Shown here: positions 1-64,000 of the stretch, one piece after another | How the letters are laid out: each line of letters opens with the position of its first letter | How positions within the stretch are numbered: the first letter of the stretch is position 1 | Virus record (IMG/VR): IMGVR_UViG_3300034082_004296 | Span: 62,001 to 126,000 of that record | Source: a virus | Reading direction: 5' to 3' (one strand) | Length of the DNA stretch: 64,000 nucleotides | Position numbers and translations under genes: made by a program | The notes under the pieces: model-generated | What the model saw: only the letters and a program-made list of their open reading frames with translations | What the model was told of the DNA's origin: nothing | Database searches by the model: none

Positions 1-1204
1 TCCCTAATAGGTATTGATATGATCCATTTATCTCATCAAAGTTATCTGTCTCCAAGTAGAGAATTATCTCTTTTCTAGGAACATTATTGATCTTTAACTT
101 ACCCTCAATTATGGCTTTTACGAAACGTGCTCTATTTGAGAGTAGAGCGAGTTCTTGATTTAGAGTATCAATAATAAATTGCTTTCTCTTTTCATAAAAA
201 GTGAGCCTAAATTGAACGAAATATTCAATAATCTCACTGGCTGAATTAAAGATTTTTAATTTACCGTGTTCGTCCAATACTGTAAAGTTCTCAGTCTGGC
301 GTTCTTCCATCTTTAGGAGTCTCTTTAATCTTACTGAGTCACCTAACATCTTAAGATCTTCTCGTCTAAACTTAAGAACATAATTGATGTTAGACTTGCA
401 GTTATTTTCGTAACTTGCAATTCTTCGGGAATCTTCAAGATCGATTAAGTGCTGGTCGAATTTTTCATAAGTAACAGAAGGAGGAAGCTCTGTAATATTC
501 ACAGTCGTGGTATTTTTTACTTCATACTTTCCACTAAATATCCATGAAAACTTTTCGGGGTCTATTAGTTCGCAACCTCCAATAAACTCTCTGTTCCATG
601 GAGTAGGTTCAGCATATTTTTTACCCTCTAGAGATTTTAAACAGGCATCGATTAGGCTAATTGGATTGCGATTTAATATATTTGTTGCGAAGCCTACTGC
701 AATCCCGCTACCGCCATTCAGGAGGACAGTTGGGATAATAGGTAAGAAATATTTAGGTTCGATCTCATTGCCTTCCTCGTATCGAGATTCTAATAATTCA
801 AAATCTTTATATAGGAGTCTAAAGTTCTTATGTAACTTGGTTGCTATATAACGAGGAGCGGCTGCTTCTGGCGAACGTAAGGATCCAAACTGACCAATAT
901 CTTCTAATACTGGCATTGAGTTCTTAAACCTTTGTGCCATGCCAATAATTGCTGAATTAAGAGAGCCGTCTCCATGGTGATAAAAAGCGTCTGCCGCCAC
1001 CCGACCGGCTAATTGAAAGATCTTCATTGGTTTTTCTGAACCGTTCTTCCATACTTTATTTGCAACAAAGATTACTTTGCGTTGAGTTGGCTTGAATCCA
1101 TCGATCACTGATGGAATTGCCCGCTCTTCAACGACATATACTGCATACTCCTTATAGTCGTTATCTAAATAGTCGGTTACTGTCTTTATTTCTGGCTTTC
1201 GCAT
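1..1204 (-). CDS. 52: Type II DNA topoisomerase medium subunit (T4 gp52 / GyrA-like), 3' end cut by window
   Basis: This is the DNA cleavage and rejoining subunit of a phage type II topoisomerase. I translated it from the ATG at 1204; it runs off the window edge after about 401 residues. The N-terminal segment IPSVIDGFKPTQRKV is the usual GyrA/ParC/gp52 entry motif. The active-site tyrosine lies in AAAPRYIATKL at residue 119, close to the position known for T4 gp52. A second signature, LNGGSGIAVGFATNI, follows. The start overlaps the end of the upstream 113-residue gene by 19 nt, and the ATPase subunit lies two small genes upstream, so both halves of the enzyme share one minus-strand operon. 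Its role in T4-like phages is supporting replication initiation and relieving supercoils. Identification is firm; the C-terminal part is not visible. Confidence 0.93.
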   Translation of the reverse strand, partial: MRKPEIKTVTDYLDNDYKEYAVYVVEERAIPSVIDGFKPTQRKVIFVANKVWKNGSEKPMKIFQLAGRVAADAFYHHGDGSLNSAIIGMAQRFKNSMPVLEDIGQFGSLRSPEAAAPRYIATKLHKNFRLLYKDFELLESRYEEGNEIEPKYFLPIIPTVLLNGGSGIAVGFATNILNRNPISLIDACLKSLEGKKYAEPTPWNREFIGGCELIDPEKFSWIFSGKYEVKNTTTVNITELPPSVTYEKFDQHLIDLEDSRRIASYENNCKSNINYVLKFRREDLKMLGDSVRLKRLLKMEERQTENFTVLDEHGKLKIFNSASEIIEYFVQFRLTFYEKRKQFIIDTLNQELALLSNRARFVKAIIEGKLKINNVPRKEIILYLETDNFDEINGSYQYLLG

Positions 1205-1527
1205 TTAAAATAATTGTTTTCTATAAGATACTCATAAAGACCTTCAAGATCTTTACATATTTCCACTTGTTCACCATCATTGATCTTAGAATATGCATTC
1301 ATTTCTGGATTTCCTACACCGTCTTGTAAATAGTTTTTCTCATACATAAACCAATTAAACCAGTCTAATCCTTCAGCTGTTAAGATTTCTCCCCAAAGAT
1401 ACTCGATTACGACATGGTAGCCTTCAGTAAACTCTATTAAATCGACTCCCTGTTCATAGGATTTATCAATCCGTGATGAGTTTTGGACCATCTGGTCAGT
1501 GATAAATTTAAAGTGTTCAAATGTCAT
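1186..1527 (-). CDS. Hypothetical protein, 113 aa
   Basis: I do not recognise this protein. It is a small, acidic, soluble-looking protein rich in aromatic residues (for example EYLWGEILTAEGLDWFNWF in the middle), with no signal peptide or membrane segment. It sits between the two topoisomerase subunit genes, overlaps the gp52-like start by 19 nt, and is read in the same direction, so it is probably co-transcribed and translationally coupled. Its position hints at early or middle expression with the topoisomerase but does not establish a role. Confidence 0.75.
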   Translation of the reverse strand: MTFEHFKFITDQMVQNSSRIDKSYEQGVDLIEFTEGYHVVIEYLWGEILTAEGLDWFNWFMYEKNYLQDGVGNPEMNAYSKINDGEQVEICKDLEGLYEYLIENNYFKCESQK

Positions 1528-1558
1528 AAGTTGGGATTTTCTTATCTTTTACTTGGGC

Positions 1559-1669
1559 CTAAACTAAAGTTTTGATTGCCCATGAAATGAGACCTATTAT
1601 GGATCCCATTATAATCATCCAAATAAAGACAAACTTAGGCCTTCTTTCAAACTCGTTGTAGTATTTCAT
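1559..1669 (-). CDS. Small single-pass membrane protein, 36 aa
   Basis: A short reading frame starts at the ATG at 1669 and ends at TAG 1559-1561, filling the gap between the topoisomerase large subunit and the 113-aa gene. It encodes a charged N-terminus (MKYYNEFERRPK) followed by one hydrophobic helix of about 20 residues (from FVFIWMIIMG through the next ten residues) and a short basic tail. The length, the uninterrupted hydrophobic stretch and the tight fit in the operon support a real membrane microprotein. The function is unknown. Confidence 0.5.
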   Translation of the reverse strand: MKYYNEFERRPKFVFIWMIIMGSIIGLISWAIKTLV

Positions 1670-1675
1670 TAGTTA

Positions 1676-3538
1676 TTAGTTATTTCCAAGGATTCTGTCC
1701 TTTCGTGGTTGAGAATCCTTACCAAACCATGACTCAAGTGAGTCTCGATAGTCTTTATCGTTCTTGATTTGCACAAGATAAGGATTTTTGATTATTTCTT
1801 CGTATTCGGCGTCCTCGAGGGCTCCCAATCCCTTTTTGTATTCGATTTCCCAAGAAGAGGTCTTATTCTTCCTCAGCCAGGCATCAAACTCTTCATTTGT
1901 GTAAAAATTAAGTGAGTCTTTGCCTTTTTTAGCGACAACTAGTGGAGTCATTACCTTGTATACCCTACCTTGGTCAAAAAGTTCGGGCCAAAAGCGATTA
2001 AAAAAGTTAATTAAGGTTGCTGCAATGTGACTACCGTCAGGATCGGCGTCAGTATAGATATAGATGCGACCGTAGCGTAGTCCTTTAGGTTCTTCGCCTA
2101 ATTTTAGTCCCAGGGAGGCCATTAACTGCACGGCTTCGTCATTTTTAGCGATTTCAGAGGGTTTCATCTCACTTACATTGATAAATTTACCCTTTAGAGG
2201 AAATGCACCAATTATTTGAGTGTCTCTAAACTTACGAACTGCTGAAACTGCTGAAAGACCTTCATATATGCCTAGGATACATACTCCGCGGTCACCTTTG
2301 CGTTGTGCATCGATCAATTTAGGTATTTTTGTCTTATCTAGGTCCTTATTTAGCTTTCTGAGCTCAGCTCTCTCTTGAGCAAGGGCTTTTTTCTCTATCC
2401 AATCTAGGACCGACTGTATTATTTCAGACTTAAAGACTAGTTTTGCTAACTTATCTGTCACTTCGTGCTTAGTTCCGAAATCTTTGACCTCAGTGATCAG
2501 TTTTTCCTTAGTTTGTGAGCTAAAGAATGAATTTACAATAGTCGAATCGATAAAAACGTATATGTGATTGCGGATATCGCTTGGCTTGACGTCGACTTTG
2601 TGTTTTTTCTTGATCATCTCTCTTAATTGAGCGATTAATTGATTAGTAATGTACTCTACGTGAGTTCCGCCATCTTTAGTATGTACTGAATTGACAAAAC
2701 TTACGTTTTGAAAGCCATTTTCAGACTTTGCAAAGCCTATTTTCCAATCTTTGGTCTCTTCAAAAAAGTATTCTTGAGCATAGAGCTGGATATATTCCTC
2801 AAAGCTCTTAAATTTAAGAACAAAATCCTCTTTTTTACCGTCCTTGACCTTAGTTAGCTTCAAGGTAAGCTTGTTATTACATGCAACTAGGTCCAAGCAA
2901 CGTTTAAAAAGTATCTGAAAAGACTTTTCGTCAATTAATCGCATCTTAAATCGTTCAAGGTCCGGAAAAAATGAGATTTCGGTGAATCCACGCTTGGCTG
3001 GGGTGATCTTTGCAGTAGTTCGTTTTCCCATATTGTCAGTAAAGACTTGGTCAAATCGGTTTTTACCATCACATGTGGAAATAGTGAACTTTTTGCTAAA
3101 TATATTAGTTAAAGTGGAACCAACACCATTTGTTCCGGCAACAGTACGCTGTTCTGAGTCATCAAAGTTGGATCCAGCCTTTAGATTTGAGAAAATCATT
3201 TCAGGAATCCATTCTTTATGGACTGGGTGTTTTTCTACTGGAATTCCGCCGTTATCCCATACTGAGATTTCAGTAGTGTCTAAATTAATCGTCACCCTAA
3301 TCTCATTCAGTTTAGGATTTCGACGATGTTCATCTACCGAATTTGAAACAATCTCATCAAATAATTTAATAAAGCCCGGATTATAGTGAACCTCTTCAAC
3401 CGTTACCTTCTCTCCATCATATAGATGTTGCTCTCCAGTATGGATAGCGACTGATCCAATATACATTGATGGTCTGAGCAAAACATGCTCAATGTCAGTC
3501 AGTTTTTGATATTTTGTTTCTATTGATTTTTTAGCCAT
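1676..3538 (-). CDS. 39: Type II DNA topoisomerase large (ATPase/TOPRIM) subunit, gp39/60- or GyrB-like
   Basis: This is the ATP-hydrolysing subunit of the phage topoisomerase, 620 aa. GHKL ATPase motifs are present in order: DEIVSNSVDE (residues 61-70), DNGGIP (95-100), GTNGVGS (135-141) and the QTK loop (342-344). The TOPRIM domain has TDADPDGSH, with the metal-binding aspartates around 497-501. The preceding TOPRIM acidic motif reads YEGLSA (425-430) instead of the usual EGDSA; the glutamate is kept but the next acidic residue is Leu. In T4 this subunit is split into gp39 and gp60; here it is one chain, as in several T4 relatives. The start overlaps the helicase stop at 3538. The gp52-like partner is downstream in the same operon. 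Confidence 0.95.
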   Translation of the reverse strand: MAKKSIETKYQKLTDIEHVLLRPSMYIGSVAIHTGEQHLYDGEKVTVEEVHYNPGFIKLFDEIVSNSVDEHRRNPKLNEIRVTINLDTTEISVWDNGGIPVEKHPVHKEWIPEMIFSNLKAGSNFDDSEQRTVAGTNGVGSTLTNIFSKKFTISTCDGKNRFDQVFTDNMGKRTTAKITPAKRGFTEISFFPDLERFKMRLIDEKSFQILFKRCLDLVACNNKLTLKLTKVKDGKKEDFVLKFKSFEEYIQLYAQEYFFEETKDWKIGFAKSENGFQNVSFVNSVHTKDGGTHVEYITNQLIAQLREMIKKKHKVDVKPSDIRNHIYVFIDSTIVNSFFSSQTKEKLITEVKDFGTKHEVTDKLAKLVFKSEIIQSVLDWIEKKALAQERAELRKLNKDLDKTKIPKLIDAQRKGDRGVCILGIYEGLSAVSAVRKFRDTQIIGAFPLKGKFINVSEMKPSEIAKNDEAVQLMASLGLKLGEEPKGLRYGRIYIYTDADPDGSHIAATLINFFNRFWPELFDQGRVYKVMTPLVVAKKGKDSLNFYTNEEFDAWLRKNKTSSWEIEYKKGLGALEDAEYEEIIKNPYLVQIKNDKDYRDSLESWFGKDSQPRKDRILGNN

Positions 3539-5130
3539 TATTTCTTTGCTAATTTTTTTACTTTTAGTGCGTCTAAAAAGTATTTAGGCACGTTTTTATT
3601 TTCTAGGATTTGGTCAAAACACTCGTCTAATATGTAGGTCTCTGCCCAATCGTCATCATTTCTTATTGATCTACCATATGCTTGTAAAAGGTCCACCAGG
3701 GTCTTCCAATTATACCACTCTGGTCGAGTTTCAAGTCTCTTCTTAATCTTTGTACTAACAAGATTAGGAAAAGGTACTTTTAGGATTACTTGAAAACGAG
3801 AAAGTTCGTCTTTTAGATCGACTCCATTAATCATCGATGGTGAGACTAGGACAGTTTCTATTTTTGAAGTAAGGTGATCCTCTAGTGACTTTTCTCTAGT
3901 TATTGAATCATGGAATATTAAACGAACATCTTGAATAGAGTTTTGAATCCACTTACTAAACTCATAATTCGCTGTGTGGATAATACCCTTATGTTCGTGG
4001 TTCTTTTCTAGGATCTTACCAATTATTGGTACTGCTCTAGCAAAAGTCTCCTTCTTATTATAATAGGACATTTTACCGAATCTTACGTAGATTACAGGTC
4101 GAGCTTCAGCTTTAAATGGACAAGGTAATGCAAGATAGGTTGACTCATGGTCCTCAACTCCCATAATAAATGAAAATAACTCTCGATCAAGTAGTGTACC
4201 TGACATTAGGATCACATGGTCATACTGGTCCCAAAATAACTCTTTAAGATAGAGATTTCCCCAAATGGGTTCAACTAAGATTCGGGTCTTGCCATACTGG
4301 TCTAGGTCCTTTTCAAAAGTCCAATTAGTCTTGTAGTTTTCTCGATCGTTGACGAATCTGTTGTATTTACACATTGACTTATCGACGTGATCGGCTTTCT
4401 TAATTAGATCAATCTTTTTTTTCTTAGCTCGGGTTTCCTTAGCTTCCTCCAATAACTCATAGGCTTTTTGCTCAAGTAAGGGAACAAGTATATCTTTAGT
4501 CCAGTCTGAAAGTTCAGTCAAGCTTGAAATATTATCGAGGTCTCGTTCCATCCAATCTTGCCAGACATCTAATATCTTTAAACTGCGTTCAGAATAGGTA
4601 GAGAGGATAAAATCACAAAAGGTCTCCTCAAAAGCATGAGCCTCATCAATTATAAGAAGTTTAGAATTACGCTCAGCCATCATCTCTGGAGAATACATTG
4701 AGTATGCTGTCACTAGATGAAAATTGGCTAGACTTACTGGGCTCTTTAAAAACTTTGATTGTGCGATCTTATGAGGACAGATAGTACAACGCTTTTCATT
4801 TGCTTTATTTATGACTTGAGCATCACCGCAACCCATACCTTGAGTACGACACCAGTAATTGTTCTTGCCCTTAAGATTGGCTGCAAAACCAAAGTCTTTT
4901 ACGTATTGATCTTGTAGGATTTTAGTATTGGTAATAATATCAGTTTTGGCCTTTTTTGAGTGTTCACCTCGATACCACTCAGCAATCATGATCGCGGCAT
5001 ATGATTTTCCAACTCCAGTGGGAGCATCCACCATGATAAATTTCTTTCCATCCTTAATAGAAGACTTTACAAAGTCCAGTATTTGGACCTGTTGAGGTCT
5101 TGGTGAAAACTCAAGAGGGATATCGCTCAT
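3538..5130 (-). CDS. DinG/XPD-like superfamily 2 helicase with Fe-S cluster
   Basis: A 530-aa superfamily 2 DNA helicase. Walker A is APTGVGKS (36-43) and the DEAH box is IDEAHAFEE (161-169). Four cysteines between them (C94, C101, C115, C118; CRTQGMGCG then CTICPHK) match the Fe-S cluster arrangement of the XPD/DinG family, which are 5'-3' helicases. C-terminal helicase motifs include VLVSPSMINGVDLKD and LLQAYGRSIRNDDDW, the latter with the conserved Q-x-x-G-R-x-x-R pattern. It sits directly upstream of the topoisomerase large subunit (1-nt overlap) and overlaps the 60-aa gene upstream by 4 nt. The likely role is unwinding replication or repair intermediates. T4 itself uses Dda and UvsW rather than a DinG-type enzyme, so this is an alternative helicase. 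Confidence 0.9.
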   Translation of the reverse strand: MSDIPLEFSPRPQQVQILDFVKSSIKDGKKFIMVDAPTGVGKSYAAIMIAEWYRGEHSKKAKTDIITNTKILQDQYVKDFGFAANLKGKNNYWCRTQGMGCGDAQVINKANEKRCTICPHKIAQSKFLKSPVSLANFHLVTAYSMYSPEMMAERNSKLLIIDEAHAFEETFCDFILSTYSERSLKILDVWQDWMERDLDNISSLTELSDWTKDILVPLLEQKAYELLEEAKETRAKKKKIDLIKKADHVDKSMCKYNRFVNDRENYKTNWTFEKDLDQYGKTRILVEPIWGNLYLKELFWDQYDHVILMSGTLLDRELFSFIMGVEDHESTYLALPCPFKAEARPVIYVRFGKMSYYNKKETFARAVPIIGKILEKNHEHKGIIHTANYEFSKWIQNSIQDVRLIFHDSITREKSLEDHLTSKIETVLVSPSMINGVDLKDELSRFQVILKVPFPNLVSTKIKKRLETRPEWYNWKTLVDLLQAYGRSIRNDDDWAETYILDECFDQILENKNVPKYFLDALKVKKLAKK

Positions 5131-5309
5131 GTAGTAGTTTCTAGTTTTATTATTATCTTTTTAATGTCCTGATGAATCTCCCTTATTTCTAAGGCAAGTT
5201 CATTGTTAGAATCAGCCTTTTCCATGGAGGAGGAAACCCGTCGACAACACTCTCTAATTATCGCAAGTTCACGTTTTGAAAGCTTGGGGCCAAGTAGTTT
5301 TCTTAACAT
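5127..5309 (-). CDS. Hypothetical protein, 60 aa
   Basis: A small charged, helix-rich protein with no recognisable domain; it has a CC pair (IRECCRRVSS) in the middle and a basic N-terminus. The stop overlaps the helicase start by 4 nt (ATGA-type coupling), which supports translation as the first gene of the helicase-topoisomerase operon. A late-promoter-like element lies only 5 nt before the ATG, too close for a normal leader, so the start or the promoter reading may be wrong. Confidence 0.65.
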   Translation of the reverse strand: MLRKLLGPKLSKRELAIIRECCRRVSSSMEKADSNNELALEIREIHQDIKKIIIKLETTT

Positions 5310-5314
5310 CTTTC

Positions 5315-5325
5315 GTTATTTATAC
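5315..5325 (-). promoter_or_regulatory. Possible late-type promoter (minus strand), doubtful
   Basis: On the minus strand the sequence reads GTATAAATAAC, close to the element found before the late genes of this window. It ends only 5 nt before the ATG at 5309, whereas the convincing copies end 14-25 nt before their start codons. It may give a nearly leaderless transcript or be coincidental. Confidence 0.25.
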
Positions 5326-5342
5326 AATTCTATTAATAAAAC

Positions 5343-6143
5343 TCAAAATTGCTCACTGGTTTCAATTTGGATAGGATGATACCACATTCTGCGACCGTTC
5401 TTGTCGGTAAACCAGTGGCCCTTGCCATAACACTTCATCCACTCATCAAAACCGCTAGGTTGGATATCAAATGGATTTTCCCAATCCTTTAATTGACCTC
5501 CTCCAAGAAAGTATGCCTCTCGAGGAAGCCGTTCGCATAGGTCTAGGATAGATGGGTTCATAGTGATTGCGGTACGAGCATCCACAAAAGGATCCTGTGC
5601 TGCATGGAAAACTATCTCAGCTCTAAGATAGTTGCCAATTCCGTTAAAGTATTGCTGGTTCATGAGCACCAGGTGAATCGGCTTATTAAATTCCTTCTTG
5701 CCTAGGTTAGCGAAGATATTCTCCCTAAAAAGCCTAGATTCATGTACTGGACACGGCCCTCTATTTTGGGACCAATCAGTAGCAACATTCCACCTAGCAA
5801 ATCGACGAGTGTCAACCAAGCATAGACTATGCTGATCAACAGTATTGAATTTCATGTGAGTATGTTTTGGTACAGCATCACGGTGACATAGCGCCCAGTG
5901 ACCAGACATGCCCATCGAGCAGCTGATCTTCATAAAGACCTCACCTCCTTGAATTAGGGAGAGCATGAGCTCCTTGCCTCGAGATTCAGCAGTAATACTG
6001 AATATCTGAAGGTCAGTCGGCTGGACTATACCTAGTTTTCGATTCATGGCACTTTCTGAAAAGGAGATTGATGTAAAATTCCTTTCTCTGCAGGCTAGAT
6101 TTATGAAATCCGCCATTATTTTTATCTCTGCAAGTTCTGGCAT
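5343..6143 (-). CDS. Formamidopyrimidine-DNA glycosylase / endonuclease VIII family (zincless finger)
   Basis: A 266-aa base-excision repair glycosylase/AP lyase of the Fpg/Nei family. The N-terminus MPELAEIKIM keeps the catalytic Pro2 and Glu3, and Lys57 (SRGKELML) sits at the family position. The helix-two-turn-helix is GIGNYLRAEIVFHA. The C-terminal DNA-binding hairpin ends GRRMWYHPIQ, keeping the arginine, but the four zinc cysteines are absent, so it is a zincless finger as known for some eukaryotic and viral Nei-like enzymes. The gene stands alone on the minus strand, back to back with the late plus-strand block starting at 6179. The substrate (8-oxoG-type lesions, oxidised pyrimidines, or modified bases of the phage's own DNA) cannot be decided from the sequence. 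Confidence 0.9.
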   Translation of the reverse strand: MPELAEIKIMADFINLACRERNFTSISFSESAMNRKLGIVQPTDLQIFSITAESRGKELMLSLIQGGEVFMKISCSMGMSGHWALCHRDAVPKHTHMKFNTVDQHSLCLVDTRRFARWNVATDWSQNRGPCPVHESRLFRENIFANLGKKEFNKPIHLVLMNQQYFNGIGNYLRAEIVFHAAQDPFVDARTAITMNPSILDLCERLPREAYFLGGGQLKDWENPFDIQPSGFDEWMKCYGKGHWFTDKNGRRMWYHPIQIETSEQF

Positions 6144-6178
6144 ATCATTAAGATACTAAAAAAAAATTGACATATTAA

Positions 6179-6192
6179 AATAAATAACTAAA
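6179..6192 (+). promoter_or_regulatory. Late promoter (ATAAATAACTAAA type)
   Basis: AATAAATAACTAAA ends shortly before the ATG at 6205, with 17 nt between the ATAAATAA core and the start codon. The same core occurs before most plus-strand blocks here and resembles the T4 late promoter TATAAATA read by gp55. It drives the 655-aa virion-cargo candidate. Confidence 0.75.
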
Positions 6193-6204
6193 AAAGTATC
6201 TAAC

Positions 6205-8172
6205 ATGTCATATTTGTTAAATTATAAAAATTGGAGAGCACTATATGAAAGCCAAACTAATATTTTTGAAGATGGAGAAGACCCATACGGAGGAGTTGGT
6301 ATGATTGATGATACCAAAATCAAAGATAAAGGCACAGTTGATCCATTTGCAGACATGCCAAAAGAGGGCAAGAAAAGATTAGAGTATTTAGTAAATAAAG
6401 CAGGAGACCTAGATTCACAGGCGATAAAAAAGGCAGGAGCAGCGCCAGCAACTTCACTTCTACCCTACGATGCAATAACTGACTGGATGATTACTGCAGG
6501 TAAGCCTACTACAAGGAGCGATGGAAAAGGAGGATATAAAGATTTTTCACCAGAATGGAAGAAAAGATTTAAAGATAGAGAGCCTTCCATGAAATTAGAA
6601 GACTGTATTCAATGTATGCAGTATTGGAATGGAATAATTGATACGACTAAAACAAAAAAAGAAACTATTGAAATAAACGGTAAACCGTATGATGTTGCAA
6701 ATTATGACACTGCTCGAGTAATTAGACAATTGGATCAATTAAGTAATCTCAAAAAAGTTAAATCTTTAGTAGAAGAGGCATGGAAGGCTAAAGGCATTAT
6801 ATATTTTAATACTGGCTCGCCTTCAGAATATGAGTTTGAAGGAACTAAGTATTCTATTGAGAAAGACAAACAGGTAACATTTGACCCAAATTTAATCGTT
6901 GAAAAGAGTAAGATTTTACTAGAAAAAGCGAAAAAAACATTTGTAAACACTGGAAAAACCAGAAGAAATTCAAAGACTGATATGCTTTCTCCAAACCCCA
7001 ATTCAGATAATGTATGGTTTGATACAGGAGAGGGAGGAAAATATTATTCAAAGAAATCTAGAGATCAAACTGGAAGCTTTTGGCTATGGTATCAAATAAT
7101 ATCGGACGATGCTCAATTTCAAAAGTTATTAGCTAGATTCGATGATCCAACTTATGTGAGGACAGTATTCACAAAAATGACGGAGCAGGATAAGATAAAC
7201 ATAATAAAGGGTATTTCGGACGCTGCACAGAAGAAATTTGAGAAAGGATCAGTCGGAGCAATGGAAGGGATCTATGGCGCTACTTCCATCGTGTGGTGGC
7301 CGGTTGAAGCTAAAGAGACGATGCCAAAAACAACGGTCCTTAAACCAGCTAGTCCAGGAATTGACGTTGAATATGAAAATGAATGGGACTTTTCTTGGCC
7401 GTATGCTAAAGAAGGAGGAGTAGGAAAAGAACTTGCAATGACCTACTTTAAGAGTGATTCAGCAATAATACAAGATGGCAAGGACAAAGAGATAGACAAT
7501 GCAGTCAAGCAAATCATGGCTGAAATTAAGAGCAAAAATGGTACTCTTAAATCATTAAAGTATAGAGTAGTAGCATCGACGAGTGACGAACCTTCTAAAT
7601 ATGCAAGCCCTAATAAAGTAGCCGCAAAATACGATATTGCAAATAATCAACCTTTAGTTAGAGACCGTGCTAAGGTAATCGAAACTGCCCTAACTGCTGC
7701 GATCACTGCGAACGGAATTGATCCGACCCTGGTCACTAAAGACGGCGAAGACCTTACTCCTAATAATATTCTAGACGATGGAAGTGCAAAATACCAAGAG
7801 AAAAAATGGATGCGGCTTGATCATAAGGACCCTAGAGCAACGGCTGCTACTGATGCTGAATATAAAGCACTATTCGCTAAACCTAAACATTCAGGGCTTC
7901 TATTTAATATAGTATATACAACCATTGAAAAGGAAAAGAGTGAACCTACTCCTGAAGAAACGACCGTATCTGATTATGAGGTAGTAGGAGAATGGCTATT
8001 CGAGATCAAGTGGGCAGGCGGAGGAAGCTACAAGAAAAAGAGAAGAAGAACTCACACTAGAAGACCGATGAGGGGAATCCCTTGGGATAAATTGTTTCCG
8101 CCTCTTCCTGCAGGTGGAGGATGGAGCGTCGAAGACTTATGTGACGCATATGGTAGATCAGGACCAGGATAG
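6205..8172 (+). CDS. Putative virion protein with capsid-targeting-like N-terminus and OmpA-like segment, 655 aa
   Basis: The product is not recognised as a whole. The N-terminus, LLNYKNWRALYESQ, is almost the same as that of the 514-aa protein downstream and fits a prohead targeting/cleavage signal (aromatic pair followed by LYE, cleavage expected after Glu15). Near residues 410-515 there is an OmpA/MotB-like pattern: an acidic strand start (YFKSDSAIIQDG), the strand YRVVASTSDEPS, then N..LVRDRAKVIETALTAAI, the position where OmpA domains carry their N..LS..RA helix. The C-terminus is basic, with KKKRRRTHTRRP, which could contact DNA. A late promoter precedes it and a hairpin terminator follows at 8206, so it is a single-gene late unit. 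I infer a structural or co-packaged protein; the peptidoglycan-binding role typical of OmpA domains is not proven. Confidence 0.8.
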   Translation: MSYLLNYKNWRALYESQTNIFEDGEDPYGGVGMIDDTKIKDKGTVDPFADMPKEGKKRLEYLVNKAGDLDSQAIKKAGAAPATSLLPYDAITDWMITAGKPTTRSDGKGGYKDFSPEWKKRFKDREPSMKLEDCIQCMQYWNGIIDTTKTKKETIEINGKPYDVANYDTARVIRQLDQLSNLKKVKSLVEEAWKAKGIIYFNTGSPSEYEFEGTKYSIEKDKQVTFDPNLIVEKSKILLEKAKKTFVNTGKTRRNSKTDMLSPNPNSDNVWFDTGEGGKYYSKKSRDQTGSFWLWYQIISDDAQFQKLLARFDDPTYVRTVFTKMTEQDKINIIKGISDAAQKKFEKGSVGAMEGIYGATSIVWWPVEAKETMPKTTVLKPASPGIDVEYENEWDFSWPYAKEGGVGKELAMTYFKSDSAIIQDGKDKEIDNAVKQIMAEIKSKNGTLKSLKYRVVASTSDEPSKYASPNKVAAKYDIANNQPLVRDRAKVIETALTAAITANGIDPTLVTKDGEDLTPNNILDDGSAKYQEKKWMRLDHKDPRATAATDAEYKALFAKPKHSGLLFNIVYTTIEKEKSEPTPEETTVSDYEVVGEWLFEIKWAGGGSYKKKRRRTHTRRPMRGIPWDKLFPPLPAGGGWSVEDLCDAYGRSGPG

Positions 8173-8176
8173 AGGA

Positions 8177-8779
8177 TCACTCTATTCTGTTAGTTAATAA
8201 TAAAGTGGAAGATATTCGATATCTTCCATTTTTGTTTACATAGACCTTTTGATATACTCCACAAAAGGTAGCCTCCTTCTTTAATAGCTTTGAGTTATGA
8301 CCTGGAGACTCGATCCAATAATTTAGGACACACTGTGCAGCTAACTTAGGATCGACTATTTTGGATCCAATATTTTTAAGCCAAAGATCGCCAACTTTTT
8401 GTTTTGTAGGATCCTTAAATACCATTGGTCCAGCATTAAGACAGTTCTCAGCAATCATGCCGCCTGCTCCTAATTTTACGCCAAATCGTTCAACTCTTGT
8501 TTCAGGAGAGACTAGATTTTCAATAAGATGTAGTGAATCATAATTTCGCTCAAAGTGGCCTCCTTCATCGTATATAGACAGGTATTCGCAATGGTGTTCA
8601 CAAGCACGAGTCGCTTTAGAGTCTAGCTTAAGTGGATTGAGCCCATTTTTTTGACGATATTCATTTATGGCATCAAGTAGAAGAGTTGAGAATTCAGCCT
8701 CAGTAGTTAAAAGGTTTTTAGGAACTTGAGAAAAAGTGATCGTAGAGATCAATAGAAGGGTTAATGTTATTAATTTCAT
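8177..8779 (-). CDS. Secreted CAP-domain (SCP/PR-1/YkwD-like) protein
   Basis: A 200-aa secreted protein. I chose the ATG at 8779 because it begins a clean signal peptide (MKLITLTLLLISTITFSQ) and avoids overlap with the divergent gene at 8866; a start at 8935 is possible in frame but would bury the signal. The CAP fold signatures are LLDAINEYRQKNGLNPLKLD, HHCEYLS with HFERNYDS, AENCLNAG, NYWIESPGHNSKLL and ATFCGVY. The family includes secreted proteins of varied function, some binding lipids or acting as proteases. The gene lies antiparallel between two late genes, has its own promoter-like element (8801-8816), and its last codons form the terminator hairpin of the convergent gene. Signal peptides ending in SQ are common in Bacteroidota. 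The role during infection is unknown. Confidence 0.85.
   Translation of the reverse strand: MKLITLTLLLISTITFSQVPKNLLTTEAEFSTLLLDAINEYRQKNGLNPLKLDSKATRACEHHCEYLSIYDEGGHFERNYDSLHLIENLVSPETRVERFGVKLGAGGMIAENCLNAGPMVFKDPTKQKVGDLWLKNIGSKIVDPKLAAQCVLNYWIESPGHNSKLLKKEATFCGVYQKVYVNKNGRYRISSTLLLTNRIE
8206..8234 (+). terminator. Rho-independent terminator of the 655-aa gene, inside the CAP gene
   Basis: A 10-bp perfect stem, TGGAAGATAT / ATATCTTCCA, with a TCG loop is followed by TTTTTG. It lies 34 nt after the stop of the plus-strand gene and within the last codons of the convergent CAP gene (encoding GRYRISST), so one stretch serves both as coding sequence and terminator. Confidence 0.85.
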
Positions 8780-8800
8780 GGCTCTTACATTTACTGTGGA

Positions 8801-8816
8801 TATAGTTATAATACAA
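8801..8816 (-). promoter_or_regulatory. Promoter-like element of the first CAP gene
   Basis: On the minus strand this reads TTGTATTATAACTATA, 21 nt before the ATG at 8779. The second CAP gene has the same 16-mer with one mismatch at nearly the same distance (11011-11026). It differs from the late element and contains a TATTATA core, so an early or middle class promoter, or an operator, is likely. Confidence 0.55.
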
Positions 8817-8837
8817 TAAAAAGAGTCGGTTTTAAAA

Positions 8838-8850
8838 GATAAATAACTAA
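8838..8850 (+). promoter_or_regulatory. Late promoter (ATAAATAACTAAA type)
   Basis: GATAAATAACTAA lies with 19 nt between the ATAAATAA core and the ATG at 8866. It sits back to back with the CAP promoter element at 8801-8816, forming a compact divergent control region of about 90 bp. Confidence 0.8.
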
Positions 8851-8865
8851 AAAACTTATTTAAAA

Positions 8866-10410
8866 ATGGGTGGTTATTTATTAAATTATAACAAGTGGAG
8901 AGCTCTATATGAGTCAGCTCAACTAAATGAGGCAATTGAGATACCTGGATTTAATCTTAAACCGGTAGAAAAAGGAAATAAGCTAGTTTCTAGAGTTTCG
9001 TATCCATCACTTGGAATTAATCCAAAATACGATAATGAGCTAAATTCAATCATGACTAAAACAGTCGGTAAGGAGACAATTCCTAAGTTATTTGTAGTAA
9101 ATGGTAGTGAAGTTGATTCTCAGGCTGAATATCGAAAAATATTTACTGCGCTAGTTTATGGAGTGATCCAATATTTTGAAGATGATACATTAAAGGATAA
9201 GATCGATGATATTGCTCCACAACTTAAATTCACAACAACGATTTCAGGTAAAGTACAATTGTATGGTTCAAGTAGTGGAAGGATTAGTACACAAGGACAA
9301 ATTGTGGAACCGAATACTGGTGGGGCAGTCTATATTTCAAACACAGCTGACACTAAAGAGTCATCAGTAATCGGGATATGTAAATATATCAATGGATTTA
9401 ATTTACAGAATTGGATGACAGGTAATTTCCTACAGATAGATCCAACGAAGATTCTTGATCAAAACAATGTAACTGATTTAACTGGAGCGATGAGAGAGGC
9501 ATATGTTGAAGAACGAGGATTCTTACGATTAGTCAGTCCAGCAAGTGCAAGCATTACTGCTGGAGCAAGGGGTACTGAGACTGAAACTGTTCAAGGTGCA
9601 CAGGCGCAAACTGGTAATGCAGAGATTGCATTTACTGCTGGAAAATCAGATATTGATGATAAAGGAGTTAAAGTTGATGCAAATCACCCTAAAGTAAAAG
9701 AGATTGGTGACAAGATCATAGGGTATTTAGGAAACAATGGTGTAATTGATTCAATGACGTTAACCTCATCTGCAAGTCCAGAATATGGATCGATCCAAAA
9801 CGTTGCAGGCTGGGAAAAATCTTATCCTAAGGGGACTACTGGAACAGCTGATCCTGGTGCAGGAGCGGATGACGCTGGTAAAAACATGAAGCTTGCATAC
9901 GATCGAGGAGTCGTATTTAGTAATGCGTTATACGCTTATTTAGGAGGACATGTAAAACAAAATGCAATTGCCGTTTCTTGGAAGATCTCAACTGATGCTC
10001 CAGGAGGAGGAAAGAATATCACTTACTCAGTTGCTACTAAAAGTGAATCTCCACAAACAATCACAAAAACGACTTACCAAGGAGCAAAAGTATCTGTCAA
10101 AAATGAAGATAACTCAATCGTAGTCTATAAGATTACGTATGATGCGTCAGCAATTGCTAAAAATAAAGATGGACTTTTCACAAAAGAACGAATTGATTAT
10201 AATAAATTAAAAGTAGGTGATAAGATCATAGTATACGCTAAGGACATGAAGACTAAACTTGGAAAAGATGAAGATGAACCTGTCACAGTAAGTAAGGTTG
10301 AAGATAATAATGTTTACGTAAATTATAAAGAAAACACCGATATCTTGATACCTAAAGATAGATACATTAAACAAGTAGGAAAAGCTGAAAAGCAAGAAGC
10401 TGAAATCTAA
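8866..10410 (+). CDS. Putative virion protein with capsid-targeting-like N-terminus and OmpA-like domain, 514 aa
   Basis: The N-terminus YLLNYNKWRALYESAQ matches that of the 655-aa protein almost residue for residue although the rest differs; cleavage would be expected after Glu16 (LYE). Residues about 250-390 resemble an OmpA-like domain: IAFTAGKSDIDDKGVKVD (opening strand with acidic turn), IGDKIIGYLGNNG (helix), MTLTSSASPEYG (the strand that carries G-x-T/A-D in OmpA), then N.KLAYDRGVVFSNAL (the RA helix). The C-terminal 100 residues are lysine-rich with a beta-strand-rich, SH3-like appearance (KLKVGDKIIVYAKD). It has a late promoter upstream and a strong terminator at 10434, so it is another single-gene late unit. 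I infer a co-packaged or structural protein; the family is not recognised. Confidence 0.8.
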   Translation: MGGYLLNYNKWRALYESAQLNEAIEIPGFNLKPVEKGNKLVSRVSYPSLGINPKYDNELNSIMTKTVGKETIPKLFVVNGSEVDSQAEYRKIFTALVYGVIQYFEDDTLKDKIDDIAPQLKFTTTISGKVQLYGSSSGRISTQGQIVEPNTGGAVYISNTADTKESSVIGICKYINGFNLQNWMTGNFLQIDPTKILDQNNVTDLTGAMREAYVEERGFLRLVSPASASITAGARGTETETVQGAQAQTGNAEIAFTAGKSDIDDKGVKVDANHPKVKEIGDKIIGYLGNNGVIDSMTLTSSASPEYGSIQNVAGWEKSYPKGTTGTADPGAGADDAGKNMKLAYDRGVVFSNALYAYLGGHVKQNAIAVSWKISTDAPGGGKNITYSVATKSESPQTITKTTYQGAKVSVKNEDNSIVVYKITYDASAIAKNKDGLFTKERIDYNKLKVGDKIIVYAKDMKTKLGKDEDEPVTVSKVEDNNVYVNYKENTDILIPKDRYIKQVGKAEKQEAEI

Positions 10411-10433
10411 TCTTGACTTTAGATATTTGATAA

Positions 10434-10458
10434 GGGAGTCTAACGACTCCCTTTTTTT
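10434..10458 (+). terminator. Rho-independent terminator of the 514-aa gene
   Basis: GGGAGTC / GACTCCC with a TAAC loop is followed by seven T residues. It lies 24 nt after the stop at 10410 and overlaps the stop codon of the convergent second CAP gene. Confidence 0.9.
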
Positions 10459-10991
10459 GGCATTATATATACGTACCCATTAAATGTGGTCTTGCTCTTA
10501 TCTAGTGAATGAAATGTAGCATCAAACTTGATAGATTTATTTTTACGATCAATCAATATGATCGAAACAATAGTAGCTGCTTCGTCGTTGGGTCGAGAGA
10601 TAGCTGCCTCATGGGTAGAAGAGTGAATCCAACCCTGAACAGCTTTCTGTGCAAGCGCTTCAAGATCGATCTCACCGCGATCACTAATGATATTTGTAAA
10701 AAATGAACCTGACGTTTCGTATCTATATAAACACTCAGCATTGCTCCAATAACCTAGGCTATCTGAATGTCTCTGCATGGGCCGATTAAAATTTCCATAT
10801 GCTACTCTGGTACAAAACTTTCGCATCAGGGAGTCCTCAAATGCCATAAATGGAGAGAGGCTTTGTGTGATTCTATACTCATTAATCTTTTTCCAGATCA
10901 AACTATCAAGCTTAGTAGATTCGATTCTTTCTACTTGTGAAATCGAAGAGAATGAAAGTAATGCAAAAAATATTATTGCAATTGTTTTCAT
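10440..10991 (-). CDS. Secreted divergent CAP-domain-like protein
   Basis: A 183-aa protein with a clear signal peptide (MKTIAIIFFALLSFSSISQ). Behind it comes a CAP-like pattern: IWKKINEYRITQSLSPF (the N-R-L-P helix region), MQRHSDSLGYWSNAECLY (position of the H..N.AEN signature) and AVQGWIHSSTHEAAI (position of the W..SP.H signature). The cysteines and second histidine region are less conserved than in the CAP protein at 8177-8779, so it may have lost activity or diverged in target. It lies antiparallel to the surrounding late genes, with its own promoter-like element at 11011-11026. The two CAP genes probably arose by duplication or were acquired together. Confidence 0.75.
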   Translation of the reverse strand: MKTIAIIFFALLSFSSISQVERIESTKLDSLIWKKINEYRITQSLSPFMAFEDSLMRKFCTRVAYGNFNRPMQRHSDSLGYWSNAECLYRYETSGSFFTNIISDRGEIDLEALAQKAVQGWIHSSTHEAAISRPNDEAATIVSIILIDRKNKSIKFDATFHSLDKSKTTFNGYVYIMPKKGSR

Positions 10992-11010
10992 GGCTTTAAA
11001 TTTAATTGGT

Positions 11011-11026
11011 TATAGCTATAATACAA
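11011..11026 (-). promoter_or_regulatory. Promoter-like element of the second CAP gene
   Basis: On the minus strand this reads TTGTATTATAGCTATA, 19 nt before the ATG at 10991, matching the element of the first CAP gene at 15 of 16 positions. The surrounding leader is otherwise not the same, which points to conservation for function. Confidence 0.55.
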
Positions 11027-11046
11027 AAAATTATCGAAATAAAAAA

Positions 11047-11060
11047 GATAAATAATAAAA
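11047..11060 (+). promoter_or_regulatory. Late promoter (ATAAATAATAAAA variant)
   Basis: GATAAATAATAAAA lies with 17 nt between its ATAAATAA core and the ATG at 11073. It heads the three-gene block 11073-12717. Confidence 0.8.
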
Positions 11061-11072
11061 AATTAAATTGTA

Positions 11073-11306
11073 ATGGCAAATCCAGTTATGAACTACAACC
11101 AGTTTATGTCAGCATTCAAAAAAGCTGAAGCGGGATACCGTGGAAAAGCTAATGTTGCGGCTAACGATAGATCAGGTTCTATGAAGATCAATCAAGGTTT
11201 AGTTGAAGGTCCAGTTAAAGGAAAAGGAACTCCTCAACTTGATAAGTATACTAAACAATACATGACTACTGCAAAGAACAAGAGTGTAGTAGGTAAGAAG
11301 AAGTAA
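11073..11306 (+). CDS. Small basic late protein, 77 aa
   Basis: I do not recognise this protein. It is lysine-rich (ending NKSVVGKKK) and mostly polar. The N-terminus PVMNYNQFMSAFKKAE has the Y-x-x-F pair seen in the other candidate capsid-targeted proteins but lacks a clean (L/I)xE cleavage site. It is the first gene after a late promoter and is followed by two co-directional genes. A small basic protein made late could be a DNA-associated internal capsid protein, but this is only a guess. Confidence 0.75.
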   Translation: MANPVMNYNQFMSAFKKAEAGYRGKANVAANDRSGSMKINQGLVEGPVKGKGTPQLDKYTKQYMTTAKNKSVVGKKK

Positions 11307-11326
11307 TCAATAAAAATCTAGGACCA

Positions 11327-11584
11327 ATGAATAGAGCTATCATGAGATTTGAGCAATATGCTCTACTTGAAAAGAAGGGCGACCTTAAGAAGCTAGTAGG
11401 TAAGGACGAGGACGAAGAGCTTACGATAAATGATGCCAAGAAGATTGGGGTCAAGGTTGCTAACATGGAAGGAGAGGACAAGAAGAAATACGTTGGTATC
11501 ATCAACTTTTTAGGGGCTTCATGTAACATCTATAACGAGCTTTGGAAGAATTATAAACGAACGAGAGATCGTAAAAAAGACTAA
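11327..11584 (+). CDS. Small late protein with possible capsid-targeting N-terminus, 85 aa
   Basis: An unrecognised charged 85-aa protein, rich in Lys and Asp. The N-terminus IMRFEQYALLEKKGD has an aromatic pair three apart followed by LLE, fitting a gp21-type cleavage site after Glu15. The remainder (DDEELTINDAKKIGVKVAN and following) looks like a short helical or beta-hairpin domain. The stop overlaps the next start (TAATG at 11582-11586), which indicates translational coupling. Confidence 0.75.
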   Translation: MNRAIMRFEQYALLEKKGDLKKLVGKDEDEELTINDAKKIGVKVANMEGEDKKKYVGIINFLGASCNIYNELWKNYKRTRDRKKD

Positions 11585-12717
11585 TGGATAAAGTATTTGA
11601 AAAGGCGTATTCTGATGAGGCTAGCTCAAAGGATGGAGGTTTCATCTTTCAAGCAATCCTAAACTATGACCTGTCCTGGTCAATAGTCAATGGCGAGACT
11701 GCACTCGATCAAAAAAATATCCAAGGTTGGCTTAAGCAAGTAGATGTTTTTCCAGATATGCGGTTTGAAGAGGGCCATGCCACTCTTACCTATGTTATCT
11801 TAAGTGAAGTAAATCTACTTAAAAGAAAGTTTGAGCTTGCGAGCGAGGCAATCAAGAGATTACTTAATCCAGATTATGCTCGAGAAATGGACGGTTTACC
11901 TGCTGAAGTGACACCGGAAGAAGAGACACCAAAACCGGTCGAGACCGACATAACTGACGACGATTGGAACAATCTCTTACCATCTGGTCCAAATCCACCA
12001 TTGGGATTACCTGAGCCACAAAAGAGAATTGGTCAAGGCCAAGTAGCTTTGCCTTCGGGCCCATCTGCTCCACTAGGTCTTCCGCCAGCAACTTCTGAAT
12101 CAAGAGTAAATGAGGTTCTTTTTACTACAAAGTTGACTTCTGCTCAAATCAAGGCGATTAATGACAAGTACTTTAGCAACACTCACTATGAGGTAAGGTT
12201 CACAGTAGATCGAATGGTCCTACGTGAGGTCTCAACCAGTGGACTTGATACGGGTTCTCCCAATGTGACACTTAAACTTTCTACAGGTATGGTGGACACG
12301 CTTGATGGAAAAGCAATCAATAGCTGGGACGGATTTAAGGTAAAGGTATCGGGTAAAAACACTCTAATTAATAATGAGTCGCTGTTGATAGACAACACGA
12401 CTGAACCCAAGATCTCAGAAATAATGGTATATGACCCTATTGAAAACGTGAATGAACTTATCTTTAGGACTATCCTACCTTCTTTAGTATTGGAATTTAA
12501 GGGAGACCGTGTACAAATAGATAACTATTCAAACCGCTCTTCACAAGTATCTATACGATCTAACATTGATTTTGAAAACTTATTTAATATTGAGGAGGCA
12601 CCCGCCTCTGAGATAGTAGACACAGAAGAGGGAGAGGAACCTGAAGAGGAGAATACTGAAGAAACTCAGGAACCAACTACACCCGAACAAAATATTGCTC
12701 CAAAGCAAAATAAATAA
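11584..12717 (+). CDS. Late protein of unknown function, 377 aa
   Basis: I do not recognise this protein. An N-terminal helical region (to about residue 110) is followed by a Pro/Gly-rich linker containing the short repeat LPSGPNPPLGLPEP and LPSGPSAPLGLPPA, then a beta-rich domain (about 160-340) and a strongly acidic, Pro/Thr/Glu-rich tail. It is coupled to the 85-aa gene by TAATG and directly precedes the tail tube gene; the promoter for the tube gene overlaps its last codons. Position suggests a virion component, perhaps tail- or head-associated. Confidence 0.75.
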   Translation: MDKVFEKAYSDEASSKDGGFIFQAILNYDLSWSIVNGETALDQKNIQGWLKQVDVFPDMRFEEGHATLTYVILSEVNLLKRKFELASEAIKRLLNPDYAREMDGLPAEVTPEEETPKPVETDITDDDWNNLLPSGPNPPLGLPEPQKRIGQGQVALPSGPSAPLGLPPATSESRVNEVLFTTKLTSAQIKAINDKYFSNTHYEVRFTVDRMVLREVSTSGLDTGSPNVTLKLSTGMVDTLDGKAINSWDGFKVKVSGKNTLINNESLLIDNTTEPKISEIMVYDPIENVNELIFRTILPSLVLEFKGDRVQIDNYSNRSSQVSIRSNIDFENLFNIEEAPASEIVDTEEGEEPEEENTEETQEPTTPEQNIAPKQNK

Positions 12718-12723
12718 CTAAAA
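12709..12723 (+). promoter_or_regulatory. Late promoter (ATAAATAACTAAA type)
   Basis: AATAAATAACTAAAA overlaps the last codons and stop of the 377-aa gene and leaves 19 nt between its ATAAATAA core and the tail tube ATG at 12737. This adds an independent late start for the abundantly needed tube protein. Confidence 0.75.
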
Positions 12724-12736
12724 TAATCGATACACA

Positions 12737-13312
12737 ATGGCAGGTTTACCATATTGGACCAACTCAGTCGCAGCTCGAGAATACTACGAACCGATCTATA
12801 AGAATCAGTTTGAGGTGATCTTGAACCCACCGGCAGTAATCTCTGGTAGCAATGTAGCTCTTTTAGTGGAGCACGTGACCGAGATTTCAGGTCTGCCTGA
12901 AATAAATTCTAACGGGACTCTAGTTGAACAGTCTTACAAGTTCGCTAAAAGATCCTTTGCTGGAGGAATCCCAGACACTACAACTGCTGACTTAACTATT
13001 AAATTTACAGTCAACTTAAATGAAGAAAATGACGCATATGTCTATAATATCCTTAGGGCATGGAACGATATCGTTTACAATCCTCAAACGGGTAGTCAAG
13101 GACTAAAAAGAGACTATGTAGGTTCAATGTCAGTACACGTTGCAAACAAGACTGGTGAGATCTTTAGAGAATGGAACTTTCCAGTGATCATTCCAAATGA
13201 TAAACTGACTGAACTCTCTTTAAATTACACTGAAAATGGAATCTATGACGTAACGATGAAATATAGAGCAGACTACTGGGTTGAAACTAGAGTAGGTCAG
13301 ATTAACGTATAA
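12737..13312 (+). CDS. 19: Tail tube protein (T4 gp19-like)
   Basis: A 191-aa protein with the features of contractile-tail tube proteins: NQFEVILNPPA at the N-terminus, VEHVTEISGLPEI (the conserved strand and loop of gp19-like proteins), RSFAGGIPDTTTADLTIKF, a central YVYNILRAWNDIVYNPQTG helix and the closing strands TELSLNYTENGIYDVTMKY. T4 gp19 is 163 aa, so this is slightly longer. It polymerises as hexameric rings forming the inner tube of the tail. It has its own late promoter, consistent with a high copy number. The sheath protein is encoded separately at 26660. Confidence 0.85.
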   Translation: MAGLPYWTNSVAAREYYEPIYKNQFEVILNPPAVISGSNVALLVEHVTEISGLPEINSNGTLVEQSYKFAKRSFAGGIPDTTTADLTIKFTVNLNEENDAYVYNILRAWNDIVYNPQTGSQGLKRDYVGSMSVHVANKTGEIFREWNFPVIIPNDKLTELSLNYTENGIYDVTMKYRADYWVETRVGQINV

Positions 13313-13327
13313 AAAATCGAGATAAAA

Positions 13328-14032
13328 ATGGAAATGTTTAACACACATCGTCGAGATATCCTAAATTTCGATAACTATATGGATCTTAAGAAACCAGGAT
13401 TCGGAGGACCTAAATCTGCAATCGAATTACGGGATGCTCGAGGTAATATGAATGATCGCGATCCTAAACTTAAAGGATTTAGACGAACTGTTGAGAGAGA
13501 CCCTGCTTTTTCTCACCCTGTATACGACCCTACGTACAAGGCAATGACTGGCGATCTTGTTTATCGACAAGAAAAAAAGAAGCCGTTTACGTATGATGAT
13601 CGAATCACTGGAATTCCAGTTGTAGAGATCGAACCAGTAGAAGAGGGAAGAGCCTATTCTTCATTTACCCGATTCATTAATGAAGAAGTAGAAGATGAGT
13701 TAGAAGACGAATTGGATGCTGAATTAGAAGATGAGTTAGAAGATGAGTTAGAAGACAATCAATATGCTGAATTAGAAAATGATTATGAAGAGAGTGACTC
13801 AGATGATTGGAACGAAGATGAATATCGTCAGGAGGCAACTGCTTTCAATAATACTATGTCAGACCTGCGTAGCATAGAGGCTATGCTTCGAGGATTTGAA
13901 AACGGAGAAAACTTTGATGATGAAGAGGAAGACTTTGGTACAAACCCATTAGAAGACGAGGAGAGTCCGTTTGGAGAGATACCCGACTGGGTAAAGGAGC
14001 TTCAAGCTCCAGAAGATTCTGAAGGATATTAA
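13328..14032 (+). CDS. Acidic late protein with Glu/Asp/Leu repeats and internal SFTRFINEE motif, 234 aa
   Basis: I do not recognise a family. Residues 1-110 are basic to neutral (with LNFDNYMDLKK near the start); SSFTRFINEE at 111-120 has the same F-x-x-F-I-N-E core that begins two other proteins of this phage; a low-complexity acidic run of ED-E-L-type repeats follows (about 121-145), and the C-terminal half stays strongly acidic. An internal I-N-E before an acidic tail could be a prohead protease site, so a scaffold or core protein processed during head maturation is one reading. The gene follows the tail tube gene by 15 nt and ends at a terminator. Confidence 0.75.
   Translation: MEMFNTHRRDILNFDNYMDLKKPGFGGPKSAIELRDARGNMNDRDPKLKGFRRTVERDPAFSHPVYDPTYKAMTGDLVYRQEKKKPFTYDDRITGIPVVEIEPVEEGRAYSSFTRFINEEVEDELEDELDAELEDELEDELEDNQYAELENDYEESDSDDWNEDEYRQEATAFNNTMSDLRSIEAMLRGFENGENFDDEEEDFGTNPLEDEESPFGEIPDWVKELQAPEDSEGY
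13691..13756 (+). repeat. Short tandem coding repeat (GATGAGTTAGAA-like units)
   Basis: The unit GAAGATGAGTTA or close variants recurs about five times in tandem, encoding E-D-E-L-type residues in the acidic protein. Some units are identical at the DNA level, which suggests recent slippage expansion. Confidence 0.8.
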
Positions 14033-14035
14033 TCG

Positions 14036-14064
14036 AAAACCTCATAGCAATATGAGGTTTTTTG
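14036..14064 (+). terminator. Rho-independent terminator of the tail tube unit
   Basis: AACCTCATA / TATGAGGTT with a GCAA loop is followed by TTTTG and more T residues, just after the acidic protein's stop. It ends immediately before the convergent minus-strand gene stop at 14067. Confidence 0.9.
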
Positions 14065-14066
14065 TT

Positions 14067-14465
14067 TTATATAGTTATAGTTGAGACCAAATCAAGTGGT
14101 AATTCTAGTGGATCTGCATCATTTAAGGTGGATATTATTCCATAACTAAATTCAAACTCAGGATACTCATTAGTGATAAAGTCGATTGTGTTTAAAACTA
14201 CTGATGCAGAAAGATTGGAGTTTAGGTATATTATCCTACTGTATTTTTCGTTCTTGACATTAATTGCCTTATCTAAAAGTTTCTTAATCTCATAATTTAA
14301 TAAAAAAGACTGCACCTTATTTGGAACAATAAACTTTGTACTAAACTTGTCCTTAATCAGCTTACTCACGTTTAGGATGTAATCGCTACGATCCTTTCGA
14401 TTAAATGTCAGGATAAAGCTCTTATAGTCTTTAACAAAAACAATTGATACTTTTCTCTTTTCCAT
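14067..14465 (-). CDS. Hypothetical protein, 132 aa
   Basis: I do not recognise this protein. It is soluble, lysine- and isoleucine-rich, with alternating helix and strand propensity and no cysteine clusters. It lies 1 nt downstream of the dCMP deaminase gene in the same direction, as the last gene of the long minus-strand replication and metabolism block. Confidence 0.7.
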   Translation of the reverse strand: MEKRKVSIVFVKDYKSFILTFNRKDRSDYILNVSKLIKDKFSTKFIVPNKVQSFLLNYEIKKLLDKAINVKNEKYSRIIYLNSNLSASVVLNTIDFITNEYPEFEFSYGIISTLNDADPLELPLDLVSTITI

Positions 14466-14466
14466 T

Positions 14467-14886
14467 CTATATGTCTAGTTTTACAACGTCAATATTTGCA
14501 GCACGCAATATTGTGATTCCAGAAACATCTCGATATGTCTCACGATAAATTACAAGCTTGATTCCTGCCTGGATTATTAGTTTTGAGCACTCCTTACATG
14601 GAGAATAGGTCACATAGAGTGTAGCACCTTCTGTGCTTTGAGTGGATCGAGTCACCTTCATCATTGCATTGGCCTCAGCGTGTAATACATACCAATTAGT
14701 GTCTCCGTTTGCATCTTCACAATCGTTTGGAAAACCCTTAGGCGTGCCGTTAAATCCGTCTGAAATAATGGTACCGTCCTTAACGATTAGAGCACCGACT
14801 TTTTTACGTTTACAACAAGAAAGATTGGACCATTCTGTGGCCATCTTCAAGTAGGTAATATGATATTTAAGATCCTTGTTCGTCAT
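14467..14886 (-). CDS. cd: dCMP deaminase
   Basis: A 139-aa zinc-dependent deoxycytidylate deaminase, converting dCMP to dUMP for thymidylate synthesis. The motifs are HAEANAMM (zinc ligand H69, proton-shuttling E71) and SPCKECSKLI (zinc ligands C97 and C100). The N-terminal KVGALIVKDGTIISDGFNGTPKG segment (read here in parts) is typical of phage and ComEB-type dCMP deaminases. T4 Cd is longer (193 aa); this one is compact. It is next to a thymidylate-synthase-family gene, as expected for a dNTP supply operon, and overlaps the start region of the downstream-reading 71-aa gene by 20 nt. Confidence 0.92.
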   Translation of the reverse strand: MTNKDLKYHITYLKMATEWSNLSCCKRKKVGALIVKDGTIISDGFNGTPKGFPNDCEDANGDTNWYVLHAEANAMMKVTRSTQSTEGATLYVTYSPCKECSKLIIQAGIKLVIYRETYRDVSGITILRAANIDVVKLDI

Positions 14887-15082
14887 TCTTTTCTTTGGGT
14901 TTAACGATACTGTCCGGTGTAAGAGAATAAACTATCGTGACTATTCCTACCCATTGTGGATAAGAGATGACTGATCTAAATACTTTATCTAGACTAGTCC
15001 ATTCATATATGAAATCACAGAGCAAGGAAATTACTAGTAATTTGATGGCTGTTCCAATTATTGATACTATTGCTTTTTTCAC
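14867..15082 (-). CDS. Small membrane protein, 71 aa
   Basis: It has two hydrophobic segments (VSIIGTAIKLLVISLLCDFI and VGIVTIVYSL) with a short basic N-terminus and a charged C-terminus, so it is a predicted inner-membrane protein. It overlaps the dCMP deaminase start by 20 nt and the thymidylate-synthase-family stop by 4 nt, so it belongs to that operon. No family is recognised; the function is unknown. Confidence 0.7.
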   Translation of the reverse strand: MKKAIVSIIGTAIKLLVISLLCDFIYEWTSLDKVFRSVISYPQWVGIVTIVYSLTPDSIVKPKEKNDEQGS

Positions 15083-15948
15083 AGGTTTACGTTTTTAAGA
15101 ATCCAATCATATAGCGGATCAGGTAAGTCAGTTGGCTCATCTTGTCCATCAAAGAGAGATACGAAATTAGAGGTTGGTGTACCGATTATGTTAATTAGAT
15201 CTAGATCGACTTTAGGAATCTCTAAGGGCTCAAACTTACGAGTAATCATCTTCTTTGCGATCTCAAAATGACGCTCGTAGATATGAGAAGAGTTAGCGAT
15301 ATGCGTATATGTACCTAACTCTAATTCAGGATATCCTGCATGGTGACGAAGATGGTTCAGCATCTGCGATTGTAGGATAGCAAAGAATGCAATATCTGTA
15401 GGAAGTCCCAAGATCACATCATTGCTGCGCATGCTCACAGTAAGGTTAAGCTTATTATTTCTGATCTGAAAGATTCCATACATTGTACATACAAAATCCT
15501 TATTTCCTTGTCTCTGATGGGTAGGCAGGTTAAAGTGCAGGACAGCCTGTCGTGAATCCTTGTCTTGAGCTAATGATTCAAGTGCCCATTGATATTGAGT
15601 AAAACCGTGTTCATTCTGGTTATTAAATAGCAGATTGCCGTATGAAGAGTTTACAGTATCATCTTCATTTTTAATAGATTCCCAAAACTTTGCGTATTTT
15701 GCGATATATTCAACATCATTTCTACCCATAAAATACCATAGAAATTCTGCAGCAATATACTTGGATTGAGAAGACCTAAACTCGTTTCTATAGAGACACG
15801 AAAGAGGATCTTCAATCACCAATGCTACATCACACATTTCATTGATCCTCATGTCCCGAGGCTGAGTCACATATTCTGGACTAGTCATCAATTCATGTAA
15901 GAGTTCTTCGTATGCGGCAGCAAAGGAATTTGCTTGAATTATTACCAT
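15079..15948 (-). CDS. Thymidylate synthase-family enzyme, possibly dCMP hydroxymethylase
   Basis: A 289-aa member of the thymidylate synthase / dCMP hydroxymethylase fold. The catalytic cysteine is C154 in KDFVCTMYGIF, followed by VSMRSNDVILGLPTDIAFFA (173-190 region) and SSHIYERHFE. In thymidylate synthases the residue equivalent to E. coli Asn177, which reads the uracil base, is Asn (F-N-I); here it is Asp185 (T-D-I). T4 gp42, the dCMP hydroxymethylase, also has Asp there, and the stretch DF.CT ... MRSNDV resembles gp42 more than cellular ThyA. I therefore infer a dCMP-acting hydroxymethylase is at least as likely as a dUMP methylase. It lies upstream of the dCMP deaminase in one operon. 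The residue after the phosphate-binding Arg133 is Gln instead of Arg. Confidence 0.88.
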   Translation of the reverse strand: MVIIQANSFAAAYEELLHELMTSPEYVTQPRDMRINEMCDVALVIEDPLSCLYRNEFRSSQSKYIAAEFLWYFMGRNDVEYIAKYAKFWESIKNEDDTVNSSYGNLLFNNQNEHGFTQYQWALESLAQDKDSRQAVLHFNLPTHQRQGNKDFVCTMYGIFQIRNNKLNLTVSMRSNDVILGLPTDIAFFAILQSQMLNHLRHHAGYPELELGTYTHIANSSHIYERHFEIAKKMITRKFEPLEIPKVDLDLINIIGTPTSNFVSLFDGQDEPTDLPDPLYDWILKNVNL

Positions 15949-16041
15949 AACTTAGTTTTTATTTTTATACATGTTACTTTTAAAAAGTTTCGATTTTTAA
16001 ATAAAACTTTGCTAGCATCATACAATGTATAACTAGTTTGA

Positions 16042-17709
16042 CTAAATTTTAATTATTTCCATTTCTGAGAAATGATCCTTCTGATTTACTAATATTCGAT
16101 GATCAAAAAGTTCTTCAGGTAGAGATTCATGAGAAACAACAAAGATTGTCATATTATATTTGGTTGAATACTCTTTAAGGATTGATATTGCACGATAAAC
16201 ATTTGTCTTATCTAAAGAACTAAAGATTTCATCAAGAAACATTACGTTCATGGTGCTGTGCTTCATTTTAATTATTTCAATAAACGCAAGCAATACAATA
16301 AGGTTCATCTTTTTTCGCTGCCCACTGGATAAACTCTCAGGAGAGATTTGCATTCCTAAATAAGTAATATGTGGATCAAACTCATTATCGAATTCAAATG
16401 AAAACTTAAATTCTAATTTTTCAGAGATCTCAAGAATCCTAGCATTTAGGGTAGGAATAATTCGGTCAATCATATCACGTTTGATTCCATTTTCAGATAG
16501 AAGATCATCTAAACTTAGTGAAACTGATCTGGTAGAATTTAACTTATCGATTGCGTGTGAATCCTCGCCTATTTGATCCTCTAAGCTCTTAATTATCCCA
16601 GAGATAGAAGATATTTCTTCTGATCCATCATTCTCCTGAGCAGCCTCTAGTGAGGACTCTAAAGCTTGTAATTCAGCCTTCTTATTGAAATAATTAGAAT
16701 CAATATCACCCCGATCTAATAATAATGAAGTTAAGCTCTCATTGATCTCATCAGCTAATTTTTTCTTATTAACTAGTGATTCTTTTAATTTAGTAATCTT
16801 CTCTTCGATCTTTTCTTTTATCTCGATTGAAGAATCAGATTTTAAATCATTAAGACAGTGAGGACATCGGTTTTTAGCGTATATTGTGAGTCGGTTCGAT
16901 AAGTCTCTAATCTCTGAATTTATTGTAATAACCTCCTCTTGAGCGGCTTTATTTGTCTTGGTTTGAGAATCAATTTTATCTTTAAGTTTAGTCTTTAAGA
17001 CTAGAGCTGCAGATACTTCTACCTTTTTATTGGTGATATCAAGGGTAAGCTTATCAGTAAGAGCCTCCTTCTTTTTGCTCAGTCTCTCTTTTAGTGCCTC
17101 AAGTTGAGCTTCATAAGTTTCTAAATTAGATTGACTGCTTTTTAGAGTAGCTGAGTGAATATCAAGATCAGATTTATTTTCCTTCAATTCCTCCTTTACT
17201 CTACTCCGCATATCAGAAAGAATATCAATTCCAAATATTCGATCAACAATTTTTCGTTTATCATCTTTGCTTAGATTTACAAATGATTTAAAATCATCAA
17301 ATGAAAGACTAATAGTATTACAAAAAACTGAAAATGGAATACGTGAAAGTTCCTCTTCAATAAACTCATCGACTTTTCTCTTATCTGGTAGATTAAATTG
17401 AGAGCCGTTTATTTTAATATCACTAAAGTTTGGATCAATTCCTCTGTCAAGCTCAACAATCTCACCAGAGTTGGTAACAAACTTTACGTTAGTATAGGCA
17501 TTTCGATTTATCCAATTTGGGATATCTTTCATTTTACGAATAGCCGAACGTCCATATATTGAGACGGTCAGCGCTTCTTTAATTGAAGATTTACCTGCAC
17601 CATTTTCTCCCTCAACTAGGATTAGTCCTGGTTTATCGTCAAACTTAAATGTTTGTAACATATTACCATAAGATAATATGTTTCTATATGAAAATTCTAT
17701 TAGTCTCAT
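16042..17709 (-). CDS. 46: Recombination endonuclease subunit gp46 (Rad50/SbcC-like)
   Basis: A 555-aa SMC-type ATPase that with gp47 forms the end-resection nuclease used in recombination-dependent replication. Walker A is GENGAGKSS (34-42). Long heptad-rich coiled-coil arms flank a zinc hook CPHC (near residue 280), and the C-terminus has the ABC signature LSSGQRKKMNL and Walker B VMFLDEIFSSLD. The length matches T4 gp46 (560 aa). It abuts the gp47 gene at 17709, the conserved gene pair order. The leader between it and the thymidylate-synthase-family gene (15949-16041) is AT-rich with no gene. Confidence 0.95.
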   Translation of the reverse strand: MRLIEFSYRNILSYGNMLQTFKFDDKPGLILVEGENGAGKSSIKEALTVSIYGRSAIRKMKDIPNWINRNAYTNVKFVTNSGEIVELDRGIDPNFSDIKINGSQFNLPDKRKVDEFIEEELSRIPFSVFCNTISLSFDDFKSFVNLSKDDKRKIVDRIFGIDILSDMRSRVKEELKENKSDLDIHSATLKSSQSNLETYEAQLEALKERLSKKKEALTDKLTLDITNKKVEVSAALVLKTKLKDKIDSQTKTNKAAQEEVITINSEIRDLSNRLTIYAKNRCPHCLNDLKSDSSIEIKEKIEEKITKLKESLVNKKKLADEINESLTSLLLDRGDIDSNYFNKKAELQALESSLEAAQENDGSEEISSISGIIKSLEDQIGEDSHAIDKLNSTRSVSLSLDDLLSENGIKRDMIDRIIPTLNARILEISEKLEFKFSFEFDNEFDPHITYLGMQISPESLSSGQRKKMNLIVLLAFIEIIKMKHSTMNVMFLDEIFSSLDKTNVYRAISILKEYSTKYNMTIFVVSHESLPEELFDHRILVNQKDHFSEMEIIKI

Positions 17710-18818
17710 TAATCGTATTGTTTGGTGTTTCTCAAAGAATCGTAGATTTCTTTAAAACGGTCTACTATTTTTTGAGACTGATGTGATGGAAGATTCATTA
17801 TCTTTATTCTCTCATCAAGTAGAGTAAAGATATTATATTCATAATTTGAATCTATTTCAATATCGCTCTTTTCTCTTAATTGATCCTTTGAATAAGAGCC
17901 TAATTCAAGACGACGATGTCCATAATCTTTTACAAGTTCAGTAAATTGAGATATTGGAAACTTTTTTGAAAATTCAGATTCTATTAAAACATCAATAAAA
18001 TTATTATTGAAGAGTTCACGAATATCTTCAGGAGTCTCATTTAATAGCTCAAAGATATCAAATTTTAGATGTTTTGGAGAAAAGTGATTTGGCACAAATT
18101 TTTCTTGTACTTCTTTTCCACTAACATCTAATACGTAGAAACCTTTAGTGTTTCCTCGATCTCCTCTATCCATTTCATATGGAGTTCCAACATAGAGAAC
18201 ATTTCCTTTTTCTTGGCGAATATGAATATGTCCAGAATAAATTCTAGAGAATGATTGGATATCTTCCGGTTCTAGGCCATGCTCAAGCTTTTGAACTTTA
18301 TTAAAGTTAAATCCTTTAAAATCAGTATGGCAAAATACGTATCTAGCTGAGATATTCTTTTGAATTTGAGCTTTAAGTTCAGGTAGATTCTCAATCCACG
18401 GTAACATTAGAAACTTATGAGAATTTATCGATAATATTTCCGGTTTTGAGTATACTTGGAAATTAGGATATATTTTATCAAATCCTTCTAGTGAATGAGT
18501 ATCAGTTCGATCTTTATAGTATACGTCATGGTTACCAAGAATTACAAAGACTCCTCTTTTAAATTTTTTAGTAAGTACTTCAGCTATCTTTAGGGATAGT
18601 TTATAGATACGTACATTAGTAGATTCCCTAACGTGATTCCAATCACCAACTTGGACAAGTATATCTGTTTCTGGATTAAATCCTTCTTCATCAATCATTT
18701 TAATAAAATGATCAATTAGATATTGACTTTGAATTTCAGACCATTCAACTGAATTGTTTCGTATACCTAGGTGAAGATCACCAAGTACAAATATTTTTCG
18801 AATATTGTCTAATTTCAT
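17709..18818 (-). CDS. 47: Recombination endonuclease subunit gp47 (Mre11/SbcD-like)
   Basis: A 369-aa metallophosphoesterase nuclease partner of gp46. The phosphodiesterase motifs are GDLHLGI (13-19), QVGDWNH, VILGNHDVYY, FCHTDFKG and YSGHIHIRQ, which supply the two-metal centre. The length is near T4 gp47 (339 aa). The start overlaps the 75-aa gene stop by 4 nt and the stop touches the gp46 start, so the two subunits are translated together. Confidence 0.95.
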   Translation of the reverse strand: MKLDNIRKIFVLGDLHLGIRNNSVEWSEIQSQYLIDHFIKMIDEEGFNPETDILVQVGDWNHVRESTNVRIYKLSLKIAEVLTKKFKRGVFVILGNHDVYYKDRTDTHSLEGFDKIYPNFQVYSKPEILSINSHKFLMLPWIENLPELKAQIQKNISARYVFCHTDFKGFNFNKVQKLEHGLEPEDIQSFSRIYSGHIHIRQEKGNVLYVGTPYEMDRGDRGNTKGFYVLDVSGKEVQEKFVPNHFSPKHLKFDIFELLNETPEDIRELFNNNFIDVLIESEFSKKFPISQFTELVKDYGHRRLELGSYSKDQLREKSDIEIDSNYEYNIFTLLDERIKIMNLPSHQSQKIVDRFKEIYDSLRNTKQYD

Positions 18819-19042
18819 CCTTGAGTTGCTAACTGGTCAATATCTATTACTTTTGAAATACTCGTAAGTTTTGCTAAAAACGCAGTAAGAGCAGCAGGGG
18901 TCGCAAAAGTATAAGTGGTTGGCAGGATTGAGTTAGCATCATAGAACGTTATGTCGGTTGATGAAGTCTGTTCATACCGATATACTTGCTCAAGGTTAAG
19001 ATATACTGATCCACCTGTGTGAGTTAATTTTATCCAAATCAT
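18815..19042 (-). CDS. Hypothetical protein, 75 aa
   Basis: A small protein with predicted beta-strands at the N-terminus (WIKLTHTGGSVYLNLEQVYRY, read in parts) and a helix at the end. I have no family for it. It overlaps gp47's start by 4 nt and the 181-aa gene's stop by 1 nt, so it is embedded in the recombination operon. Confidence 0.7.
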   Translation of the reverse strand: MIWIKLTHTGGSVYLNLEQVYRYEQTSSTDITFYDANSILPTTYTFATPAALTAFLAKLTSISKVIDIDQLATQG

Positions 19043-19587
19043 TAGTGTATTCTTTTTTTATGCATTTTTCCTTCTAGGAATTGGTATTTTTTATTTAGTT
19101 CAATGATTAGTATTTCCTGAATCTCAGTTTCAAGGGAATCAAAGATCTTTTTATATTCCATTGAAGATATTGAAGAGATTGCTTCTAAAATATAGATTGG
19201 ACTATAGAAAGTAATGCCCTTATTAGTAACGTCCAAGTTTTCATGAACCCTATTAAAAATCAGGTTAATGTCCTCCTTTGAAAATCTTATTTTTGCAACG
19301 GAGGAGTTTTTGTCGGTCAGCTCACTAACATACTTGCTTAATACATCGTCAGTCTTTAAAAAATCAAAGATTATATCAAGTATAAATGAAGATTCGAGCT
19401 GCTCCTCATAATCATAAAGATCCTTTAGATAATTATCGGAATAATCGGAAGATACTGATATCTTTTTTGAAAACTCATACTCATCAGAGTCTCTAAGCTT
19501 GTCTCCATTATAATAACTATTATTAAATATTTTATCTTCTCTTACCTGGTCGTCAGAGTTTTCTTCTGTGAATTCTTCGGTGCTCAT
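19042..19587 (-). CDS. Hypothetical acidic protein, 181 aa
   Basis: No family is recognised. The N-terminal 60 residues are acidic and disordered-looking (Ser/Asp/Glu/Tyr-rich); the rest is predicted helical. It sits between the replicative helicase gene and the gp47/gp46 pair, in the same direction and with 14 nt to the helicase stop. T4 has helicase-loading and primase functions near gene 41, but nothing in this sequence identifies either. Confidence 0.7.
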   Translation of the reverse strand: MSTEEFTEENSDDQVREDKIFNNSYYNGDKLRDSDEYEFSKKISVSSDYSDNYLKDLYDYEEQLESSFILDIIFDFLKTDDVLSKYVSELTDKNSSVAKIRFSKEDINLIFNRVHENLDVTNKGITFYSPIYILEAISSISSMEYKKIFDSLETEIQEILIIELNKKYQFLEGKMHKKRIH

Positions 19588-19601
19588 TCATAAAGATTAT
19601 T

Positions 19602-21086
19602 TTATATTGAATTAAAGAGAGCGTCATAGTCGTCCTCAATTAAGTTTTCATTTACAAACGATGGAGAGGCATTAGTTATTTCAGAGTATTCTGATCTTAA
19701 CTCATCTGCCATTCGACTCACTTCTTCATCGTCGCTATAGAATTCGCTGTTTTGTCCAACTTCTTCAGAAAGTCTAAAGTAGTCCTTATGCATAGTATAA
19801 AACTTGTAACTTTCTTCGTAACCGTTGTCTCTATTCGCAATCACTTTGATTTTCATTCTACTCTCTAATGGACTTCTCATAAGACCAAATAGAGCGTCAA
19901 CTGTGTGGATTAGACCAAATGACTCAGCTACTGAATCCATACCCAAATCAAAGTTGTCAATGTCTTCTCTACGAATCTGAGTAGCACTAATAACACACCA
20001 TTCATTTCGCATAGCAACACCTCTAAGTTCTTCAGAGATTGCTTTGATCTTTTCATATAGGCCGTTTTGAGTGTTGATTGGTTTAAGTAGGTTTAAGTAA
20101 TCAACAACGATGACTTTAAATTTTCGATTCATCTTTTGTTCTAGTCGAACAAAATAATTCTCAATGTCGATTGCAGTTGCGCCACCGGTTGGAAATTCTT
20201 TGATAACAAGTTCACCAATAGTTTGACCTGAAGCCTTAAGTTCATTTATCTTTTTCTCAATTAGCTTAGCTGCATGTTCGTCTGTGATATTAGCATAATC
20301 TTCAGACTTGATGTTTAAAATATTTGAACCGATTCTTTTCATATAGGCACGATCAGCTAATTCTACCGTGACTAGTCCAGTTGCATTTCCAGTCAAGAAT
20401 GATCGAGCTGCAATATTTCCAAGCACCATTGATTTTCCAACCTTTGGTCTACCTTGAAAAACAACTAGCGCTTTTGAATTCCAGCCACCACCCTGTACCT
20501 TATCTAAGAATGGAAATCCAGTAGGACTACCTGATTTAGAAATTTGGATATGGGATTCAGGGTTAAAGAAATTTAAACCAGTATCTGCGCTAGAAAAATT
20601 TAGAGCAAGCTTACTACTAATATCATTTCTGATTTTTTCAGAAATCTTATCAATATTTCCAGGATCAATTGGGGTAGTCTTTAAATAAGTAAGAAGATCA
20701 AATACTGTTAGGTTTAGATTTCTTAGAAGAATAAACGACCTAACGTACTTATAAAGATAATCATAATTGTATTCGGTCAAGTTAAAGGCATATAACTCAT
20801 TAAACTCGTCATCATTTAGATTAACATGAGAAAGATCAAGGTAACTCTTTAATTCCTTTCGGTTTGGAATCTTTTCGTATTCTTTAAAAAACTTAACGGC
20901 TGCCTTAAATGACTCCTGTCGATCATCCTCATTAAAATAGCTAGGCTTCATCATTGTGATTAGCTCTTCTCTTCTTAACGAATCATGATTGGATGGACGT
21001 AGGTCATTTATGTCATTCTCAGAATTAAGAATAAAATTCCAAACCATCTTTTCAAGAGAGTCAATATTTTCTGTAAAATCAATCAT
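19602..21086 (-). CDS. 41: Replicative DNA helicase (T4 gp41 / DnaB-like)
   Basis: A 494-aa hexameric 5'-3' replicative helicase. The N-terminal domain (to about 165) is helical as in DnaB/gp41. The RecA-like core has Walker A GRPKVGKS (212-219), VTVELADRAYMKRIGSNIL, Walker B VIVVDYLNLL, and ISATQIRRED with the sensor glutamine. The C-terminal tail is acidic and could bind partners. It overlaps the upstream 112-aa gene by 8 nt. No DnaG- or gp61-like primase is visible in the window. Confidence 0.93.
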   Translation of the reverse strand: MIDFTENIDSLEKMVWNFILNSENDINDLRPSNHDSLRREELITMMKPSYFNEDDRQESFKAAVKFFKEYEKIPNRKELKSYLDLSHVNLNDDEFNELYAFNLTEYNYDYLYKYVRSFILLRNLNLTVFDLLTYLKTTPIDPGNIDKISEKIRNDISSKLALNFSSADTGLNFFNPESHIQISKSGSPTGFPFLDKVQGGGWNSKALVVFQGRPKVGKSMVLGNIAARSFLTGNATGLVTVELADRAYMKRIGSNILNIKSEDYANITDEHAAKLIEKKINELKASGQTIGELVIKEFPTGGATAIDIENYFVRLEQKMNRKFKVIVVDYLNLLKPINTQNGLYEKIKAISEELRGVAMRNEWCVISATQIRREDIDNFDLGMDSVAESFGLIHTVDALFGLMRSPLESRMKIKVIANRDNGYEESYKFYTMHKDYFRLSEEVGQNSEFYSDDEEVSRMADELRSEYSEITNASPSFVNENLIEDDYDALFNSI

Positions 21087-21417
21087 TCGTTAAGTAAAAA
21101 TAAGTTAATCCTTTTTTTGTAAAATAGATGAATTCTCCTTGAGTAGTAAGATATTCTTCGTTGATCATCGTCTTTAATGATTTAACTAAGTTTGTCTTAA
21201 AAGTTTCATCTTTTATCCTTTCACCAAAAACGTATTTTAGAGACTTGGATGAAAACTTTATGCCATCCGGGTCAATATCCTTGTCTTTGGAAGCAGCAAC
21301 CCTTATAATGTACTGTAGGATCTCAAAAAGGAGGGTAAACTCATCGCTCAATCCCTCCTCATTATATAAGTTCAGATAATACTTTATCGGTAGATCAGAA
21401 CGTAGATTCATCGTCAT
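21079..21417 (-). CDS. Hypothetical protein, 112 aa, possible winged-helix
   Basis: A small basic protein between UvsX and the helicase, overlapping both neighbours (23 nt and 8 nt). The C-terminal half (LVKSLKTMINEEYLTTQGE then FIYFTKKGLTYF) has the helix-turn-strand-strand pattern of winged-helix proteins. Its position next to gene 41 makes a helicase-loading or accessory role imaginable, but it is half the size of T4 gp59 and I see no clear similarity. Confidence 0.7.
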   Translation of the reverse strand: MTMNLRSDLPIKYYLNLYNEEGLSDEFTLLFEILQYIIRVAASKDKDIDPDGIKFSSKSLKYVFGERIKDETFKTNLVKSLKTMINEEYLTTQGEFIYFTKKGLTYFYLTND

Positions 21418-22597
21418 CGTTTAAATCATTAAGTTCACTTGTCTCTAATAGATCAATTTCATCTTGTGTTTCTGGGAATTTAAAGGTAGGCTTAATTACT
21501 TTTTCATCAAGTTCCAATAGTACGTCATGAGTAAATAATCGAGCTGAAAAAAATTCTTTGACTTGTACTAAATCACCATTGTGTCGAATAACATAATTTT
21601 TTCCAAGTTTCTTTGGTAGAAAATAGAATTTTTCTCCATCTACTTCAAATTCTGAACAGATTGATTGTTCGTCTGCTTTAAGCTTTGAAAACTCTTTTTC
21701 AGTCAATTTATTTCCTCGACCTACTCCACAATTTTCCCAACTAACAAACTGTTCAAGACCAACATATTGATTCATACCTTTATGGAAAGAGATATGGAAT
21801 TCAATGTCGATTGGTTTAGCTAAACGATTCTTTCTAGTCTTGGACCTAACGATAATTCCAGTAGTGGTTTTGGCATCGTCTCTTAAGGTACCTTTACTCA
21901 ACATCAAGATTATTGAAGCTGAAAACTCAGGACCACCACCACCAGACATTCCTTTAGGAGTGTATTGATCCATCGACGCATATGTGTGATTTGTAAAAAT
22001 AAATGGAACTTTTAAGTTAGATAGTTCAAGAGTAAATGACTTGAATAGAGATCTCATCTCTTTAGAACGAAGTCCCATATCTGATGCATTTTTACCAGCA
22101 TCCATGTCTCGCTTGCTCTTATCTGTATCCAACATTCCGACTGAATCTACAAAGATCGCAGCCTTTAATCCTGGATTTTCTCTCATCGTTTCGATAAAAT
22201 CATTGATAAAGAACTTAACATCACTGATTAAACCCATACGAAGGTATTTTAATTTTTCTAGATCTACTCCAAACTTAGTGTAGTCAGACCGGTCAATTGC
22301 ACCCTCAGTATCGATATAGAAAACGAAATAGTCTTTCTTTTGAAGTTCACGAACAGCATTTAAACAAAGAAATGTTTTACCTGCACCAGAGTCTCCAGCA
22401 ATTCCAATACTTCGAGTGTTTGGATATCCTCCAAATACTGAACCTGAAATTTGTGCATTTAAAAGATAATTTCCAGTTGGAATATAATCATCAATGTCGG
22501 AGAATCCCATTAAGGTGACTTTGGACTTTACTTTCTTTTCTAATAGATCATTGAACTTATTAAAAGCATTAATTGCGTCATTTGTTGACTTTGCCAT
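21395..22597 (-). CDS. uvsX: RecA-like recombinase UvsX
   Basis: A 400-aa strand-exchange recombinase. Walker A is GDSGAGKTF (68-76) and Walker B AIFVDSVGML; FIFTNHTYASMDQYTPKG is followed by a glycine-rich DNA-binding loop (MSGGGGPEFS). The length is close to T4 UvsX (391 aa), and the acidic C-terminal tail (NDLNDDDESTF) resembles that of UvsX, which modulates filament binding. The product would act with the SSB and gp46/47 in recombination-dependent replication. It overlaps the next gene by 23 nt; a 45-nt AT-rich leader precedes its ATG. Confidence 0.95.
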   Translation of the reverse strand: MAKSTNDAINAFNKFNDLLEKKVKSKVTLMGFSDIDDYIPTGNYLLNAQISGSVFGGYPNTRSIGIAGDSGAGKTFLCLNAVRELQKKDYFVFYIDTEGAIDRSDYTKFGVDLEKLKYLRMGLISDVKFFINDFIETMRENPGLKAAIFVDSVGMLDTDKSKRDMDAGKNASDMGLRSKEMRSLFKSFTLELSNLKVPFIFTNHTYASMDQYTPKGMSGGGGPEFSASIILMLSKGTLRDDAKTTTGIIVRSKTRKNRLAKPIDIEFHISFHKGMNQYVGLEQFVSWENCGVGRGNKLTEKEFSKLKADEQSICSEFEVDGEKFYFLPKKLGKNYVIRHNGDLVQVKEFFSARLFTHDVLLELDEKVIKPTFKFPETQDEIDLLETSELNDLNDDDESTF

Positions 22598-22642
22598 AAT
22601 TAATTTGTTTTAATATATTCTACTAGAGAATGGGCAAAAGTT

Positions 22643-23200
22643 CTATTCAGAGATGTATGAAAGTAATAAAATAGAACAGGATAAGGCTAACGTATCGCAT
22701 ATCTCTCCTCTCATGACTCTGCTAAATCTTACTTTATCTATAGAGTGAAGCTTTGATTCGGGATTAAGAACTTTTGCTGTAAATCCGGACGGTTCATCGC
22801 TATAATTAGTTAGGTTGACTGCATAACACTTATAAGTCTTAGTAAAAGGAACAGTATGTTGGATTTGACCTAAATAAAAAATATCATTTACATCAATATC
22901 ATTCAATCCAAGTTCATGGTCTATGCAATCTGATAGAGACTCATGATAGGTGTTAAATTCGTCTGGTTCAAGTGTAGTTGTGATGCATCGATGGTTTTCT
23001 CCATCCAATACATAATCGTGATATTTAGCTAAGTATAAGTTTTTTATTTGGCCGTTTTCATTAACGTCAAAAGGAAGCAAACATATTGCTTCCTTTGAGG
23101 ATGAAATTCTTTTAAAGCTTCCCTTGTCTCCAGTGAAACTTAGAATCTTAAACTTATCGTCTGAATATTCTTCTTTTGAATTAAACTGATCATTCTTCAT
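22643..23200 (-). CDS. Hypothetical protein, possible degenerate Nudix fold, 185 aa
   Basis: I am not sure of the family. Residues 35-135 run AICLLPFDVNENGQ, YLAKYHDYVL, then ESLSDCIDHELGL and VPFTKTYKCYAVNLT. This order of strands, with a helix ending HELGL, recalls Nudix hydrolases whose box normally ends REUxEExGU, but the key Arg and one Glu are missing. It is therefore either an inactive Nudix-like protein or an unrelated fold. It overlaps the upstream gene by 11 nt and ends before UvsX. Confidence 0.7.
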   Translation of the reverse strand: MKNDQFNSKEEYSDDKFKILSFTGDKGSFKRISSSKEAICLLPFDVNENGQIKNLYLAKYHDYVLDGENHRCITTTLEPDEFNTYHESLSDCIDHELGLNDIDVNDIFYLGQIQHTVPFTKTYKCYAVNLTNYSDEPSGFTAKVLNPESKLHSIDKVRFSRVMRGEICDTLALSCSILLLSYISE

Positions 23201-23828
23201 GGATCTCGGTGATATTTACAGTAGGTCCAGACTTGCTTCTCTGAGTTTTTAGTGGAACCACCATGTCTGAGATAGCTGACTGTATTACAGTTTTATTTAT
23301 CGCTCGAAAAACGTAATCAGATAATTCACTTAAAAACTTTTCTTTGTCCTTAGCGTTACTATACATCATCTTTAGAAAATCCTGTTCAGGAAGATTCATA
23401 GTTACTTGAAGATCTATTTTACGCTCTTCTGAATTAAACATCTCAAACATATTAGTAGTAGGCTGAGCCTGTTGAAAATGTCGAGGCTGAGCATCACCAT
23501 TTTGTTCTAAAGAATTTGGCGGCATTGTCTGAGTTTGATTTACTCTAGGTTGAACAGTCGGTCTCTTTGGTCCAGAAATGGATTCAACTTCTGCTTTACT
23601 TAAAGGCTGCATGTCTCCATGTATCATGAGTAGACTTGTATTAAGTTGAGCAGTATCTACACTTGACCCATCATCAAATAGGGCAAAGAATCGGTCTCCC
23701 CTAGGCTCAATATTTCTGCAGGTAACAACTTTGCCTAATAATTCAGGACGATTTGTCTTGATCCACTGAAATTTTGCTCCAGAAAAGTTTTCCATTAAGG
23801 AAATTAGTTTATTTTCATCAAATTGCAT
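23190..23828 (-). CDS. Hypothetical protein, 212 aa
   Basis: I do not recognise this protein. The start was placed at the ATG at 23828 (MQFDENKLISLMENFSG), 16 nt after the upstream stop; an in-frame ATG at 23912 would add 28 basic residues and overlap the upstream gene by 68 nt. An N-terminal beta-rich domain (GKVVTCRNIEPRGDRFFALF, KOW/SH3-like) is followed by a Gln/Pro/Asn-rich linker and a helical C-terminal domain. It lies between the polymerase gene cluster and UvsX. Confidence 0.7.
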   Translation of the reverse strand: MQFDENKLISLMENFSGAKFQWIKTNRPELLGKVVTCRNIEPRGDRFFALFDDGSSVDTAQLNTSLLMIHGDMQPLSKAEVESISGPKRPTVQPRVNQTQTMPPNSLEQNGDAQPRHFQQAQPTTNMFEMFNSEERKIDLQVTMNLPEQDFLKMMYSNAKDKEKFLSELSDYVFRAINKTVIQSAISDMVVPLKTQRSKSGPTVNITEIHEE

Positions 23829-23844
23829 CTGATCTTGATTTTTT

Positions 23845-24177
23845 TTAGGAATTAAGTTCTTCCATAGTTGAGGCAGTCTTATTCTCCTCAATAGCTTTAA
23901 TAAATTCTTCATCTAACGAACCATTATTTGGAAGATTTGAGTCTGGTTGAACCAGTGTGATTGTTGAAAAGTGATCTGCTGGAATAGGATCAATCGACTT
24001 ATTCCATAGTGGATTATACATTTCGCCAGTTGAGCGATTTATTGCAAACTTATCTTTGCTTGTAGGCAAAGCTGCCATCTTTTTTCTAACCTCCTTGATT
24101 TGTTGAGGAGATGGTGAATTTTTACATGCGTCTAGAAATCCTTCTAGCCAGTTTACAAAATCTTGTGTTGTGTTCAT
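23845..24177 (-). CDS. Hypothetical protein with FxxWLxGFLDA motif, 110 aa
   Basis: The N-terminus DFVNWLEGFLDACKNSPSPQ followed by a helix QIKEVRKKMAAL matches a motif common to small uncharacterised proteins of many phages; the molecular role is not known. The C-terminal half is polar and probably disordered. It is translated in the polymerase operon, 1 nt after the upstream stop. Confidence 0.75.
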   Translation of the reverse strand: MNTTQDFVNWLEGFLDACKNSPSPQQIKEVRKKMAALPTSKDKFAINRSTGEMYNPLWNKSIDPIPADHFSTITLVQPDSNLPNNGSLDEEFIKAIEENKTASTMEELNS

Positions 24178-24178
24178 A

Positions 24179-24409
24179 TTAATCGGTTATTTTAAAATTT
24201 ATCTCTTCTTTTAGTTTTTCAATGTCTAAATCATCTGCAGTGTCTGCATTTAGGACAGTCAGTGTCAGCTTTTCGATATCACTGGATCGATATGCTATCA
24301 CATAATAGTCAGTTAATTTATCTTCTAATTGAGCAATTGACTTATTAATGGGTTGTAGTTGAGTTATTGAATCTTCCGGAAAAGCAACTACGAGTATTGG
24401 CTTTGCCAT
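24179..24409 (-). CDS. Hypothetical protein, 76 aa
   Basis: A small acidic protein (MAKPILVVAFPEDSITQL at the start) with an alpha/beta appearance. Its ATG overlaps the polymerase fragment's stop (TAATG), so it is translationally coupled to it. It contains no polymerase motif, so it is not the missing C-terminal half. The function is unknown. Confidence 0.7.
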   Translation of the reverse strand: MAKPILVVAFPEDSITQLQPINKSIAQLEDKLTDYYVIAYRSSDIEKLTLTVLNADTADDLDIEKLKEEINFKITD

Positions 24410-25830
24410 TATTTTGAATTTTTTAACTGTTTAATCTCACCCTGAGTCTTGATACGTTCATCATATAGACGAGTAAGAATTTTCCTAGCAACTGAATCTG
24501 TTTTACTTGAAAACATAGTATCGTTCTTAGTATGGATTTCAGTACCGTCTTTTTTAACTTTATCGGTTTTTCCAAGATAGGTATCTGGTGAGATATTAAA
24601 TTGAATTTGTATGTTAGGATACATTGATGAAAAGTCATAGCATGCAACTGCACCATAATATCCAGGAATTGGATCCTTTACATAGGCGCCGGCATAGGTT
24701 CCATCAATAACTTCTTCTCCCCAAGGAAGTTTCATCATCTTCATGTTCTTGTTTAAGAACTCACGACACATTAGAATTTCAGCAATATACACTGGACTAA
24801 ATACTTTATTTACTTCAACTTGAGCGACGTTTGCCATAGCGAAGGCAACATCCATTAGAGCTAGCTTATCTTCGATTAGTTTAACTAGAATAACGTCAAT
24901 TACGTTATACATAGTAAAAAGATAAGTATCTTTTTGAAACTCTCTAAATGAAGGATAATCGTGGTGCAATTTAGCTGTACCTAGGACAAGATCTGCAATG
25001 TAATCAAGCTTATAGTTTTCTACAACTTTATAAGGCTTCATTTTTTCAAAGACTTGCATGTAATCAAGAACTCCTAAGTGAGTAGGAATCTTGACTTTAG
25101 AAACAGTTGATCGAGTTGGCATTTTTTCCATCATATCGATCTTTAGGTTCTTACCGCGATTCATCAGATACTTCCAGTCAAATTCTGTTACATTCCAGCC
25201 AGTCACAAAATTAAAGTGGGGCATAATCTTATGGAAATAGAATTCCATTAATTCATCTTCACTCTTAAAGAACTTATATTTAATTTTGAAATCTTGATTA
25301 AAGAGGCGAGCATCTTCTGGTTTTTTAGGAACGGTTTTTCTAAAGTATTCATTGACCTCTTTTTCCATTTGAACGATCTGTTCTGGTGCAAGACCATCAG
25401 GCTGATCTTCGGTATTTAAAATAGAGAGAATGTAGGTGATGTTGTCTTCATTACAGAATGAGATCAACCCAACTGGCATTCTAGCTTTGTCTGGTTCTGG
25501 AAAAGAGTCATCAATTAATTTAATCTCAATATCGAGATATGTTTTCTTAGGAAAATTATCAAAGTTATAGACTAGCTCAAGTTCTTCAGCCGTTAATTTT
25601 TCTTGAATTAACTCTTGAATTCTAAACTGGTTCATGTATTGTCCTTGAGACTGACCCTTTTTTACAAACTTTCCATTCCAATTTTTAGTAGTGGTTGGCG
25701 TTTGAGATTCTACCCAATTATACATTTCATGGTCCATTAGTCTTTTTCTAATAAATTCTATTTTTCCATTATTGTTATAATAAGAAATTGTTAAAATATT
25801 ATCATTTAATACTTCGGCGCCAATTATCAT
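24409..25830 (-). CDS. 43: Family B DNA polymerase, N-terminal half (exonuclease domain to motif A); split gene
   Basis: 473 residues corresponding to the first half of a gp43-like polymerase. The 3'-5' exonuclease motifs are TYLDIEI (Asp100/Glu102), GWNVTEFDWKYL (211-222) and YNVIDVILVK (308-317). Polymerase motif A is CYDFSSMYPN (397-406, Asp399), followed by QFNISPDTYLGK. The protein then ends at ...RIKTQGEIKQLKNSK, just before the position of motif B (K...NS.YG). Motif C (DTD) is also absent, and no other frame in the window carries them. T4 gp43 is 898 aa. The stop is coupled to the next start, so this looks like a real gene end, not a sequencing error; a second polypeptide must supply the palm and fingers remainder. 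Split gp43 genes are known in some Aeromonas T4 relatives, and a separated exonuclease and polymerase in Rhodothermus phage RM378. Confidence 0.93.
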   Translation of the reverse strand: MIIGAEVLNDNILTISYYNNNGKIEFIRKRLMDHEMYNWVESQTPTTTKNWNGKFVKKGQSQGQYMNQFRIQELIQEKLTAEELELVYNFDNFPKKTYLDIEIKLIDDSFPEPDKARMPVGLISFCNEDNITYILSILNTEDQPDGLAPEQIVQMEKEVNEYFRKTVPKKPEDARLFNQDFKIKYKFFKSEDELMEFYFHKIMPHFNFVTGWNVTEFDWKYLMNRGKNLKIDMMEKMPTRSTVSKVKIPTHLGVLDYMQVFEKMKPYKVVENYKLDYIADLVLGTAKLHHDYPSFREFQKDTYLFTMYNVIDVILVKLIEDKLALMDVAFAMANVAQVEVNKVFSPVYIAEILMCREFLNKNMKMMKLPWGEEVIDGTYAGAYVKDPIPGYYGAVACYDFSSMYPNIQIQFNISPDTYLGKTDKVKKDGTEIHTKNDTMFSSKTDSVARKILTRLYDERIKTQGEIKQLKNSK

Positions 25831-26060
25831 ACTTTAGGTTTAAACATTTCATTAATATGACCACATTTAGCACAAGCAATTACTGGAATTGGGACTATTG
25901 AGTCTTGATCCGAGCCTGTCATAAATCTTGAAACTTTTTTAATCATCATTTTTTCTTCAAACACCTTTCCTTGACACTCTTCACATTCCATGTATGGAGC
26001 ATCTGCTAGATTAATGTTTAATTGCGGTTGAGATTGGCCGCCGAGTTGTGTTGAATCCAT
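25827..26060 (-). CDS. Small zinc-ribbon-like protein, 77 aa
   Basis: Two CxxC pairs (CEECQGKVF and CAKCGHINEM) about 40 residues apart suggest a zinc ribbon. The start was taken at the ATG at 26060 (MDSTQLGGQSQ), which leaves 16 nt after the upstream stop; an in-frame ATG at 26102 overlaps that gene by 26 nt and is possible. The stop overlaps the polymerase start by 4 nt (ATGA). A role with the polymerase or in transcription would fit the context but is not shown. Confidence 0.75.
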   Translation of the reverse strand: MDSTQLGGQSQPQLNINLADAPYMECEECQGKVFEEKMMIKKVSRFMTGSDQDSIVPIPVIACAKCGHINEMFKPKV

Positions 26061-26076
26061 AGTTATTATACTTTTT

Positions 26077-26544
26077 TTAATAGCCTCTTTTCTGTCTGTC
26101 ACGATTTTCTGCGTTCTTTGCCATGTACATGTTGTACATTTCCTGCGGAGTCATGCCAATTGAGATAGCATAATTCATAAAGAAGTGTAACATGTCAATG
26201 ATTTCAAACTTTGCTTCAAGCTGATCACTTTCAGTTAGATCTGAGAACTTCATAAAGCCGTACTTGCCAAAGTCCTTTTTCCAATACTTCCAAATAGCGT
26301 TTCCGCTACCGTCCTTGATTCCGCCTAGGGCGTCAGTTGCTTCATGAATTTCATCTACCATCGCATGAGTATTTGCATGCCAAAATGACATAATTTCGCG
26401 AAGAGTCATGTTGTCAAAATTCCATCCATATACGTGATTTTGAGTGTCCTTTTGGAGAGCCATGATGTCGCCTAAAGTGTCAGTACTTTTTGAATATAGA
26501 TCTTCGATCGTAAGATCGGCACAAGTATTATCGATATTTGCCAT
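26077..26544 (-). CDS. 56: dCTP/dUTP pyrophosphatase (T4 gp56-like, all-alpha NTP-PPase)
   Basis: A 155-aa all-alpha NTP pyrophosphatase of the dimeric dUTPase/gp56 type. The metal-binding motifs are DEIHEATDAL (64-73) and EIIDMLHFFMN (114-124), with WKYWKK between them and the C-terminal signature KNAENRDRQKRGY, which closely resembles the end of T4 gp56. In T4 this enzyme removes dCTP and dUTP so that neither is incorporated and supplies dCMP and dUMP to gp42, Cd and Td. It is the first gene of the minus-strand replication block, divergent from the tail sheath gene. A plain dUTPase activity is the alternative. Confidence 0.82.
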   Translation of the reverse strand: MANIDNTCADLTIEDLYSKSTDTLGDIMALQKDTQNHVYGWNFDNMTLREIMSFWHANTHAMVDEIHEATDALGGIKDGSGNAIWKYWKKDFGKYGFMKFSDLTESDQLEAKFEIIDMLHFFMNYAISIGMTPQEMYNMYMAKNAENRDRQKRGY

Positions 26545-26562
26545 TCTTATAGTATTTTGATA

Positions 26563-26572
26563 TATTATACTA
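26563..26572 (-). promoter_or_regulatory. Candidate promoter -10 (TAGTATAATA) for the replication block
   Basis: On the minus strand TAGTATAATA contains a TATAAT box 19 nt before the ATG at 26544. The identical 10-mer occurs at 33600-33609, also before the first gene of a minus-strand unit. No -35 or MotA-box-like element is evident. Confidence 0.35.
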
Positions 26573-26630
26573 TAAAACGAGCCGAGGATCTTAATTTTTC
26601 TATTTTTTTAGATTTATTGATGCTATTTAA

Positions 26631-26645
26631 GATAAATAATTAAAA
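26631..26645 (+). promoter_or_regulatory. Late promoter (ATAAATAATTAAAA variant)
   Basis: GATAAATAATTAAAA has 20 nt between its ATAAATAA core and the tail sheath ATG at 26660. Confidence 0.85.
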
Positions 26646-26659
26646 ATATCTATACAGAG

Positions 26660-29600
26660 ATGGCTGAACCAAGGATAAACTTAAATAATTACAAGTCTAG
26701 TGGTGTATACACAGTTGAGATTGATGCAAGTGAGAACGTAGTCTTACCTCTTACCACCGGTCGTTTAATCGTAGGGTCAAGTAGAGTAGGTCCTTTCAAT
26801 ACAGTAGTATTGATTAACGATATTCGAACTCTAAGAGCAGTATTTGGAGAAATTGATCCAAAATTAGAAAAAGCAGGAAGCTATTTTCATAGAACAATTG
26901 AGGTTGCTCTAAGAGAAGGACCTGTTTTTGCAATGAATGTTTTACCTTTGGATACTGAGATCGCGACACCTTCACTAAACTTAGACCAGGCAGCATTTAC
27001 TACATTTAATACTGAGTCTGCTTCAAAGAATGAGGGAGTCAATCAATATCCAATGGTTGAATTCTTTAATCGCCAAAGATTATGGTTTGCGGATGCTGCA
27101 AAAGTAAACAAATCTAAAAACTTAGCTCTAGGTGATGATTATATCACTAACCCTGGAGGATTTGGTATAACAACGTCTGAATCGAATAAAGTTCTTTCTT
27201 TCGCTAACCTAGGTCAATATAACATGACAGTATGGGTTAGAAAAGCAAATGTTACTGGTTTTGATGTTACTGCTAAAGAGTGGTACGCAAGCGTAGGAGG
27301 AGGAAACGTTGAATTTCCTTCATTTGTTCACCCAGACGATTTTATTTCTGATTATTTCGTTGAAGTAATAGTGGTAAACGGTGATTGGACTAATTATTTA
27401 AAACTTTCAAAGGATCCGATCTACAAGGCATATTTTGATGAAGTAGGTCTAAAAACAGCCAATTCTGCTAACTTCTTTGCATTAAGAGAGATTACAGTTA
27501 TTAATAGAACGATTGGTTGTTTGATTCCTGATTTTAGAGATCAAAGCGGCGTGACTGTTTCAATTGATAGATTAGTAAATAGAGCATTTCCTACTACTGG
27601 ATTGATTTGTGCACTAGATGCTGAAAAATTAGATTTGATTGACTTAACTGATGATAACTTTATTGATACTGAAGTACCTACACATAGAGTAGATATCATT
27701 GGTCACGGATTTGATGAATTAGCATATTATGCAGATGATGGAGGTTTCGATAACGTATATGTTGGTGGAGTTTCTACTTTTACAAGAAATAACTTAGGTA
27801 CAGGTTATACTACTGCGACTGGCGTAGCTACGACTAGTGCGGGAGGCGGTACTGGATTAACGGTTGACATTACTGCACTTGCCGGCGCGATCACTGCGGT
27901 TACTGTAAATAACGCAGGTACTGGATATGAGGTTGGCGATACTGTCACAATCACTGGAGGTGCAATTCCGGAAGTCCTAACCATAACTGCAGTAACATAC
28001 CTTAATCCAGGAGTTGCGGCTACTCCACTGATTGATACAATCAGTTATAAAAAACCAGTAGACGCTGAGTTGATTTTTGAGATCACAAGCACTGAGACTG
28101 AGCCGAGTTTCCTACTTAATGCTGCTGCAGGTGATACATATATTATTAATGCTGCTACTGATTACTTAATTGCTGTACAAGGAAGTAAAATGTATGAAGC
28201 ATATGCCAATGGATTCTTAAAGACTGGAGATATTAGTTCAAACGGTGGACTTAACCCTAACCGATACTTAAAAGTTATTGATAACTTGACAGTAACAGTT
28301 GGACCAACTACTCTAAAATACATTAAGATTGAAGTATATGCTAACTTAGGTTTGACTACCCTAGTCAATGAAAACACATACACTGTTTCTGGTACTAATT
28401 ATCTTAAAGTGACACTAGATGATGGTGATGATTTTAAGAATACTTTTGACTTGACTGATACTAACTTTTTTGCAAGTTATTCTATCTCTCAACCAAACGT
28501 ATTAACGTTAGAATTAGATGGAGCAATTACTGTCCAAAACAAGGCACTAGTTAACAAATATATCAAAGCAAATAATTATATTAAAGCTACTGTAACTGAT
28601 GGTCGAGCTAGACTATTAAAAATAGTGTCAGTTCTTACCCCAAATCCATTAACTGCACCTGATACGATTAAGGTGACTACAATGGCACCTACTGTAGAAG
28701 AAGTAATTGGATTAGATGTTACTGGAAATGAGATTCAAGTATACTTAGGAATCCCTAACTTTGTAAGTAGTCTAAAGGGTCAGATTCTTACTGGATTTAA
28801 GTTGAGAAATGATCTTTTACCTGATGGAACTGCTGAGAGATTAGAAGGAACTGGTGGGATTTTAGATTATCTTTTCACAGATACTCTTATTCCTCAAGCA
28901 TTAGCAAACGGCGAGATGGTTGACTTTAGATATGTTGTCGATTCTTATTCTGGAACGATTTCAAGTTCTTCTAAATACCATTTGGCTAAGCTTGCTGCAC
29001 TTAATGGACAAGCTATGGCGATCCTAAATGCACCATCGATGCAGCAGTTTGAGAGATCGGTTGATCCTAGCTTCATCAATACTACAACTAGACTAGTTTC
29101 GACTGAATATATTTCACAAGGAGGTAATGCAGCATTGAATCCTAGTTTCCTATATAAGTTTGCAGAAGAGGATGTGAAAGGAGTTCCTTTGTCTTCTTAC
29201 GCATCTTATCACTTTCCTAACTTAATAGTAAGAAGCGGAAGCAAGAATGTTTCAGTTCCACAAGCTGGATATATTTCTAACTTATATGTTAGAAAATTCA
29301 AGAACGGTACTCCATTCTTAATTGTAGCTGGTGGAAAACGAGGAGCATTGAACGATCCAGAAATAGTAGGATTAGAATATGACCTTACTGATGAGGATAG
29401 AGATTTCTTAGAGCCAGTAGGATTTAACTTAACTGTTAAACGTAGAGGATTTGGAATTATTTTATTCTCTAATAACACTGCATACCAAAGAATTAATTCG
29501 GCTCTTAATAATGCTCACGTTAGAGATAACTTATCTACTATTGAGAGAGATATCGAAAAGATCTTATTTAACTTCTTATTTGATTTCAATGACGAGATCA

Positions 29601-29851
29601 CAAGATTGAGAGTAAGAACGATTGTTGAAAATTATTTGAACGCAGTAGTTAATGCACAAGGACTTTCTACATATGAAGTAATCTTTGATACTTCAAATAA
29701 TACAAACGAGGTAATTTCTGCAAATGCGGCAATTATTGATATCCGAGTAGATTTCCCAAGAGGAATCCAAAAGTTCATCAACCGAATCACTATTACAAGA
29801 GTCGGAGGAACATTAAGTTCGGATTCAACTGGATTTATTCCAAGCTTCTAA
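26660..29851 (+). CDS. 18: Tail sheath protein (T4 gp18-like), enlarged
   Basis: A 1063-aa contractile tail sheath subunit; T4 gp18 is 659 aa. The N-terminus (SSGVYTVEIDASENVVLP then GRLIVGSSRVGPFN) and C-terminal domain (FGIILFSNNTAYQRINSALN, RDIEKILFNFLFDFND, DIRVDFPRGIQKFINRI) are sheath-family features. The middle carries extra domains. One, at about residues 374-450, has the pattern GTGYTTATG ... GGGTGLTVDI ... AGTGYEVGDTVTITGG, a glycine-rich beta domain also present in the 1813-aa protein of this phage. Its codons are more GC-rich than the flanks, suggesting insertion. Further beta-rich insertions (to about 700) would decorate the outside of the tail. A late promoter precedes it and a strong terminator follows, so it is a one-gene unit. 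Confidence 0.92.
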   Translation: MAEPRINLNNYKSSGVYTVEIDASENVVLPLTTGRLIVGSSRVGPFNTVVLINDIRTLRAVFGEIDPKLEKAGSYFHRTIEVALREGPVFAMNVLPLDTEIATPSLNLDQAAFTTFNTESASKNEGVNQYPMVEFFNRQRLWFADAAKVNKSKNLALGDDYITNPGGFGITTSESNKVLSFANLGQYNMTVWVRKANVTGFDVTAKEWYASVGGGNVEFPSFVHPDDFISDYFVEVIVVNGDWTNYLKLSKDPIYKAYFDEVGLKTANSANFFALREITVINRTIGCLIPDFRDQSGVTVSIDRLVNRAFPTTGLICALDAEKLDLIDLTDDNFIDTEVPTHRVDIIGHGFDELAYYADDGGFDNVYVGGVSTFTRNNLGTGYTTATGVATTSAGGGTGLTVDITALAGAITAVTVNNAGTGYEVGDTVTITGGAIPEVLTITAVTYLNPGVAATPLIDTISYKKPVDAELIFEITSTETEPSFLLNAAAGDTYIINAATDYLIAVQGSKMYEAYANGFLKTGDISSNGGLNPNRYLKVIDNLTVTVGPTTLKYIKIEVYANLGLTTLVNENTYTVSGTNYLKVTLDDGDDFKNTFDLTDTNFFASYSISQPNVLTLELDGAITVQNKALVNKYIKANNYIKATVTDGRARLLKIVSVLTPNPLTAPDTIKVTTMAPTVEEVIGLDVTGNEIQVYLGIPNFVSSLKGQILTGFKLRNDLLPDGTAERLEGTGGILDYLFTDTLIPQALANGEMVDFRYVVDSYSGTISSSSKYHLAKLAALNGQAMAILNAPSMQQFERSVDPSFINTTTRLVSTEYISQGGNAALNPSFLYKFAEEDVKGVPLSSYASYHFPNLIVRSGSKNVSVPQAGYISNLYVRKFKNGTPFLIVAGGKRGALNDPEIVGLEYDLTDEDRDFLEPVGFNLTVKRRGFGIILFSNNTAYQRINSALNNAHVRDNLSTIERDIEKILFNFLFDFNDEITRLRVRTIVENYLNAVVNAQGLSTYEVIFDTSNNTNEVISANAAIIDIRVDFPRGIQKFINRITITRVGGTLSSDSTGFIPSF

Positions 29852-29870
29852 TTAGATTTAGATATATTAG

Positions 29871-29896
29871 AAAGGAGGCGACTAGCCTCCTTTTTT
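29871..29896 (+). terminator. Rho-independent terminator of the tail sheath gene
   Basis: GGAGGC / GCCTCC with a GACTA loop, flanked by AAA and a run of six T residues, about 20 nt after the sheath stop codon. Confidence 0.9.
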
Positions 29897-29902
29897 ATTT
29901 TA

Positions 29903-29918
29903 GATAAATAAGAATAAA
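29903..29918 (+). promoter_or_regulatory. Late promoter (GATAAATAAGAATAAA variant)
   Basis: It starts 7 nt after the sheath terminator, with 14 nt between the ATAAATAA core and the ATG of the M15 peptidase at 29926; the closest core-to-start spacing among the convincing copies. Confidence 0.75.
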
Positions 29919-29925
29919 GATTATT

Positions 29926-30393
29926 ATGAAATTAAGCGAACACTTATCATTGGCTGAAGTAACTCGAAGTGAGACTGCAAAGAGGAGAGGAATTTCCAAT
30001 ATGCCTACTGAAGCACATATTACAAATTTTAAGTTACTTGCAGAAAAGGTTTTTGAGCCGATTAGAAAACATTTTGGAAAACCGATTCACATTTCTTCTG
30101 GTTATAGATCAGAGGCTTTAAATAAAGCAATTGGCGGATCATTGACTTCTCAACATTGTAGCGGAGAGGCAATTGATATTGACATGGATGGGGGTGCAAA
30201 TGGCATCACAAATAAAATGGTTTTTGACTATATTAAGGATAATCTTCAATTTGACCAATTGATTTGGGAATTCGGGACAGATTCTGCTCCAGATTGGGTA
30301 CACGTTTCTTATGAATCTACTGGAAAACAACGTAAGCAGATTCTAAAAGCTATTAAAAAAGGAGGAGCGACTAGCTACATACCTTACAAATAA
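29926..30393 (+). CDS. M15-family D-Ala-D-Ala carboxypeptidase-like peptidase (candidate endolysin)
   Basis: A 155-aa zinc peptidase of the M15_3 type. Motifs: HISSGYRSEALNKAIGG (55-71), SQHCSGEAIDIDMD with zinc ligands His77 and Asp84, and DWVHVSYE with His126. There is no signal peptide or membrane helix. Enzymes of this type cut peptide cross-links in peptidoglycan and serve as endolysins or tail-associated lysins in phages. It has its own late promoter and lies after the sheath gene; timing and context favour an endolysin for lysis. No holin-like gene is adjacent, so export may need a holin encoded elsewhere. Confidence 0.88.
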   Translation: MKLSEHLSLAEVTRSETAKRRGISNMPTEAHITNFKLLAEKVFEPIRKHFGKPIHISSGYRSEALNKAIGGSLTSQHCSGEAIDIDMDGGANGITNKMVFDYIKDNLQFDQLIWEFGTDSAPDWVHVSYESTGKQRKQILKAIKKGGATSYIPYK

Positions 30394-30421
30394 AAAAGAG
30401 GAGCTAACTGCTCCTCTTTTT
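30393..30421. terminator. Bidirectional terminator between the M15 peptidase and GroES genes
   Basis: AAAAAGAGGAGC / GCTCCTCTTTTT with a TAACT loop gives a GC-containing stem with A residues on one side and T residues on the other, so it can end transcripts from both converging genes. Confidence 0.9.
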
Positions 30422-30423
30422 AT

Positions 30424-30723
30424 CTATTCAAATTCTTCTAGAGAGATATCGTTAGGGTCATCTAAGATTGCGATAATCTCATTTGCCATTATGACATAGT
30501 GTTTTTCTCCTTTGTATGTTAGCTCTAATCCAGCATAACGATTAAAAAGGATTTGATCTCCAGGCTTAACCACCATCTCGTTGTGTTTAGTACCGTCTCC
30601 AGTATTAACAACAATTCCGATATTTGGTTTTTTGACTGCTTTTTCAGGAAGCATAATTCCTTGACTCGTGCGAGTCTCCTTTTGTTTAGGTTTAACTAAT
30701 ACTCTTTCGTATAGAGGTTTCAT
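30424..30723 (-). CDS. groES: GroES-like co-chaperonin
   Basis: A 99-aa co-chaperonin. KPLYERVLVKPKQKE at the N-terminus, the mobile loop with TSQGIMLPEK, then GIVVNTGDGTKHNEMVVKPG and ILFNRYAGLELTYKGEKHYV are all typical of GroES, and the conserved GIMLP resembles the bacterial I-V-L tripeptide that docks on GroEL. T4 gp31 is a diverged GroES analogue, while this one looks much more bacterial. It partners the phage's own GroEL (39936-41561) or the host's. Its start overlaps the RNase H stop (ATGA), and it ends at a bidirectional terminator. Confidence 0.93.
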   Translation of the reverse strand: MKPLYERVLVKPKQKETRTSQGIMLPEKAVKKPNIGIVVNTGDGTKHNEMVVKPGDQILFNRYAGLELTYKGEKHYVIMANEIIAILDDPNDISLEEFE

Positions 30724-31859
30724 AATGATGATAGGTTATTTTTTAAGTTAGTGAATTCCCTAAAATTAAAGCGCGTGATAGAGTAGTCATTAAAGAAATC
30801 TACTAGAGATTCTCTGATCTCATCTGGAAAAACTTTAATAGAAAGACGAGTTAACCTAATGTTAAATAATAGGTGTTCTCTGATCTCATCTATTTTATCC
30901 TGATCCTTAATCTTATTGATTGTTTGTATCTCCTCGACCACTCCAGAAATGACTGACTCATTTAGCTCATCTAGTAGAGATATAAAGCTTTCTCCAAACT
31001 TATTATACACTGCAGCAATTACTTTTTTGGCTTTTGCTGGAGACACGCTAGTTATTTTTGGGATATTATCAGACTTATCACCTAATAATATCTTACTTAG
31101 GACGTCCTCGACAAGATCTACTTTATACTCAACATAGTCTTTGCTTGCTAAATTTGAGATGGTCTTTTCTATGGTTGCTCCAGTAATGTGCACATCGCTT
31201 AAGGAAAAGAAGTTATCTATCTCCTCATTCGCTGCAGTAGGAACAAGCTGAGTGGGAACAAATAGCCTCTTGGTTTTGGCCATTTGTTTAGGTGTGATAA
31301 GTAGCACGTTTTTGTTCGGTGTACCCGTCAACTGTTTTAGATCCTGATCTACTGAGTATATCAGGATATCGTCGCTAATTATGTCACACAGATATGCAAT
31401 GATGTCATCACCTTCAGTACCTTTAAATTTATATTGATTTATTCCAGCACGATCAACCAATTGAGGCATTAGTATGTGCTGAAAATAATCAAAGAAAAGA
31501 TACTGATGATCGTCATATTTACGGTTTCCCTTATACTTAAATTCAGTAGGCGCAGAAGAAGTCTTGAAGTCAGAGTTTTTGAAAAACTCATTCGTATATT
31601 CTTTTCTCCAACTTGTTGAATCAAACACGATATGCACCCTTTCTGGGTGAGAGGAAATCGGTGTGATTAGGGAATTTAAGTAGGTAAAACAGAAATTTCT
31701 AAAGGTTACTCTTACGTGGTCCTTTAGCATGAATCCATCATCATTAAATAGATCATTAACATAGTATGCGTCACCAGTTCTCTTGTCTTTTGCTGACAAT
31801 GACTTGGTGACGCTTATTGCGACATTAATAAAGGCGTTCCCGTCTATGATTAAGTCCAT
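30720..31859 (-). CDS. rnh: 5'-3' exonuclease / RNase H (T4 Rnh, FEN family)
   Basis: A 379-aa FEN-type nuclease. Metal-binding motifs: LIIDGNAFI (Asp6), VHIVFDSTSWRK, KGTEGDDIIAYLCD, YSVDQDLKQLTG and LLGDKSDNIPKI, the last being the helix-hairpin-helix entry seen in FEN nucleases. In T4 the homologous RNase H removes RNA primers from lagging-strand fragments. The length is greater than T4 Rnh (305 aa). It is translated in one unit with the GroES gene downstream (4-nt overlap) and lies near the SSB gene, as in T4 where rnh and 32 belong to the same functional group. Confidence 0.9.
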   Translation of the reverse strand: MDLIIDGNAFINVAISVTKSLSAKDKRTGDAYYVNDLFNDDGFMLKDHVRVTFRNFCFTYLNSLITPISSHPERVHIVFDSTSWRKEYTNEFFKNSDFKTSSAPTEFKYKGNRKYDDHQYLFFDYFQHILMPQLVDRAGINQYKFKGTEGDDIIAYLCDIISDDILIYSVDQDLKQLTGTPNKNVLLITPKQMAKTKRLFVPTQLVPTAANEEIDNFFSLSDVHITGATIEKTISNLASKDYVEYKVDLVEDVLSKILLGDKSDNIPKITSVSPAKAKKVIAAVYNKFGESFISLLDELNESVISGVVEEIQTINKIKDQDKIDEIREHLLFNIRLTRLSIKVFPDEIRESLVDFFNDYSITRFNFREFTNLKNNLSSL

Positions 31860-31868
31860 GTTAACTTT

Positions 31869-32156
31869 TTAATTTTTATCTTGTGATTCGTTTTTCTCGC
31901 TAGTCTTACGGATTGCTCGAATGGCTGCAGAAAGAGTCTCAGATTCTAATAAATTAAATCCTCCTTTTGCTTGTGAGTAATTAGCAGATGCGATTAGGAC
32001 AAATAGCGCTTGACTGATATTCATTGTGCTGATAAAATCTTCATAAGCATTATCGTCAGCATAGGTAATTGTTCCAAATAGGATGTTTTGAGTAGCCTCA
32101 GTCGTTTGAGTTTTCTCTTTTTCAAGAGTTACTTGTGATTCTTTATTTTCTTCCAT
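31869..32156 (-). CDS. Hypothetical protein, 95 aa
   Basis: An unrecognised small protein with charged ends (Glu/Gln/Lys-rich N-terminus, SEKNESQDKN C-terminus) and a central helical part ISQALFVLIASANYSQAKGG. It sits 14 nt after the SSB gene and just before the RNase H gene. In T4 the gene between SSB and RNase H is dsbA, a small DNA-binding protein, so the position is comparable, but I cannot show homology. Confidence 0.7.
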   Translation of the reverse strand: MEENKESQVTLEKEKTQTTEATQNILFGTITYADDNAYEDFISTMNISQALFVLIASANYSQAKGGFNLLESETLSAAIRAIRKTSEKNESQDKN

Positions 32157-32170
32157 GGTAATAGGTTATT

Positions 32171-33202
32171 TTAAAGATTTGAGAATAGAGAATCATATTC
32201 ATCGTCAGAGTCAGTCGAAGAAACGGATTCAGATTCGATTGCTGTTTCTAAATCAAGTGAAGCAGGTTTAGCTGGAGTACTTGAAAACTCTAGATCATCA
32301 TTAACACTGGCTTTAGGGGCGTTTGATTTTCCAGGTTTCATTTTAGAACGAATTAATTCATTCATTTTAGTATCCTTACTTCTTTCAAGAATCATCTCCA
32401 ATACTTCTCTTTGAGGAACTGCTGCAATAATAGCTTCCGCTACTTTAGTGAAAGTTTCTTCTGTCCAATCTTGGTGAAAATATTCATCCATTTTTGGAGT
32501 ATTTTTTGTCATGAACTCGGTTACAAGCTTAACTGATTTTTCATCATTTTTAACCTGTACTTGAGTATCACCGATTTTAAATACTAGTGGAGTAACTTCA
32601 TCCATGAATTTACACTTAGACCAATCTCTAAAATCTTTGGTTTTTTTACCAACAACACAAAGAAGATCTTTTCCTTCAAGTAGGTGATAAGGATTTACTT
32701 TTTTACTAGTTGAAAATCCATCAAGCTCTTCAGGATTTACTAATTGGTCAATAAGCATTCCAATTTGATTTCTAAACTTGAAGATTTTAATAGTTCCTTC
32801 AAGATCAGGTCTTTGTGGATCTTTCTTGATGTAAACAGCTGAGTGATTAGTACTCCATCGTGAGAAGTTTCTACCAATTTCTTCAGCGATTTCAGGTTCC
32901 TCTTTTTTCAAAGATCTTAGAACTGATTCCATTGTCCAAAGGATTGAAGGTTTTTCAACATTCGATGGACAGTCAATAATTAAGGATTCCTTAGTTAAAG
33001 GATTCCAAAATTTAGCAGTGTACTTTGTGTACTTGCTTTTTGTTTTGTCAAACACATACGGAATAAATCGGAAAACTGACTTATACGAACCGTTGTGCGC
33101 ATTTGGATCCGGATCATACACGTTCGGATCTACTTTTTTACTGCCACCAGCCTGAGGTTTCTTTGTGAATCCGTCTTCTGGTAAATCAAAAAAATCTGTC
33201 AT
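32171..33202 (-). CDS. 32: Single-stranded DNA-binding protein (T4 gp32-like)
   Basis: A 343-aa SSB. The start was placed at the ATG at 33202 (MTDFFDLPEDGFTKKPQ); an in-frame ATG 75 nt further upstream would add hydrophobic residues unlike an SSB. The core with YKSVFRFIPYVFDK, KYTAKFWNPLTKESLIIDCP and VYIKKDPQRPDLEGTIKIF resembles the gp32 OB-fold. The C-terminus is acidic (SVSSTDSDDEYDSLFSNL), as in SSBs that recruit partners. I do not see the zinc-binding Cys/His cluster of T4 gp32. It acts with UvsX, the polymerase and helicase. The leader is AT-rich (33203-33254) and a terminator for the upstream gene lies just before it. Confidence 0.85.
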   Translation of the reverse strand: MTDFFDLPEDGFTKKPQAGGSKKVDPNVYDPDPNAHNGSYKSVFRFIPYVFDKTKSKYTKYTAKFWNPLTKESLIIDCPSNVEKPSILWTMESVLRSLKKEEPEIAEEIGRNFSRWSTNHSAVYIKKDPQRPDLEGTIKIFKFRNQIGMLIDQLVNPEELDGFSTSKKVNPYHLLEGKDLLCVVGKKTKDFRDWSKCKFMDEVTPLVFKIGDTQVQVKNDEKSVKLVTEFMTKNTPKMDEYFHQDWTEETFTKVAEAIIAAVPQREVLEMILERSKDTKMNELIRSKMKPGKSNAPKASVNDDLEFSSTPAKPASLDLETAIESESVSSTDSDDEYDSLFSNL

Positions 33203-33254
33203 AATTTTTGTTGTTATTTTTATATTCTTGTACTGGTAATCCGATAAAAGTTTT

Positions 33255-33288
33255 AAAAAAAACAAAAAATGCCTCAAAAAGAGGCATT
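33255..33288 (-). terminator. Rho-independent terminator (minus strand) of the histone-like gene
   Basis: On the minus strand AATGCCTC / GAGGCATT with a TTTTT loop is followed by a run of T residues (TTTTTTGTTTTTTTT). It lies 24 nt beyond the stop of the 89-aa gene and separates it from the SSB gene. Confidence 0.85.
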
Positions 33289-33311
33289 TTCCGGTTTATA
33301 GGTTTAGGAGT

Positions 33312-33581
33312 TTACTTAGCTGAAATCTCGTCAGTTAGAACTTGGCGAAGGTTTTTTGCTCCTTCTTGAATCTTAGTCATTTCAGCTTTAACCATTGGAT
33401 GCTTGATTGCTTTTCTAATCTCTTGCATTTTCTTTTTAAGTCTGTTTCCAGCGCTTTTTACGCCTTTTCCATAATACTTATCAGCATCGTCTTCTGCTGA
33501 AGATACAAGAGAAACAATCGGTTCGAATATTGCAGCCTGTGCTGATGCAATTTCCGCTTTTAATTTTTCAAAATCGTTCAT
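33312..33581 (-). CDS. Histone H1-like DNA-binding protein (Bacteroidota type)
   Basis: An 89-aa basic helical protein. DADKYYGKGVKSAGNRLKKK followed by MQEIRKAIKH matches the pattern of the small histone H1-like proteins found in Bacteroidota (acidic/aromatic turn, K-G-x-x-x-A-G-x-R-x-R/K-K). It would bind and compact DNA or influence transcription, possibly of the host nucleoid. It is a single-gene unit with a TATAAT-type element upstream (33600-33609) and its own terminator. The family assignment comes from the motif alone. Confidence 0.65.
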   Translation of the reverse strand: MNDFEKLKAEIASAQAAIFEPIVSLVSSAEDDADKYYGKGVKSAGNRLKKKMQEIRKAIKHPMVKAEMTKIQEGAKNLRQVLTDEISAK

Positions 33582-33599
33582 ATTTAATACTTTTTATAG

Positions 33600-33609
33600 T
33601 ATTATACTA
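33600..33609 (-). promoter_or_regulatory. Candidate promoter -10 (TAGTATAATA) for the histone-like gene
   Basis: The minus strand reads TAGTATAATA, containing TATAAT, 19 nt before the ATG at 33581. It is the same 10-mer at the same distance as before the gp56-like gene (26563-26572), which suggests an early or middle promoter class distinct from the late one. Confidence 0.4.
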
Positions 33610-33627
33610 GATATTGAGTATTGGTTT

Positions 33628-34377
33628 TTATATTGAATTAACTATATGATCTACTTTGCTTGAGAAAGTAGCGTCTGGATATAGTTCTAGAGCTCGAGTA
33701 ACCCATACTTCCATGACATGATCGTATTCTGACTCACTCATGTAATTAGATTCAATAAAAGGCAGGAGATAATCGTCAAAAACTTGATCGATTGGACAGT
33801 TTTGCTCCTTTGAGCTATAGTACATTCCTTCAATCATTGATTCTATCTCGTCCATCAATAGAAAGTAACGATAACTCTTTTTAGCTCCTTCCCTTTTGTG
33901 TTTACTGCTAACCTGAGAATTAAAAGGCGAGCGGTTCATTCCTAACTGATCTAGGTGATTTGTTTCGTGTGATAAAATATCAATTAGTCGATAGTGTAAT
34001 TTACTATATAGGATCGGCTCTTCTCTAGGATTTAGGATAATATGAACTATTATTTTTGGAACAGCTACTGTAGATCTACTCATTCTAGTATTAGCGTCTA
34101 TACTGTATCCAAGTTTATCAAAGTTTATCTTTTCCCAAGGAAGACCCTCAAAGTGACTGTCTTCTTCTAAGTCAGGTGAAGAGTCTCTACGAACATTTAG
34201 GATCAAATCAAAGGTAAATGGTTCAATAAATTCCATTCCAGAAAAAACAGAATACTCTGTGCTCTCACCTGTAGGTGAAGTACGAATCTTTGTGATTAGA
34301 GTTTGAGCCAATCTTTTGATAAACTCTTCCTTGCTATCCACGTTTTCATTTATGAATTGATTGAAAGACTTAATCAT
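33628..34377 (-). CDS. Putative HExxH metalloprotein with capsid-targeting-like N-terminus, 249 aa
   Basis: The N-terminus MIKSFNQFINENVD closely resembles T4 capsid-targeting sequences of the M-K-T-Y-Q-E-F-I-x-E type, with I-N-E ending at Glu11 as the expected prohead protease site. HETNH at 137-141 in DILSHETNHLDQLG is an HExxH zinc-metallopeptidase motif; DEIESMIEGMYY about 30 residues downstream could give the third ligand. The rest is not assigned to a family. It is the last gene of a three-gene cassette (35112 to 33628) that begins with a late promoter on the minus strand, and all three members carry the same kind of N-terminus. I infer a protease-like protein packaged in the head, possibly injected with DNA; activity is unproven. 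Confidence 0.75.
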   Translation of the reverse strand: MIKSFNQFINENVDSKEEFIKRLAQTLITKIRTSPTGESTEYSVFSGMEFIEPFTFDLILNVRRDSSPDLEEDSHFEGLPWEKINFDKLGYSIDANTRMSRSTVAVPKIIVHIILNPREEPILYSKLHYRLIDILSHETNHLDQLGMNRSPFNSQVSSKHKREGAKKSYRYFLLMDEIESMIEGMYYSSKEQNCPIDQVFDDYLLPFIESNYMSESEYDHVMEVWVTRALELYPDATFSSKVDHIVNSI

Positions 34378-34889
34378 TATCTTTTATGTTTTACAAAAGT
34401 CACCTCTATTTCATCAGTAGTAGGAGTACCGTTTGAAAAAACAACAGTAACATCTGGTAATTTCTTAGCAATTAGGTTGGCTGAAACTGCATTCTTTAAC
34501 TTTTCAATAAATTGAAGATCATCGCTTGAAATATTTGTACGATCTCCCTTGATTATGTCTTCTAAACTCTTTTGACGAATCTCTATCTCCGGCTTATTTA
34601 GGTCATTCTTATCTGAAGAAATAACGTTTTCTTTGATCCAGGCCTGCAACTTGTCCTTTTTAATTGAATAACAAGGATACTCTACCACAACGCTACCGTC
34701 TGGATATTTTCTACGAGTTGTACCAGCATCTTCTGGCCCAGTCATGAATATAAACTTATACTCTACTGGCTTTGCGCCTGGTGCACCGGGTGTTCCTGGA
34801 GCAGGCGGTGCCCCTGGCATCATTGGCGGGGCTGCCATATCTTGCTCAAATAAAAAATCAGAATATTTTTTGATGTGTTTATTTTTCAT
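34377..34889 (-). CDS. Putative virion cargo protein with Pro/Ala/Gly linker, 170 aa
   Basis: I start it at the ATG at 34889 (MKNKHIKKYSDFLFEQDM), inside the end of the upstream gene; an in-frame ATG at 34916 is possible but adds nine basic residues. The N-terminus has Y-x-x-F followed by L-F-E (cleavage after Glu15 expected). A Met/Pro/Ala/Gly-rich stretch (AAPPMMPGAPPAPGTPGAPG) connects to a globular domain of about 130 residues with no known family. The stop overlaps the start of the metalloprotein gene, so the two are coupled. Confidence 0.7.
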   Translation of the reverse strand: MKNKHIKKYSDFLFEQDMAAPPMMPGAPPAPGTPGAPGAKPVEYKFIFMTGPEDAGTTRRKYPDGSVVVEYPCYSIKKDKLQAWIKENVISSDKNDLNKPEIEIRQKSLEDIIKGDRTNISSDDLQFIEKLKNAVSANLIAKKLPDVTVVFSNGTPTTDEIEVTFVKHKR

Positions 34890-35112
34890 CTTTGTTAGAA
34901 TCTTTCTTTTTTTCAATAATCACCCCTCCACGTTCCTTCCACATTCCTCGATTTATTTGAATATCTTTATTTTTACCATCTATTGTGATCGCGCCATCTT
35001 TTACTCTTTTGACTTGATATCGCGTTCCCATCCAGCGAATGGTGTCCCCTTTTTCAATAGATTCAAATTCATTGTCCTTGCTCTCGTTTATGAACTGGTT
35101 GAAATTAAGCAT
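34879..35112 (-). CDS. Small late protein with capsid-targeting-like N-terminus, 77 aa
   Basis: The N-terminus MLNFNQFINESKD is nearly the same as that of the metalloprotein two genes downstream (F-N-Q-F-I-N-E), followed by a small beta-rich domain (GDTIRWMGTRYQVKRVKDG and VIIEKKK) resembling an SH3 or KOW-like barrel and a basic tail. It is first in the minus-strand cassette and has the late promoter (35121-35137) directly upstream. The function is unknown. Confidence 0.75.
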   Translation of the reverse strand: MLNFNQFINESKDNEFESIEKGDTIRWMGTRYQVKRVKDGAITIDGKNKDIQINRGMWKERGGVIIEKKKDSNKDEK

Positions 35113-35120
35113 GAAACTAG

Positions 35121-35137
35121 ATTTTTTATTATTTATC
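35121..35137 (-). promoter_or_regulatory. Late promoter on the minus strand
   Basis: The minus strand reads GATAAATAATAAAAAAT with 16 nt between the ATAAATAA core and the ATG at 35112. It is the same element as in front of plus-strand structural genes, and it heads the cassette of proteins with capsid-targeting-like N-termini inside an otherwise early region. Confidence 0.8.
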
Positions 35138-35142
35138 TAAAC

Positions 35143-35169
35143 AAAAAAGCAGCAAAGGTTATTTGCTGC
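35143..35169 (-). terminator. Rho-independent terminator of the ribonucleotide reductase unit
   Basis: On the minus strand GCAGCAAA / TTTGCTGC with a TAACC loop is followed by TTTTTTG, 25 nt after the nrdA stop and just before the late promoter of the next cassette. Confidence 0.9.
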
Positions 35170-35194
35170 TCCGATATATTTTTTTATTAGTTGC

Positions 35195-37000
35195 CTATCC
35201 ATCACAGCTTAAACAATCGGTCATTGCTCTAGCTGAAATATCTCCTCTTAATACTGACTCTGTTCTCATGTAATAGAGAGTCTTGATTCCAGACTGGTAT
35301 GCTTCTAAGTGAACTTGGTTGATAAACTTAGGTTCAGCTTCAGTAGGGAAAGCAAGATTTAAAGAAACTGCCTGATCAATGTATTGTTGGCGCAAGCCGG
35401 CCTGTCTAACTAATTCTAATTGATTGATTTCTTTAAACGTAAGGTATACGTCTTTTAATGGAACATATACACTCTTTTCTACTTCTGGAAGCTTGGTCCA
35501 TTTGCTTAGAGTGATTGGGTTACTTGTCTCCCCTAGTTTTACTCGATAATTATCTAGAAAATCTAATCCTTGAACTGATCCTCCATCAGATAATATTTGA
35601 TCCCATACTTCTTTAGTATCGTGCCCTAATTTTTCAAGAACTCGTTCTAATGATGGGTTCTTACGAATAAATGTACCTTTAGCAGTTTGCTCAGTAAAAA
35701 CGTTGGCTGCCCATGGTTCAATACCGGCAGAAACATTTCCAGAAAGCTTAGAATTAGACACAGTAGGGGCAATCGCTCTTAAATGAGTGTTTCTCATTCC
35801 AGTACCAACACACCATAGAGGCTCGCCGTATTCTCTAGCCATGTCTCGACTTGCTCTTTCACTCTCAATCTTTAACTGAGAAAAGATCTTTCGGGTCTCA
35901 AATTGAGCGGGTAGAGAATCAAATGGGATATTTTTATTTTGTAAGTATGTGTGCCAGCCAAGTACGCCAAGACCAAGGGCTCTACCTTTTTCAGCAGACC
36001 TAACTGAGTTTTCAAATCCTCTCATGTATTTTGCACGATGGATAAATTCTTCTAATACGCCATCTAGAAACCAAGTAGCAGTATAGATAAGATCGGTGTC
36101 TTTCCATTCATCGTATTTAGCTAAGTTTAGCGAGGATAGACAACAAACAAACGAGTGATTCTCATCAGTATGTAAAGTGATCTCAGAACAGATATTGGTC
36201 ATATATACTTTAAGGCCGTTCTTTTTATATGCTTCTGGGCTTTGGCGATTAACGTTTCCTTTATACATAATATATGGTTCGCCAGTAGCTTTACGTTTTC
36301 TTAAAACAGCAGTCCATCTTCTTCTGGATTCCTTATCTCCATGCTCAAGTTTTTGCATAAAATCATCAGATACAATAACGCACTGGTGTAAATTTAAACA
36401 CTGACGATTAATATCTCCTTTAGGCTCCCTAATTTCAAGCCAGTCCCAAAAATCTCCGTGTTCAATATCTATATTTACTGAAGCTGCACCTCTACGAACG
36501 TTTCCTTGATTAGTAGCGAGCACGGCAGAATCATAAATCTTACAAAATGGAACGACTCCATCCGATGTGCCATTTTGAGCAATCGTTGAACCTGCTGGAC
36601 GAACTTGATTTATTCCGATTCCAACGCCTCCTCCGTGTTTGGCAAGAAGCATTAACTCTAAGTTTTTGTTTCCAATATCTGCGATTGAGTCAGCTACGTC
36701 TATTCCAAAACAGCTAATGGGTAAGCCGCGTTCAGTACCAGTATTAGAAAATACTGGGGTGGCTAAATTTAACCATCCACGCCACATGTAATCAAAAAAC
36801 TTAGAAGCTAGTTCAGGTTTTCTAAGTCGCTTAGCGACTGCACTGGCAACTCGCCAGTAGGCATCCTTTGGAGTTTCACCTTCAAGTAGGTAGCCCTTAG
36901 ATACTGTTTTGACATATACTTCAGTATTTGCCCATACTGGATAGTGTACTCCTATTTCCCAACCTAGTGATTCACCATGATTTACTTCTTTTTCTTCCAT
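35195..37000 (-). CDS. nrdA: Ribonucleoside-diphosphate reductase alpha subunit (class I NrdA)
   Basis: A 601-aa catalytic subunit of class I ribonucleotide reductase, making deoxyribonucleotides. LPISCFGIDV supplies one redox cysteine, NICSEI the thiyl-radical Cys with its Asn and Glu, FVCCLSSLNLAKY the second redox Cys. The two adjacent tyrosines in KTLYYMRTESV carry the radical. The C-terminal CLSCDG is the redox shuttle pair. LMLLAKHGGGVGIGINQVRP is the finger-loop region. There is no N-terminal ATP-cone (the protein is shorter than E. coli NrdA, 761 aa), so the dATP overall-activity switch is likely missing. The gene is downstream of nrdB and a SET-domain gene, and it overlaps a 51-aa gene by 29 nt. 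Confidence 0.95.
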   Translation of the reverse strand: MEEKEVNHGESLGWEIGVHYPVWANTEVYVKTVSKGYLLEGETPKDAYWRVASAVAKRLRKPELASKFFDYMWRGWLNLATPVFSNTGTERGLPISCFGIDVADSIADIGNKNLELMLLAKHGGGVGIGINQVRPAGSTIAQNGTSDGVVPFCKIYDSAVLATNQGNVRRGAASVNIDIEHGDFWDWLEIREPKGDINRQCLNLHQCVIVSDDFMQKLEHGDKESRRRWTAVLRKRKATGEPYIMYKGNVNRQSPEAYKKNGLKVYMTNICSEITLHTDENHSFVCCLSSLNLAKYDEWKDTDLIYTATWFLDGVLEEFIHRAKYMRGFENSVRSAEKGRALGLGVLGWHTYLQNKNIPFDSLPAQFETRKIFSQLKIESERASRDMAREYGEPLWCVGTGMRNTHLRAIAPTVSNSKLSGNVSAGIEPWAANVFTEQTAKGTFIRKNPSLERVLEKLGHDTKEVWDQILSDGGSVQGLDFLDNYRVKLGETSNPITLSKWTKLPEVEKSVYVPLKDVYLTFKEINQLELVRQAGLRQQYIDQAVSLNLAFPTEAEPKFINQVHLEAYQSGIKTLYYMRTESVLRGDISARAMTDCLSCDG

Positions 37001-37127
37001 TTTTTATTTGATTTAATTTTTGTGCTATTCTGGGTGAGATTCCGATCCATTCAACAATGCCTCTTTTGCCTACTTCATGGAGCTTATTAAAATACTCTTC
37101 CCATGGTGTTAATTTATTATCTTGCAT
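36972..37127 (-). CDS. Small protein, 51 aa, between SET and nrdA genes
   Basis: A reading frame from the ATG at 37127 to a TGA at 36972-36974 encodes a basic helical peptide (LTPWEEYFNKLHEVGKRGIV, then EWIGISPRIAQKLNQIKNG). It fills the gap between nrdA and the SET-domain gene and overlaps the nrdA start by 29 nt. The ISPRIAQKLNQIK stretch could be a helix-turn-helix-like recognition helix, but nothing firm can be said. Confidence 0.5.
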   Translation of the reverse strand: MQDNKLTPWEEYFNKLHEVGKRGIVEWIGISPRIAQKLNQIKNGRKRSKSW

Positions 37128-37130
37128 GCT

Positions 37131-37496
37131 TTATTCAAAAGAGCGTATTTCACAAACTAATTGTCTATAGTCAGTTAGAATTTCTTCCCCTGACTGGATA
37201 TCTACTTTTGCATAAGTGCAAGGTCCATCCTCATAAACATTTGGCTCGTCTGAATGATTTGTAAATTTATCATTATCCATAGAGCAATATATGACATCTC
37301 CTCTTCTATAACAATACATATTTATGTAAGATAATTCTCTTTCGCTGTATTTAAAAAGATCTTCTTTTTCTATTTTAATAGAAAGATTATCTTCCTCAAA
37401 TATCTTGGTTCCTTTTGGAATAAATTCATCTGCAAAAAGACCTAGACCGGCCCCAGGTATTGTACTTGTATCGATTTTTGTTTTAACTAATAACAT
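37131..37496 (-). CDS. SET-domain protein (putative lysine methyltransferase), 121 aa
   Basis: A minimal SET domain. GAGLGLFADEFIPKGTKIFE (15-34) is the opening motif, FTNHSDEPNVYEDG (78-91) is the N-H-S-x-x-P-N cofactor-binding motif, and SGEEILTDYRQL (102-113) holds the catalytic Tyr110. SET proteins transfer methyl groups from S-adenosylmethionine to protein lysines. There are no extra targeting domains. It lies between nrdB and nrdA in the same direction, with 15 nt to the nrdB stop. The target (ribonucleotide reductase, the phage histone-like protein, or a host protein) is unknown. Confidence 0.85.
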   Translation of the reverse strand: MLLVKTKIDTSTIPGAGLGLFADEFIPKGTKIFEEDNLSIKIEKEDLFKYSERELSYINMYCYRRGDVIYCSMDNDKFTNHSDEPNVYEDGPCTYAKVDIQSGEEILTDYRQLVCEIRSFE

Positions 37497-37511
37497 ATCA
37501 ATCCTTTTTAT

Positions 37512-38516
37512 TTACCAAAGTTCGTCTTCTGACCAGTTTTCATTTTCTCCAGCCTTTGCATAATCAGTAGGACGAATTGCGAAAAAATCAGTATGAGTAT
37601 GTCCGCCAGTAAGATGATAAAACCAGTCAAGCTCAGAGGCAGAATCTTCACTATAATGGAAAACTGATTCGTATCCTAATTCATTTAGTTTTTCGTTTGC
37701 TCTCTTCTTAATAAAGTCTTTTAGGTTCTCAGATTTAAGATTCTCAAGATCTCCCATTTCAAACATTTTATCGATAAAAGCAAGTTCCATATCTACCATT
37801 AAGGCCGCCGCTTCTTCCACTTGTGCTTGAACTGACTCACGAAGTTCAGGATATTCTTCACACATATGTCTAAATAATTGACAGCCCATTTTAGAATGTA
37901 GTGATTCGTCACGGACTGACCACTTCATCTGTTGACCTATTCCTTTTAGATAGTTTCTCATTTGAAAAGAATATAGGACAGCAAAGGACGAATAGAGGGA
38001 TACACCTTCAGCGAATGCGGAAAATATAGCAAGAGACTTTGCCGCATCTCTACGGGCATCTGATGAATCAGCTAGATCAATATGGGTGTAATCGCTAGCA
38101 GTAGATAAGAGAAATTCAAATTTATTAGCAATAGTCGGCTCATGCATAAATCCTTTAAAATCATCTAATCCTAAAGTTTCATTAAGGTATGAATAAGCGG
38201 TTGCATGAATAGTCTCTTGAGAACCAAAGATCATGGCCATTTGTTTTATCTCATGCTTAGGAAACCACTTAGTCACCATGCCGGTCCAATAATCACTGAC
38301 TGCACACTCAGTTTGGGCAAAACCTAAAAGAATATTACCGACTAGGTTTTTCTCAGCAGATGTTAGGTTTTCATTCCAATCTTTAATGTCGCCTTGCATA
38401 GAGATCTCAGTATGTAACCAAAATGCTTGTGCTTGTTTGAGCCAGCCTTCTGTATAATAAACTGGATATTCAAAGGGTTTATATTCTATTCTTTCTTTAA
38501 AAAGTGAACTTGCCAT
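37512..38516 (-). CDS. nrdB: Ribonucleoside-diphosphate reductase beta subunit (class I NrdB)
   Basis: A 334-aa radical-generating subunit. The di-metal ligands are Glu70 (AQTECAVSDYW), Glu101 and His104 (SQETIHATAY), Glu170 (AFAEGVSL), Glu204 and His207 (VRDESLH). The radical tyrosine position is Tyr108 (H-A-T-A-Y). The first ligand is Glu where E. coli NrdB has Asp84; Glu there is known from class Ic enzymes, but those lack the tyrosine, so this is a mixed pattern. The C-terminus ENENWSEDELW is the usual peptide that docks on NrdA. It is first in the nrdB-SET-nrdA cluster. Confidence 0.95.
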   Translation of the reverse strand: MASSLFKERIEYKPFEYPVYYTEGWLKQAQAFWLHTEISMQGDIKDWNENLTSAEKNLVGNILLGFAQTECAVSDYWTGMVTKWFPKHEIKQMAMIFGSQETIHATAYSYLNETLGLDDFKGFMHEPTIANKFEFLLSTASDYTHIDLADSSDARRDAAKSLAIFSAFAEGVSLYSSFAVLYSFQMRNYLKGIGQQMKWSVRDESLHSKMGCQLFRHMCEEYPELRESVQAQVEEAAALMVDMELAFIDKMFEMGDLENLKSENLKDFIKKRANEKLNELGYESVFHYSEDSASELDWFYHLTGGHTHTDFFAIRPTDYAKAGENENWSEDELW

Positions 38517-38618
38517 ACTCTTTTACTTGTTTTTTTAGACAGCACAGCTTATACATCAGCTGGGCCAATTGTTAAATTTTTCAGTGTCACGTGTTTAATC
38601 TAGATTGAACTGAACTAG

Positions 38619-38634
38619 TTCTAAGTTATTTATC
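38619..38634 (-). promoter_or_regulatory. Late-promoter-like element upstream of nrdB (candidate)
   Basis: The minus strand reads GATAAATAACTTAGAA, a good match to the late element, but it lies about 110 nt before the nrdB ATG. There is no substantial gene in the leader (only a 19-codon frame). The 150-nt gap 38517-38666 holds nothing else I recognise. It may drive nrdB late or be chance. Confidence 0.4.
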
Positions 38635-38666
38635 TTGACTTAATTTGGATGAGAGCTCTTTTGAAA

Positions 38667-39830
38667 TTAATTTTCAGAGTCTTCAACAAATTCAAACTTT
38701 AGGCTCTTATTTAGGACATCTACTTTAGATACTTTAACATATGGAAACCTATTTAAGTTCTTTTCAAGATCTTTTCTTTTTAGAGAAACTTCATAATTTT
38801 CTCCGTCGATCTCAATTGAAATAGAATTTTTCTTGATGTCAACGTCATATGTAAAACTTTTAGATTCGGTCTTTTCTCTAAGTTTTTGCCATGCAAGCTT
38901 TTCAGCATTGACGCTGTCTGCATTTAGAGTAAGAACTATTCTAAACTGTCCGCCTTTTGTTGTGATATCTTTTACAAAAACAGTTAATGGATCACCTGTT
39001 TTTAGAGTTTTTCTTATTTTTTCATAATCTTCAAACTCGGTTTGGTGAACAAGCCCAGTAAAGTAGCCATCTATCTCAACAAATACTCCAAAATCGTATG
39101 GTTTGTTAGTAAGTACCCCTTGATATTCTCGATTAAATTCTAAATTTTCAATCATAGTCGGCATCGACTGAGCAACATATTTCTTATATGAAAGTATGAA
39201 TAGATCATTTGCTTGGTCGTAGTTATCTACCATGACAGTTAATGTCTTATTTAACATATCATTGAAGTTATGCACGACATTTGCTGCTGCATGTGATCCA
39301 GGTATAAAACACTCTATCTCTTTTTTATAGACTGCTAAGTATCCTCCTTTTATTAGTTTTGTGATAGTTACATCAAACCATGTATTTTGATTAAGGTGAT
39401 CAAATAGTTCTTGTTTATATGAGATAGAAAGAGCTTTTCTCTCAGATCCATAGTTTTCTCCGTGTCTAGTTGATTTATAAACCATTATCAAGAACTCACG
39501 GTCTTCACCTTTGGAAAGGATATCAAGATCCTTAGAATACTCCCTAAATGGGATTATTACTGGAGTCTTGGAACCAATTTCTTCTGCGTGAATTAGTTTA
39601 TCGTCAAATGAGATAAGGTTTGCTTTTACTCGATATACTCCGCTTTCTTCAAGGTCCTTAGTTGATGTCTGCCACTGACCTGTGCTTTCAAGCTGATTCA
39701 TTCGGTCATATAGCTCCTGAGCATATGACTCTTGGCAATAGATTTTAACTCCAGCATTTTTATCCTCTGGTGTAAGACTCACTTCAGTATTATATTTACT
39801 TACTATTTTAAATGGATCTGTTGTTGTCAT
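38667..39830 (-). CDS. S1-domain RNA-binding protein (ribosomal protein S1-like), 387 aa
   Basis: It has at least two S1-type OB domains: WFDVTITKLIKGGYLAVYKK with IECFIPGSHAA (about residues 150-180) and YQGVLTNKPYDFGVFVEIDG with YFTGLVHQTE (about 235-265), the latter containing the typical G-V-F-V-E-I-D-G core. S1 domains bind single-stranded RNA. Flanking regions are charged and unassigned. Length and domain number are below those of ribosomal protein S1 (6 domains in E. coli, about 557 aa). It is next to the GroEL gene, read in the same direction but separated by a terminator. A role in steering host ribosomes to phage mRNA is a reasonable inference, especially as Bacteroidota initiate with little Shine-Dalgarno pairing. 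Confidence 0.82.
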   Translation of the reverse strand: MTTTDPFKIVSKYNTEVSLTPEDKNAGVKIYCQESYAQELYDRMNQLESTGQWQTSTKDLEESGVYRVKANLISFDDKLIHAEEIGSKTPVIIPFREYSKDLDILSKGEDREFLIMVYKSTRHGENYGSERKALSISYKQELFDHLNQNTWFDVTITKLIKGGYLAVYKKEIECFIPGSHAAANVVHNFNDMLNKTLTVMVDNYDQANDLFILSYKKYVAQSMPTMIENLEFNREYQGVLTNKPYDFGVFVEIDGYFTGLVHQTEFEDYEKIRKTLKTGDPLTVFVKDITTKGGQFRIVLTLNADSVNAEKLAWQKLREKTESKSFTYDVDIKKNSISIEIDGENYEVSLKRKDLEKNLNRFPYVKVSKVDVLNKSLKFEFVEDSEN

Positions 39831-39883
39831 TGTGAATTAATTTATAATTTATACAAAGTTAGTGAATAAAGTTTTTATGGAAA

Positions 39884-39915
39884 TAAAAAAAAGAGATAGT
39901 TTCCTATCTCTTTTT
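39884..39915 (-). terminator. Rho-independent terminator of the groEL unit
   Basis: On the minus strand AGAGATAG / CTATCTCT with a GAAA loop is followed by eight or more T residues, about 25 nt after the groEL stop. The plus side also has a short T run. Confidence 0.85.
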
Positions 39916-39935
39916 GCTTTTAATATTGGTCAGTC

Positions 39936-42320
<2,385 letters not shown>

Positions 42321-42337
<17 letters not shown>

Positions 42338-43055
42338 ACTCTTCTACTACAGAAAGGTTTGATAGTTTTAAAAGAGTTTGTATTCCGGCAAAAACATCAC
42401 GTTGACAATATTCAGCAATTCGTTGAGTATCTCCATCTTGCCAAAAAACTCGACTAACTTCTTCCCCTTTGATATCTCCCTTTGGAGTCTCAAGACCAAT
42501 TGAGGTCACTAATAATTCAAGAGAAACAAATCCCTCTTGCCATGCTCCAAAACTCCATAACTCAGAAGTATCAATAAATGGCATTTCCCAAGGCTTAAGG
42601 TTTTGGATCTGTAAGCCCTTAGGTAGGGATCTTCCATGGATCAGGAGTCTCTTGCACATCATGGGTATGTCAAAGCGTTTGATATTATGGCCTGAAAACT
42701 TTAAGGCTGCAAACTTATCGAATACTTTTTGAATTCCATCTAATACTTCGTCTTCATGCCCTGAACAGTAGCTTTTTATGATTACATTAGGATCCTCTCC
42801 AATAAAGTTAAGTCGACCAAAGGTAGCACAGACTATTCTCGCAAACTCTGGAGTCAAGGCCGCTTTTGCTTCATATAATTGCTCGTCAGTCATGTCTCGA
42901 TTCTCTTCAAATCGGGAACGAAGATATTCACAACGTTTTGACCAAAGCTCAGCCATCTTTGGCTTATTAAGAGCTAATTGATCTAGTGATTCGTATTCTG
43001 ATGCTGTTTCCAGGTCAAAGAATACTGTTTTTGCTAATTCTGCAGGTGTGTACAT
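42321..43055 (-). CDS. DnaQ/PolB-exonuclease-like 3'-5' exonuclease
   Basis: A 244-aa RNase H-fold exonuclease. Exo I is VFFDLETASEYES, Exo II FSGHNIKRFDIPMM, and Exo III IAEYCQRDVFAGIQ, giving the DEDDy-like set of acidic residues. Between them FIDTSELWSFGAWQEGFVSL resembles the predicted PolB-like 3'-5' exonuclease family (DNA_pol_B_exo2 type). It is separate from the exonuclease within the split polymerase gene, so the phage carries two proofreading-type nucleases. It overlaps the PD-(D/E)XK nuclease gene by 17 nt. Confidence 0.87.
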
Positions 43056-43065
43056 GTATTTGGTT

Positions 43066-43188
43066 TTAATTATTATCGTTATCTAAATCGTCAGCCTCAT
43101 TGTATACTCTTCGAACCACTTCTATTATTAGAACGATTGCTAAAAAAGTAGCTATAAAAGCTGCTGAAATAATTACTAATGTTTTCAT
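43066..43188 (-). CDS. Small single-pass membrane protein, 40 aa
   Basis: From the ATG at 43188 to TAA 43066-43068. A hydrophobic helix (TLVIISAAFIATFLAIVLII) is followed by a charged tail, EVVRRVYNEADDLDNDNN. It fills the otherwise empty gap between the exonuclease and the 202-aa gene. The hydrophobic helix plus acidic tail make a real membrane microprotein plausible. Confidence 0.5.
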   Translation of the reverse strand: MKTLVIISAAFIATFLAIVLIIEVVRRVYNEADDLDNDNN

Positions 43189-43203
43189 AGTCTTCTATTT
43201 TTT

Positions 43204-43812
43204 TTAATCCCACCAGTGCTTCATACCGTTTCCATTGAACCACTTATTCCAGACTTCTTCTGTACCGGTTTTAGGGTTTTCGGATTTTGCTTTATCTAAG
43301 AGCATGATATAGTGAGTATGTTCCTGTCCTTCAAATATCTTCCAAAGTTCTTTCCATTCTTTATCTTCTAATTCATGAGAAAGCTCAAACAGTTTACGGT
43401 TTTTTTCGGTCACCTTTTTAGGTTCTCCATCACCAGTAATACTATAATTTAGGTTTACTTTATAACCTAGCTCCCCTTCTGCTAACTCAAGATAATCTTC
43501 ATTTGATTGTCGATTAAGTATCTCAATCGCTCTCTTGATTGCCGCAACTTTTTTTAGTCGAGGCTCGTCTACTTCGTTACCGTGATATTCTAATGTATGG
43601 GCTAAAGGTTCAAGCGAACGGCTTAGGATCTTCATTTGATAACTGGAGTCCCATGACCTATATTGCCAAATAACTTTCCAGAAAAAAAAGATATTCTTTA
43701 TTCCTTGCACTAGGTCGTATCTGAAAAAATTCCATGCTTGCCAGTACCATCTCTGACGATTGATTATTCTCTGAATTGAGTCAAAAAACCCGTCTGCAAA
43801 TTTAATTTCCAT
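43204..43812 (-). CDS. Hypothetical protein, 202 aa, tryptophan-rich
   Basis: Rich in Trp, Phe and Tyr near the N-terminus (RQRWYWQAWNFFRYDL, FFFWKVIWQYRSW), then a helical charged region and an end with WNKWFNGNGMKHWWD. The family is not identified. It overlaps the upstream gene by 11 nt within the cluster of small early-type genes 43204-45484. Confidence 0.75.
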   Translation of the reverse strand: MEIKFADGFFDSIQRIINRQRWYWQAWNFFRYDLVQGIKNIFFFWKVIWQYRSWDSSYQMKILSRSLEPLAHTLEYHGNEVDEPRLKKVAAIKRAIEILNRQSNEDYLELAEGELGYKVNLNYSITGDGEPKKVTEKNRKLFELSHELEDKEWKELWKIFEGQEHTHYIMLLDKAKSENPKTGTEEVWNKWFNGNGMKHWWD

Positions 43813-44152
43813 ATTCTTTGTAATTTTTATCTATATGTAGGTCAAAAATATTTTGAGCTTGATCTAGATCAGCCGCAGTAGGTCCAGGGTTAGTAATCCT
43901 AATAAATCCATTTTGATATACTGAAAGGTATTCAAGGTCAGCTAACACTATTTTGTTTTTTTGTAAAGCCTTTATATAGTTACAAAAATTCTTATATACA
44001 TTTGAAGGTGCCACTTTTTTAAGGATTTTTAATCTCTCGGTTGAGATAAATGGAGTGACATAATTTTCACTATCTGCATAGAGAAGGCCAACTGTGATCT
44101 GGTCATCAGTCATTGATGTTAGTCGATATGATAAAAAACTTATGTGTGCCAT
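43802..44152 (-). CDS. Hypothetical protein, 116 aa
   Basis: The start was placed at the ATG at 44152 (MAHISFLSYRLTSMTDDQIT), 1 nt past the upstream stop; an in-frame ATG at 44230 would overlap the upstream gene by 77 nt. It is a compact alpha/beta protein with VGLLYADSENYVTPF and a helical middle. The pattern vaguely recalls DUF3037-type proteins, but I would not assign it. Confidence 0.7.
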   Translation of the reverse strand: MAHISFLSYRLTSMTDDQITVGLLYADSENYVTPFISTERLKILKKVAPSNVYKNFCNYIKALQKNKIVLADLEYLSVYQNGFIRITNPGPTAADLDQAQNIFDLHIDKNYKEYGN

Positions 44153-44153
44153 T

Positions 44154-44663
44154 TTAACTAAAGTCAGTTGATGTGGATACTCTAAGCCCATCGATAATAA
44201 GATCAAAATATTTTTCATGATCATATCCATATTCTCGATGATAGCCCTCTTTTTTCATGTGGTCTAGATAATCTTGATTGTATAAAAATCCATCAGGTTC
44301 GCCCCAAGAAAGGGCCATTTGGATAAACTCCTCTACTTCTTGTTCAGCTCCATATTCATCGACTACTCTACCGCTACGAATAAAGGCAAGAAGTTCCTCC
44401 TTGTCCCGGTAATACTTTTCCTTATTGAAATTCCAACAGAACCGCCAGCCCATGCTTCGCTTACCTAGATGAATTGAAGTTCCATCAATAAATTCGCTCC
44501 AAGGTGAGTGGTATTCCCAGGTAGATTCACTATTTTCTAGCGTGCAAAAGCCTCTCTCGATTGTTCCTGGCGAAAGATCAAGACTCTCTACTCTCTCTTG
44601 GAGTTTCTTTTTTCTCTCAAGCAATTCAGCGTGAGTCGGTATTCTATAATAATTTGTTCCCAT
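44154..44663 (-). CDS. Hypothetical protein of the MGTNYY type, 169 aa
   Basis: It begins MGTNYYRIP and contains IHLGKRSMGWRFCWNF, a combination seen in small uncharacterised proteins of many phages (MGTNYY start, then H-I-G-K-S-S-x-G-W). It is tryptophan- and glutamate-rich. The function is unknown. It is packed 1 nt from both neighbours. Confidence 0.78.
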   Translation of the reverse strand: MGTNYYRIPTHAELLERKKKLQERVESLDLSPGTIERGFCTLENSESTWEYHSPWSEFIDGTSIHLGKRSMGWRFCWNFNKEKYYRDKEELLAFIRSGRVVDEYGAEQEVEEFIQMALSWGEPDGFLYNQDYLDHMKKEGYHREYGYDHEKYFDLIIDGLRVSTSTDFS

Positions 44664-44664
44664 T

Positions 44665-44913
44665 TTAATTTAGTGCAAATTCATATTCTTTTTTAGTTGT
44701 TTTTGAGTCATCTGTGACTCTAAATCGAGTAGCATCATACCCGATCCACCGCATGCCCATCCTAGTTATCCCTTCATTGGTAATACCTTGAATAATGTAA
44801 ACTCTTTGATCTAGGGCATTGTGATACTCGTTCTCAATAACGTATTCGTTTCCTTCAATCACACAGGCGCCCTCAGGTTGATTCTTATCATTTATACATA
44901 CTACTCTTTTCAT
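44665..44913 (-). CDS. Hypothetical protein, 82 aa
   Basis: A small beta-rich protein (VVCINDKNQPEGACVIEGNE and YIIQGITNEGITRMG) ending in RWIGYDATRFRVTDD. The pattern is common among phage early-region small proteins, but no function is known. It is tightly packed in the operon with 1-nt gaps to both neighbours. Confidence 0.72.
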   Translation of the reverse strand: MKRVVCINDKNQPEGACVIEGNEYVIENEYHNALDQRVYIIQGITNEGITRMGMRWIGYDATRFRVTDDSKTTKKEYEFALN

Positions 44914-44914
44914 A

Positions 44915-45484
44915 TTAAGTTCTTTTTAATATTAAACAACCATCAGCATCAAGTTTTGGTATTTGCTTATATGTAGTAATTTTATTGCCGCTACCTTTAA
45001 CTCCTTTTATAGCACCAACTATTTTAGTTTCATCTATAACGTTTTTCATCACAACCTCAACATCCCATTCAGTTTGTTGTAGTGATTTTTTAAAAACATC
45101 AAAAGTGGGTTCATTTTGTACATGGAAAAACGCTTCTCTTAATTGTTCCTCACTAAACTTCTTATCACCCATCAACTCAAGTGCTTTTACGATTTCAGAT
45201 GCGCCTGCAATATAAGCAATATAAGCACTATTGTTTTCAGGGTGTGCATTTGAAAATTCAACTGCTTTATCTACAATGTTAAAATCGTTAATTTTCTTAG
45301 CAACCAACTCATCCAAATCGTAACCACGTTCAATTACTTGACAGTTTTTGAGTGATAGTTTATATCTAATAGGACCTTCTTCTATGTTTAAAGATTCAAT
45401 CAGTCCGTGGTTTGTTGAACCTTTTAGGAATCCTTGTGTAAATAGTTCATAACTATCAATAGTTCTAATTAGTTTTGCTTTCAT
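44915..45484 (-). CDS. Hypothetical protein, 189 aa
   Basis: The start was taken at the ATG at 45484 (MKAKLIRTIDSYELFTQGF), just after the UvsE stop; a further in-frame ATG at 45499 is possible. The N-terminal part (about 60 residues) has a beta pattern with KLSLKNCQVIERGYDLDELV, the rest is helical. I have no family for it. It is the gene immediately downstream of UvsE. Confidence 0.7.
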   Translation of the reverse strand: MKAKLIRTIDSYELFTQGFLKGSTNHGLIESLNIEEGPIRYKLSLKNCQVIERGYDLDELVAKKINDFNIVDKAVEFSNAHPENNSAYIAYIAGASEIVKALELMGDKKFSEEQLREAFFHVQNEPTFDVFKKSLQQTEWDVEVVMKNVIDETKIVGAIKGVKGSGNKITTYKQIPKLDADGCLILKRT

Positions 45485-45485
45485 A

Positions 45486-46448
45486 TTATTCAAATTCAAA
45501 TTTTAGTGACTCAAAAACTATCCCTTCTCCTGCACGATAGCGAAGAACGGCTAGATCCTTGGCTTTAGCCTCGACTTCAACGTCAGCATCAAATCCATAG
45601 TCTGGAATGGAATCATATACATAATCCGCATGGGAACGATTAATTACTGATGAATCTTCGTATAGAGCCTTAGGACTGGAATAGTGCTGGAGGGGGGTAA
45701 TTTGGCCCCAGGTGGAAGCAGCTAGATTGGCAGCCTCGCTAGCTGAGATATCATTAGTACAAAAACGGTGATGGAAGTGATCAAAGGTAATTGGGCAACC
45801 AACCACTCGATGAATGCCATTGAATAGATCAATAACACCAAACTGACTAGGTTTATCGTCGTTTTCGACCACTAGTCTAGCTTGGGTAGAAGGAGCAAGC
45901 CTTTTGAAATTTTCACAAAAGCGCTGCATTGCAGTTAGTTTGTCACCATACGAACCACCAACATGGATATTGATTGCAGAACTATGGTCTCGAGGAAGAT
46001 CCATCATGTCCATAATGCGAGCATGTTGGTCAAGGTCATATATAGTTTTACGAACCACTTCGGGATTTGGAGAGGCAAGCACATCAAACTGGCCTGGGTG
46101 AAAGGAGAGCCGCATATTGTATAACGTAATGAATGGGCCGACTTTTGCTGCAAGCTTAGAAATCTCATCATATTGAGGAAGATCTTCAAACCTATACTCG
46201 CTCATCCAGGGAAAGAGATCACTGGACATGCGATAAATCTCTATTCCATTAGATTGGTTCCATTGGAGTATCTTGAGAAGATCAGTAAGGTTATGTATGA
46301 TGAGCTCGCTCACATAGTCTAATCCACGTTCATCAAAGGTCTTACGTATCATGCCCCGATTAGTACTTATTCCCTGATCCTTCAGGCTTAAGTTTATACA
46401 GCAATATCCTAGTCTCATGTGACTATAATACTCTTTTTTTTCTAACAT
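45486..46448 (-). CDS. uvsE: UV DNA damage endonuclease (UvsE/UVDE)
   Basis: A 320-aa TIM-barrel repair nuclease that nicks 5' of UV photoproducts. Characteristic segments: MRLGYCCINLSL at the start of the barrel, IEIYRMSSDLFPW, MRLSFHPGQFDVLAS, INIHVGGSYGDKL, LVVENDDKPSQF and ITFDHFHHRF, which carry the His/Glu/Asp metal ligands. The ATG at 46418 (ten codons in) would give the usual UVDE N-terminus and is a possible start. T4 uses DenV for the same damage; this phage has a different solution. It is the promoter-proximal gene of the long minus-strand block that begins at the divergent region 46449-46637. Confidence 0.95.
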   Translation of the reverse strand: MLEKKEYYSHMRLGYCCINLSLKDQGISTNRGMIRKTFDERGLDYVSELIIHNLTDLLKILQWNQSNGIEIYRMSSDLFPWMSEYRFEDLPQYDEISKLAAKVGPFITLYNMRLSFHPGQFDVLASPNPEVVRKTIYDLDQHARIMDMMDLPRDHSSAINIHVGGSYGDKLTAMQRFCENFKRLAPSTQARLVVENDDKPSQFGVIDLFNGIHRVVGCPITFDHFHHRFCTNDISASEAANLAASTWGQITPLQHYSSPKALYEDSSVINRSHADYVYDSIPDYGFDADVEVEAKAKDLAVLRYRAGEGIVFESLKFEFE

Positions 46449-46637
46449 TAAAAAAATTTTCGTGCGCGCGAGTACTACTAAAGTATCTTTATAGTAATTA
46501 ATTAAGTAAGAATAGAAGTAATACTTACTATAATAGTACTATAGAGTACTCCCACCCGCCATCCCTATTGTACTAGCGTAAAGCTTATTGGTTTTAAAAT
46601 TAAGATAAATAAAAAAATAGGAAAATAATAAACGACT
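46449..46637. other. Divergent control region between early minus-strand and late plus-strand blocks
   Basis: Together with the small gene that follows, this is the longest stretch of the window without a substantial gene (46449-46884). It has a GC-rich patch (GTGCGCGCGAG near 46460), perfect palindromes ATAGTACTAT (46533-46542) and GAGTACTC (46544-46551), a pyrimidine-rich strand CCCACCCGCC and then the late promoter at 46604. I see no tRNA or convincing longer gene. The palindromes may be operator sites. Confidence 0.5.
46604..46618 (+). promoter_or_regulatory. Late promoter (ATAAATAAAAAAAT variant)
   Basis: GATAAATAAAAAAAT has 25 nt between its ATAAATAA core and the ATG of the 55-aa gene at 46638. 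It starts the right-hand late block. Confidence 0.65.
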
Positions 46638-46805
46638 ATGGCTAATTGGATAAATTCTTGGAAAAGTAATAATAAAAAAAGTAAATACACTTTAACATTA
46701 CGTTTAGGTAAAGTAACTCTATTTGAATTAGATATCTGTTTTTGTAATAAAAAGGAGTGTAGAAAATTTAGACTTATGCTACTTAATTTTGGTTTTGAAT
46801 TATAG
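46638..46805 (+). CDS. Small protein, 55 aa
   Basis: From the ATG at 46638 to TAG 46803-46805. It encodes a basic N-terminus (MANWINSWKSNNKKSKY), strands TLTLRLGKVTLFELDICF, then CNKKECRKFRLMLLNFGF. No family is recognised. Support comes from the late promoter upstream and an uninterrupted frame in an otherwise gene-free stretch; the second promoter-like element begins at its stop codon. Confidence 0.5.
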   Translation: MANWINSWKSNNKKSKYTLTLRLGKVTLFELDICFCNKKECRKFRLMLLNFGFEL

Positions 46806-46818
46806 ATAAATATTATTT
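46805..46818 (+). promoter_or_regulatory. Late-promoter-like element before the RuvC-like gene
   Basis: GATAAATATTATTT resembles T4's TATAAATACTATT even more than the other copies do, but it lies about 67 nt before the ATG at 46885. The leader between holds only an 8-codon frame. Confidence 0.55.
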
Positions 46819-46884
46819 AGCAGGGAAACTCTTAACTTATCCTAAGTACAATACTACTATGTTTTTAAAAATTATCAGTCATGA

Positions 46885-47544
46885 ATGACTATAGTCAGCA
46901 TCGATTTTTCAATACTCTATCCGGGTATTTGTATCTGTAAGGATTTTAAGGAGTTTAAGTGGCTCTCTGTAGTAAACACTAAAGTTAGAAAGGTAGATCA
47001 AGAAAACCTAGACTATTTAGTACAAAACTACCCTAACATAAAAATCACAAAGACTAACACAGTCAGAAAGACTCATCCAGAGTATCATATCACAGAACGT
47101 GTAAAACTGATAAACTATCAAGAATTAATCTCTAAAATTATTACTGAACTATTACTCGAAGTAGGCGACGATGAAGTTATTGTTGCAATCGAAGGAATCT
47201 CATTTGGATCTAAAGGAAACTCACTAGTCGATATTTCACAATCTACAGGAATTTTAAAACATGAACTCTTAACTCGGGTGCTAAAAAACAACGCAGACCG
47301 ACTCTTTATCTTTAGCCCTAGCGAACTTAAAAACGCGATAGGCTGTAAAGGAAACGCGAATAAAATGGATATATTTAACCAGTTTAAGAGCGAGCCTCAA
47401 ATTGAAGCAATAAAGAGCTCTGACTTGTACAAAGCAGTAAACGCCGAGAAATGGATAGTCCAGGGAGACAAGATACTTTCTCCCGTAATTGACATGGTAG
47501 ACTCAGTATTAGGAATAATCAAGGTCTACCAGCTTTCAAAATAA
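46885..47544 (+). CDS. RuvC-like Holliday junction resolvase / RNase H-fold nuclease
   Basis: A 219-aa predicted junction nuclease. TIVSIDFSILYPGICI gives the first catalytic Asp7, IVAIEGISFGSKGN gives Glu103, and PVIDMVDSVLGIIK gives Asp203/Asp206, the order and spacing of RuvC-type enzymes (D...E...D-x-x-D). It would debranch recombination intermediates before DNA packaging, the job of endonuclease VII (gp49) in T4, which is a different fold. Late expression just before the sigma factor and structural genes fits that role. There is 10 nt to the next gene. Confidence 0.82.
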   Translation: MTIVSIDFSILYPGICICKDFKEFKWLSVVNTKVRKVDQENLDYLVQNYPNIKITKTNTVRKTHPEYHITERVKLINYQELISKIITELLLEVGDDEVIVAIEGISFGSKGNSLVDISQSTGILKHELLTRVLKNNADRLFIFSPSELKNAIGCKGNANKMDIFNQFKSEPQIEAIKSSDLYKAVNAEKWIVQGDKILSPVIDMVDSVLGIIKVYQLSK

Positions 47545-47554
47545 TCAAGCATAA

Positions 47555-47953
47555 ATGGCTAGAAAAAAGAAAGGGGACACCCATTATATTAACAATAGAG
47601 AATTTACAGCAGACATCATTGAGTGTAAAAAGAACGGTGAGCTTTCAAAGTTCTCAGTAGACTGTTTTATTTCGCTTGCAAATAGAGCGGCTGACCGTCT
47701 CTATTTTAGAGATTATCGTGACCGAGAAGACTGTATTCAGTCTGCAATCCTAGACTGCCTAAAATACTGGAAGAGCTTTGATGAGACCAAGATGATTTCT
47801 CCAAACGCTTTTGCATACTTTACACAAATTTGCAAAAATGGATACGCTAAAGAGTGGAAAAAGATCCACAAAAAGACGGGTCTTGATGCTGATGACACCT
47901 TAGAGTTCATCTCCATTAGTACTAGCGGAGAAAATTCAGTATACAGCATATAA
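47555..47953 (+). CDS. 55: Late transcription sigma factor (T4 gp55-like)
   Basis: A 132-aa protein similar to gp55, the T4 sigma factor that directs host RNA polymerase to late promoters. Common features are HYINNREFTADIIECKKNGE at the N-terminus (T4 has YVNNKELLQAII), SVDCFISLANRAADRL, and the sigma region 2-like core SFDETKMISPNAFAYFTQIC then KNGYAKEWKKI (T4: [21 protein letters not shown]). It is shorter than T4 gp55 (185 aa) and seems to lack part of the C-terminal tail that binds the sliding clamp (gp45). It lies directly before the structural block and in the same window as the ATAAATAA elements it would recognise. Confidence 0.87.
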   Translation: MARKKKGDTHYINNREFTADIIECKKNGELSKFSVDCFISLANRAADRLYFRDYRDREDCIQSAILDCLKYWKSFDETKMISPNAFAYFTQICKNGYAKEWKKIHKKTGLDADDTLEFISISTSGENSVYSI

Positions 47954-47966
47954 AGTTATCTAATCT

Positions 47967-47980
47967 AATAAATAACCTAA
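47967..47980 (+). promoter_or_regulatory. Late promoter (ATAAATAACCTAA variant)
   Basis: AATAAATAACCTAA has 20 nt between its ATAAATAA core and the ATG of the 1005-aa gene at 47996. Confidence 0.8.
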
Positions 47981-47995
47981 AGCCAGCAGACACTA

Positions 47996-50900
47996 ATGAA
48001 TGTTCAAAATTTAAACTTTTTTGATAAGTTTGGAAAGAACCTAAACTTTCTGTACGATAACATAGACTCAGTATGGAGAGGTAAGATCTTTTTTAAAAAT
48101 ATCTCGATCTATCTTTTTGATAACGAGAACCTCTTTATACTAGAGGAAGTATCAGCAAACGTCTATAAGTTTCCTACCCTTGCTCAAGGCCAATCTCTAA
48201 AGTTTGTTTGGCAAGACTCTAAGAATAGCGACGAGATGTTTCTGTATGACGTAGTTCGAGACACTACTCTACTTGAAAACTTTATTAACAAGATTGCATC
48301 ATCAACCATCTCTCACTCTGACTTTTCAAATAGTCCTGCTCCACTTGACCTTAAGATGCCATTACAGGTAAACCTTGCGTTTAGTCCAAACACTGAGATC
48401 GCATATGAGAGAAAGCTCTTAATTAATTTAATTGATGGATCTATTGAAACTACGATAGCAGAATTTGACATATATGGAGAGGGAATTGAGGAGGAGGAAA
48501 GATTTAAGACATGGGCCCAAAACTTTGGAATCCGGTTCCTAAGAGAGGATGCAAACATTCTTAAAGACTACGACATAAAGGAGGCATTTCCAGACATGGA
48601 TGCTCTAAATAAAGCAAGAAAACAGTTACTTGTTAACAAGGAGGAGATCTATCCATATATTGGTACTTATCGAGGACTAATTAACTTTATCAACATTCTA
48701 GGTTATCGCGATCTATTAAAAGTAAAGGAATACTGGCAGAATATTAACGCTAGCTCTGCATATTTTAATAAGCTAGCAATGGTTGATATCACTGACTATT
48801 TGGATGACGGTAAGATCCAGTCGCTAGATTTAGTTGACAAAAACAGCAACCTAAAATCAGGTAAGCAGTTTAAAAAGACTGAGTTTCTTGCCCTAGTCTA
48901 TGAATTTACTAGGGTCACTGGAGAATTCGATGATGATGGGATTCCACTAATTGAGGAGACCACTGATTTTACAGTGGATGAAGTTTTCTATAAATTAAAC
49001 CTTCTTCAAAAAAAGCTAAAAACCGAGATACTGCCGATTAACGTTAAAATAAAAGACGTAATTGGAGAGTTTATCTACTTTCAAAAGCTAACTATAAACT
49101 ATTGGCCTGACTCTACGATAATCCGCGACTATCAAATTAACGAATCGGTTGAGATCGGGGTCTATCCTGGAAACAGCACAAACCTTGTGCTCAGGTCACT
49201 GGATCCCCTATATCGACAAGCTGATCCCAATGGAGCTGATTTTGGAGTAGTTCGATTTAATGACACAGCCAAAAATCCATTTGAGAACTTTCAATATTAT
49301 GCAAAGTCTGAGATTCCAGCAATCGTTGAGTACATTACTGAGTTTTATGATAACATTCGAGACCAGCGACTACCTGATCTTGGAGCTAGACTTAGCTGGG
49401 AATACGGTGACGATCCTCAACGTGTGATAGGAGCACCAATAGTACTTGTTGCAGACATAGACAAACTTACATTAAATGATGTTAAAGGGGTTAAGTTAGA
49501 GGACTTGGACGAGATTGCAGTAGGGCTAAGTGCTTATTGGACCCTTGAGAATATTGACTTTCGTAACTATTATGAGATCAAGTGGAAGATAACTAAACCC
49601 GGACCAAACCCATATAATTTTGAATATCGAGGTCGAATAGCTGATCTATATCAGCTTCCTCACTTTCTTCCATTTGCTGGAAAATATCGAATAACGATCG
49701 AGCTTTACGATTTTTGCGGAAACACTAGCGTGTTTTCAAAGTTTATCGAAGTCTCAGATCAAATGAAACCAGAAATAATTGCTTTTTCAAGAATAGAGGA
49801 CAAGTTCGAATATTCTATCAAAAACTTAAGCAATGTTCAACTAAGAGATTTTGGCTCGTCTCCAATCTATTATCCAAAAATTAATGTTCTAGATAATGAA
49901 GACACTGCAGTTAAAATCGATCTTTATAAGAACTTAACTGAATGGGGATCATTTTTCATGAACCGGTATGGTATGGGTCAAAACATATACGATGTTGACA
50001 TATACGATGTCGATACTGCAGCATATGTCGCATATAATGATCCCTTACAAAACCATCCTAGAAAAAGATATTGGGGTCTTGGAGAAAACGACACACCAAT
50101 CACTCTAAAAGATTTTAGAGATATTGAGATCGGCTCACTATATTGGATGCGATTAAATAGCTTTGTTCACGTTGATGATTTTGAAGCCGGTTTCTACTTC
50201 TATACACCAACGGCTGGTGACACAATACAAATTTCATTGTTTACCCCATATGTTATCCCAGCATTTACTAGCTTAGATAATCTATGCACTATCCTGAATG
50301 CCAGCATCGATCCAGCAATAAGCCTATTTACCTATTCTGTTTTAAACGGAACTGATATTCATGCACAAGCCAAATTCCTAAGTAAAGAATTATACCACAC
50401 AATATCGTATAGCGGCGCCACGATAACCGGTGATACTTACACGTATTTTACTCCTAAAAAAGTATTTTCAACCTCTCTTGTAAATCACTTAGTCGCAAAC
50501 TATCCAGCCTTTGAGGAAGAAAATCTATTTGTTTTTGCCAAGACGAGCGACGTTCTTTCGGGTAACATGCAAAATCCATCATTTTGGGTCGATGATTACT
50601 GGTATTTTGATAACAATCAGCAATATGGGTTCATACCTACAACAATTGACCAAAACGTGTTTAACCTTGGTGATATTAAACTTTTCAAGGACACGTTTAC
50701 TATTCCTGAAAACGGAATAGTCTTTTTTGTAGTTAATAACTTAGATGGAAAAAATGATTTTATCTGGTCGCTAACTAATACTGTTACTGGAGAAGAGATG
50801 ATGAGAGTAAAATCAGTTCCTTTCTTTATCTGGAAGTTTAAAGATATTGGAAATTTCTCACTTAGCGTGCGAGTGATAGATAATCGTGAAACAAATTACG

Positions 50901-51013
50901 AAAACTCAGTACAAAACTTTATTAGAGTTCTAAATAAGACCCAATATTCCTTTGAGATTGAGGATCGACTCAACGTTAGGAAAAACTACTTAATAAAGAA
51001 CTCTGTTGCTTAA
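47996..51013 (+). CDS. Large tail/baseplate protein, 1005 aa
   Basis: I do not recognise a single family. The N-terminal third contains a beta-rich region; IYPYIGTYRGLINFINILGY with DLLKVKEYWQNIN is a helical domain near residue 220. An Ig-like strand set (GKYRITIELYDFCGNTSVFS) is near 565, and the C-terminal domain (FSLSVRVIDNRETNYENSVQ) looks PKD/Ig-like. The size and position at the head of the structural block are compatible with a T4 gp7-type baseplate wedge protein (1032 aa), but similarity is not evident by eye. A late promoter precedes it and another overlaps the leader of the next gene. Confidence 0.8.
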   Translation: MNVQNLNFFDKFGKNLNFLYDNIDSVWRGKIFFKNISIYLFDNENLFILEEVSANVYKFPTLAQGQSLKFVWQDSKNSDEMFLYDVVRDTTLLENFINKIASSTISHSDFSNSPAPLDLKMPLQVNLAFSPNTEIAYERKLLINLIDGSIETTIAEFDIYGEGIEEEERFKTWAQNFGIRFLREDANILKDYDIKEAFPDMDALNKARKQLLVNKEEIYPYIGTYRGLINFINILGYRDLLKVKEYWQNINASSAYFNKLAMVDITDYLDDGKIQSLDLVDKNSNLKSGKQFKKTEFLALVYEFTRVTGEFDDDGIPLIEETTDFTVDEVFYKLNLLQKKLKTEILPINVKIKDVIGEFIYFQKLTINYWPDSTIIRDYQINESVEIGVYPGNSTNLVLRSLDPLYRQADPNGADFGVVRFNDTAKNPFENFQYYAKSEIPAIVEYITEFYDNIRDQRLPDLGARLSWEYGDDPQRVIGAPIVLVADIDKLTLNDVKGVKLEDLDEIAVGLSAYWTLENIDFRNYYEIKWKITKPGPNPYNFEYRGRIADLYQLPHFLPFAGKYRITIELYDFCGNTSVFSKFIEVSDQMKPEIIAFSRIEDKFEYSIKNLSNVQLRDFGSSPIYYPKINVLDNEDTAVKIDLYKNLTEWGSFFMNRYGMGQNIYDVDIYDVDTAAYVAYNDPLQNHPRKRYWGLGENDTPITLKDFRDIEIGSLYWMRLNSFVHVDDFEAGFYFYTPTAGDTIQISLFTPYVIPAFTSLDNLCTILNASIDPAISLFTYSVLNGTDIHAQAKFLSKELYHTISYSGATITGDTYTYFTPKKVFSTSLVNHLVANYPAFEEENLFVFAKTSDVLSGNMQNPSFWVDDYWYFDNNQQYGFIPTTIDQNVFNLGDIKLFKDTFTIPENGIVFFVVNNLDGKNDFIWSLTNTVTGEEMMRVKSVPFFIWKFKDIGNFSLSVRVIDNRETNYENSVQNFIRVLNKTQYSFEIEDRLNVRKNYLIKNSVA

Positions 51014-51014
51014 T

Positions 51015-51029
51015 AATAAATAACTAAAA
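51015..51029 (+). promoter_or_regulatory. Late promoter (ATAAATAACTAAA type)
   Basis: AATAAATAACTAAAA begins right after the stop of the 1005-aa gene, with 19 nt between its ATAAATAA core and the ATG at 51043. It probably drives the whole run of genes to the window end, as no further convincing copy is seen before genes at 52016, 54143, 57791 and 63234. Confidence 0.8.
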
Positions 51030-51042
51030 TAATTAATTAATT

Positions 51043-51996
51043 ATGCCTTTTACGCCGATTTCGTTACCGATTCAGCAGATGCTACTAACTAATTTTGTTA
51101 CGGACATTGCGACTATAACAAATGCTAATACTCTGCTTCTTCAAGCACAGCTTGAAGACTTAATAAATGACCTTGAAATCGATATTTCGAACAAGACAAT
51201 AGGCACCGATACCCCAATCAACTATTTAAAATCAGATACTGTTATTCTACAGGATACTGGTCTAATCTATCAGACAGGCTCACCGACTCCGACTATTATT
51301 GCAACACTAGCTAAAAACATAAGTAATGAGTCAGTTCTTACTGTAGATCATCTGGTCAATAATATCACAGCTGGATTTGATGTTGTTACTCTAAACGATT
51401 TGACAGTCAATACTTCAGCTATTTTTACAGGAACAGCTGATTTTAATGCTCCACTCACAATAAATTCTAGCGTAATCGAATCAAAAGAGAGCATTCAGGA
51501 AGATCTTCTTTGGACTGGGACACCTGCAACTCCAGCGGAAGCAACGATTACATTAAGTAACACTTCTAGACAGAACATATTTCTTACATTAAAGGCAAGC
51601 ACTGCACCTGACCCAACTCCAGTATATGATGGAGTCGGAACAATCAACTCAAACATCAATGAATTTAATGTAATCATTGATTTTGATGCAGTCAACCCAC
51701 CAGCCCAAAACACAAAATTCACCATTTATCTGATTGATATTATTGATTCAGTAGCATTAAACACGATAATTAGTCCAGCGGTCCAGGCAGCTGCAATTCC
51801 AATAAAGTTTCTTGCTGGTACCAACCTAAATACTACAAATGCAATCATATTGCACGATAACACTAGCTCAGTAGGAGTTGCAGATACTACTTTTATTAAT
51901 CAGTATGGAACTAGTGTTACGTTTAACTATATAATTGATGTAAATAATGACGACCGCCTTCTTGCTACAAGCCTAGTTGGAACGTCAGTATTCTAA
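51043..51996 (+). CDS. Tail fibre/baseplate-like protein, 317 aa
   Basis: The family is unknown. A helical N-terminal part (MLLTNFVTDIATITNANTLL) leads into beta-rich repeats typical of fibre or neck proteins (DLTVNTSAIFTGTADFNAPL, ATITLSNTSRQNIFLTLKAS) and a C-terminal strand-rich domain ending VTFNYIIDVNNDDRLLATSL. Rich in Thr, Asn, Ile; few cysteines or charges. It is the second gene of the right-hand structural block. Confidence 0.78.
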   Translation: MPFTPISLPIQQMLLTNFVTDIATITNANTLLLQAQLEDLINDLEIDISNKTIGTDTPINYLKSDTVILQDTGLIYQTGSPTPTIIATLAKNISNESVLTVDHLVNNITAGFDVVTLNDLTVNTSAIFTGTADFNAPLTINSSVIESKESIQEDLLWTGTPATPAEATITLSNTSRQNIFLTLKASTAPDPTPVYDGVGTINSNINEFNVIIDFDAVNPPAQNTKFTIYLIDIIDSVALNTIISPAVQAAAIPIKFLAGTNLNTTNAIILHDNTSSVGVADTTFINQYGTSVTFNYIIDVNNDDRLLATSLVGTSVF

Positions 51997-52015
51997 TAAA
52001 AAAAGAAAAAATTAA

Positions 52016-54133
52016 ATGGCAGTAACTCCTTTAATTAAGCCAGTTCAGGACAAGAAGGGGATATTTTATAACTTTCAAAGTGCTCTTGAAGACATAAATA
52101 TCACGCTTGCAAATAGCGAAAATGCTGTTCGTTTTTCAAAGTTTGCACTACTTAGAATACCAGAGATAGGTACACCAAATACCCTAGCAACTGATAACAA
52201 AATACAGTTTGCCGCAGCTGGTGAGTCTCCGATAATTGAAGGACTTAATCCAGACAATAACGTTAATTTAGCTGAGAGCTTTCAAAACTATGCACTAAAC
52301 TTAGAATCGTTATTATTAAGTAGACCAACATATAAAAAGAATGAACGACTAACTGTATCTGAAAGAGTCTTTTGGAAGTGGTTAAAGGAACTAGGATCAA
52401 TCAGGTTTCAGGATGCAAATGCTCTTGAAAAAAACACAGCAAACCTACCAGTAGATCCAGTAGATCACACCGAATATCGATTTGTAGAAAAACCCGAAAC
52501 AAATTCTACCTATAATCGGGTAGTAAAATATATTGGTGATATCGATGTCGTAAACACTCTTTCTTCTAGCGAAAACTCATACACCGAAGTTTATATTCAC
52601 GTTCCTACCAATGTAGGAACCACTCCACATGTACTATTTAAGTCAGTAAAGGACGATAATTATAAACCTGGAATGACGATTGCAAATACTCTAGCTGCAC
52701 CGTTAGACATTGAATATCTTTCAGGTAGAAAATATAATGAGACCCATCCATTTGGACTTTCACTAAAGGCCTTTTATGACTTAGACGATGCTAGTGTAAC
52801 TGCCCAAATAAAAAACACACTGGCTGGTGCATACTCTCCAGGTAACTGGTTTACGGGAACAATAAACAATTCATACTATACTGACAATAATGGTTCTAAT
52901 CAATATTATGTTGCATCAGATCAGTTTATCAAAAAGACATTCGGTCCAACCATCGTTGAATATCAGCGATCTACCTTGGATGGAATCTCTATAGATTTTG
53001 ACTTAGCTAACTATAAACTCGCTAGCGAAAACCCGGAAATCAAAGTTTTTTCTCAATTCAATGATTACGTAGCTAATCGTGATTTTGAATTTAATGCGGT
53101 CCTAGTATATTATGATACGTATGATCCAAACAATTTAGATTCTACTGGAAATCCAATCGATTTTAGAACAAACCTATACGGTGTCCTATTTTTAGACAAA
53201 GTTCAACAAAGCGGTCTAGAATTTGCGATTCCTCCAATAAGTAAGTATAAACCAGATCCAATAAGTAAGACCAACGGTAATGCTTTTTCATTTAAGTTAA
53301 ACCTTAAGTTGGATACTTCTATCGAGGACGCAAAAGTTGAAAAATCAATAAACGATTACTCAACCTTTTCTCTAGAGCTATTTACTGATGTTTTAACCAA
53401 GTTCACCCAGCTCCAGACAAGCTTTTCGAATAAATTAATTGAACTAGAGGCTTTACAGCAACAAGTAAATTCAATTAAAGACTTATTAGTTAACTCTATT
53501 GACTCTAGCGAAATCCTAACTAGGGTTTCCAATTTAGAGACTTCTCTTATTGCAAATCAAGCGATTTTTAGCAATACTGGTGAACTTGTTGCAATGATCG
53601 ATAACACTAATTCTAAAATCAATTCAATCATTGCTGGTGATACTAACATCGTCGTATCATACGATTTAGATGGAATCCGACCAGGTGAAGGAATTGTGAT
53701 CGACCGTAGTACACCAAATAGGGTAAGGGTGGTGAACACCAACCAACAATATAACATCGCAAACGGCTCTTTAACAAATATTGTAACGGGAAATACCCTA
53801 ACCTTAGGTACCTTTACTAATTATTTTGTCCATCAAAATGCAAGTACTCCTACCATACTAACTAATGATCTTTCTCTTTACATCAATGATACAGATATCA
53901 GATGGAAAAAAGGTCAAGTTCTTAGATTAGTCATAGAGGATGAAATCATTCCAGGGACATTTGATTTTAAAATATACACAGATGCTCTAAATAGAAATAA
54001 TACTGGTGTGTATGGTGTAGTAATCGGATTATTTAATGACCTAGATTTTACTCCATCATTAAACAAACCTATTTTTGACATCATCTGTTTAGACGATGCG
54101 ACCTTTACATTTAGAGTAGACAAAATAAGATAA
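52016..54133 (+). CDS. Structural (tail/fibre) protein with central coiled coil, 705 aa
   Basis: The N-terminal domain (VFWKWLKELGSIRFQDANAL and following) and the middle are beta-rich; near residues 460-530 there is a coiled coil (FSNKLIELEALQQQVNSIKD, LTRVSNLETSLIANQAIF) that would trimerise, followed by a C-terminal beta domain. This architecture is usual for trimeric fibre or baseplate proteins. Specific family not recognised. It lies 19 nt after the 317-aa gene, and the next gene starts 9 nt after its stop. Confidence 0.8.
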   Translation: MAVTPLIKPVQDKKGIFYNFQSALEDINITLANSENAVRFSKFALLRIPEIGTPNTLATDNKIQFAAAGESPIIEGLNPDNNVNLAESFQNYALNLESLLLSRPTYKKNERLTVSERVFWKWLKELGSIRFQDANALEKNTANLPVDPVDHTEYRFVEKPETNSTYNRVVKYIGDIDVVNTLSSSENSYTEVYIHVPTNVGTTPHVLFKSVKDDNYKPGMTIANTLAAPLDIEYLSGRKYNETHPFGLSLKAFYDLDDASVTAQIKNTLAGAYSPGNWFTGTINNSYYTDNNGSNQYYVASDQFIKKTFGPTIVEYQRSTLDGISIDFDLANYKLASENPEIKVFSQFNDYVANRDFEFNAVLVYYDTYDPNNLDSTGNPIDFRTNLYGVLFLDKVQQSGLEFAIPPISKYKPDPISKTNGNAFSFKLNLKLDTSIEDAKVEKSINDYSTFSLELFTDVLTKFTQLQTSFSNKLIELEALQQQVNSIKDLLVNSIDSSEILTRVSNLETSLIANQAIFSNTGELVAMIDNTNSKINSIIAGDTNIVVSYDLDGIRPGEGIVIDRSTPNRVRVVNTNQQYNIANGSLTNIVTGNTLTLGTFTNYFVHQNASTPTILTNDLSLYINDTDIRWKKGQVLRLVIEDEIIPGTFDFKIYTDALNRNNTGVYGVVIGLFNDLDFTPSLNKPIFDIICLDDATFTFRVDKIR

Positions 54134-54142
54134 CCTTAATAC

Positions 54143-57100
54143 ATGGAAACAAAACATACGCTATCTGACGTTTTAAAAAGACTTGTTGTTGACATAGACA
54201 ACATGAATCAATTTTTATTCAGCTTACAAAATATTCTAGAGTCAAGCTCAGAGAACGTCACTGTTTCTCAAACAAAGGTTGATGGGACTTCAACCAATAT
54301 CACGGTTCCTTCATTTGGATATCTAAAAGGTAAGATCGAAGACATCAACACAAAGTTTGATACCTTAATCTCAGCAAATAGCGATGTGATTGGAATAAAG
54401 TCTTCTAGTGGAGACCTTAGGAAATTTGAATTAAAAAAGACCTCACAACTAGTAAAAGACTTGGAGGCCGTTCAAAACTCAACCTTTACTGTTCCAAGTT
54501 CATTTAAAGTAAAGAATAACTGGTTTTTTGAATCATTCCTAAATCCTTTGCTCTATGTTAGCTTAGATGTATCTGCTATCTTAACTGATGATATTGATCA
54601 ATTCGTAGTCAAAAGAATCATAGTCAATTCAGTTAATAACGATGATGTTGCAACATTCTTTGACGATAACTATAAAGGACAGAACAACCTTTCTTATCCT
54701 AGCCTAGTTCAGGAGCTTAACGATAATGGTATTGACTTTTTTGAAGACGATAATATCGTTGACATGGAAGTATCAGTAAATAGATATCAAGGATCCTTTG
54801 ATGTAGTTAAGATATTGGAGGAGACTGGAAACCAGACTCTAACAAGCGGAGCAACCGTTTCAACATTACGTCGTCGATATAAGTTAAGTACTCTAGTCTA
54901 TACTGACATATTGTCTGGAATACAAAATAGCAAATCTCTAGCTGAGGGTGACGTTTTACTAACTGCAAACGATACTGAATACCGAGTAATCTCAATAAAT
55001 TCTACGGATACTGAGGTCGTGCTCGAGAGAATATTTGGAAACGATCCTATCACAATAGGTGCAGATATTCTTAAGTTGAAGCCAGTTCCATATCGTCGAC
55101 CTGAATTACAAGTAAATGTAGGTTTTAATGAAAGAGAAGTGATCTTTATTAAACCTGTAAGCAAGGCTAAAAACCTAACAATTAATGATTTTTCTAAAGG
55201 GCTTGCTCTATATACAAATGAGTTGACAATTCCTTTGCAAGACGAGTCCACTACGACCCTCGCCGATTACTATAACAACTTTGTATCTGATTTTGGACTG
55301 ATTCTCTTGAATCTAGCAAAAGAAAAGACATTACCGTCGATCTTAGCTATAACGCCAGATGCGCCAGCCCTAGACGAGACCAGTTTTAAAGTATATCAAA
55401 TAGATCAGCATATCCAAGATGATAATAGCATAACTGAATTAAACAATAACGTAAAGGAAAAAGCCGCTCTTCAGCAAGAGGTTGAGGAACTTAACAAGAA
55501 GATTGACTCGATTAAATCGAGCATCACAACTATTTCCAAGACACCAAAGGAGGCAAAGCGTTTACAAAACAAGTTGACTGAATCTCTTACTGCTCGGAAC
55601 GAAAAAACAGCCGCTCTTTCTTCTATTGTCACTAACATTACAACTCAACTCTCTACGACCCCACAGTTTGTTACCAATAAAAAATATGAAGTTCGAGGAT
55701 TTTGGCAAATACCTAATCCTAAATTAGATAAGTATGGAACTCAAAACGTAGTCCAGTTTAAATACCGTTATCGATACTTAAGTCTTACTGGAACTCAACC
55801 GAACGCTCAACAACAATCATTCGTTGATGTTGATGGAGCAACCAAGACGGCGACCTTTTCTCCATGGACTGAGGTGTTAACTAAACCTAGACAAAAGGTA
55901 TTGGATGAGACTACTGGTCTTTATGTTTGGGCCGAAGAGACTCTTACTGATTCAGAAGTAGTAAACACAAATCAATTAAACATAGCGATTAGAAAAGGAG
56001 AATTAGTTGAGATTCAAGTAAAATCTCTCTCTGAAGCAGGCTGGCCAACGAATGCTGCTGAATCAGTATGGTCAAACGTAATTCAAGTAAAATTTCCAGA
56101 CAATATTCAATCTCAAGAAGAGGGTGTAGTCATGTCTCAAAAAGCATTTACCGAAAAGGCTAGGCTTGATTTTGAAAACAGCCTAAACGCTAAGGGACTA
56201 GACAATCACCTAGCTAATCAGTTTACTTCAGGCGATAAGTTCTATGCTCACCTAGCAGAAGACATTTCTAGTGGGTTTTTTACAAATGAAGGAAACGTCA
56301 TTGACTTATATCAAAAATTAAAAAATCTACAGTCTACTCTAGATGCAATCCAACAATCAATTAACCTTGATCGTGGAGTAATCAAAGTAAGCGTCATCGA
56401 CTCAGAAGGAAACTCATTAGACGTTGCAAACGGAGACACAATTCAACTTTTTGCTGGATATTATAAGGACCTAATTAAGGATACTACTGGAGGAACTGTG
56501 ATCTATAATGAAGGTGCAATAATCACCAAACAGTATGCTATCTCTATTCAAAATACGTCAGCTACAAATCTTGAATTAATTTCCCTATTATTTGGAGGAA
56601 TAAATGAATTAGCTGAAGGGGTAGATCCAGTAACAGGTATATCTGTTCCCACTGATCCGTTAGCATATCCTACTTCAGATTATCACGTAAACCGGAGATA
56701 TGATATTGTTCCGATTGGTGTCAATTCAAATCCAGTTCCTCTAATTTCTAACTTTAAACAAAAAGCTAGTACACAATCGGCTCAAGTAAAGAGCCAATTT
56801 ATTCACTCTAGAGTAAGAGAGTATGGATTGTCTGAAGAGATTTATTCTCCTAGCGTTCCTGCAACAACATACGCTGGAGCTACCTATTATACACAAGCAT
56901 ATGTCTATGATGGCAGAACAGTCGGCACTACACAATATGTTCCAGCAAACTGGGGACACTACTTACCGTTCAATCCTCAGTTATTAATTCCTGGAACAGC
57001 AACTGATTCTAGAATTTGGAATGGAACGACTAATGCATCGTCAATCGCGAATGGCTCTGGATACCTTACTGAATTCTGTATCAGTAAAGATCATCCTCAT

Positions 57101-57769
57101 CTTACTACATTGGGTCCATCATTCAATTCAGTCTATTCAGTTACTACATTGGCTGAAGCATTTCGACCAGACTTTAATGCCGTTGCACCAATCACAGCAG
57201 CAGACTTTCAAAAATACTTACCGTTTGCTCACTCACTTCACTTTGAGACTTCTGTCTCAGAAGTAACTAATGCATATAGTATTGAATATTATAAGCAGGC
57301 AAGTCGAATCACTCCTTTGACTCCATCTAATAACACAACATCGGCTGGTAAGAACGATAGTCACTATCCAATTAAGTTAGGTTTTGTGAAAGATGACGAA
57401 TATCTAATAGGAAAATATACATGCGGTTCATACCTTTATCTATATCCTACTACATATGAATCAGTATCTGTCGAAGGAAACTTCCCAGCGCGATCAGTTA
57501 AGTCTGTCACATTTGGTCCAGAGAATGCATTAAATATCCCAGTATTGTTTCAGTTCAGAGCATCTGATAGGTTGGGATATATTGGAGGATATCGAAGAAC
57601 CGGAGACGCTTTAACTAATATAAAATATTCAAAGAAGCTAGGCATTGATATTATCTTAAAAGATGATGCACCTTTCTCGTTTGATTTACAAGTAAGCGCA
57701 CAATATGCTAAAGAGACTACTCTAGATGCACCATTGGTTCAAAGTAAAGGAAAAGTTTCAAGTTTCTAA
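54143..57769 (+). CDS. Large structural protein with coiled coil and FN3-like domain, 1208 aa
   Basis: Residues about 430-500 form a coiled coil (NNVKEKAALQQEVEELNKKI, ITTISKTPKEAKRLQNKLTE). After it, an FN3-like domain (about 515-655) is suggested by KKYEVRGFWQIPNPKLDKYG, VQFKYRYRYLSLTGTQPNAQ and the closing strand VEIQVKSLSEAGWPTNAAES followed by VWSNVIQVKFP. A second coiled coil (LYQKLKNLQSTLDAIQQSIN) is near 735, and the C-terminus is beta-rich (about 750-1208). Its position and architecture suggest a baseplate or long tail fibre protein. The family was not recognised. Confidence 0.8.
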   Translation: METKHTLSDVLKRLVVDIDNMNQFLFSLQNILESSSENVTVSQTKVDGTSTNITVPSFGYLKGKIEDINTKFDTLISANSDVIGIKSSSGDLRKFELKKTSQLVKDLEAVQNSTFTVPSSFKVKNNWFFESFLNPLLYVSLDVSAILTDDIDQFVVKRIIVNSVNNDDVATFFDDNYKGQNNLSYPSLVQELNDNGIDFFEDDNIVDMEVSVNRYQGSFDVVKILEETGNQTLTSGATVSTLRRRYKLSTLVYTDILSGIQNSKSLAEGDVLLTANDTEYRVISINSTDTEVVLERIFGNDPITIGADILKLKPVPYRRPELQVNVGFNEREVIFIKPVSKAKNLTINDFSKGLALYTNELTIPLQDESTTTLADYYNNFVSDFGLILLNLAKEKTLPSILAITPDAPALDETSFKVYQIDQHIQDDNSITELNNNVKEKAALQQEVEELNKKIDSIKSSITTISKTPKEAKRLQNKLTESLTARNEKTAALSSIVTNITTQLSTTPQFVTNKKYEVRGFWQIPNPKLDKYGTQNVVQFKYRYRYLSLTGTQPNAQQQSFVDVDGATKTATFSPWTEVLTKPRQKVLDETTGLYVWAEETLTDSEVVNTNQLNIAIRKGELVEIQVKSLSEAGWPTNAAESVWSNVIQVKFPDNIQSQEEGVVMSQKAFTEKARLDFENSLNAKGLDNHLANQFTSGDKFYAHLAEDISSGFFTNEGNVIDLYQKLKNLQSTLDAIQQSINLDRGVIKVSVIDSEGNSLDVANGDTIQLFAGYYKDLIKDTTGGTVIYNEGAIITKQYAISIQNTSATNLELISLLFGGINELAEGVDPVTGISVPTDPLAYPTSDYHVNRRYDIVPIGVNSNPVPLISNFKQKASTQSAQVKSQFIHSRVREYGLSEEIYSPSVPATTYAGATYYTQAYVYDGRTVGTTQYVPANWGHYLPFNPQLLIPGTATDSRIWNGTTNASSIANGSGYLTEFCISKDHPHLTTLGPSFNSVYSVTTLAEAFRPDFNAVAPITAADFQKYLPFAHSLHFETSVSEVTNAYSIEYYKQASRITPLTPSNNTTSAGKNDSHYPIKLGFVKDDEYLIGKYTCGSYLYLYPTTYESVSVEGNFPARSVKSVTFGPENALNIPVLFQFRASDRLGYIGGYRRTGDALTNIKYSKKLGIDIILKDDAPFSFDLQVSAQYAKETTLDAPLVQSKGKVSSF

Positions 57770-57790
57770 AAAAAATGAACGTACATCAAT

Positions 57791-60700
57791 ATGAGTAATC
57801 GTGACATAAATTATGTTAAGTTATTAACGGAGGACAGTAGTTTTCAATTAGTTAGGACAAATCCTAAATTAACCGGAAACGTTAAGATCACGATAAATGA
57901 ATCAGGAAACCTGTGGTTAGAATCGATAAAAGCGAACCCTGAGCTTTCAAAAGATCTCTATTCTAAAGTTCCGATCAATACTGCTCAATCTCATCCAGCA
58001 AACTTACTTAGATTTTTTAATAATGGATCAACTCCAAACGAGATAATATTTGACCTAAATGAACAGGTGAATGCTACCAAGACTTCTAAGAATTTTAAGG
58101 ATCAGTATGATTTTTCACACTATTTTAGTGGAGCAAAATATTTAGCATCCAATAAGTATACTGAAAGAATGTCGTATTTTGCCCCTCTGTATCTTAAAGA
58201 AGAGGTGCCAGACTATTTTATAATTTTTAAGATAGACGATCCCGCCAATTTTCCACTGGACCAAGTAAAACAAAACTATATCTCTGGGGAGACAAAGACT
58301 GATTACTTAATCGATCTTTTCACTCGAGCTTCAATCATCAAGACATTCGACATTAGAGCAGAAACTATTCCTGGAAAATACTTGAGAGATTACATAAACA
58401 ACGTAAATTTTCCAACAAGTCCATTGACTGTTCTCTATGAAGAGGACGACTTTACTACATGGAATGGCATCTTAATAAATGAAGGAATATTTGGAAGTAG
58501 AGGAGAGTTAATAAACAGTCTCTATACTTCTTCCCAACCTTTAAAGTTCTTTGAAGAAAACATTACTAATGGATTTTCTAGAAATGGTGTGATCTTTCCA
58601 AATATTTTAAACCTAGAATTTGTATTTAATGACGATAGCTCAAATAAGTACGATTTTAATAGATATCTAGGAATGTATGTAAATGCCATTGAGTTGACTA
58701 AGTTAGACATAGATCTTGACCGAGCATACTTAAATAGGGGAACTTGGGAAAACGAACCTCACTTTAGAAAGAGATTCCTAGAGACAGACGAAGCTTTTCT
58801 TACTCAATCAAATCCAGATGGCGTAATCGTTCCTTTTAAAAATTCAGAAGTAAAATTTTCAGACTTTTCAAGAACGTTCGTTGATTCAGACAATCTATTT
58901 ATAAATTACATAAGCGATAAGGATAGCCGGTTATATATGCCGAAACTAACTAATCCATTTAGTATAGAATATGAACCTTTAAAAACAGTCAGTCTTTCTG
59001 CAATTGGGGCTCTAGTAAACGCAAATATTACTTCGCATGGATATGAGACAAACGATCTAATCGTAATTGATTCGATTGACTCTGAGTATTCTGGTGAGTT
59101 CCTAATAACTGTAATAGATCCCAATAACTTTGAGTATACTGTCTCTTCTGCACCAGTCAATCCTACCTCGACTGGAACCTCTAAAAAAGAACTTTCGACT
59201 GGCCAGTTTAGGTTTGCAAATAACAAGATAGACCTTGGATTATTTTTTGGACAGAGTAGAAAAAATTTTTTACAGGACATTGGTACTGCAACTAAGGTTG
59301 CCGGTAAATCACATGCCGTAATAAAAATAAATTATGCAGGTCGTGTAAGTCAGTTTAACTTGTCTTCAGCCGGCACGAGTTACATTGGATCAACTGGTGT
59401 AACTACTACTGGAGGAAGCGGTACTGGCTTGACACTAGATCTAATCGATAACGGTGCAGGTGGAATACTATCAGCTACGATAGATCAACCTGGTTCAGGT
59501 TATCAAGTTGGCGATGTAATCACGATCGATGGCGGAAACAATAACGCAACAATTACTGTTTCAGCTGTCATAAACGCTTCGCTTGACAATTATGATGAGA
59601 TTAAAATATATCATCCAAATGGCACGCAAATTGACTCAATAGGTAAGTATGATTTAATAGTCTCAACTCAACTTTACCCATTGATTCCCAATCCTGGAGA
59701 GTACTATGTCTATAATGATTATGATAATGTCCTAGGATATGATGAGTTTTACATGAATGGTGGAGGCACTGCAAGTCAGATCGCAAGCGCACTTGCCGGA
59801 TGTATTAATGGTATTCGAAGTAGAACATTTACCGCCTATCAATATGATGATCGTGTATTTATTAAAGCCAATTCTCCTGGAGATTTTGATCAGTTACATA
59901 AGATCTCTTTCTTTTCTCCAGTAAATGAATATTCAGTAATCACAATAAATAGCACAAATACTGGATCTGCTCTGATTGGCTCAGTCTTTTCCTTTATGGG
60001 AGGATCTAAAGAAACGGGTAATCGACTAATCATAGATGCTGGTCATCTCAGTAAGATCGAGACAAACTTAGATTCTATTCTTGTAAAATCATCAGATAGC
60101 TGGTCAAAGATCAGAAAAGTATCACAATGGGTTGATGAGATCACTGAAACTAACTCAACTACTCAAGCTCTAAGATCAAAGGCCGTCTCAGAATATGATG
60201 GCAAAATAGCAATAGTATTGGAAGAAAATGAGACTCCAACAATCTCTAATAAAGAATTCCTAATGAAGCCTAAGTTTAGGCCTTCATTTGGTCTACTCTC
60301 TTTTTATCTAATTAAGGATCTAGACTTTGATTTTTACTCAAGTACATACACTAATTTTCCAATAATCGATTTATATCAGCACTATTTTATTCCAGAAGGA
60401 ATGGACCTATTGGAACCAGGCATAGACTATATCGTGTATAATGGTTCAATTTTAACAGAAGGTACGACATATCCAGCAAACTCAACATTTACAGTTTCTA
60501 CGATTACCTCATATTCAGTAGTAACAGGTACTCCATTAGTGACGTATGATCCTTCTACTACAAGTTCAGTGATTCCAGTCAATGATGAAAACAAGGAGCT
60601 TAAGAGTTTTGATGGATTCTCAATCCTAAAGGACCCAAGTAAGATCGTTCAGCAGGACACAAGTAATGAATACATATTTAAGACAAAATACTTAAATGGT

Positions 60701-63232
60701 CTTACTGATACAGAATACGATTACTATAAAGAAAATGAAAGCCTAGATTTTGCTCTACTGTCTAAGGTGATACCATACATCACTAAATGGGGAATTAAGA
60801 ACGGTAAAGACTCTCGAGATAATCCGTATCGATTAAACACTGAATTGATATTTGGTAGAAATAATTTTTCTCCTGACCATGCAGACAGGTCTCAAAATCC
60901 TATTAATTTTACGCATGAATGGTTTTACATAGAGAGCAAGTTTAATTATGTATATGATGAGAGCACTGCTGCACAAAACACAAGTTATTTTGATGTCCCA
61001 CTCAATGAATCGGCTCTTCTTTCTGATCCTGATTACTTTATCAACTATTTTACCTATACTCCAACCTCGTTAACAGGCAAAGAGATAGCTGATACTCAAT
61101 TTAGATACTCATCACTTTATAAAAATGCTGCAGACCAATATGAGGCTTTCTTTAAAGGCTTTAAGTTAACATTTAAAGACGTCACTGACCCTGCTGTTTT
61201 GGGAGCAGATGGAAAACCTGTTGCAAAAGATATTACTGCAAGGTTTGATGGATATAGGTTTAGCTGCATCTTAAAACCAGTATTAGAAGACATTAACGAT
61301 CATACTAAGCCTCCAATAAGATATAGAGTAGTCGAACATAAAGATTACAAATTCATACTAGTAATCATAGAAATATTCATAGGAAGCCTCTCTGAAATAG
61401 ACGATTATTGGAAAGATTCTAGTTTATTTGGTACCACTCAAGTCAGCACATCTAATTTTACAGCCCTGACTCCAAGCTCAGTAGAGTACTTTGACAGTGT
61501 TAATGGAGACTATCGATTATCATTTAACCAAGTATCTAACTTAACTCACACTCTTCTCTATTCCCTAAAGAATAAGAAATACAATACACTATTGAATTCT
61601 TTTTCCAATATTAAAATGGGTTCAAAGCTTAACATTACTCCTACTGGATTCAATGGAGCTAACTATACTATTCGCGCATTAGCTAATGCAAACACCCCAA
61701 ATTATGTAGGATCATTGACTGACGATGTCATCAACCCTACCGATTCTACCCTAATCTTTATAAAAGATCTTAGTACTAATTTTGATATCTTTGTGTGTGG
61801 ACTAGTAAGCTTTGTTCCAACTGTTCCATTGATTAATCCAATAGATTATTCTCTAGAAAAGTTTGTACACTACGATGGCATAAACTATGGAGTTGGACTA
61901 GTACTACCTTCCCTAGCACTATATGGAATACTTCCAACAAGTACCGTTTCCTTTATCAATCAGAATTTTGCTTTTAAAGTAATGACTGGTGGAGAAAAAT
62001 ACTTTGAAAAACTAATTGAAAAGATCTCATTTGCAAAGTTTAAAAAATACATTAATGAGCTAGACAATATCATAGAATATTCTTCGTACTCTCTTAACTC
62101 TGCCGGAGTCTCTGTTCTTAATCCTAATCCTAACTTTTATCTAGAGGTACTTGACGTTAGTTACATTGAAAAACAAAATCAATTAATAACTAACTTTACT
62201 GAGAGCATACCTATCCAGTTTTCTGGACAAGATGAAATCGGTACAGATTACGAAGTAGCAGATCTTCCAGTAAAATATGAACTAAACAGATATAAGGGAG
62301 AATACGAACCAGTCGTTCGAAACTACTCTATTTACCAATCAAATTATAAGTTTACCAAAAACGCAATAAATGATCTTTCTTTAAGTAACACTAAGATAAA
62401 TCCAGAAGTTTCCAATTTTCTGACTATTCAAAACTTTAATCATATTAAAGTAGCAGACACTCAGGTTTTAGTTTTAGAGTCTGACGAATCATACCTACCG
62501 ATTTATCCTAAGATAAGCGAAGTTGCAATCGGTCAAGGAGAATATTTCCTACTTCGAGGTAACTGGGATTGGGGATTCCACTACAAGTATTCAAATAAGG
62601 AACAGTATTCTCCGGTGTCTGGTGCACTGCGAATAGAAGAAGATGATTCATTCTTAGCTAAATTGATAAACTTGCCTGAGATAATAGAACTTAACGATTT
62701 TAATATCGAGTTTATTGATCCTGCAATAGAGTTTAAATCAGTAGATATATCCAAAGTAGAGATAGTTGCTAAGGAGACTCCTAATGCAGTAGAGGGAATT
62801 ATCAACGTAAATAATGTTCTTACTCGATTCCTGATTGAGGATGGGATTGATGCAAAATTTAACGAGTATCTAATAAACTCAAACCAGTATATTGGAAACT
62901 TTACCAGTATTTCTGATCCAGACATAAATGTTTCTTCGTATGTTAGGGAATACATAAAACTTAATATTTTAAAGTTGTATGATATTGATATAAATGCCTT
63001 TTATGCAAAAGAAGATACTACATTAGTGTCAACTAATCAACAGGCTGGCGCAAATCCAAACGCAATAGAATTTGTTTTCCTGGATGATAAGAAACGCTTT
63101 ACTCAAGGTTACAATATATTAAAGTCATTGCAAATAAATAAAAAAGATAAGTTGATACTCCAATTTAGTTTCTTAAAGAAACCAGGTACTGGTCTATTAA
63201 TAAGTCCAAAGATAAAAATTAAATTCATCTAA
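57791..63232 (+). CDS. Giant structural protein, 1813 aa
   Basis: The largest gene of the window. The N-terminal 500 residues include DVPDYFIIFKIDDPANF-like structural segments (VPDYFIIFKIDDPAN) and FRKRFLETDEAFLTQSNPDG. At about residues 515-600 lies the glycine-rich domain AGTSYIGSTGVTTTGGSGTG ... GSGYQVGDVITIDGG, the same kind of domain as in the tail sheath. The remainder is beta-rich with Tyr/Asn/Ser. No enzyme motif was seen. Such size would make it a long fibre, baseplate spike or tail-lattice protein. It is followed after 1 nt by the collagen-like fibre gene. Confidence 0.8.
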   Translation: MSNRDINYVKLLTEDSSFQLVRTNPKLTGNVKITINESGNLWLESIKANPELSKDLYSKVPINTAQSHPANLLRFFNNGSTPNEIIFDLNEQVNATKTSKNFKDQYDFSHYFSGAKYLASNKYTERMSYFAPLYLKEEVPDYFIIFKIDDPANFPLDQVKQNYISGETKTDYLIDLFTRASIIKTFDIRAETIPGKYLRDYINNVNFPTSPLTVLYEEDDFTTWNGILINEGIFGSRGELINSLYTSSQPLKFFEENITNGFSRNGVIFPNILNLEFVFNDDSSNKYDFNRYLGMYVNAIELTKLDIDLDRAYLNRGTWENEPHFRKRFLETDEAFLTQSNPDGVIVPFKNSEVKFSDFSRTFVDSDNLFINYISDKDSRLYMPKLTNPFSIEYEPLKTVSLSAIGALVNANITSHGYETNDLIVIDSIDSEYSGEFLITVIDPNNFEYTVSSAPVNPTSTGTSKKELSTGQFRFANNKIDLGLFFGQSRKNFLQDIGTATKVAGKSHAVIKINYAGRVSQFNLSSAGTSYIGSTGVTTTGGSGTGLTLDLIDNGAGGILSATIDQPGSGYQVGDVITIDGGNNNATITVSAVINASLDNYDEIKIYHPNGTQIDSIGKYDLIVSTQLYPLIPNPGEYYVYNDYDNVLGYDEFYMNGGGTASQIASALAGCINGIRSRTFTAYQYDDRVFIKANSPGDFDQLHKISFFSPVNEYSVITINSTNTGSALIGSVFSFMGGSKETGNRLIIDAGHLSKIETNLDSILVKSSDSWSKIRKVSQWVDEITETNSTTQALRSKAVSEYDGKIAIVLEENETPTISNKEFLMKPKFRPSFGLLSFYLIKDLDFDFYSSTYTNFPIIDLYQHYFIPEGMDLLEPGIDYIVYNGSILTEGTTYPANSTFTVSTITSYSVVTGTPLVTYDPSTTSSVIPVNDENKELKSFDGFSILKDPSKIVQQDTSNEYIFKTKYLNGLTDTEYDYYKENESLDFALLSKVIPYITKWGIKNGKDSRDNPYRLNTELIFGRNNFSPDHADRSQNPINFTHEWFYIESKFNYVYDESTAAQNTSYFDVPLNESALLSDPDYFINYFTYTPTSLTGKEIADTQFRYSSLYKNAADQYEAFFKGFKLTFKDVTDPAVLGADGKPVAKDITARFDGYRFSCILKPVLEDINDHTKPPIRYRVVEHKDYKFILVIIEIFIGSLSEIDDYWKDSSLFGTTQVSTSNFTALTPSSVEYFDSVNGDYRLSFNQVSNLTHTLLYSLKNKKYNTLLNSFSNIKMGSKLNITPTGFNGANYTIRALANANTPNYVGSLTDDVINPTDSTLIFIKDLSTNFDIFVCGLVSFVPTVPLINPIDYSLEKFVHYDGINYGVGLVLPSLALYGILPTSTVSFINQNFAFKVMTGGEKYFEKLIEKISFAKFKKYINELDNIIEYSSYSLNSAGVSVLNPNPNFYLEVLDVSYIEKQNQLITNFTESIPIQFSGQDEIGTDYEVADLPVKYELNRYKGEYEPVVRNYSIYQSNYKFTKNAINDLSLSNTKINPEVSNFLTIQNFNHIKVADTQVLVLESDESYLPIYPKISEVAIGQGEYFLLRGNWDWGFHYKYSNKEQYSPVSGALRIEEDDSFLAKLINLPEIIELNDFNIEFIDPAIEFKSVDISKVEIVAKETPNAVEGIINVNNVLTRFLIEDGIDAKFNEYLINSNQYIGNFTSISDPDINVSSYVREYIKLNILKLYDIDINAFYAKEDTTLVSTNQQAGANPNAIEFVFLDDKKRFTQGYNILKSLQINKKDKLILQFSFLKKPGTGLLISPKIKIKFI

Positions 63233-63233
63233 G

Positions 63234-64000
63234 ATGCCAATTAGAATAAACCTAAAGGAAATATTTTCGTCAGATCCTCAAGAGATATTAGTCGATAAGT
63301 TAAACTTTAACTATAACAAGTTGCTTGAGCTTGGCGTGGGTACTCCAGGACCAACTGGCTTGACTGGACCACAAGGACCAGCCGGACCGATTGGATTAGT
63401 TGGACCTCAAGGAGATCGTGGAGCTACTTGGTGGGTTGATTCAGGGGATCCAAATACTCTTACTTTTACTGGATTAATTGACGGTGATCTCTATCTTGAT
63501 CAGACATCCAACGTTTTTCAAGTTTGGAAATATGATGATGGAACCAGTACATGGGTAACAGTAGTGAGTATTGCTGCCATTGTGACCTCATATCTAAGTA
63601 GCTTATCGAACATTCCATTTGAGACAGTCACTACTTTTCAGGCTCCAGGATCGACTGCAGTAAATAAGTTTATCTTATTTGATAAACGAGACGATTATGT
63701 AGCTGATACCACTCGAGGTACTGCTAACGTTTCCCTTAACAATATGTTATTCCTAAATAACTTTGATGAGACTGATGTTACATATCCGATCTTGGGTCAA
63801 GACCAATACAATTCTCTACTTTCAATATTTCCTGCGCATGATGATACGCAAGATTCAGGTAGAGCTCAATCTGGTAGATACCATATTGAAATGGGATCCC
63901 TTTATATGGACAGCGATGTGTTGCCAGTAGGTACCATAAAATACAGTGATCTTAAGCATAACCTAAAAGCTAAGTTTTATAAGCAATATGTGGATCCAAT
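63234..64000 (+). CDS. Collagen-like tail fibre protein, 3' end cut by window
   Basis: Translated from the ATG at 63234; 255 codons are visible before the window ends. After 36 residues comes a run of G-x-y triplets, GTPGPTGLTGPQGPAGPIGL then VGPQGDRGATW, which forms collagen-like triple helices in phage fibres. It is followed by a W/D/Y-rich beta domain (WWVDSGDPNTLTFTGLIDGD) seen next to collagen repeats in many phage fibre proteins. It is a probable receptor-binding or tail fibre component. The downstream part is not visible. Confidence 0.85.
   Translation, partial: MPIRINLKEIFSSDPQEILVDKLNFNYNKLLELGVGTPGPTGLTGPQGPAGPIGLVGPQGDRGATWWVDSGDPNTLTFTGLIDGDLYLDQTSNVFQVWKYDDGTSTWVTVVSIAAIVTSYLSSLSNIPFETVTTFQAPGSTAVNKFILFDKRDDYVADTTRGTANVSLNNMLFLNNFDETDVTYPILGQDQYNSLLSIFPAHDDTQDSGRAQSGRYHIEMGSLYMDSDVLPVGTIKYSDLKHNLKAKFYKQYVDP

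What the first reader, a model, noticed from the sequence alone, without database searches (positions are those of the whole stretch)
6205..35112. A set of seven or eight late proteins share capsid-targeting / prohead-protease N-terminal signals
N-termini LNYKNWRALYES (6205), LNYNKWRALYES (8866), RFEQYALLEKK (11327), IKSFNQFINEN (33628 gene), IKKYSDFLFEQ (34377 gene) and MLNFNQFINES (34879 gene) share two aromatic residues three apart followed by (L/I)-x-E. SSFTRFINEE occurs internally in the acidic protein at 13328, and MNYNQFMSAF begins the 11073 gene. T4 capsid-targeting sequences (M-K-T-Y-Q-E-F-I-x-E) have the same layout, and T4 gp21 protease cuts after (L/I)xE. The window therefore probably encodes a family of otherwise unrelated proteins loaded into the prohead, processed there and possibly injected with the DNA. 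All of them are downstream of late promoters, even the minus-strand cassette.
Basis: partly seen in the sequence, partly recalled or inferred. Interest (0 to 1): 0.85.

Follow-up and report, generated by a model that had tools for sequence, protein, structure and literature searches.

The report
Phage head-targeting tags on many proteins
A large virus of bacteria marks about two dozen otherwise unrelated proteins with the same short front-end tag, very like the tag phage T4 uses to load and trim proteins inside its head, and its head scaffold carries eleven tandem copies of a similar motif, which suggests (but does not prove) how the cargo is recognised.

Summary
The window lies in a 176-kb record of a T4-like, probably Bacteroidetes-infecting myovirus. 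Genome-wide, 24 of 201 predicted genes start with [FYW]xx[FYW]x(0-2)[LIV]xE (2.2 expected). Relatives show the same excess. In eight records the tag sits on about 50 unrelated protein bodies. In the window's HExxH protein the tag is nearly invariant in 25 orthologs, next to a variable linker. T4, as a control, returns exactly IPII and IPIII.

The record encodes the required prohead protease. It is fused to a scaffold with eleven 14-residue repeats, xSIxYxEYLAExLN, of the same layout. Three genomes or genome parts with a related protease but no repeats (MaF61, PTm1, Lak) show no excess of tags.

Best reading: tags target cargo to the prohead core, and the protease removes them. Docking by resemblance to scaffold repeats is plausible but unproven. 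Virion presence, cleavage and injection are untested.

Corrections: six window proteins carry the tag N-terminally; 13328 has a conserved internal copy; 11073 lacks LxE in every ortholog and is dropped. The late-promoter claim is broadly supported.

The parts
6205..6249 (+). N-terminal tag MSYLLNYKNWRALYE of the 655-aa protein 6205-8172 (Y-x-x-W-x-x-L-x-E variant, predicted cut after E15)
   Evidence: same tag on the G001 ortholog; unrelated in body to 8866 (hhalign probability 0.1%)
6179..6188 (+). late-promoter-like AATAAATAAC upstream of 6205
   Evidence: sequence pattern only
8866..8913 (+). N-terminal tag MGGYLLNYNKWRALYE of the 514-aa protein 8866-10410 (predicted cut after E16)
   Evidence: the same leader stands on an unrelated 589-aa body in G006
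8838..8847 (+). late-promoter-like GATAAATAAC upstream of 8866
   Evidence: sequence pattern only
11327..11371 (+). N-terminal tag MNRAIMRFEQYALLE of the 85-aa protein 11327-11584
   Evidence: motif kept in the orthologs listed, although the residues after it are equally conserved, so less decisive
13664..13684 (+). internal copy FTRFINE (residues 113-119) in the acidic protein 13328-14032, just before its acidic tail
   Evidence: motif kept in nearly all of the 29 distinct orthologs listed
34345..34377 (-). N-terminal tag MIKSFNQFINE of the HExxH (zincin-like) protein 33628-34377
   Evidence: 25 sequences, orthologs at 52-87% identity: S4 F5 F8 I9 N10 E11 (near-)invariant, entropy 0.53 versus about 1.65 in columns 12-46; AlphaFold model mean pLDDT 86.7 with the first ten residues at 59
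34845..34889 (-). N-terminal tag MKNKHIKKYSDFLFE of the 170-aa protein 34377-34889
   Evidence: tag kept in 6 of 6 family members
35083..35112 (-). N-terminal tag MLNFNQFINE of the 77-aa protein 34879-35112
   Evidence: tag kept in 4 of 4 family members
35128..35137 (-). late-promoter-like GATAAATAAT heading the minus-strand cassette 35112 to 33628
   Evidence: sequence pattern only
11073..11306 (+). 77-aa protein starting MANPVMNYNQFMSAF: aromatic pair but no [LIV]xE; not counted as tagged
   Evidence: no ortholog of the family has the full motif
47555..47953 (+). late sigma factor (gp55-like), the expected reader of the late promoters
   Evidence: phrog_234, E 1.1e-19

Best explanation
The short N-terminal sequences are capsid-targeting and processing tags of the T4 type, used here on a much larger scale (about 20-25 proteins per genome, about 50 unrelated bodies across the clade). 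Proposed mechanism: late genes make cargo with a leader helix Phi-x-x-Phi-x(0-2)-[LIV]-x-E. The leader docks to the prohead core, most likely to or alongside the scaffold, whose own rod is a tandem array of eleven 14-residue units with the same Y-x-x-Y-[LVI]-x-E layout. The S77 prohead protease fused to the front of that scaffold then cuts after [LIV]-x-E. This frees the cargo in the head and dismantles the scaffold, and some cargo is carried into the next host. Shown: the tags, their statistical excess, their conservation, late-type promoter motifs, the protease homology, the scaffold repeats and the co-occurrence in the few lineages compared. Inferred: docking, cleavage, packaging, injection.
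For: Out-of-window excess 17/139 vs 1.7 expected. Excess in other clade records, e.g. G004 13/153 vs 1.7 and G001 20/151 vs 2.6, in G014 24/265 vs 2.8 and G016 19/214 vs 2.5, and in the 636-kb phage LR756504 15/167 vs 3.7. T4 positive control: only IPII and IPIII found, and the known roles of T4 CTS residues 4/7 (targeting) and 8/10 (processing) fit the conserved columns (PMC9026906). Tag on 54 body families before removing a few accidental ones. Tag near-invariant in 25 sequences of the 33628 family beside a variable linker. Protease PF03420 and Gp23-type capsid in the same record. Scaffold repeats in the orthologs examined; a matrix built only from the repeats finds 13 N-termini vs 3.6 expected at score 6. 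Where the related protease-scaffold lacks the repeats, tags are not in excess: MaF61 2/168 vs 1.7, PTm1 (124 kb) 1/140 vs 1.4, Lak-A1 (50 kb) 0/73. TAAATA upstream of 19/29 tagged genes vs 4/26 early genes. Promoter plus leader copied as a DNA module between 16122 and 17304 with unrelated bodies.
Against: No virion or cleavage data exist for this clade. T4 uses CTS without repeats in gp22, so repeats are not needed for targeting in general. Tags prefer F..F and I/V/L-N-E while repeats prefer Y..Y and L/V-A-E, so the resemblance could reflect shared protease specificity or a generic amphipathic helix. The overall score distribution of N-termini with the repeat matrix is not shifted (Mann-Whitney P 0.14); only the upper tail is. 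The co-occurrence rests on few lineages, partly sampled: LR745206 has repeats but only 1/51 tags in 50 kb vs 1.8 expected, and LR756500 has tags with degenerate repeats.
Confidence: 0.75

Rival explanations
1. The tags are only prohead-protease sites (propeptides); targeting to the head is by other parts of each protein, and scaffold repeats and tags look alike because both are substrates of the same enzyme.
For: Both end in [LIV]xE; the scaffold also has five [LIV]NE sites; T4 gp23 has the same layout, FGSFLTE, ending at residue 65, its known propeptide end (propeptide length from PMC9026906).
Against: The aromatic pair is at least as conserved as the Glu in the repeats (position 1 Y/F/H in all, position 4 Y/H in all, Glu in 88%); the candidate [IVL]FE sites in the capsid protein N-terminus lack the aromatic pair, although the true capsid site is not known; in T4 the aromatic positions serve targeting (PMC9026906).
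Confidence: 0.17
2. The N-terminal helix docks the proteins to some other late assembly (baseplate, neck, membrane assembly site) and no cleavage occurs.
For: Late-type promoter motifs; two tagged proteins carry envelope-related domains (PF18013 phage lysozyme, PG_binding_1), which could suit a tail.
Against: Strong conservation of the protease-consensus Glu (25 of 25 in the 33628 family); match to T4 IPII/IPIII.
Confidence: 0.06
3. The similarity is accidental or compositional (amphipathic N-terminal helices).
For: The motif is short and about two hits per genome are expected by chance; UvsX and a topoisomerase subunit are such hits.
Against: Tenfold excess out of sample, none in several related genomes analysed in the same way, invariance across orthologs.
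Confidence: 0.02

Closest known systems
T4 capsid targeting sequence (CTS) of internal proteins IPI-IPIII and Alt, with protease gp21
   Same: N-terminal 10-16 residues, aromatic at two positions three apart, then [LI]xE; unrelated bodies; S77 protease in the genome; T-even internal proteins are known to share only the leader (PMC3012670, PMC12373910)
   Different: About 20-25 tagged genes per genome instead of a handful; two spacing variants (Phi-x-x-Phi-L-x-E and Phi-x-x-W-x-x-L-x-E); scaffold with tandem tag-like repeats and fused to the protease; T4 gp22 has no such repeats
Giant-phage propeptides (SPN3US, phiKZ)
   Same: Many inner-head proteins with removable N-terminal propeptides, cut after a short motif ending in Glu
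   Different: Several of those propeptides exceed 100 residues and the cleavage motif differs; no gp22 counterpart was confirmed (PMC5694885)
Tenacibaculum phage PTm1 gp300 (prohead core scaffolding protein and protease)
   Same: S77 protease fused to a scaffold, related to the protein here
   Different: No YxxYLxE repeats, and no excess of tagged genes in the 124 kb examined

Membership tests
T4-type CTS / internal head protein | N-terminal motif with aromatic residues three apart followed by [LI]xE | tested here: met
   Six window proteins; 24/201 genome-wide vs 2.2 expected
T4-type CTS / internal head protein | Unrelated mature bodies behind a shared leader | tested here: met
   54 body families, a few accidental; 6205 vs 8866 bodies unrelated by hhalign
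T4-type CTS / internal head protein | Cognate S77 (gp21-like) prohead protease encoded | tested here: met
   PF03420 E 1.2e-12; phrog_207 head maturation protease E 3.9e-34
T4-type CTS / internal head protein | Late expression | tested here: inconclusive
   Late-promoter-like motif enriched upstream; expression not measured
T4-type CTS / internal head protein | Protein present in the head and leader removed after the Glu | not testable with these tools
   Needs virion mass spectrometry
T4-type CTS / internal head protein | Leader sufficient to bring a foreign protein into the head | not testable with these tools
   Needs a fusion experiment
T4-like phage (record) | Gp23-type capsid, gp18-type sheath, gp55-type late sigma, UvsX | tested here: met
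   PF07068; phrog_34521 and phrog_23; phrog_234; phrog_97

The most novel reading that the evidence does not exclude
The head scaffold is itself a tandem polymer of the targeting tag, so cargo enters the core by imitating one scaffold repeat, and the protease that dismantles the scaffold releases the cargo by the same kind of cut. The modular promoter-plus-leader cassette lets the phage add new head-packaged proteins freely.
Probability: 0.4. Interest if true: 0.85.

Novelty: new variant of a known kind. Interest (0 to 1): 0.66.

Why it matters
It offers a sequence-only catalogue of probable head-packaged, possibly injected proteins (lysozyme-like, peptidoglycan-binding, NUDIX, HExxH protein and many unknowns) in a widespread, mostly uncultured phage group. 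It also turns the old question of what the T4 capsid targeting sequence binds in the core into a testable one: a scaffold built of tag-like repeats is a concrete candidate receptor.

Tried and rejected
11073 as a member (no [LIV]xE in any ortholog). Exact consensus TATAAATA as promoter (0 of 29 tagged genes); the enriched form is ATAAATAA. DNA-level relatives among annotated phages (none for window 1-12000). Protein relatives of 34879 and 8866 in the phage collection (none). Fold match for the HExxH protein in the PDB (none significant). AlphaFold model of the protease-scaffold: repeats come out helical but at low confidence (mean pLDDT 51.6), so not used as evidence. Matrix from scaffold repeats: enrichment in the upper tail only. 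A fixed capsid-protein cleavage site: several [LIV]xE candidates, not resolved.

Full report
Setting. The window is bases 62001-126000 of a 176,210-base IMG/VR virus record. It encodes T4-like replication, sheath and late sigma proteins, and the record has a Gp23-type capsid protein. Annotated relatives are distant: uncultured megaphages, Prevotella Lak phages, Sphingomonas PAU, Tenacibaculum PTm1/pT24 and Flavobacterium MaF61. A bS21 gene at G000:167942-168130 (PF01165) is reminiscent of the lake Bacteroidetes phages of PMC9723584; the host is therefore probably a Bacteroidetes, which was not tested directly.

Observation. All listed peptides exist. To test chance, genes were called over the whole record with a simple codon-score caller and the first 25 residues after the start were searched for [FYW]xx[FYW]x(0-2)[LIV]xE: 24/201 genes, against 2.2 expected from internal windows of the same proteins and 1.9 from shuffles. 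UvsX (G000:83395) and a topoisomerase-like subunit (G000:61837, identified by eye) are accidental hits, in line with the expected two or so.

Relatives. The same excess appears in most other records of the clade (G011 is the exception with 3/68 vs 1.4) and in more distant members: G014, 270 kb, 24/265 vs 2.8; G016, 207 kb, 19/214 vs 2.5. It also appears in LR756504 (15/167 vs 3.7) and LR756500 (6/97 vs 1.2). It is absent from MaF61 and from the 124 kb of PTm1 examined, and from 50 kb of Lak-A1. Marine T4-likes show few: HTVC008M 2/180 vs 1.2, syn9 (97 kb) 3/106 vs 0.4. In 99 kb of T4 the search returns exactly IPII and IPIII, a clean positive control.

Conservation. Clustering 937 genes of eight records by residues 31 onward gives 54 body families with at least one tagged member, a few of them accidental. 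In the window's HExxH protein (33628), 25 sequences (orthologs at 52-87% identity) keep S4, F5, F8, I9, N10 and E11 almost without exception, while the two positions between the aromatics and the following linker vary (entropy 0.53 for the tag, about 1.65 for columns 12-46). Its AlphaFold model is confident (86.7) except for the first ten residues (59). The 13328 acidic protein keeps an internal copy in nearly all orthologs; 11073 never has the LxE part.

Leader as module. Genes 16122 and 17304 share the late-promoter-like GATAAATAACTAAAAA and an identical stretch of leader DNA (ATGTCAAATATTTTAAATTTTAAGAATTGGCT), with unrelated bodies. The leader of 8866 stands on an unrelated 589-aa body in G006.

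Protease and scaffold. G000:55509-57485 (658 aa) begins with an S77 prohead protease domain. It continues into a scaffold-like part with eleven 14-residue units of the type NSIKYQNYLAEELD. Over 178 units from 17 sequences, position 1 is Y/F/H in all, position 4 Y/H in all, position 5 L/V/I/M and position 7 Glu in 88%. Of 87 loci of the clade, 84 hold a protein with at least four exact copies; the other three loci are cut inside the gene. LR756504 and LR745206 have eleven exact copies each. PTm1, MaF61 and Lak-A1 have related protease-scaffold proteins without them. A matrix trained only on the repeats picks 13 N-termini against 3.6 expected at score 6, though the bulk of the distribution is not shifted.

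Promoters. TAAATA lies within 100 bases upstream of 19/29 tagged genes, 16/26 structural genes and 4/26 early genes. Which genes were put in the structural and early sets was my choice.

Interpretation. In T4 the CTS residues at positions 4 and 7 serve targeting and those at 8 and 10 serve processing (PMC9026906); T-even internal proteins share only this leader (PMC3012670; PMC12373910). The present tags have the same layout, with a second spacing class (Y-x-x-W-x-x-L-x-E). The best reading is a CTS system of unusual size. That the scaffold is the receptor, recognised through its own repeats, is my inference: it is supported by shared layout and co-occurrence in a few lineages, and weakened by T4, which manages without repeats. 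Functions of cargo are mostly unknown; domains found are a phage lysozyme (G000:11511, whose tag deviates at the first aromatic), a peptidoglycan-binding domain (36236), a NUDIX hydrolase (168117) and DUF5824 (134302).

Limits. Gene starts are predicted; several comparison genomes were sampled in part; the motif was first seen in this window, so only the out-of-window and relative counts are independent tests; the papers library covers open-access work only, so an earlier description of this clade's tags cannot be ruled out. No virion data exist.

Noticed in passing
G000:2757, 3348, 14327, 59641 (outside the window): Four proteins share a second N-terminal module of about 45 residues (MSFINWGHESPEQ...FEQ...AAA) in front of bodies without detectable similarity; one lies just downstream of the capsid gene. 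Possibly another docking module.
   Followed up: partly
G000:167942-168130: Phage-encoded ribosomal protein bS21 (PF01165), directly upstream of the tagged NUDIX gene at 168117.
   Followed up: partly
window 37131-37496 (-): SET-domain protein (PF00856, E 9.6e-12), unusual in a phage.
   Followed up: no
window 5343-6143 (-): Formamidopyrimidine-DNA glycosylase-like repair protein (PF01149).
   Followed up: no
window 8177-8779 (-): CAP-domain (PF00188) protein with a possible secretion signal, lying between the two tagged genes 6205 and 8866 on the other strand.
   Followed up: no
window 33628-34377 (-): HExxH protein conserved in about 40 viral contigs, confident model but no significant PDB fold match.
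   Followed up: partly
LR756504:145806-146153: 115-aa protein with three copies of the motif, two of them 14 residues apart, like a short piece of scaffold.
   Followed up: no

Follow-up and report, generated by a model that had tools for sequence, protein, structure and literature searches.

Predicted exported CAP proteins paired with late OmpA-like proteins in a T4-like phage infecting Flavobacteria-type bacteria and in divergent phages

Two genes encoding CAP proteins lie on the minus strand among the virion genes of a T4-like phage, each convergent with a late gene, and the pairing of a CAP protein with an OmpA-like late protein recurs in approximately eight divergent phage lineages, in seven of which the two genes are convergent. 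The best explanation of this association, held tentatively and at somewhat less than even confidence, is that each CAP protein has as its constant partner a late OmpA-like virion cargo protein, which it would antagonise, giving superinfection exclusion. Because the pairing recurs in very different phages, CAP and OmpA-like proteins probably act on each other. A literature search found no description of phage CAP/OmpA pairs.

The window analysed here comprises 64,000 nucleotides (62001-126000) of a virus record that is 176,210 bases long, and belongs to a T4-like phage of Flavobacteria-type bacteria. The T4-like gene set recognised includes a dCMP deaminase, a thymidylate synthase, an SbcC-like (gp46-type) protein, a DnaB-like helicase, a gp55-like late sigma factor, a tail sheath, a head maturation protease and a major head protein. 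Near the CAP genes, the replication and nucleotide genes occupy the minus strand and the virion genes the plus strand. As relatives of CAP2 are found on Flavobacteriales MAG contigs, a host within the Flavobacteriales is the natural reading. The records compared are metagenomic, some of them fragmentary, and lineages rather than loci were counted because some records are near-identical. A search of 50,697 phage records returned zero isolated-phage relatives of CAP1, CAP2 or V514, the late partner of CAP2.

CAP1 (8177..8779, minus strand; 200 aa), whose start is best taken as the ATG at 8779 (the longer frame reaching 8935 starts with TTG), matches the Pfam CAP family (PF00188) at 42.8 bits against a cut-off of 21.1 (E 1.1e-10). 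A Pfam search gave no match for CAP2 itself (10440..10991, minus strand; 183 aa); Pfam CAP matches were obtained for its phage relatives in L041, L045 and L068. An AlphaFold model of CAP2, computed from a 17-sequence alignment (pLDDT 81), superposes on the bacterial SCP domain 4ifa with a Z score of 15.6 (rmsd 2.0, 116 aligned), followed by 4d53 (Z 15.5), 4h0a (Z 14.1) and then GAPR-1, PR-1 and venom allergens, with tens of CAP entries matching far above any other structures. CAP2, as modelled, has the CAP alpha-beta-alpha fold. An earlier sequence-only reading of this DNA had described two exported CAP proteins on the minus strand and had proposed structure prediction as a check; its CAP assignment is upheld by Pfam for CAP1 and by the model for CAP2. 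It had also proposed inspecting the His/Glu tetrad of the CAP site, which is conserved in part: among 17 phage CAPs neither histidine (H75 and H127 in CAP2 numbering) varies, and E86 is constant throughout the CAP2 group, whereas in the sequence comparison the second Glu is not conserved from one group to another. The N-termini of the CAP1/CAP2 pair resemble Bacteroidota-style signal peptides (...FSQ/VPK and ...SISQ/VER), as called by a hydropathy heuristic together with an SQ-type cut, and both proteins are predicted to be exported by Sec. Purifying selection acts on the two genes, with dN/dS values, measured against L002, of 0.17 for CAP1 and 0.07 for CAP2. The CAP fold, the predicted secretion and the CAP-site His are features in common with bacterial SCP/CAP proteins (PF00188; 4ifa, 4d53, 4h0a), from which the present proteins differ in being phage-encoded, in their early-type promoter and in having an OmpA-like late gene as partner.

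The two CAP genes have a common promoter-leader. A 16-mer, TTGTATTATA(A/G)CTATA, lies on the CAP strand 19-21 nt upstream of each CAP ATG, providing the promoter core TTGTATTATAACTATA of CAP1 (8801..8816, minus strand), in which GTATTATA is an early-type -10, and the core TTGTATTATAGCTATA of CAP2 (11011..11026, minus strand). This agrees with the sequence-only reading, which had noted the same 16-mer approximately 20 nt upstream of both genes. Within the window, fewer than three mismatches to it occur at the two CAP sites only, and the next match in the 176-kb record, with one mismatch, is also upstream of a secreted gene. The 50-nt leaders of CAP1, CAP2 and two antiparallel secreted genes (G000:16776-17219 and 17878-18297, approximately 55 kb from the CAP genes) are mutual best matches that exceed all shuffles (~200 genes), and the near-identical promoter-leader is common only to these four genes. 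Chance occurrence of the 16-mer is ruled out by the mismatch search and by the comparison of the leaders with shuffles. A wider early-type motif, [AG]GTATWATA, of which this core is one variant, precedes 10 of 203 genes versus 0.25% of random genomic stretches.

On the opposite strand, the late-type promoter GATAAATAA was located by motif search at 8838..8846 (plus strand), ahead of V514, and at 11047..11055 (plus strand), ahead of the late gene that follows CAP2; V77, a small conserved late gene (MANPVMNYNQFMSAF...; 11073..11306, plus strand), has its divergent promoter region in common with CAP2. Of 203 upstream regions, 20 contain the GATAAATAA motif, against a frequency of 0.8% in controls, and the motif differs little from the T4 late consensus TATAAATA, which is read by gp55 (PMC1524935). 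The expected reader of the GATAAATA promoters here is the gp55-like late sigma factor (47555..47953, plus strand; phrog_234, E 1e-19). A divergent early/late promoter between the CAP gene and the late gene is supported by these motifs, and the early-type CAP promoters, unlike the late GATAAATA motif, would fit the different expression programme proposed earlier. The arrangement of late gene, terminator, opposing CAP gene and divergent promoters had been read as occurring twice, and it does repeat. The convergent 3' ends have hairpins, one of which, followed by a T-run after V514 (10432..10453, plus strand), overlaps the 3' end of CAP2, but the number of hairpins in the region is not above chance (3 versus 3.1 in shuffles); terminators at these positions are plausible.

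The repetition of this architecture, with its common promoter-leader, had suggested a duplicated module, yet the CAP genes are not recent copies of one another. In a tree of CAP proteins, which has several long branches and an unsure deep order, CAP1 clusters with the CAP proteins that phages L041, L068 and L045 encode, while CAP2 clusters with those of L037, L012, L038 and L039 and with chromosomal secreted proteins of Flavobacteriales. A recent tandem duplication is ruled out by this placement in different lineages and also by profile comparison, in which the N-terminal third alone aligns. What is common to CAP1 and CAP2 is the promoter-leader only, not recent gene ancestry. The search for host genes, likewise proposed earlier, succeeded for CAP2, with relatives on four Flavobacteriales MAG contigs (three lie in tandem arrays, and yidC adjoins two of the three), but found no chromosomal relatives of CAP1. 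The chromosomal neighbourhoods of these CAP2 relatives contained no OmpA-like neighbour.

Both CAP genes are, as had been noted, convergent with late genes: CAP1 with V655 (6205..8172, plus strand) and CAP2 with V514 (8866..10410, plus strand). To speak of an insertion among virion genes says too little, as the partner is an OmpA-like late gene and not a random virion gene. Residues 245-393 of V514, as modelled by AlphaFold, match peptidoglycan-binding domains of the OmpA type, with a best Z score of 10.6 for OmpA of K. pneumoniae (7rjj) and a Z score of 10.1 for T6SS TagL, and a Foldseek search matched 5u1h at 9.8e-4; in the model this region has the OmpA-like fold (PF00691). In OmpA, an Asp and an Arg bind diaminopimelate. 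V514 keeps the Arg, in NMKLAYDRG, but at the usual Asp position it reads SASP rather than TD; lacking one member of the Asp/Arg pair, its binding of peptidoglycan is not assured, and it is classed here as OmpA-like in fold. The domain is conserved at 0.67-0.92 identity, versus 0.40-0.61 in the fast-evolving N-terminal half, and is flanked by fast-evolving sequence. V655 probably carries an OmpA-like domain too, at about residues 400-520 (STSDE...NNQPLVRDRA). It has no match in a Pfam search, and its domain has none among PDB sequences; its profile match is weak (hhalign E 0.0017), with both motif residues present. The OmpA-type motif D/P...NxxLxxxR[AG] occurs in V655 and V514 only among 192 phage ORFs, with 0.06 expected in shuffles, a supporting rather than a blind result because the pattern was drawn up after both proteins had been viewed. 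With an OmpA profile built from four phage partners, neither V514 nor V655 rises above background, so the assignment is based on the model for V514 and on the motif for V655.

Both late partners begin with a short tag. Of the 206 ORFs in this phage, 20 have the pattern [FYL]xx[FWY](xx)[ILVM]xE within their first 24 residues, versus 1.4% of internal windows, and in V514 (MGGYLLNYNKWRALYE/S) and V655 (MSYLLNYKNWRALYE/S) it ends in a hydrophobic-x-Glu site. In the relatives L012 and L038, a tag of this kind is also borne by a GDSL hydrolase, an NlpC/P60 protein and the V514 relatives. The capsid-targeting sequence of T4 is a short conserved N-terminus carried by unrelated internal proteins and cut off by the prohead protease (PMC3012670, PMC5694885, PMC9958956). 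Judged by its sequence, the present tag fits this type in being short, in ending at a protease-like site and in heading unrelated late proteins, and V514 and V655 are probably packaged in the phage head. The resemblance to T4 internal proteins extends to the fast evolution of the tagged late proteins; the differences are the tag sequence itself (e.g. LLNYKNWRALYE), the approximately 20 tagged ORFs, the presence of OmpA-like and enzyme domains, and packaging that is here predicted from sequence. That the tagged OmpA-like proteins are instead ordinary external structural proteins of the neck, tail or baseplate, with a tag that does not target the capsid, would accord with the position of tagged genes next to tail-tube-like and other late genes, but it is improbable given the enrichment of the tag, its occurrence on unrelated enzymes, its hydrophobic-x-Glu end and the presence of a head maturation protease.

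The sequence-only reading had advised looking for the pair in related phages, where it proves to be widespread. CAP2-like genes were located in 20 viral loci, and an OmpA-like late gene stands beside the CAP gene at every examined locus with enough sequence (V655 being recognised by motif), most of these partners having a capsid-targeting-like N-terminus. In the window group, L012/L038/L084, L037/L083, L039/L040, L041/L068 and L045, the CAP gene converges with a gene for either a relative of V514 or a protein matching Pfam OmpA: V514 relatives serve as partners in L037, L012, L038, L039 and L040, and Pfam OmpA matches were obtained for L045 (4.8e-6), L068 (9.4e-7) and L041 (9e-4). In L067 an OmpA-like gene (Pfam OmpA 5e-4) is directly upstream of the CAP gene and co-directional with it. 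A reciprocal search from V514 added the loci L083 and L084, in each of which the gene of a secreted CAP lies convergent; at L088 the sequence ends short of the CAP position. In L012, L038 and L084, one CAP gene lies between two V514 paralogues, one across a divergent promoter and one convergent, which is the geometry of CAP1 between V514 and V655. The pair also moves as a unit. In G002, CAP1 and V655 are absent from the usual site, and in G002/L066 a CAP1 homologue faces a V655 homologue, the G002 pair being approximately 50 kb from CAP2-V514, a relocation that indicates joint movement.

The same slot can hold other genes. In L005, L006, L009 and L010 the CAP1/V655 slot is occupied by a rhomboid gene, with a small secreted gene in addition in L006, and these face other tagged late genes, which are not OmpA-like; in a second cluster (G000:16-18.3 kb) tagged late genes alternate with secreted genes. 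A tagged late gene faced by an early envelope-directed protein appears to be the common scheme, with the tagged protein OmpA-like in the CAP cases. This exchange of contents bears on a rival explanation, rather unlikely though of appreciable weight, in which the convergent late/early pair between near-identical bidirectional promoters is a recombining unit and the CAPs are host-derived morons that act by themselves on the envelope of the host, for instance through lipid or peptide binding. The near-identity of promoter-leaders between unrelated ORFs, the swapping among relatives of CAP1/V655, a rhomboid gene or a small secreted gene, and the CAP2 relatives on Flavobacteriales chromosomes are all in keeping with such a cassette; however, the partner of a CAP gene is non-random, being OmpA-like in approximately eight lineages with different promoters and once co-directional, and the non-CAP genes pair with other tagged partners. 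Arbiol et al. reportedly described, in 2010, mobile regulatory cassettes in T4-type phages, whose repeated promoter segments could drive the swapping of neighbouring genes. Repeated promoter segments as a possible driver of gene exchange would be the point of likeness, whereas here the repeat is bidirectional (late/early) and what is exchanged is a convergent pair.

Under the preferred explanation, in which the CAP protein antagonises the OmpA-like cargo, the latter would be drawn into the prohead through its N-terminal tag during head assembly and the tag trimmed by the prohead protease. At infection, the OmpA-like protein would reach the envelope, anchor at peptidoglycan and aid the entry of genome or cargo. 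The CAP protein, made early and exported, would fill the periplasm of the infected cell, and there may bind or remove the OmpA-like protein brought in by a related phage that arrives later, which would be excluded. Besides the weak profile match of V655 and the missing Asp of V514, two observations run against this reading: the pairing may reflect cassette architecture, as rhomboid and small secreted genes occupy these slots too, and the chromosomal CAP2 relatives without an OmpA-like neighbour suggest that CAP2-type proteins can act alone. Sequential, cooperative action of the two proteins on the envelope of the same host, with the CAP processing or loading the OmpA-like protein at entry, or with both aiding release, would fit the recurrent pairing as well, and in L012/L038 the NlpC/P60 and GDSL hydrolases that adjoin the pair bear the same tag. 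Such cooperation is nevertheless judged unlikely, more so than the mobile cassette, as V514 and V655 lack a signal peptide and have a prohead-type tag and late promoters, and would not be expected to meet the CAP proteins in the periplasm before release.

There are precedents for exclusion of this kind. T4 Spackle (gp61.3) mediates superinfection exclusion by inhibiting the gp5 lysozyme (PMC7677548), and P22 SieA mediates exclusion by a proposed action on ejection proteins (PMC10883804). In common with Spackle, the CAP proteins would be early, exported, periplasmic phage proteins directed, as proposed, against an envelope-penetrating virion component of the superinfecting phage; Spackle, however, has not been described as a CAP protein, and its target is the gp5 lysozyme, whereas the target proposed here is a tagged OmpA-like protein encoded convergently alongside. 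SieA is similarly a phage protein of the envelope whose proposed targets are delivered from the head, but it is an inner-membrane protein expressed from the prophage, without a CAP fold or a convergent pair.

A broader model, advanced with even less assurance than the antagonism itself, envisages two-component cognate pairs, in which an OmpA-like protein packaged in the head reaches the cell wall and is specifically countered by a CAP made early and exported; the two would form a convergent cassette, open to exchange and flanked by bidirectional early/late promoters, and several such pairs (CAP, rhomboid and small secreted proteins) would be distributed across one phage group. Bacterial CAP proteins are widespread and their role is mostly unclear, and exported phage proteins of the periplasm are seldom tied to a named target; the CAP/OmpA-like pair offers a concrete candidate binding partner. 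It also points to a predicted family of proteins targeted to the head in T4-like Bacteroidota phages.

In the phage loci L005, L006 and L009, the slot that is held in the window by CAP1, a gene for a predicted exported CAP-domain protein, is occupied by a rhomboid-family membrane protein gene lying antiparallel to a tagged late gene (L005:9130-9864, L006:10179-10913 and L009:10253-10987). Outside the window, the same record carries two minus-strand genes for small secreted proteins (L022:16776-17219 and L022:17878-18297), both with the promoter-leader of CAP1 and CAP2 and both arranged tail to tail with a tagged late gene. Neither protein matches a Pfam family. In two further loci, the OmpA-like partners, encoded by late genes facing the CAP genes (L041:6555-7583 and L068:4510-5544), have an acidic tag region followed by a hydrophobic stretch (GWLGRIAGLLGITVASFSSALSQ) similar to a signal peptide, which might be exposed through prohead cleavage.

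A late-type promoter lies upstream of a patatin-like phospholipase gene (L022:5267-6226; Pfam 2.5e-26). The family B DNA polymerase, its sequences judged by eye, is seemingly split into two minus-strand ORFs, with about 53 kb of the record between them (window 24409-25830 and, outside it, G000:32896-34332, equivalent to L023:12896-14332). GroEL-like and GroES-like chaperonin genes, recognised by sequence only, are located on the window's early (minus) strand (39936-41561 and 30424-30723, respectively). Relatives of this phage encode an RpoD-like sigma factor, with tagged late genes adjoining (L012:2800-3708; L084:1926-2822).

Genome-wide, around 20 ORFs, whose products are otherwise unrelated to each other, share an N-terminal tag of the T4-like capsid-targeting type that terminates in hydrophobic-x-Glu. 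Examples occur in the window (6205-8172, 8866-10410 and 33628-34377), in L022 (6955-8367, 11511-12128, 16122-16709 and 17304-17870) and in locus L024 (4797-6755). Together, these ORFs provide a candidate list of putative head cargo for a Bacteroidota T4-like phage.

Follow-up and report, generated by a model that had tools for sequence, protein, structure and literature searches.

A predicted dCMP 5-hydroxymethylase of a new branch in an uncultured, probably Bacteroidota-infecting phage clade

Introduction

The gene at positions 15079-15948 of this viral DNA encodes a homologue of thymidylate synthase (TS). Does the enzyme make thymidylate, or does it modify cytosine? Phage T4 makes its modified cytosine by the same type of enzyme. 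A first-pass annotation of the DNA proposed a cytosine-modification pathway, on the grounds that the enzyme has Asp where TSs have the uracil-reading Asn and that a gp56-like dCTPase/dUTPase and a dCMP deaminase are encoded in the same block. We examined this proposal in the window, that is, the whole stretch of 64,000 nucleotides, which corresponds to positions 62001-126000 of a linear virus record of 176,210 bp. The record may be incomplete. Coordinates are those of the window unless they are given as record positions.

Organization of the locus

The three genes were found where the first-pass annotation had placed them, and all of them are on the minus strand. These genes and their neighbors are as follows.

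14067-14465, minus strand: conserved 132-aa protein without an assigned function, which follows the deaminase and has the same place in nearly all relatives
14467-14886, minus strand: dCMP deaminase (PHROG 174, E=2.2e-52)
15079-15948, minus strand: predicted dCMP hydroxymethylase, gp42-like, TS superfamily, 289 aa (profiles, alignment, tree)
16042-18818, minus strand: gp46/gp47-like recombination nuclease genes, upstream part of the conserved block
19602-25830, minus strand: remaining conserved block, with a gp41-like helicase, a UvsX-like protein and the N-terminal part of a family-B DNA polymerase
26077-26544, minus strand: gp56-like all-alpha dCTPase/dUTPase with the motifs E65xxE68 and E114xxD117 (PHROG 173, E=2.3e-20)
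35195-38516, minus strand: class I ribonucleotide reductase, NrdA (35195-37000) and NrdB (37512-38516), a deoxynucleotide source

A 71-aa ORF separates the dCMP deaminase from the TS-family enzyme. The score of the gp56-like protein against Pfam dUTPase_2 was under the cut-off.

Relatives with identities down to about 52% share the following gene order: gp56 (or a dUTPase), a 91-aa protein, the polymerase part, two unknowns, UvsX, gp41, gp47, gp46, the enzyme with Asp at the uracil-reading position (Asp enzyme), the deaminase, and the 132-aa protein. The deaminase was downstream of the Asp enzyme at 79 of 80 IMG/VR loci, and the remaining contig stops at the enzyme. The replication gene block of this clade includes the enzyme as a constant component.

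Active-site residues of the TS-family enzyme

The enzyme matched Pfam PF00303 (E=2.8e-26) and PHROG 160 (E=1e-45). Its top relatives among solved structures were the dCMP hydroxymethylase of T4 (1b49, 1.5e-20) and MilA (5jnh), and every true TS ranked behind them. The catalytic set of the TS superfamily, that is, the Cys, Glu58, Tyr94, His207 and Tyr209, is present at the sequence level. The structural statements made here on the enzyme are derived by sequence alignment to published structures. The codons of the key residues are as follows.

15394-15396, minus strand: Asp185 (= E. coli ThyA Asn177, T4 Asp179), predicted cytosine reader
15487-15489, minus strand: catalytic Cys154 (= T4 Cys148), followed by Thr155 at the ThyA His147 site
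15496-15498, minus strand: Asp151 at Cys-3 (= T4 Asp145, water activation; Leu in ThyA; PMC6400193)

As the first-pass annotation had claimed, Asp185 shares an alignment column with Asn177 of E. coli ThyA. The ThyA reference sequence, which we take to be that of the E. coli enzyme, has its key residues at the published positions. The residue is Asp in all 62 distinct relatives, in the alignment of which Thr155, Cys154, Asp151, Ser101 and Tyr103 are also invariant and Ile92 is nearly so, with a single Val as the exception. Because the Asp is invariant in these relatives and because the best solved relatives are the T4 dCMP hydroxymethylase and MilA, a chance origin of Asp185 was ruled out.

In the T4 dCMP hydroxymethylase, cytosine is read by Asp179, the hydroxylating water is set by Asp145 (at Cys-3, where ThyA has Leu), Ser94 and Tyr96, and Val85 occupies the site of ThyA Trp83 (PMC6400193). 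At these signature sites, the query enzyme has Asp185, Asp151 (Cys-3), Ser101 (Tyr-2), Tyr103 and Ile92 (at Trp83). Thr155 stands at the ThyA His147 site, and positions 177 (Asp) and 147 were the best separators of TS proteins on cytosine-modified contigs from others (PMC8670742). At Ser175 and Arg133, the query agrees with the dCMP enzymes and not with the CMP enzymes (PMC5175136). It departs from T4 and ThyA at Gln134, where both of these have their second phosphate-binding Arg.

The ThyA controls had Leu, His (one Val) and Asn at the compared sites, and the control enzymes of SPO1-like Goe26 and PAKlein3 had Asn at 177. At the positions of the ThyA hallmarks Asn177, His147, Leu143 and Trp83, the query has Asp, Thr, Asp and Ile, respectively. 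Likewise, at the marks of the SPO1 gp29-type dUMP hydroxymethylase (Cys-Asn, Asn-Arg and Asn177), it has Cys-Thr, Met-Arg and Asp185. The invariant Asp185 and Thr155, set against the Asn of Goe26 and PAKlein3, thus argue against the reading that the enzyme is a divergent TS or a dUMP hydroxymethylase making dTMP or hydroxymethyl-dUMP.

These comparisons also bear on a different reading, namely that the query, like the enzyme of phage XP12, methylates dCMP, so that the DNA would carry 5-methylcytosine. The change of Asn to Asp at 177 alone converts ThyA to a dCMP methylase, according to work cited in PMC8670742, and one gp56-bearing contig (G034) encodes a ThyA that naturally has Asp at this position. 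However, this natural protein retains the ThyA features and groups with ThyA. The query departs from the marks of a dCMP methylase on a ThyA chassis (Leu at Cys-3, His147 and the C-terminal tail): it lacks the C-terminal tail of ThyA and has the hydroxymethylase set (Asp at Cys-3, Ser at Tyr-2, Ile at Trp83).

Phylogenetic placement and comparison with known enzymes

We constructed a tree of 36 sequences, including 13 ThyA and 14 rows of the query family. The 13 ThyA split off at 100/100, and the query family was placed outside them, among the hydroxymethylases. Within a clade made up of hydroxymethylase-type enzymes, the query family (support 97/98) joined those of Xanthomonas phage Xp15 and Acinetobacter phage HHU4 (96/96). 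T4 gp42 was on a very long branch, the exact position of which the tree does not fix. The first-pass annotation had held that grouping with ThyA, with no other TS in the genome, would speak against the pathway; the enzyme falls outside ThyA.

The closest relative of the enzyme in annotated collections was that of LR756500.1, with 52% identity. In cellular genomes, the only hits were one in a contig assigned to a Bacteroidetes MAG and another, which was weak, in a Flavobacteriales MAG. These hits are consistent with Bacteroidota as the probable host group of the phage clade.

The query and T4 gp42 (1b49, 6a9b) have in common the catalytic Cys, Glu and Tyr and the cytosine-reading Asp (T4 Asp179), and Asp145, Ser94, the small residue at Trp83, Ser169 and Arg123 of gp42 are matched in the query. 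In contrast, the query is about 43 aa longer, with a C-terminal extension, it has Gln for Arg124, and the two proteins are distant in the tree. Unlike T4 gp42, the query gene is located after gp46 and before the dCMP deaminase. The CMP hydroxymethylase MilA (5jnh, 5b6d) shares with the query Cys-Thr, Met-Arg, the Asp186-type cytosine reader and the Asp at Cys-3, whereas Ala176 and Lys133 of MilA, which are related to its CMP preference, are Ser and Arg in the query, as in the dCMP enzymes.

The active-site set of the query is also found in the enzymes of Xp15, HHU4, Enterococcus phage vipetofem and Lactobacillus phage ATCCB, and those of Xp15 and HHU4 form the sister group of the query family. 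However, these four enzymes have only 30-33% identity to the query and belong to other phage types with different neighbors; the neighbor of the Xp15 enzyme, for example, is an annotated carbamoyltransferase, unlike the query locus.

Separate thymidylate synthases in the relatives

Neither a second TS-family gene nor ThyX was found across the 176,210-bp record. That the Asp enzyme is the sole TS-family gene there favors the reading as a divergent TS or dUMP hydroxymethylase, but the relatives give a different picture. A separate canonical ThyA accompanies the Asp enzyme in seven of them (G012, G013, G025, G032, G037, G050 contig 291 and G051), and ThyX does so in two (G017 and LR756500). The ThyA copies checked in these relatives had Asn at 177. 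Since these nine relatives have a separate ThyA or ThyX, the Asp enzyme is not their thymidylate synthase. A separate TS, for which the first-pass annotation had proposed a search, is present in these relatives but was not found in this record.

In a near-colinear close relative (G054), ThyA is located right after the homologue of a gene at the end of this record, and in G025 it is located between the homologues of the last and the first genes of this record. Because of these positions, we think that the ThyA of this phage may fall in the stretch missing between the contig ends, that is, it may be cut off here. Taken together with the residues at the active site, we regard it as extremely improbable that the enzyme makes dTMP or hydroxymethyl-dUMP.

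Glucosyltransferases and the nature of the modification

T4-type beta-glucosyltransferases act on hydroxymethylcytosine, and hydroxymethylcytosine itself does not require glucosylation. LR756500 encodes a homologue of the T4 DNA beta-glucosyltransferase (E=4.3e-33 to 1bgt), 1.4 kb downstream of its Asp enzyme. When this homologue was searched against the IMG/VR viral contigs, three contigs were found, each of which encodes the Asp enzyme. The residues of two of them (G051 and G052) were checked. The third nearly duplicates the LR756500 region, so that only these two are independent of LR756500. A beta-glucosyltransferase gene also adjoins the Asp-type enzyme in phages ATCCB and vipetofem. The T4-type glucosyltransferase needs hydroxymethylcytosine, and its presence with the Asp enzyme in the relatives therefore favors hydroxymethylcytosine over methylcytosine.

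The first-pass annotation had named glucosyltransferases among the genes to be sought in the rest of this genome. The search of the genome with beta-glucosyltransferase profiles gave no match, although such homologues are present in LR756500, G051 and G052. This result is in line with a dCMP methylase. Considering also the residues of the query and the glucosyltransferases of the relatives, however, we judge a methylase to be very unlikely and prefer the dCMP hydroxymethylase.

At record 161934-163882, there is a pair of genes for an FkbM methyltransferase and a glycosyltransferase-like protein, which is conserved in G025, G032 and G050. We asked whether the latter (record 162818-163882) is distantly related to the T4 beta-glucosyltransferase. 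Neither the single protein nor two profiles matched any PDB entry, and profile-profile comparison with the beta-glucosyltransferase gave a probability of 7.8%, over the Arg..Glu donor motif, which is not significant. It is rather doubtful that the clade glycosylates its hydroxymethylcytosine via an undescribed glycosyltransferase family represented by this protein, possibly with an O-methylated sugar on cytosine. Such a sugar, if true, would be a new DNA hypermodification.

The gp56-like protein

The gp56-like proteins are dual dCTPase/dUTPases. The protein of this phage has 38% identity over 94 aa to a T4-like gp56 and up to 37.6% identity across 97% of its length to those of other T4-like phages. 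It shares with T4 gp56 the catalytic ExxE and ExxD metal motifs and the C-terminal KNxxN..RQ..Y. Among 63 sequences, the ExxE motif was invariant and the ExxD motif near-invariant.

We surveyed 28 longer contigs selected only for carrying gp56. Some cytosine-type TS was encoded by 15 of them, and three kinds co-occur with gp56: the Asp hydroxymethylase (9 contigs), a second, very divergent Asp-type TS homologue (5) and an Asp-ThyA (1). The other 13 were without any TS; several of these are fragments, but G035 (169 kb) and G038 (116 kb) are not small. None of the 28 had solely an Asn-type TS, a result which fits the dCTPase role.

On the other hand, the gp56 slot of the conserved block is swapped for a trimeric dUTPase in four relatives (G010, G016, G017 and G019; for example, L300:1549-2145 and L301:3687-4124), all with the Asp enzyme. 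In addition, a gp56 homologue is retained in RB43/RB49-like relatives of T4, which have no known modification genes (PMC8056088). Because of these two facts, a gp56 homologue alone is not diagnostic, and we rejected its use as the sole marker of modified cytosine. Thus the dCTPase proposed in the first-pass annotation is a real gp56 homologue, but its role in the pathway, although plausible, has weaker evidence than that of the enzyme.

The same facts bear on a variant of the pathway with an active hydroxymethylase and a gp56-like protein that hydrolyzes dUTP alone; in this case, cytosine would be replaced only partly or dCTP would be removed by another enzyme. The exchange for a dUTPase and the retention of gp56 in T4-like phages favor this variant, whereas the survey of TS kinds opposes it. 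We consider the variant possible but unlikely, and a gp56-like protein acting on dCTP is preferred.

The survey gave some further observations. In G034 (313 kb), a ThyA-type enzyme with Asp at 177 and Met at 165 is encoded beside a dCMP deaminase (L253:1474-2580, plus strand). This protein keeps the Leu, the His and the ThyA tail and nests among ThyA in the tree; judging from its residues, we take it as a candidate for a natural dCMP methylase that arose from within ThyA. The divergent Asp-type homologue is about 260 aa long, matches PF00303 below the cut-off, and has Arg, not Asp, at Cys-3 where aligned. It occurs in G027, G028, G029, G040 and G048 (copies at L275:2920-3699, L277:2974-3768, L293:12540-13331 and in L304). 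The G027 copy (L273:3703-5616) has an intein with a homing-endonuclease-like domain (PF14890, LAGLIDADG) at the catalytic cysteine.

Proposed pathway and its implications

From the homology, the residues, the tree, the synteny and the co-occurrence with other genes, we infer that the enzyme is likely a dCMP 5-hydroxymethylase of a new, large branch of the family. The cytosine modification proposed by the first-pass annotation thus agrees with the cytosine-reading Asp, the hydroxylation signature, the tree, and the separate TSs and glucosyltransferases of the relatives.

The reaction may proceed as follows. The enzyme would take the methylene from methylene-tetrahydrofolate and add it to C5 of dCMP via Cys154, with Asp185 reading cytosine. 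The intermediate would be quenched by water held by Asp151 and Ser101, giving hydroxymethyl-dCMP. The gp56-like enzyme most likely hydrolyzes dCTP and dUTP to the monophosphates and clears plain dCTP; its products would supply the hydroxymethylase and also, together with the deaminase encoded next to it, the synthesis of thymidylate. The conversion of hydroxymethyl-dCMP to the triphosphate for incorporation would then be started by a kinase. As for the gp1-like dNMP kinase that the first-pass annotation had looked to, the genome encodes a weakly thymidylate-kinase-like P-loop protein (record 39749-40345). It was present in 12 of 15 Asp-enzyme records tested, and it is perhaps a candidate for the gp1 role.

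We think that the virion DNA probably contains 5-hydroxymethylcytosine. Our literature search for this base in Bacteroidota phages found no report, and no DNA base analysis was found in the part of the North Sea flavophage paper that we consulted. The enzyme is a new branch of the known T4-type trick, and it extends T4-style cytosine replacement beyond coliphages to a large clade of uncultured T4-like phages, which probably infect Bacteroidota. The prediction for such phages is resistance to restriction enzymes specific for C and perhaps to some CRISPR nucleases. Some library methods may also recover their DNA poorly, and modification-dependent defences may be present in their hosts. The residues compared above also provide rules to tell hydroxymethylases from methylases among phage TS homologues.

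Other genes of the record

The family-B DNA polymerase is apparently split into two genes about 54 kb apart (window 24409-25830 and record 32896-34332). By eye, we noted phage-encoded GroEL and GroES (window 39936-41561 and 30424-30723, respectively) and a UvdE-like UV-damage endonuclease (window 45486-46448; PHROG 8420 'endonuclease'). A protein at record 4615-5244 resembles, also by eye, a 2-oxoglutarate/Fe(II) oxygenase, and its only matches were weak ones to Asp_Arg_Hydrox and cupin. Near the structural genes, at record 135376-137713, genes for a GT25, a sulfotransferase and, by eye, a heptosyltransferase-like protein are clustered.

Follow-up and report, generated by a model that had tools for sequence, protein, structure and literature searches.

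Bacteriophage T4 delivers its internal proteins IPI to III and Alt into the host, where they act (PMC12373910, PMC9958956). These cargos, which are inhibitors or an ADP-ribosyltransferase, carry an N-terminal peptide of 10-20 aa and are encoded by clustered genes behind a late promoter. The form of the T4 gp21 processing site is illustrated by Alt, whose (I/L)xE motifs are cut at ITE-6 and LTE-619 (PMC5694885). Zincin-like domains are also known from phage particles. Among the domains of polyvalent proteins they are the most frequent, and packaging in the virion is predicted for a large share of those proteins. Their metallopeptidase (MPTase) plan has HExxH in one helix and a third-ligand Glu in the next; processing of the polyvalent protein by the MPTase itself has been proposed (Iyer et al. 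2017, PMC5512222). A further HExxH zincin-like domain, C1, is part of the virion RNA polymerase of phage N4, a protein ejected into the host (PMC12633501, PMC5512222). Packaged zincins are thus not unprecedented, and an earlier sequence-only reading of the locus described here, which knew of no described phage-injected zincin of this type, overstated the case. The N4 domain is, unlike our protein, part of a polymerase of ~3500 aa that is packaged unprocessed, and the consulted portions of its description report no targeting peptide of the type found here (PMC12633501). Within a partial coverage of the literature, we found no description of a small zincin that stands alone, carries a T4-type targeting peptide and is encoded in a late-promoted conserved cargo cassette.

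The window, the whole stretch of 64,000 nucleotides that was analysed, is part of a viral record of 176,210 bases. The same record encodes a T4-type major capsid protein (gp23) and an S77 prohead protease, as well as tail sheath, GroES, ribonucleotide reductase and a gp32-like protein. The best database matches of the capsid protein are uncultured-phage and Prevotella-phage proteins (31-37% identity), which hints at a host among the Bacteroidota. The S77 match occupies the start of a 658-aa ORF (L047:9509-11485), possibly a fusion of the protease with another core protein. The S77-bearing ORF is 657-662 aa long in related records and ~200 aa in immuto-type phages. The features of the locus are as follows.

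35144..35170, minus strand: intrinsic-terminator-like hairpin AGCAGCAAA...TTTGCTGC with a T-run, recognized by eye.
35129..35137, minus strand: T4-type late promoter GATAAATAA, 17 nt upstream of the first ATG of the cassette.
34879..35112, minus strand: cassette gene 1, 77 aa, N-terminus MLNFNQFINES, 11-base overlap with gene 2.
34377..34889, minus strand: cassette gene 2, upstream of the zincin-like gene, 170 aa, N-terminus MKNKHIKKYSDFLFEQ, a tag followed by a Pro-rich linker.
33628..34377, minus strand: gene for the zincin-like protein, 249 aa, with an N-terminal capsid-targeting-type peptide.
34345..34377, minus strand: targeting-type peptide MIKSFNQFINE, codons 1-11 of the zincin-like gene, ending in an IxE site.
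33955..33969, minus strand: HETNH, residues 137-141, inside predicted helix 122-145.
33847..33849, minus strand: E177, candidate third metal ligand, invariant, in predicted helix 175-192.

The zincin-like ORF runs on the minus strand from the ATG at 34377 to the stop at 33628, and its translation bears out the earlier description of a 249-aa protein that starts with MIKSFNQFINEN and has HETNH at residues 137-141. Codon-level comparison with homologues of 68-87% identity gives a dN/dS of 0.06-0.14, indicating purifying selection. The protein has no family in PHROGs, Pfam or NCBIfam, the only Pfam row being DUF5040 at E 0.17, below the cut-off, and sequence profile searches of the PDB with profiles A1, A2 and A3 gave nothing meaningful. 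None of the 85 pattern matches in bacterial genomes was confirmed as a homologue. The ORF is a single domain outside any multidomain polypeptide, and the protein is therefore a relative of the polyvalent-protein MPTases, not a polyvalent protein itself; unlike those MPTases, it stands alone and has its own targeting peptide. An 89-aa protein (window 33312-33581, minus strand) matches the histone H1-like Hc1 family (Pfam E 4.6e-12) and adjoins the gp32-like gene.

The N-terminal peptide has the same form as that of T4 IPII and IPIII, MKTYQEFIAEA, which we read directly from the T4 record AF158101. The strict pattern M-x(0-9)-[FY]xxF[ILV]xE has exactly three matches in the window, all six frames counted, and these are the starts of three adjacent minus-strand genes of 77, 170 and 249 aa. 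Among six-frame ORFs of the window, [FY]xxF[ILV]xE lies near an ORF start 3 times where 0.04 is expected, and elsewhere once. A looser pattern gives 6 N-terminal matches against 1.7 expected; of these, the match at 21395 (400 aa, minus strand) is probably due to chance. Genome-wide and with no start-codon condition, the bare pattern is found 37 times against 30 in the reversed control, so that the tag is informative only by its position at ORF starts. Across 29 aligned homologues of the zincin-like protein, S4, F5 and E11 are kept in all, F8 in 28, and position 9 is always I or V, while residue 12 is N, S, T or G. From this IxE form, a cut by the prohead protease is predicted after E11. Tag-like motifs (SSFTRFINEE, GFSKFINEE, FNQFVNE) also occur inside core-like proteins (window 13328-14032, plus strand; L139; L140), two of them strongly acidic, which suggests that the motif may serve generally for core binding or cutting.

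The three tagged genes probably share one message, since their reading frames overlap by 11 bases and, between the 170-aa gene and the start of the zincin-like gene, by 1 base. Their promoter is separated from the ribonucleotide reductase gene by the terminator-like hairpin. The T4 late promoter is TATAAATA, with a first base that is poorly conserved in relatives (PMC1524935). Its degenerate form RATAAATAA is found at 14 sites in the window (5.9 expected); with the neighbouring head-gene stretch included there are 18 sites, and 12 of them sit 15-21 nt before a start codon. The identified genes with this spacing encode tail sheath, endolysin and the S77 protease fusion; the remaining sites with this spacing lie in structural-looking stretches, save one, which is that of the cassette. 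Surrounding the cassette, the replication and nucleotide genes lack the motif. Two large late-promoted proteins without family match (window 6205-8172 and 8866-10410, plus strand) have the N-terminus LLNY(K/N)xWRALYES in common, again a peptide that ends in LxE.

About 30 homologous viral loci largely keep the order of late promoter, ~77-aa tagged gene, ~163-aa tagged gene and ~249-aa zincin gene. In some loci tagged genes are added or substituted, with products of 204 aa (L003, L004), 139 aa (L019, L021) or 142 aa (L022, L023). The 204-aa protein matches a tyrosine phosphatase in Pfam above the cut-off (E 1.9e-5) and is a candidate second packaged enzyme. Its ORF (L003:1429 and L004:1592-2203) follows a late promoter, starts with MLKSFIQFINENKKDN and contains the motif HCAHGADRTG. 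The arrangement is reminiscent of T4 in its peptide, its processing motif, its late promoter and its clustering of cargo genes. Together with the S77 gene and the cleavage-type motif at the end of the tag, the tag cassette and the late promoter support the capsid-targeting signal proposed in the sequence-only reading. The T4 internal proteins are, however, known to be in the virion and injected, whereas for the present protein both are predicted.

As to the HETNH site, all 29 aligned homologues keep H137, E138, T139, N140, H141 and E177 unchanged. One seed of the search that gathered them, HETNHLDQ, contained the motif, and the invariance was therefore re-examined with seeds lacking it, taken solely from the N-terminal ~125 residues. 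These three repeat searches, in which many recovered contigs were the same as before, yielded 23 loci, of which 22 keep HETNH; the exception, L181, is a 144-aa ORF ending before HExxH, either a sequencing error or a broken copy. All full-length ORFs of the repeat searches keep both HETNH and YFxLxxE[IV]E. D143 is not invariant and is replaced by Asn (HETNHLNQ) in one lineage. Poor conservation of the motif, which had been named as evidence against a metalloprotein, is thus not what the homologues display.

The AF2 model of the protein has a pLDDT of 85 and a pTM of 0.86. The invariant Glu177 lies in the helix after the HETNH helix, as in the polyvalent-protein MPTases (Iyer et al. 2017, PMC5512222). 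Structure prediction and comparison with zincin folds had been suggested for identifying a third ligand; E177 is a candidate, and the structural neighbours are mainly zincins, but Foldseek found no significant match in the PDB, and the VIA neighbours do not exceed Z 4.2, where unrelated folds also score. The top VIA row is the HExxH domain of the 2-oxoglutarate oxygenase 8s5f (Z 4.2, 149 residues, rmsd 4.8), rows within one Z unit being ties; HExxH alone therefore does not mean a peptidase. In BFVD the closest structures are uncultured-phage proteins, followed more weakly by a "structural" protein of Serratia phage BF (E 7e-3). As judged from sequence and model, the metalloprotein reading is supported, and a zincin metal site formed by H137, E138 and H141, probably with E177, is highly likely.

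Further relatives came to light through a divergent family member, L029: its tblastn match (E 7e-7) is to the C-terminal portion of a 907-aa protein from Flavobacterium phage immuto (record MW353176, annotated NadR). Weak matches and our own reading suggest that this protein has nucleotidyltransferase-like and NMNAT-like regions and an HEMIH motif ahead of a C-terminal HEIEH domain. With neither HEIEH nor GRYD among the seeds, searches placed the HEIEH domain in at least 80 viral loci (L049-L128), where it is mostly fused. The usual order is NMNAT-like, HEMIH zincin-like and HEIEH zincin-like, and is changed in some loci. In hhalign, the stand-alone family and the HEIEH family match at E 3.4e-14, with HETNH placed over HEIEH and E177 over E156, which is invariant among the HEIEH relatives. 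Of the two zincins in the fused proteins, the 249-aa protein is thus homologous to the second; no homology to the first, HEMIH zincin was detected. A match between profiles A2 and A3 was discarded, being confined to the overlap common to both at the junction. The model of the HEIEH domain (pLDDT 84) also has many zincin neighbours, including IrrE/PprI and ArdC, all at low Z, and a 2-oxoglutarate oxygenase HExxH domain as its third VIA row. ArdC, IrrE/PprI and M34-type zincins are low-scoring neighbours of this model (Z ~4 or below) with no sequence match. Unlike the 249-aa protein, the immuto HEIEH domain is fused to its partner domains and has no separate targeting peptide; the segment SFSDFIES inside the immuto protein looks like a tag but was rejected, as the HEIEH model places it in a beta strand.

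The linker that precedes the HEIEH domain carries a conserved site. Over 15 residues in 31 non-redundant fused proteins, Glu is found at position -1 in all 31 and Leu, Met or Ile at -3 in 30, and the linker otherwise varies freely, giving the form (L/M/I)xE-GRYD (MAE-GRYD in immuto). Only three [LIM]xE columns exist among 21 aligned fused proteins: the end of the N-terminal peptide (residue 14), the HEIEH junction and a catalytic-looking motif in the first zincin. Two stand-alone HEIEH genes begin with MKYIKQFENFLINE (L109) and MKYIKMFESFTLNE (L114), each followed directly by GRYD, so the tag of the stand-alone HEIEH protein ends exactly at the junction. From the sequence, (L/M/I)xE-GRYD appears to be a prohead-protease-type site, and cutting is predicted there. 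The Glu could instead be kept for structural reasons at the domain start, an explanation weakened by L104, in which the HEIEH domain is a separate untagged gene and the site is lost (VMRNNKYN). S77 protease genes were detected in only 10 of the 15 related records, immuto among them; the other five are partial contigs of 10-80 kb. A T4-type late promoter stands directly upstream of only 2 of 73 fused relatives, which speaks against the account given below. The junction points to the prohead protease, unlike the proposal of Iyer et al., and offers an alternative to the published self-processing of polyvalent proteins by their zincin domains; within the same partial literature coverage, we did not find it described.

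Taken together, the tag cassette, the late promoter, the S77 gene, the HEIEH homology and the LxE junction make it very probable that the 249-aa protein belongs to the internal head proteins and adopts a zincin fold. It would be made late in infection along with the two other cassette proteins and be drawn into the prohead core by its 11-residue peptide of T4 internal-protein type. The S77 prohead protease would remove the peptide after E11, and a mature gluzincin-like metalloenzyme of ~238 aa would remain in the head with the DNA and enter the next host with it. There it may be a protease of narrow specificity whose host target is most likely involved in defence or takeover, with the other tagged cassette proteins acting alongside. 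Packaging in the head is very strongly favoured, and removal of the tag is likely. Injection is probable; the case for delivery and for action in the host draws on the parallel with T4 IPI to III and Alt and on the effector-like domains that accompany the zincin in the fused relatives. Least certain is whether the enzyme cleaves a host protein, which seems to us evenly balanced. The scheme as a whole is the account we lean towards.

The protein might instead be packaged and yet act in the prohead, as a second maturation protease or a core protein that is dispensable in the next host. Being tagged and late-expressed, it resembles core proteins; the motif SFxRFINEE is also internal to acidic core-like proteins of the same phage, and uncharacterised zincins conserved in group 1 jumbo phages have been proposed as maturation proteases (PMC7824862). 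We nevertheless regard this role as unlikely, for the phage already has an S77 prohead protease, the cassette cargo is variable and includes a phosphatase-like protein, and the domains to which its nearest relatives are joined, NMNAT-like and nucleotidyltransferase-like, have no obvious role in head maturation. That the likeness of the tag to T4 internal proteins is coincidental, the protein being an ordinary cytoplasmic late protein, would be conceivable for so short a motif, but three motif starts against 0.04 expected, all in adjacent genes, and a tag conserved across the family behind a late promoter make this very improbable.

Two further possibilities concern activity, and we hold both to be quite improbable. 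A packaged HExxH protein need not be a peptidase and could be a 2-oxoglutarate-dependent oxygenase-like or other metal-dependent modifying enzyme, as the 8s5f row, best for the 249-aa protein and third for the HEIEH model, would suggest. VIA rows within one Z unit are ties, however, the other neighbours are mostly peptidases or IrrE/ArdC-type zincins, and the position of E177 in the helix after HExxH matches the phage MPTase plan (PMC5512222). The protein might also be injected like T4 IPI to III and inhibit by binding, with HETNH needed for folding and not for catalysis; Ip1, Ip2 and Ip3 of T4 do inhibit GmrSD restriction enzymes non-enzymatically (PMC12373910). Against such a role, the general-base residue E138 is as invariant as the metal ligands, including in the distant HEIEH relatives, and a purely structural metal site needs no invariant general base.

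With an injected zincin, the cargo of T4-style protein delivery would come to include a probable protease besides inhibitors and ADP-ribosyltransferases. More broadly, we tentatively propose that T4-like phages of aquatic bacteria load their heads from separate tagged enzyme genes (zincin, phosphatase and others), whose products would be matured by the prohead protease and delivered on infection, and that related phages encode the same zincin within a cargo polyprotein with effector-like domains, a polyprotein that the prohead protease would cut at the conserved LxE-GRYD junction during head maturation. A late promoter together with a targeting peptide that ends in LxE may serve as a sequence rule for packaged cargo in uncultured phages.

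Further tagged ORFs are present in the same genome (G000:C1), at ~35.8-36.3 kb (L142), ~40 kb (L144), 132.1 kb (L164), 168.1 kb (L165) and, on the minus strand, 10.0 kb (L136). Their products have 107, 97, 190, 164, 185 and ~400 aa, the 164-aa protein being NUDIX-like on our reading of its sequence. Several have RATAAATA just upstream, and these ORFs make up a larger set of probable internal head proteins.
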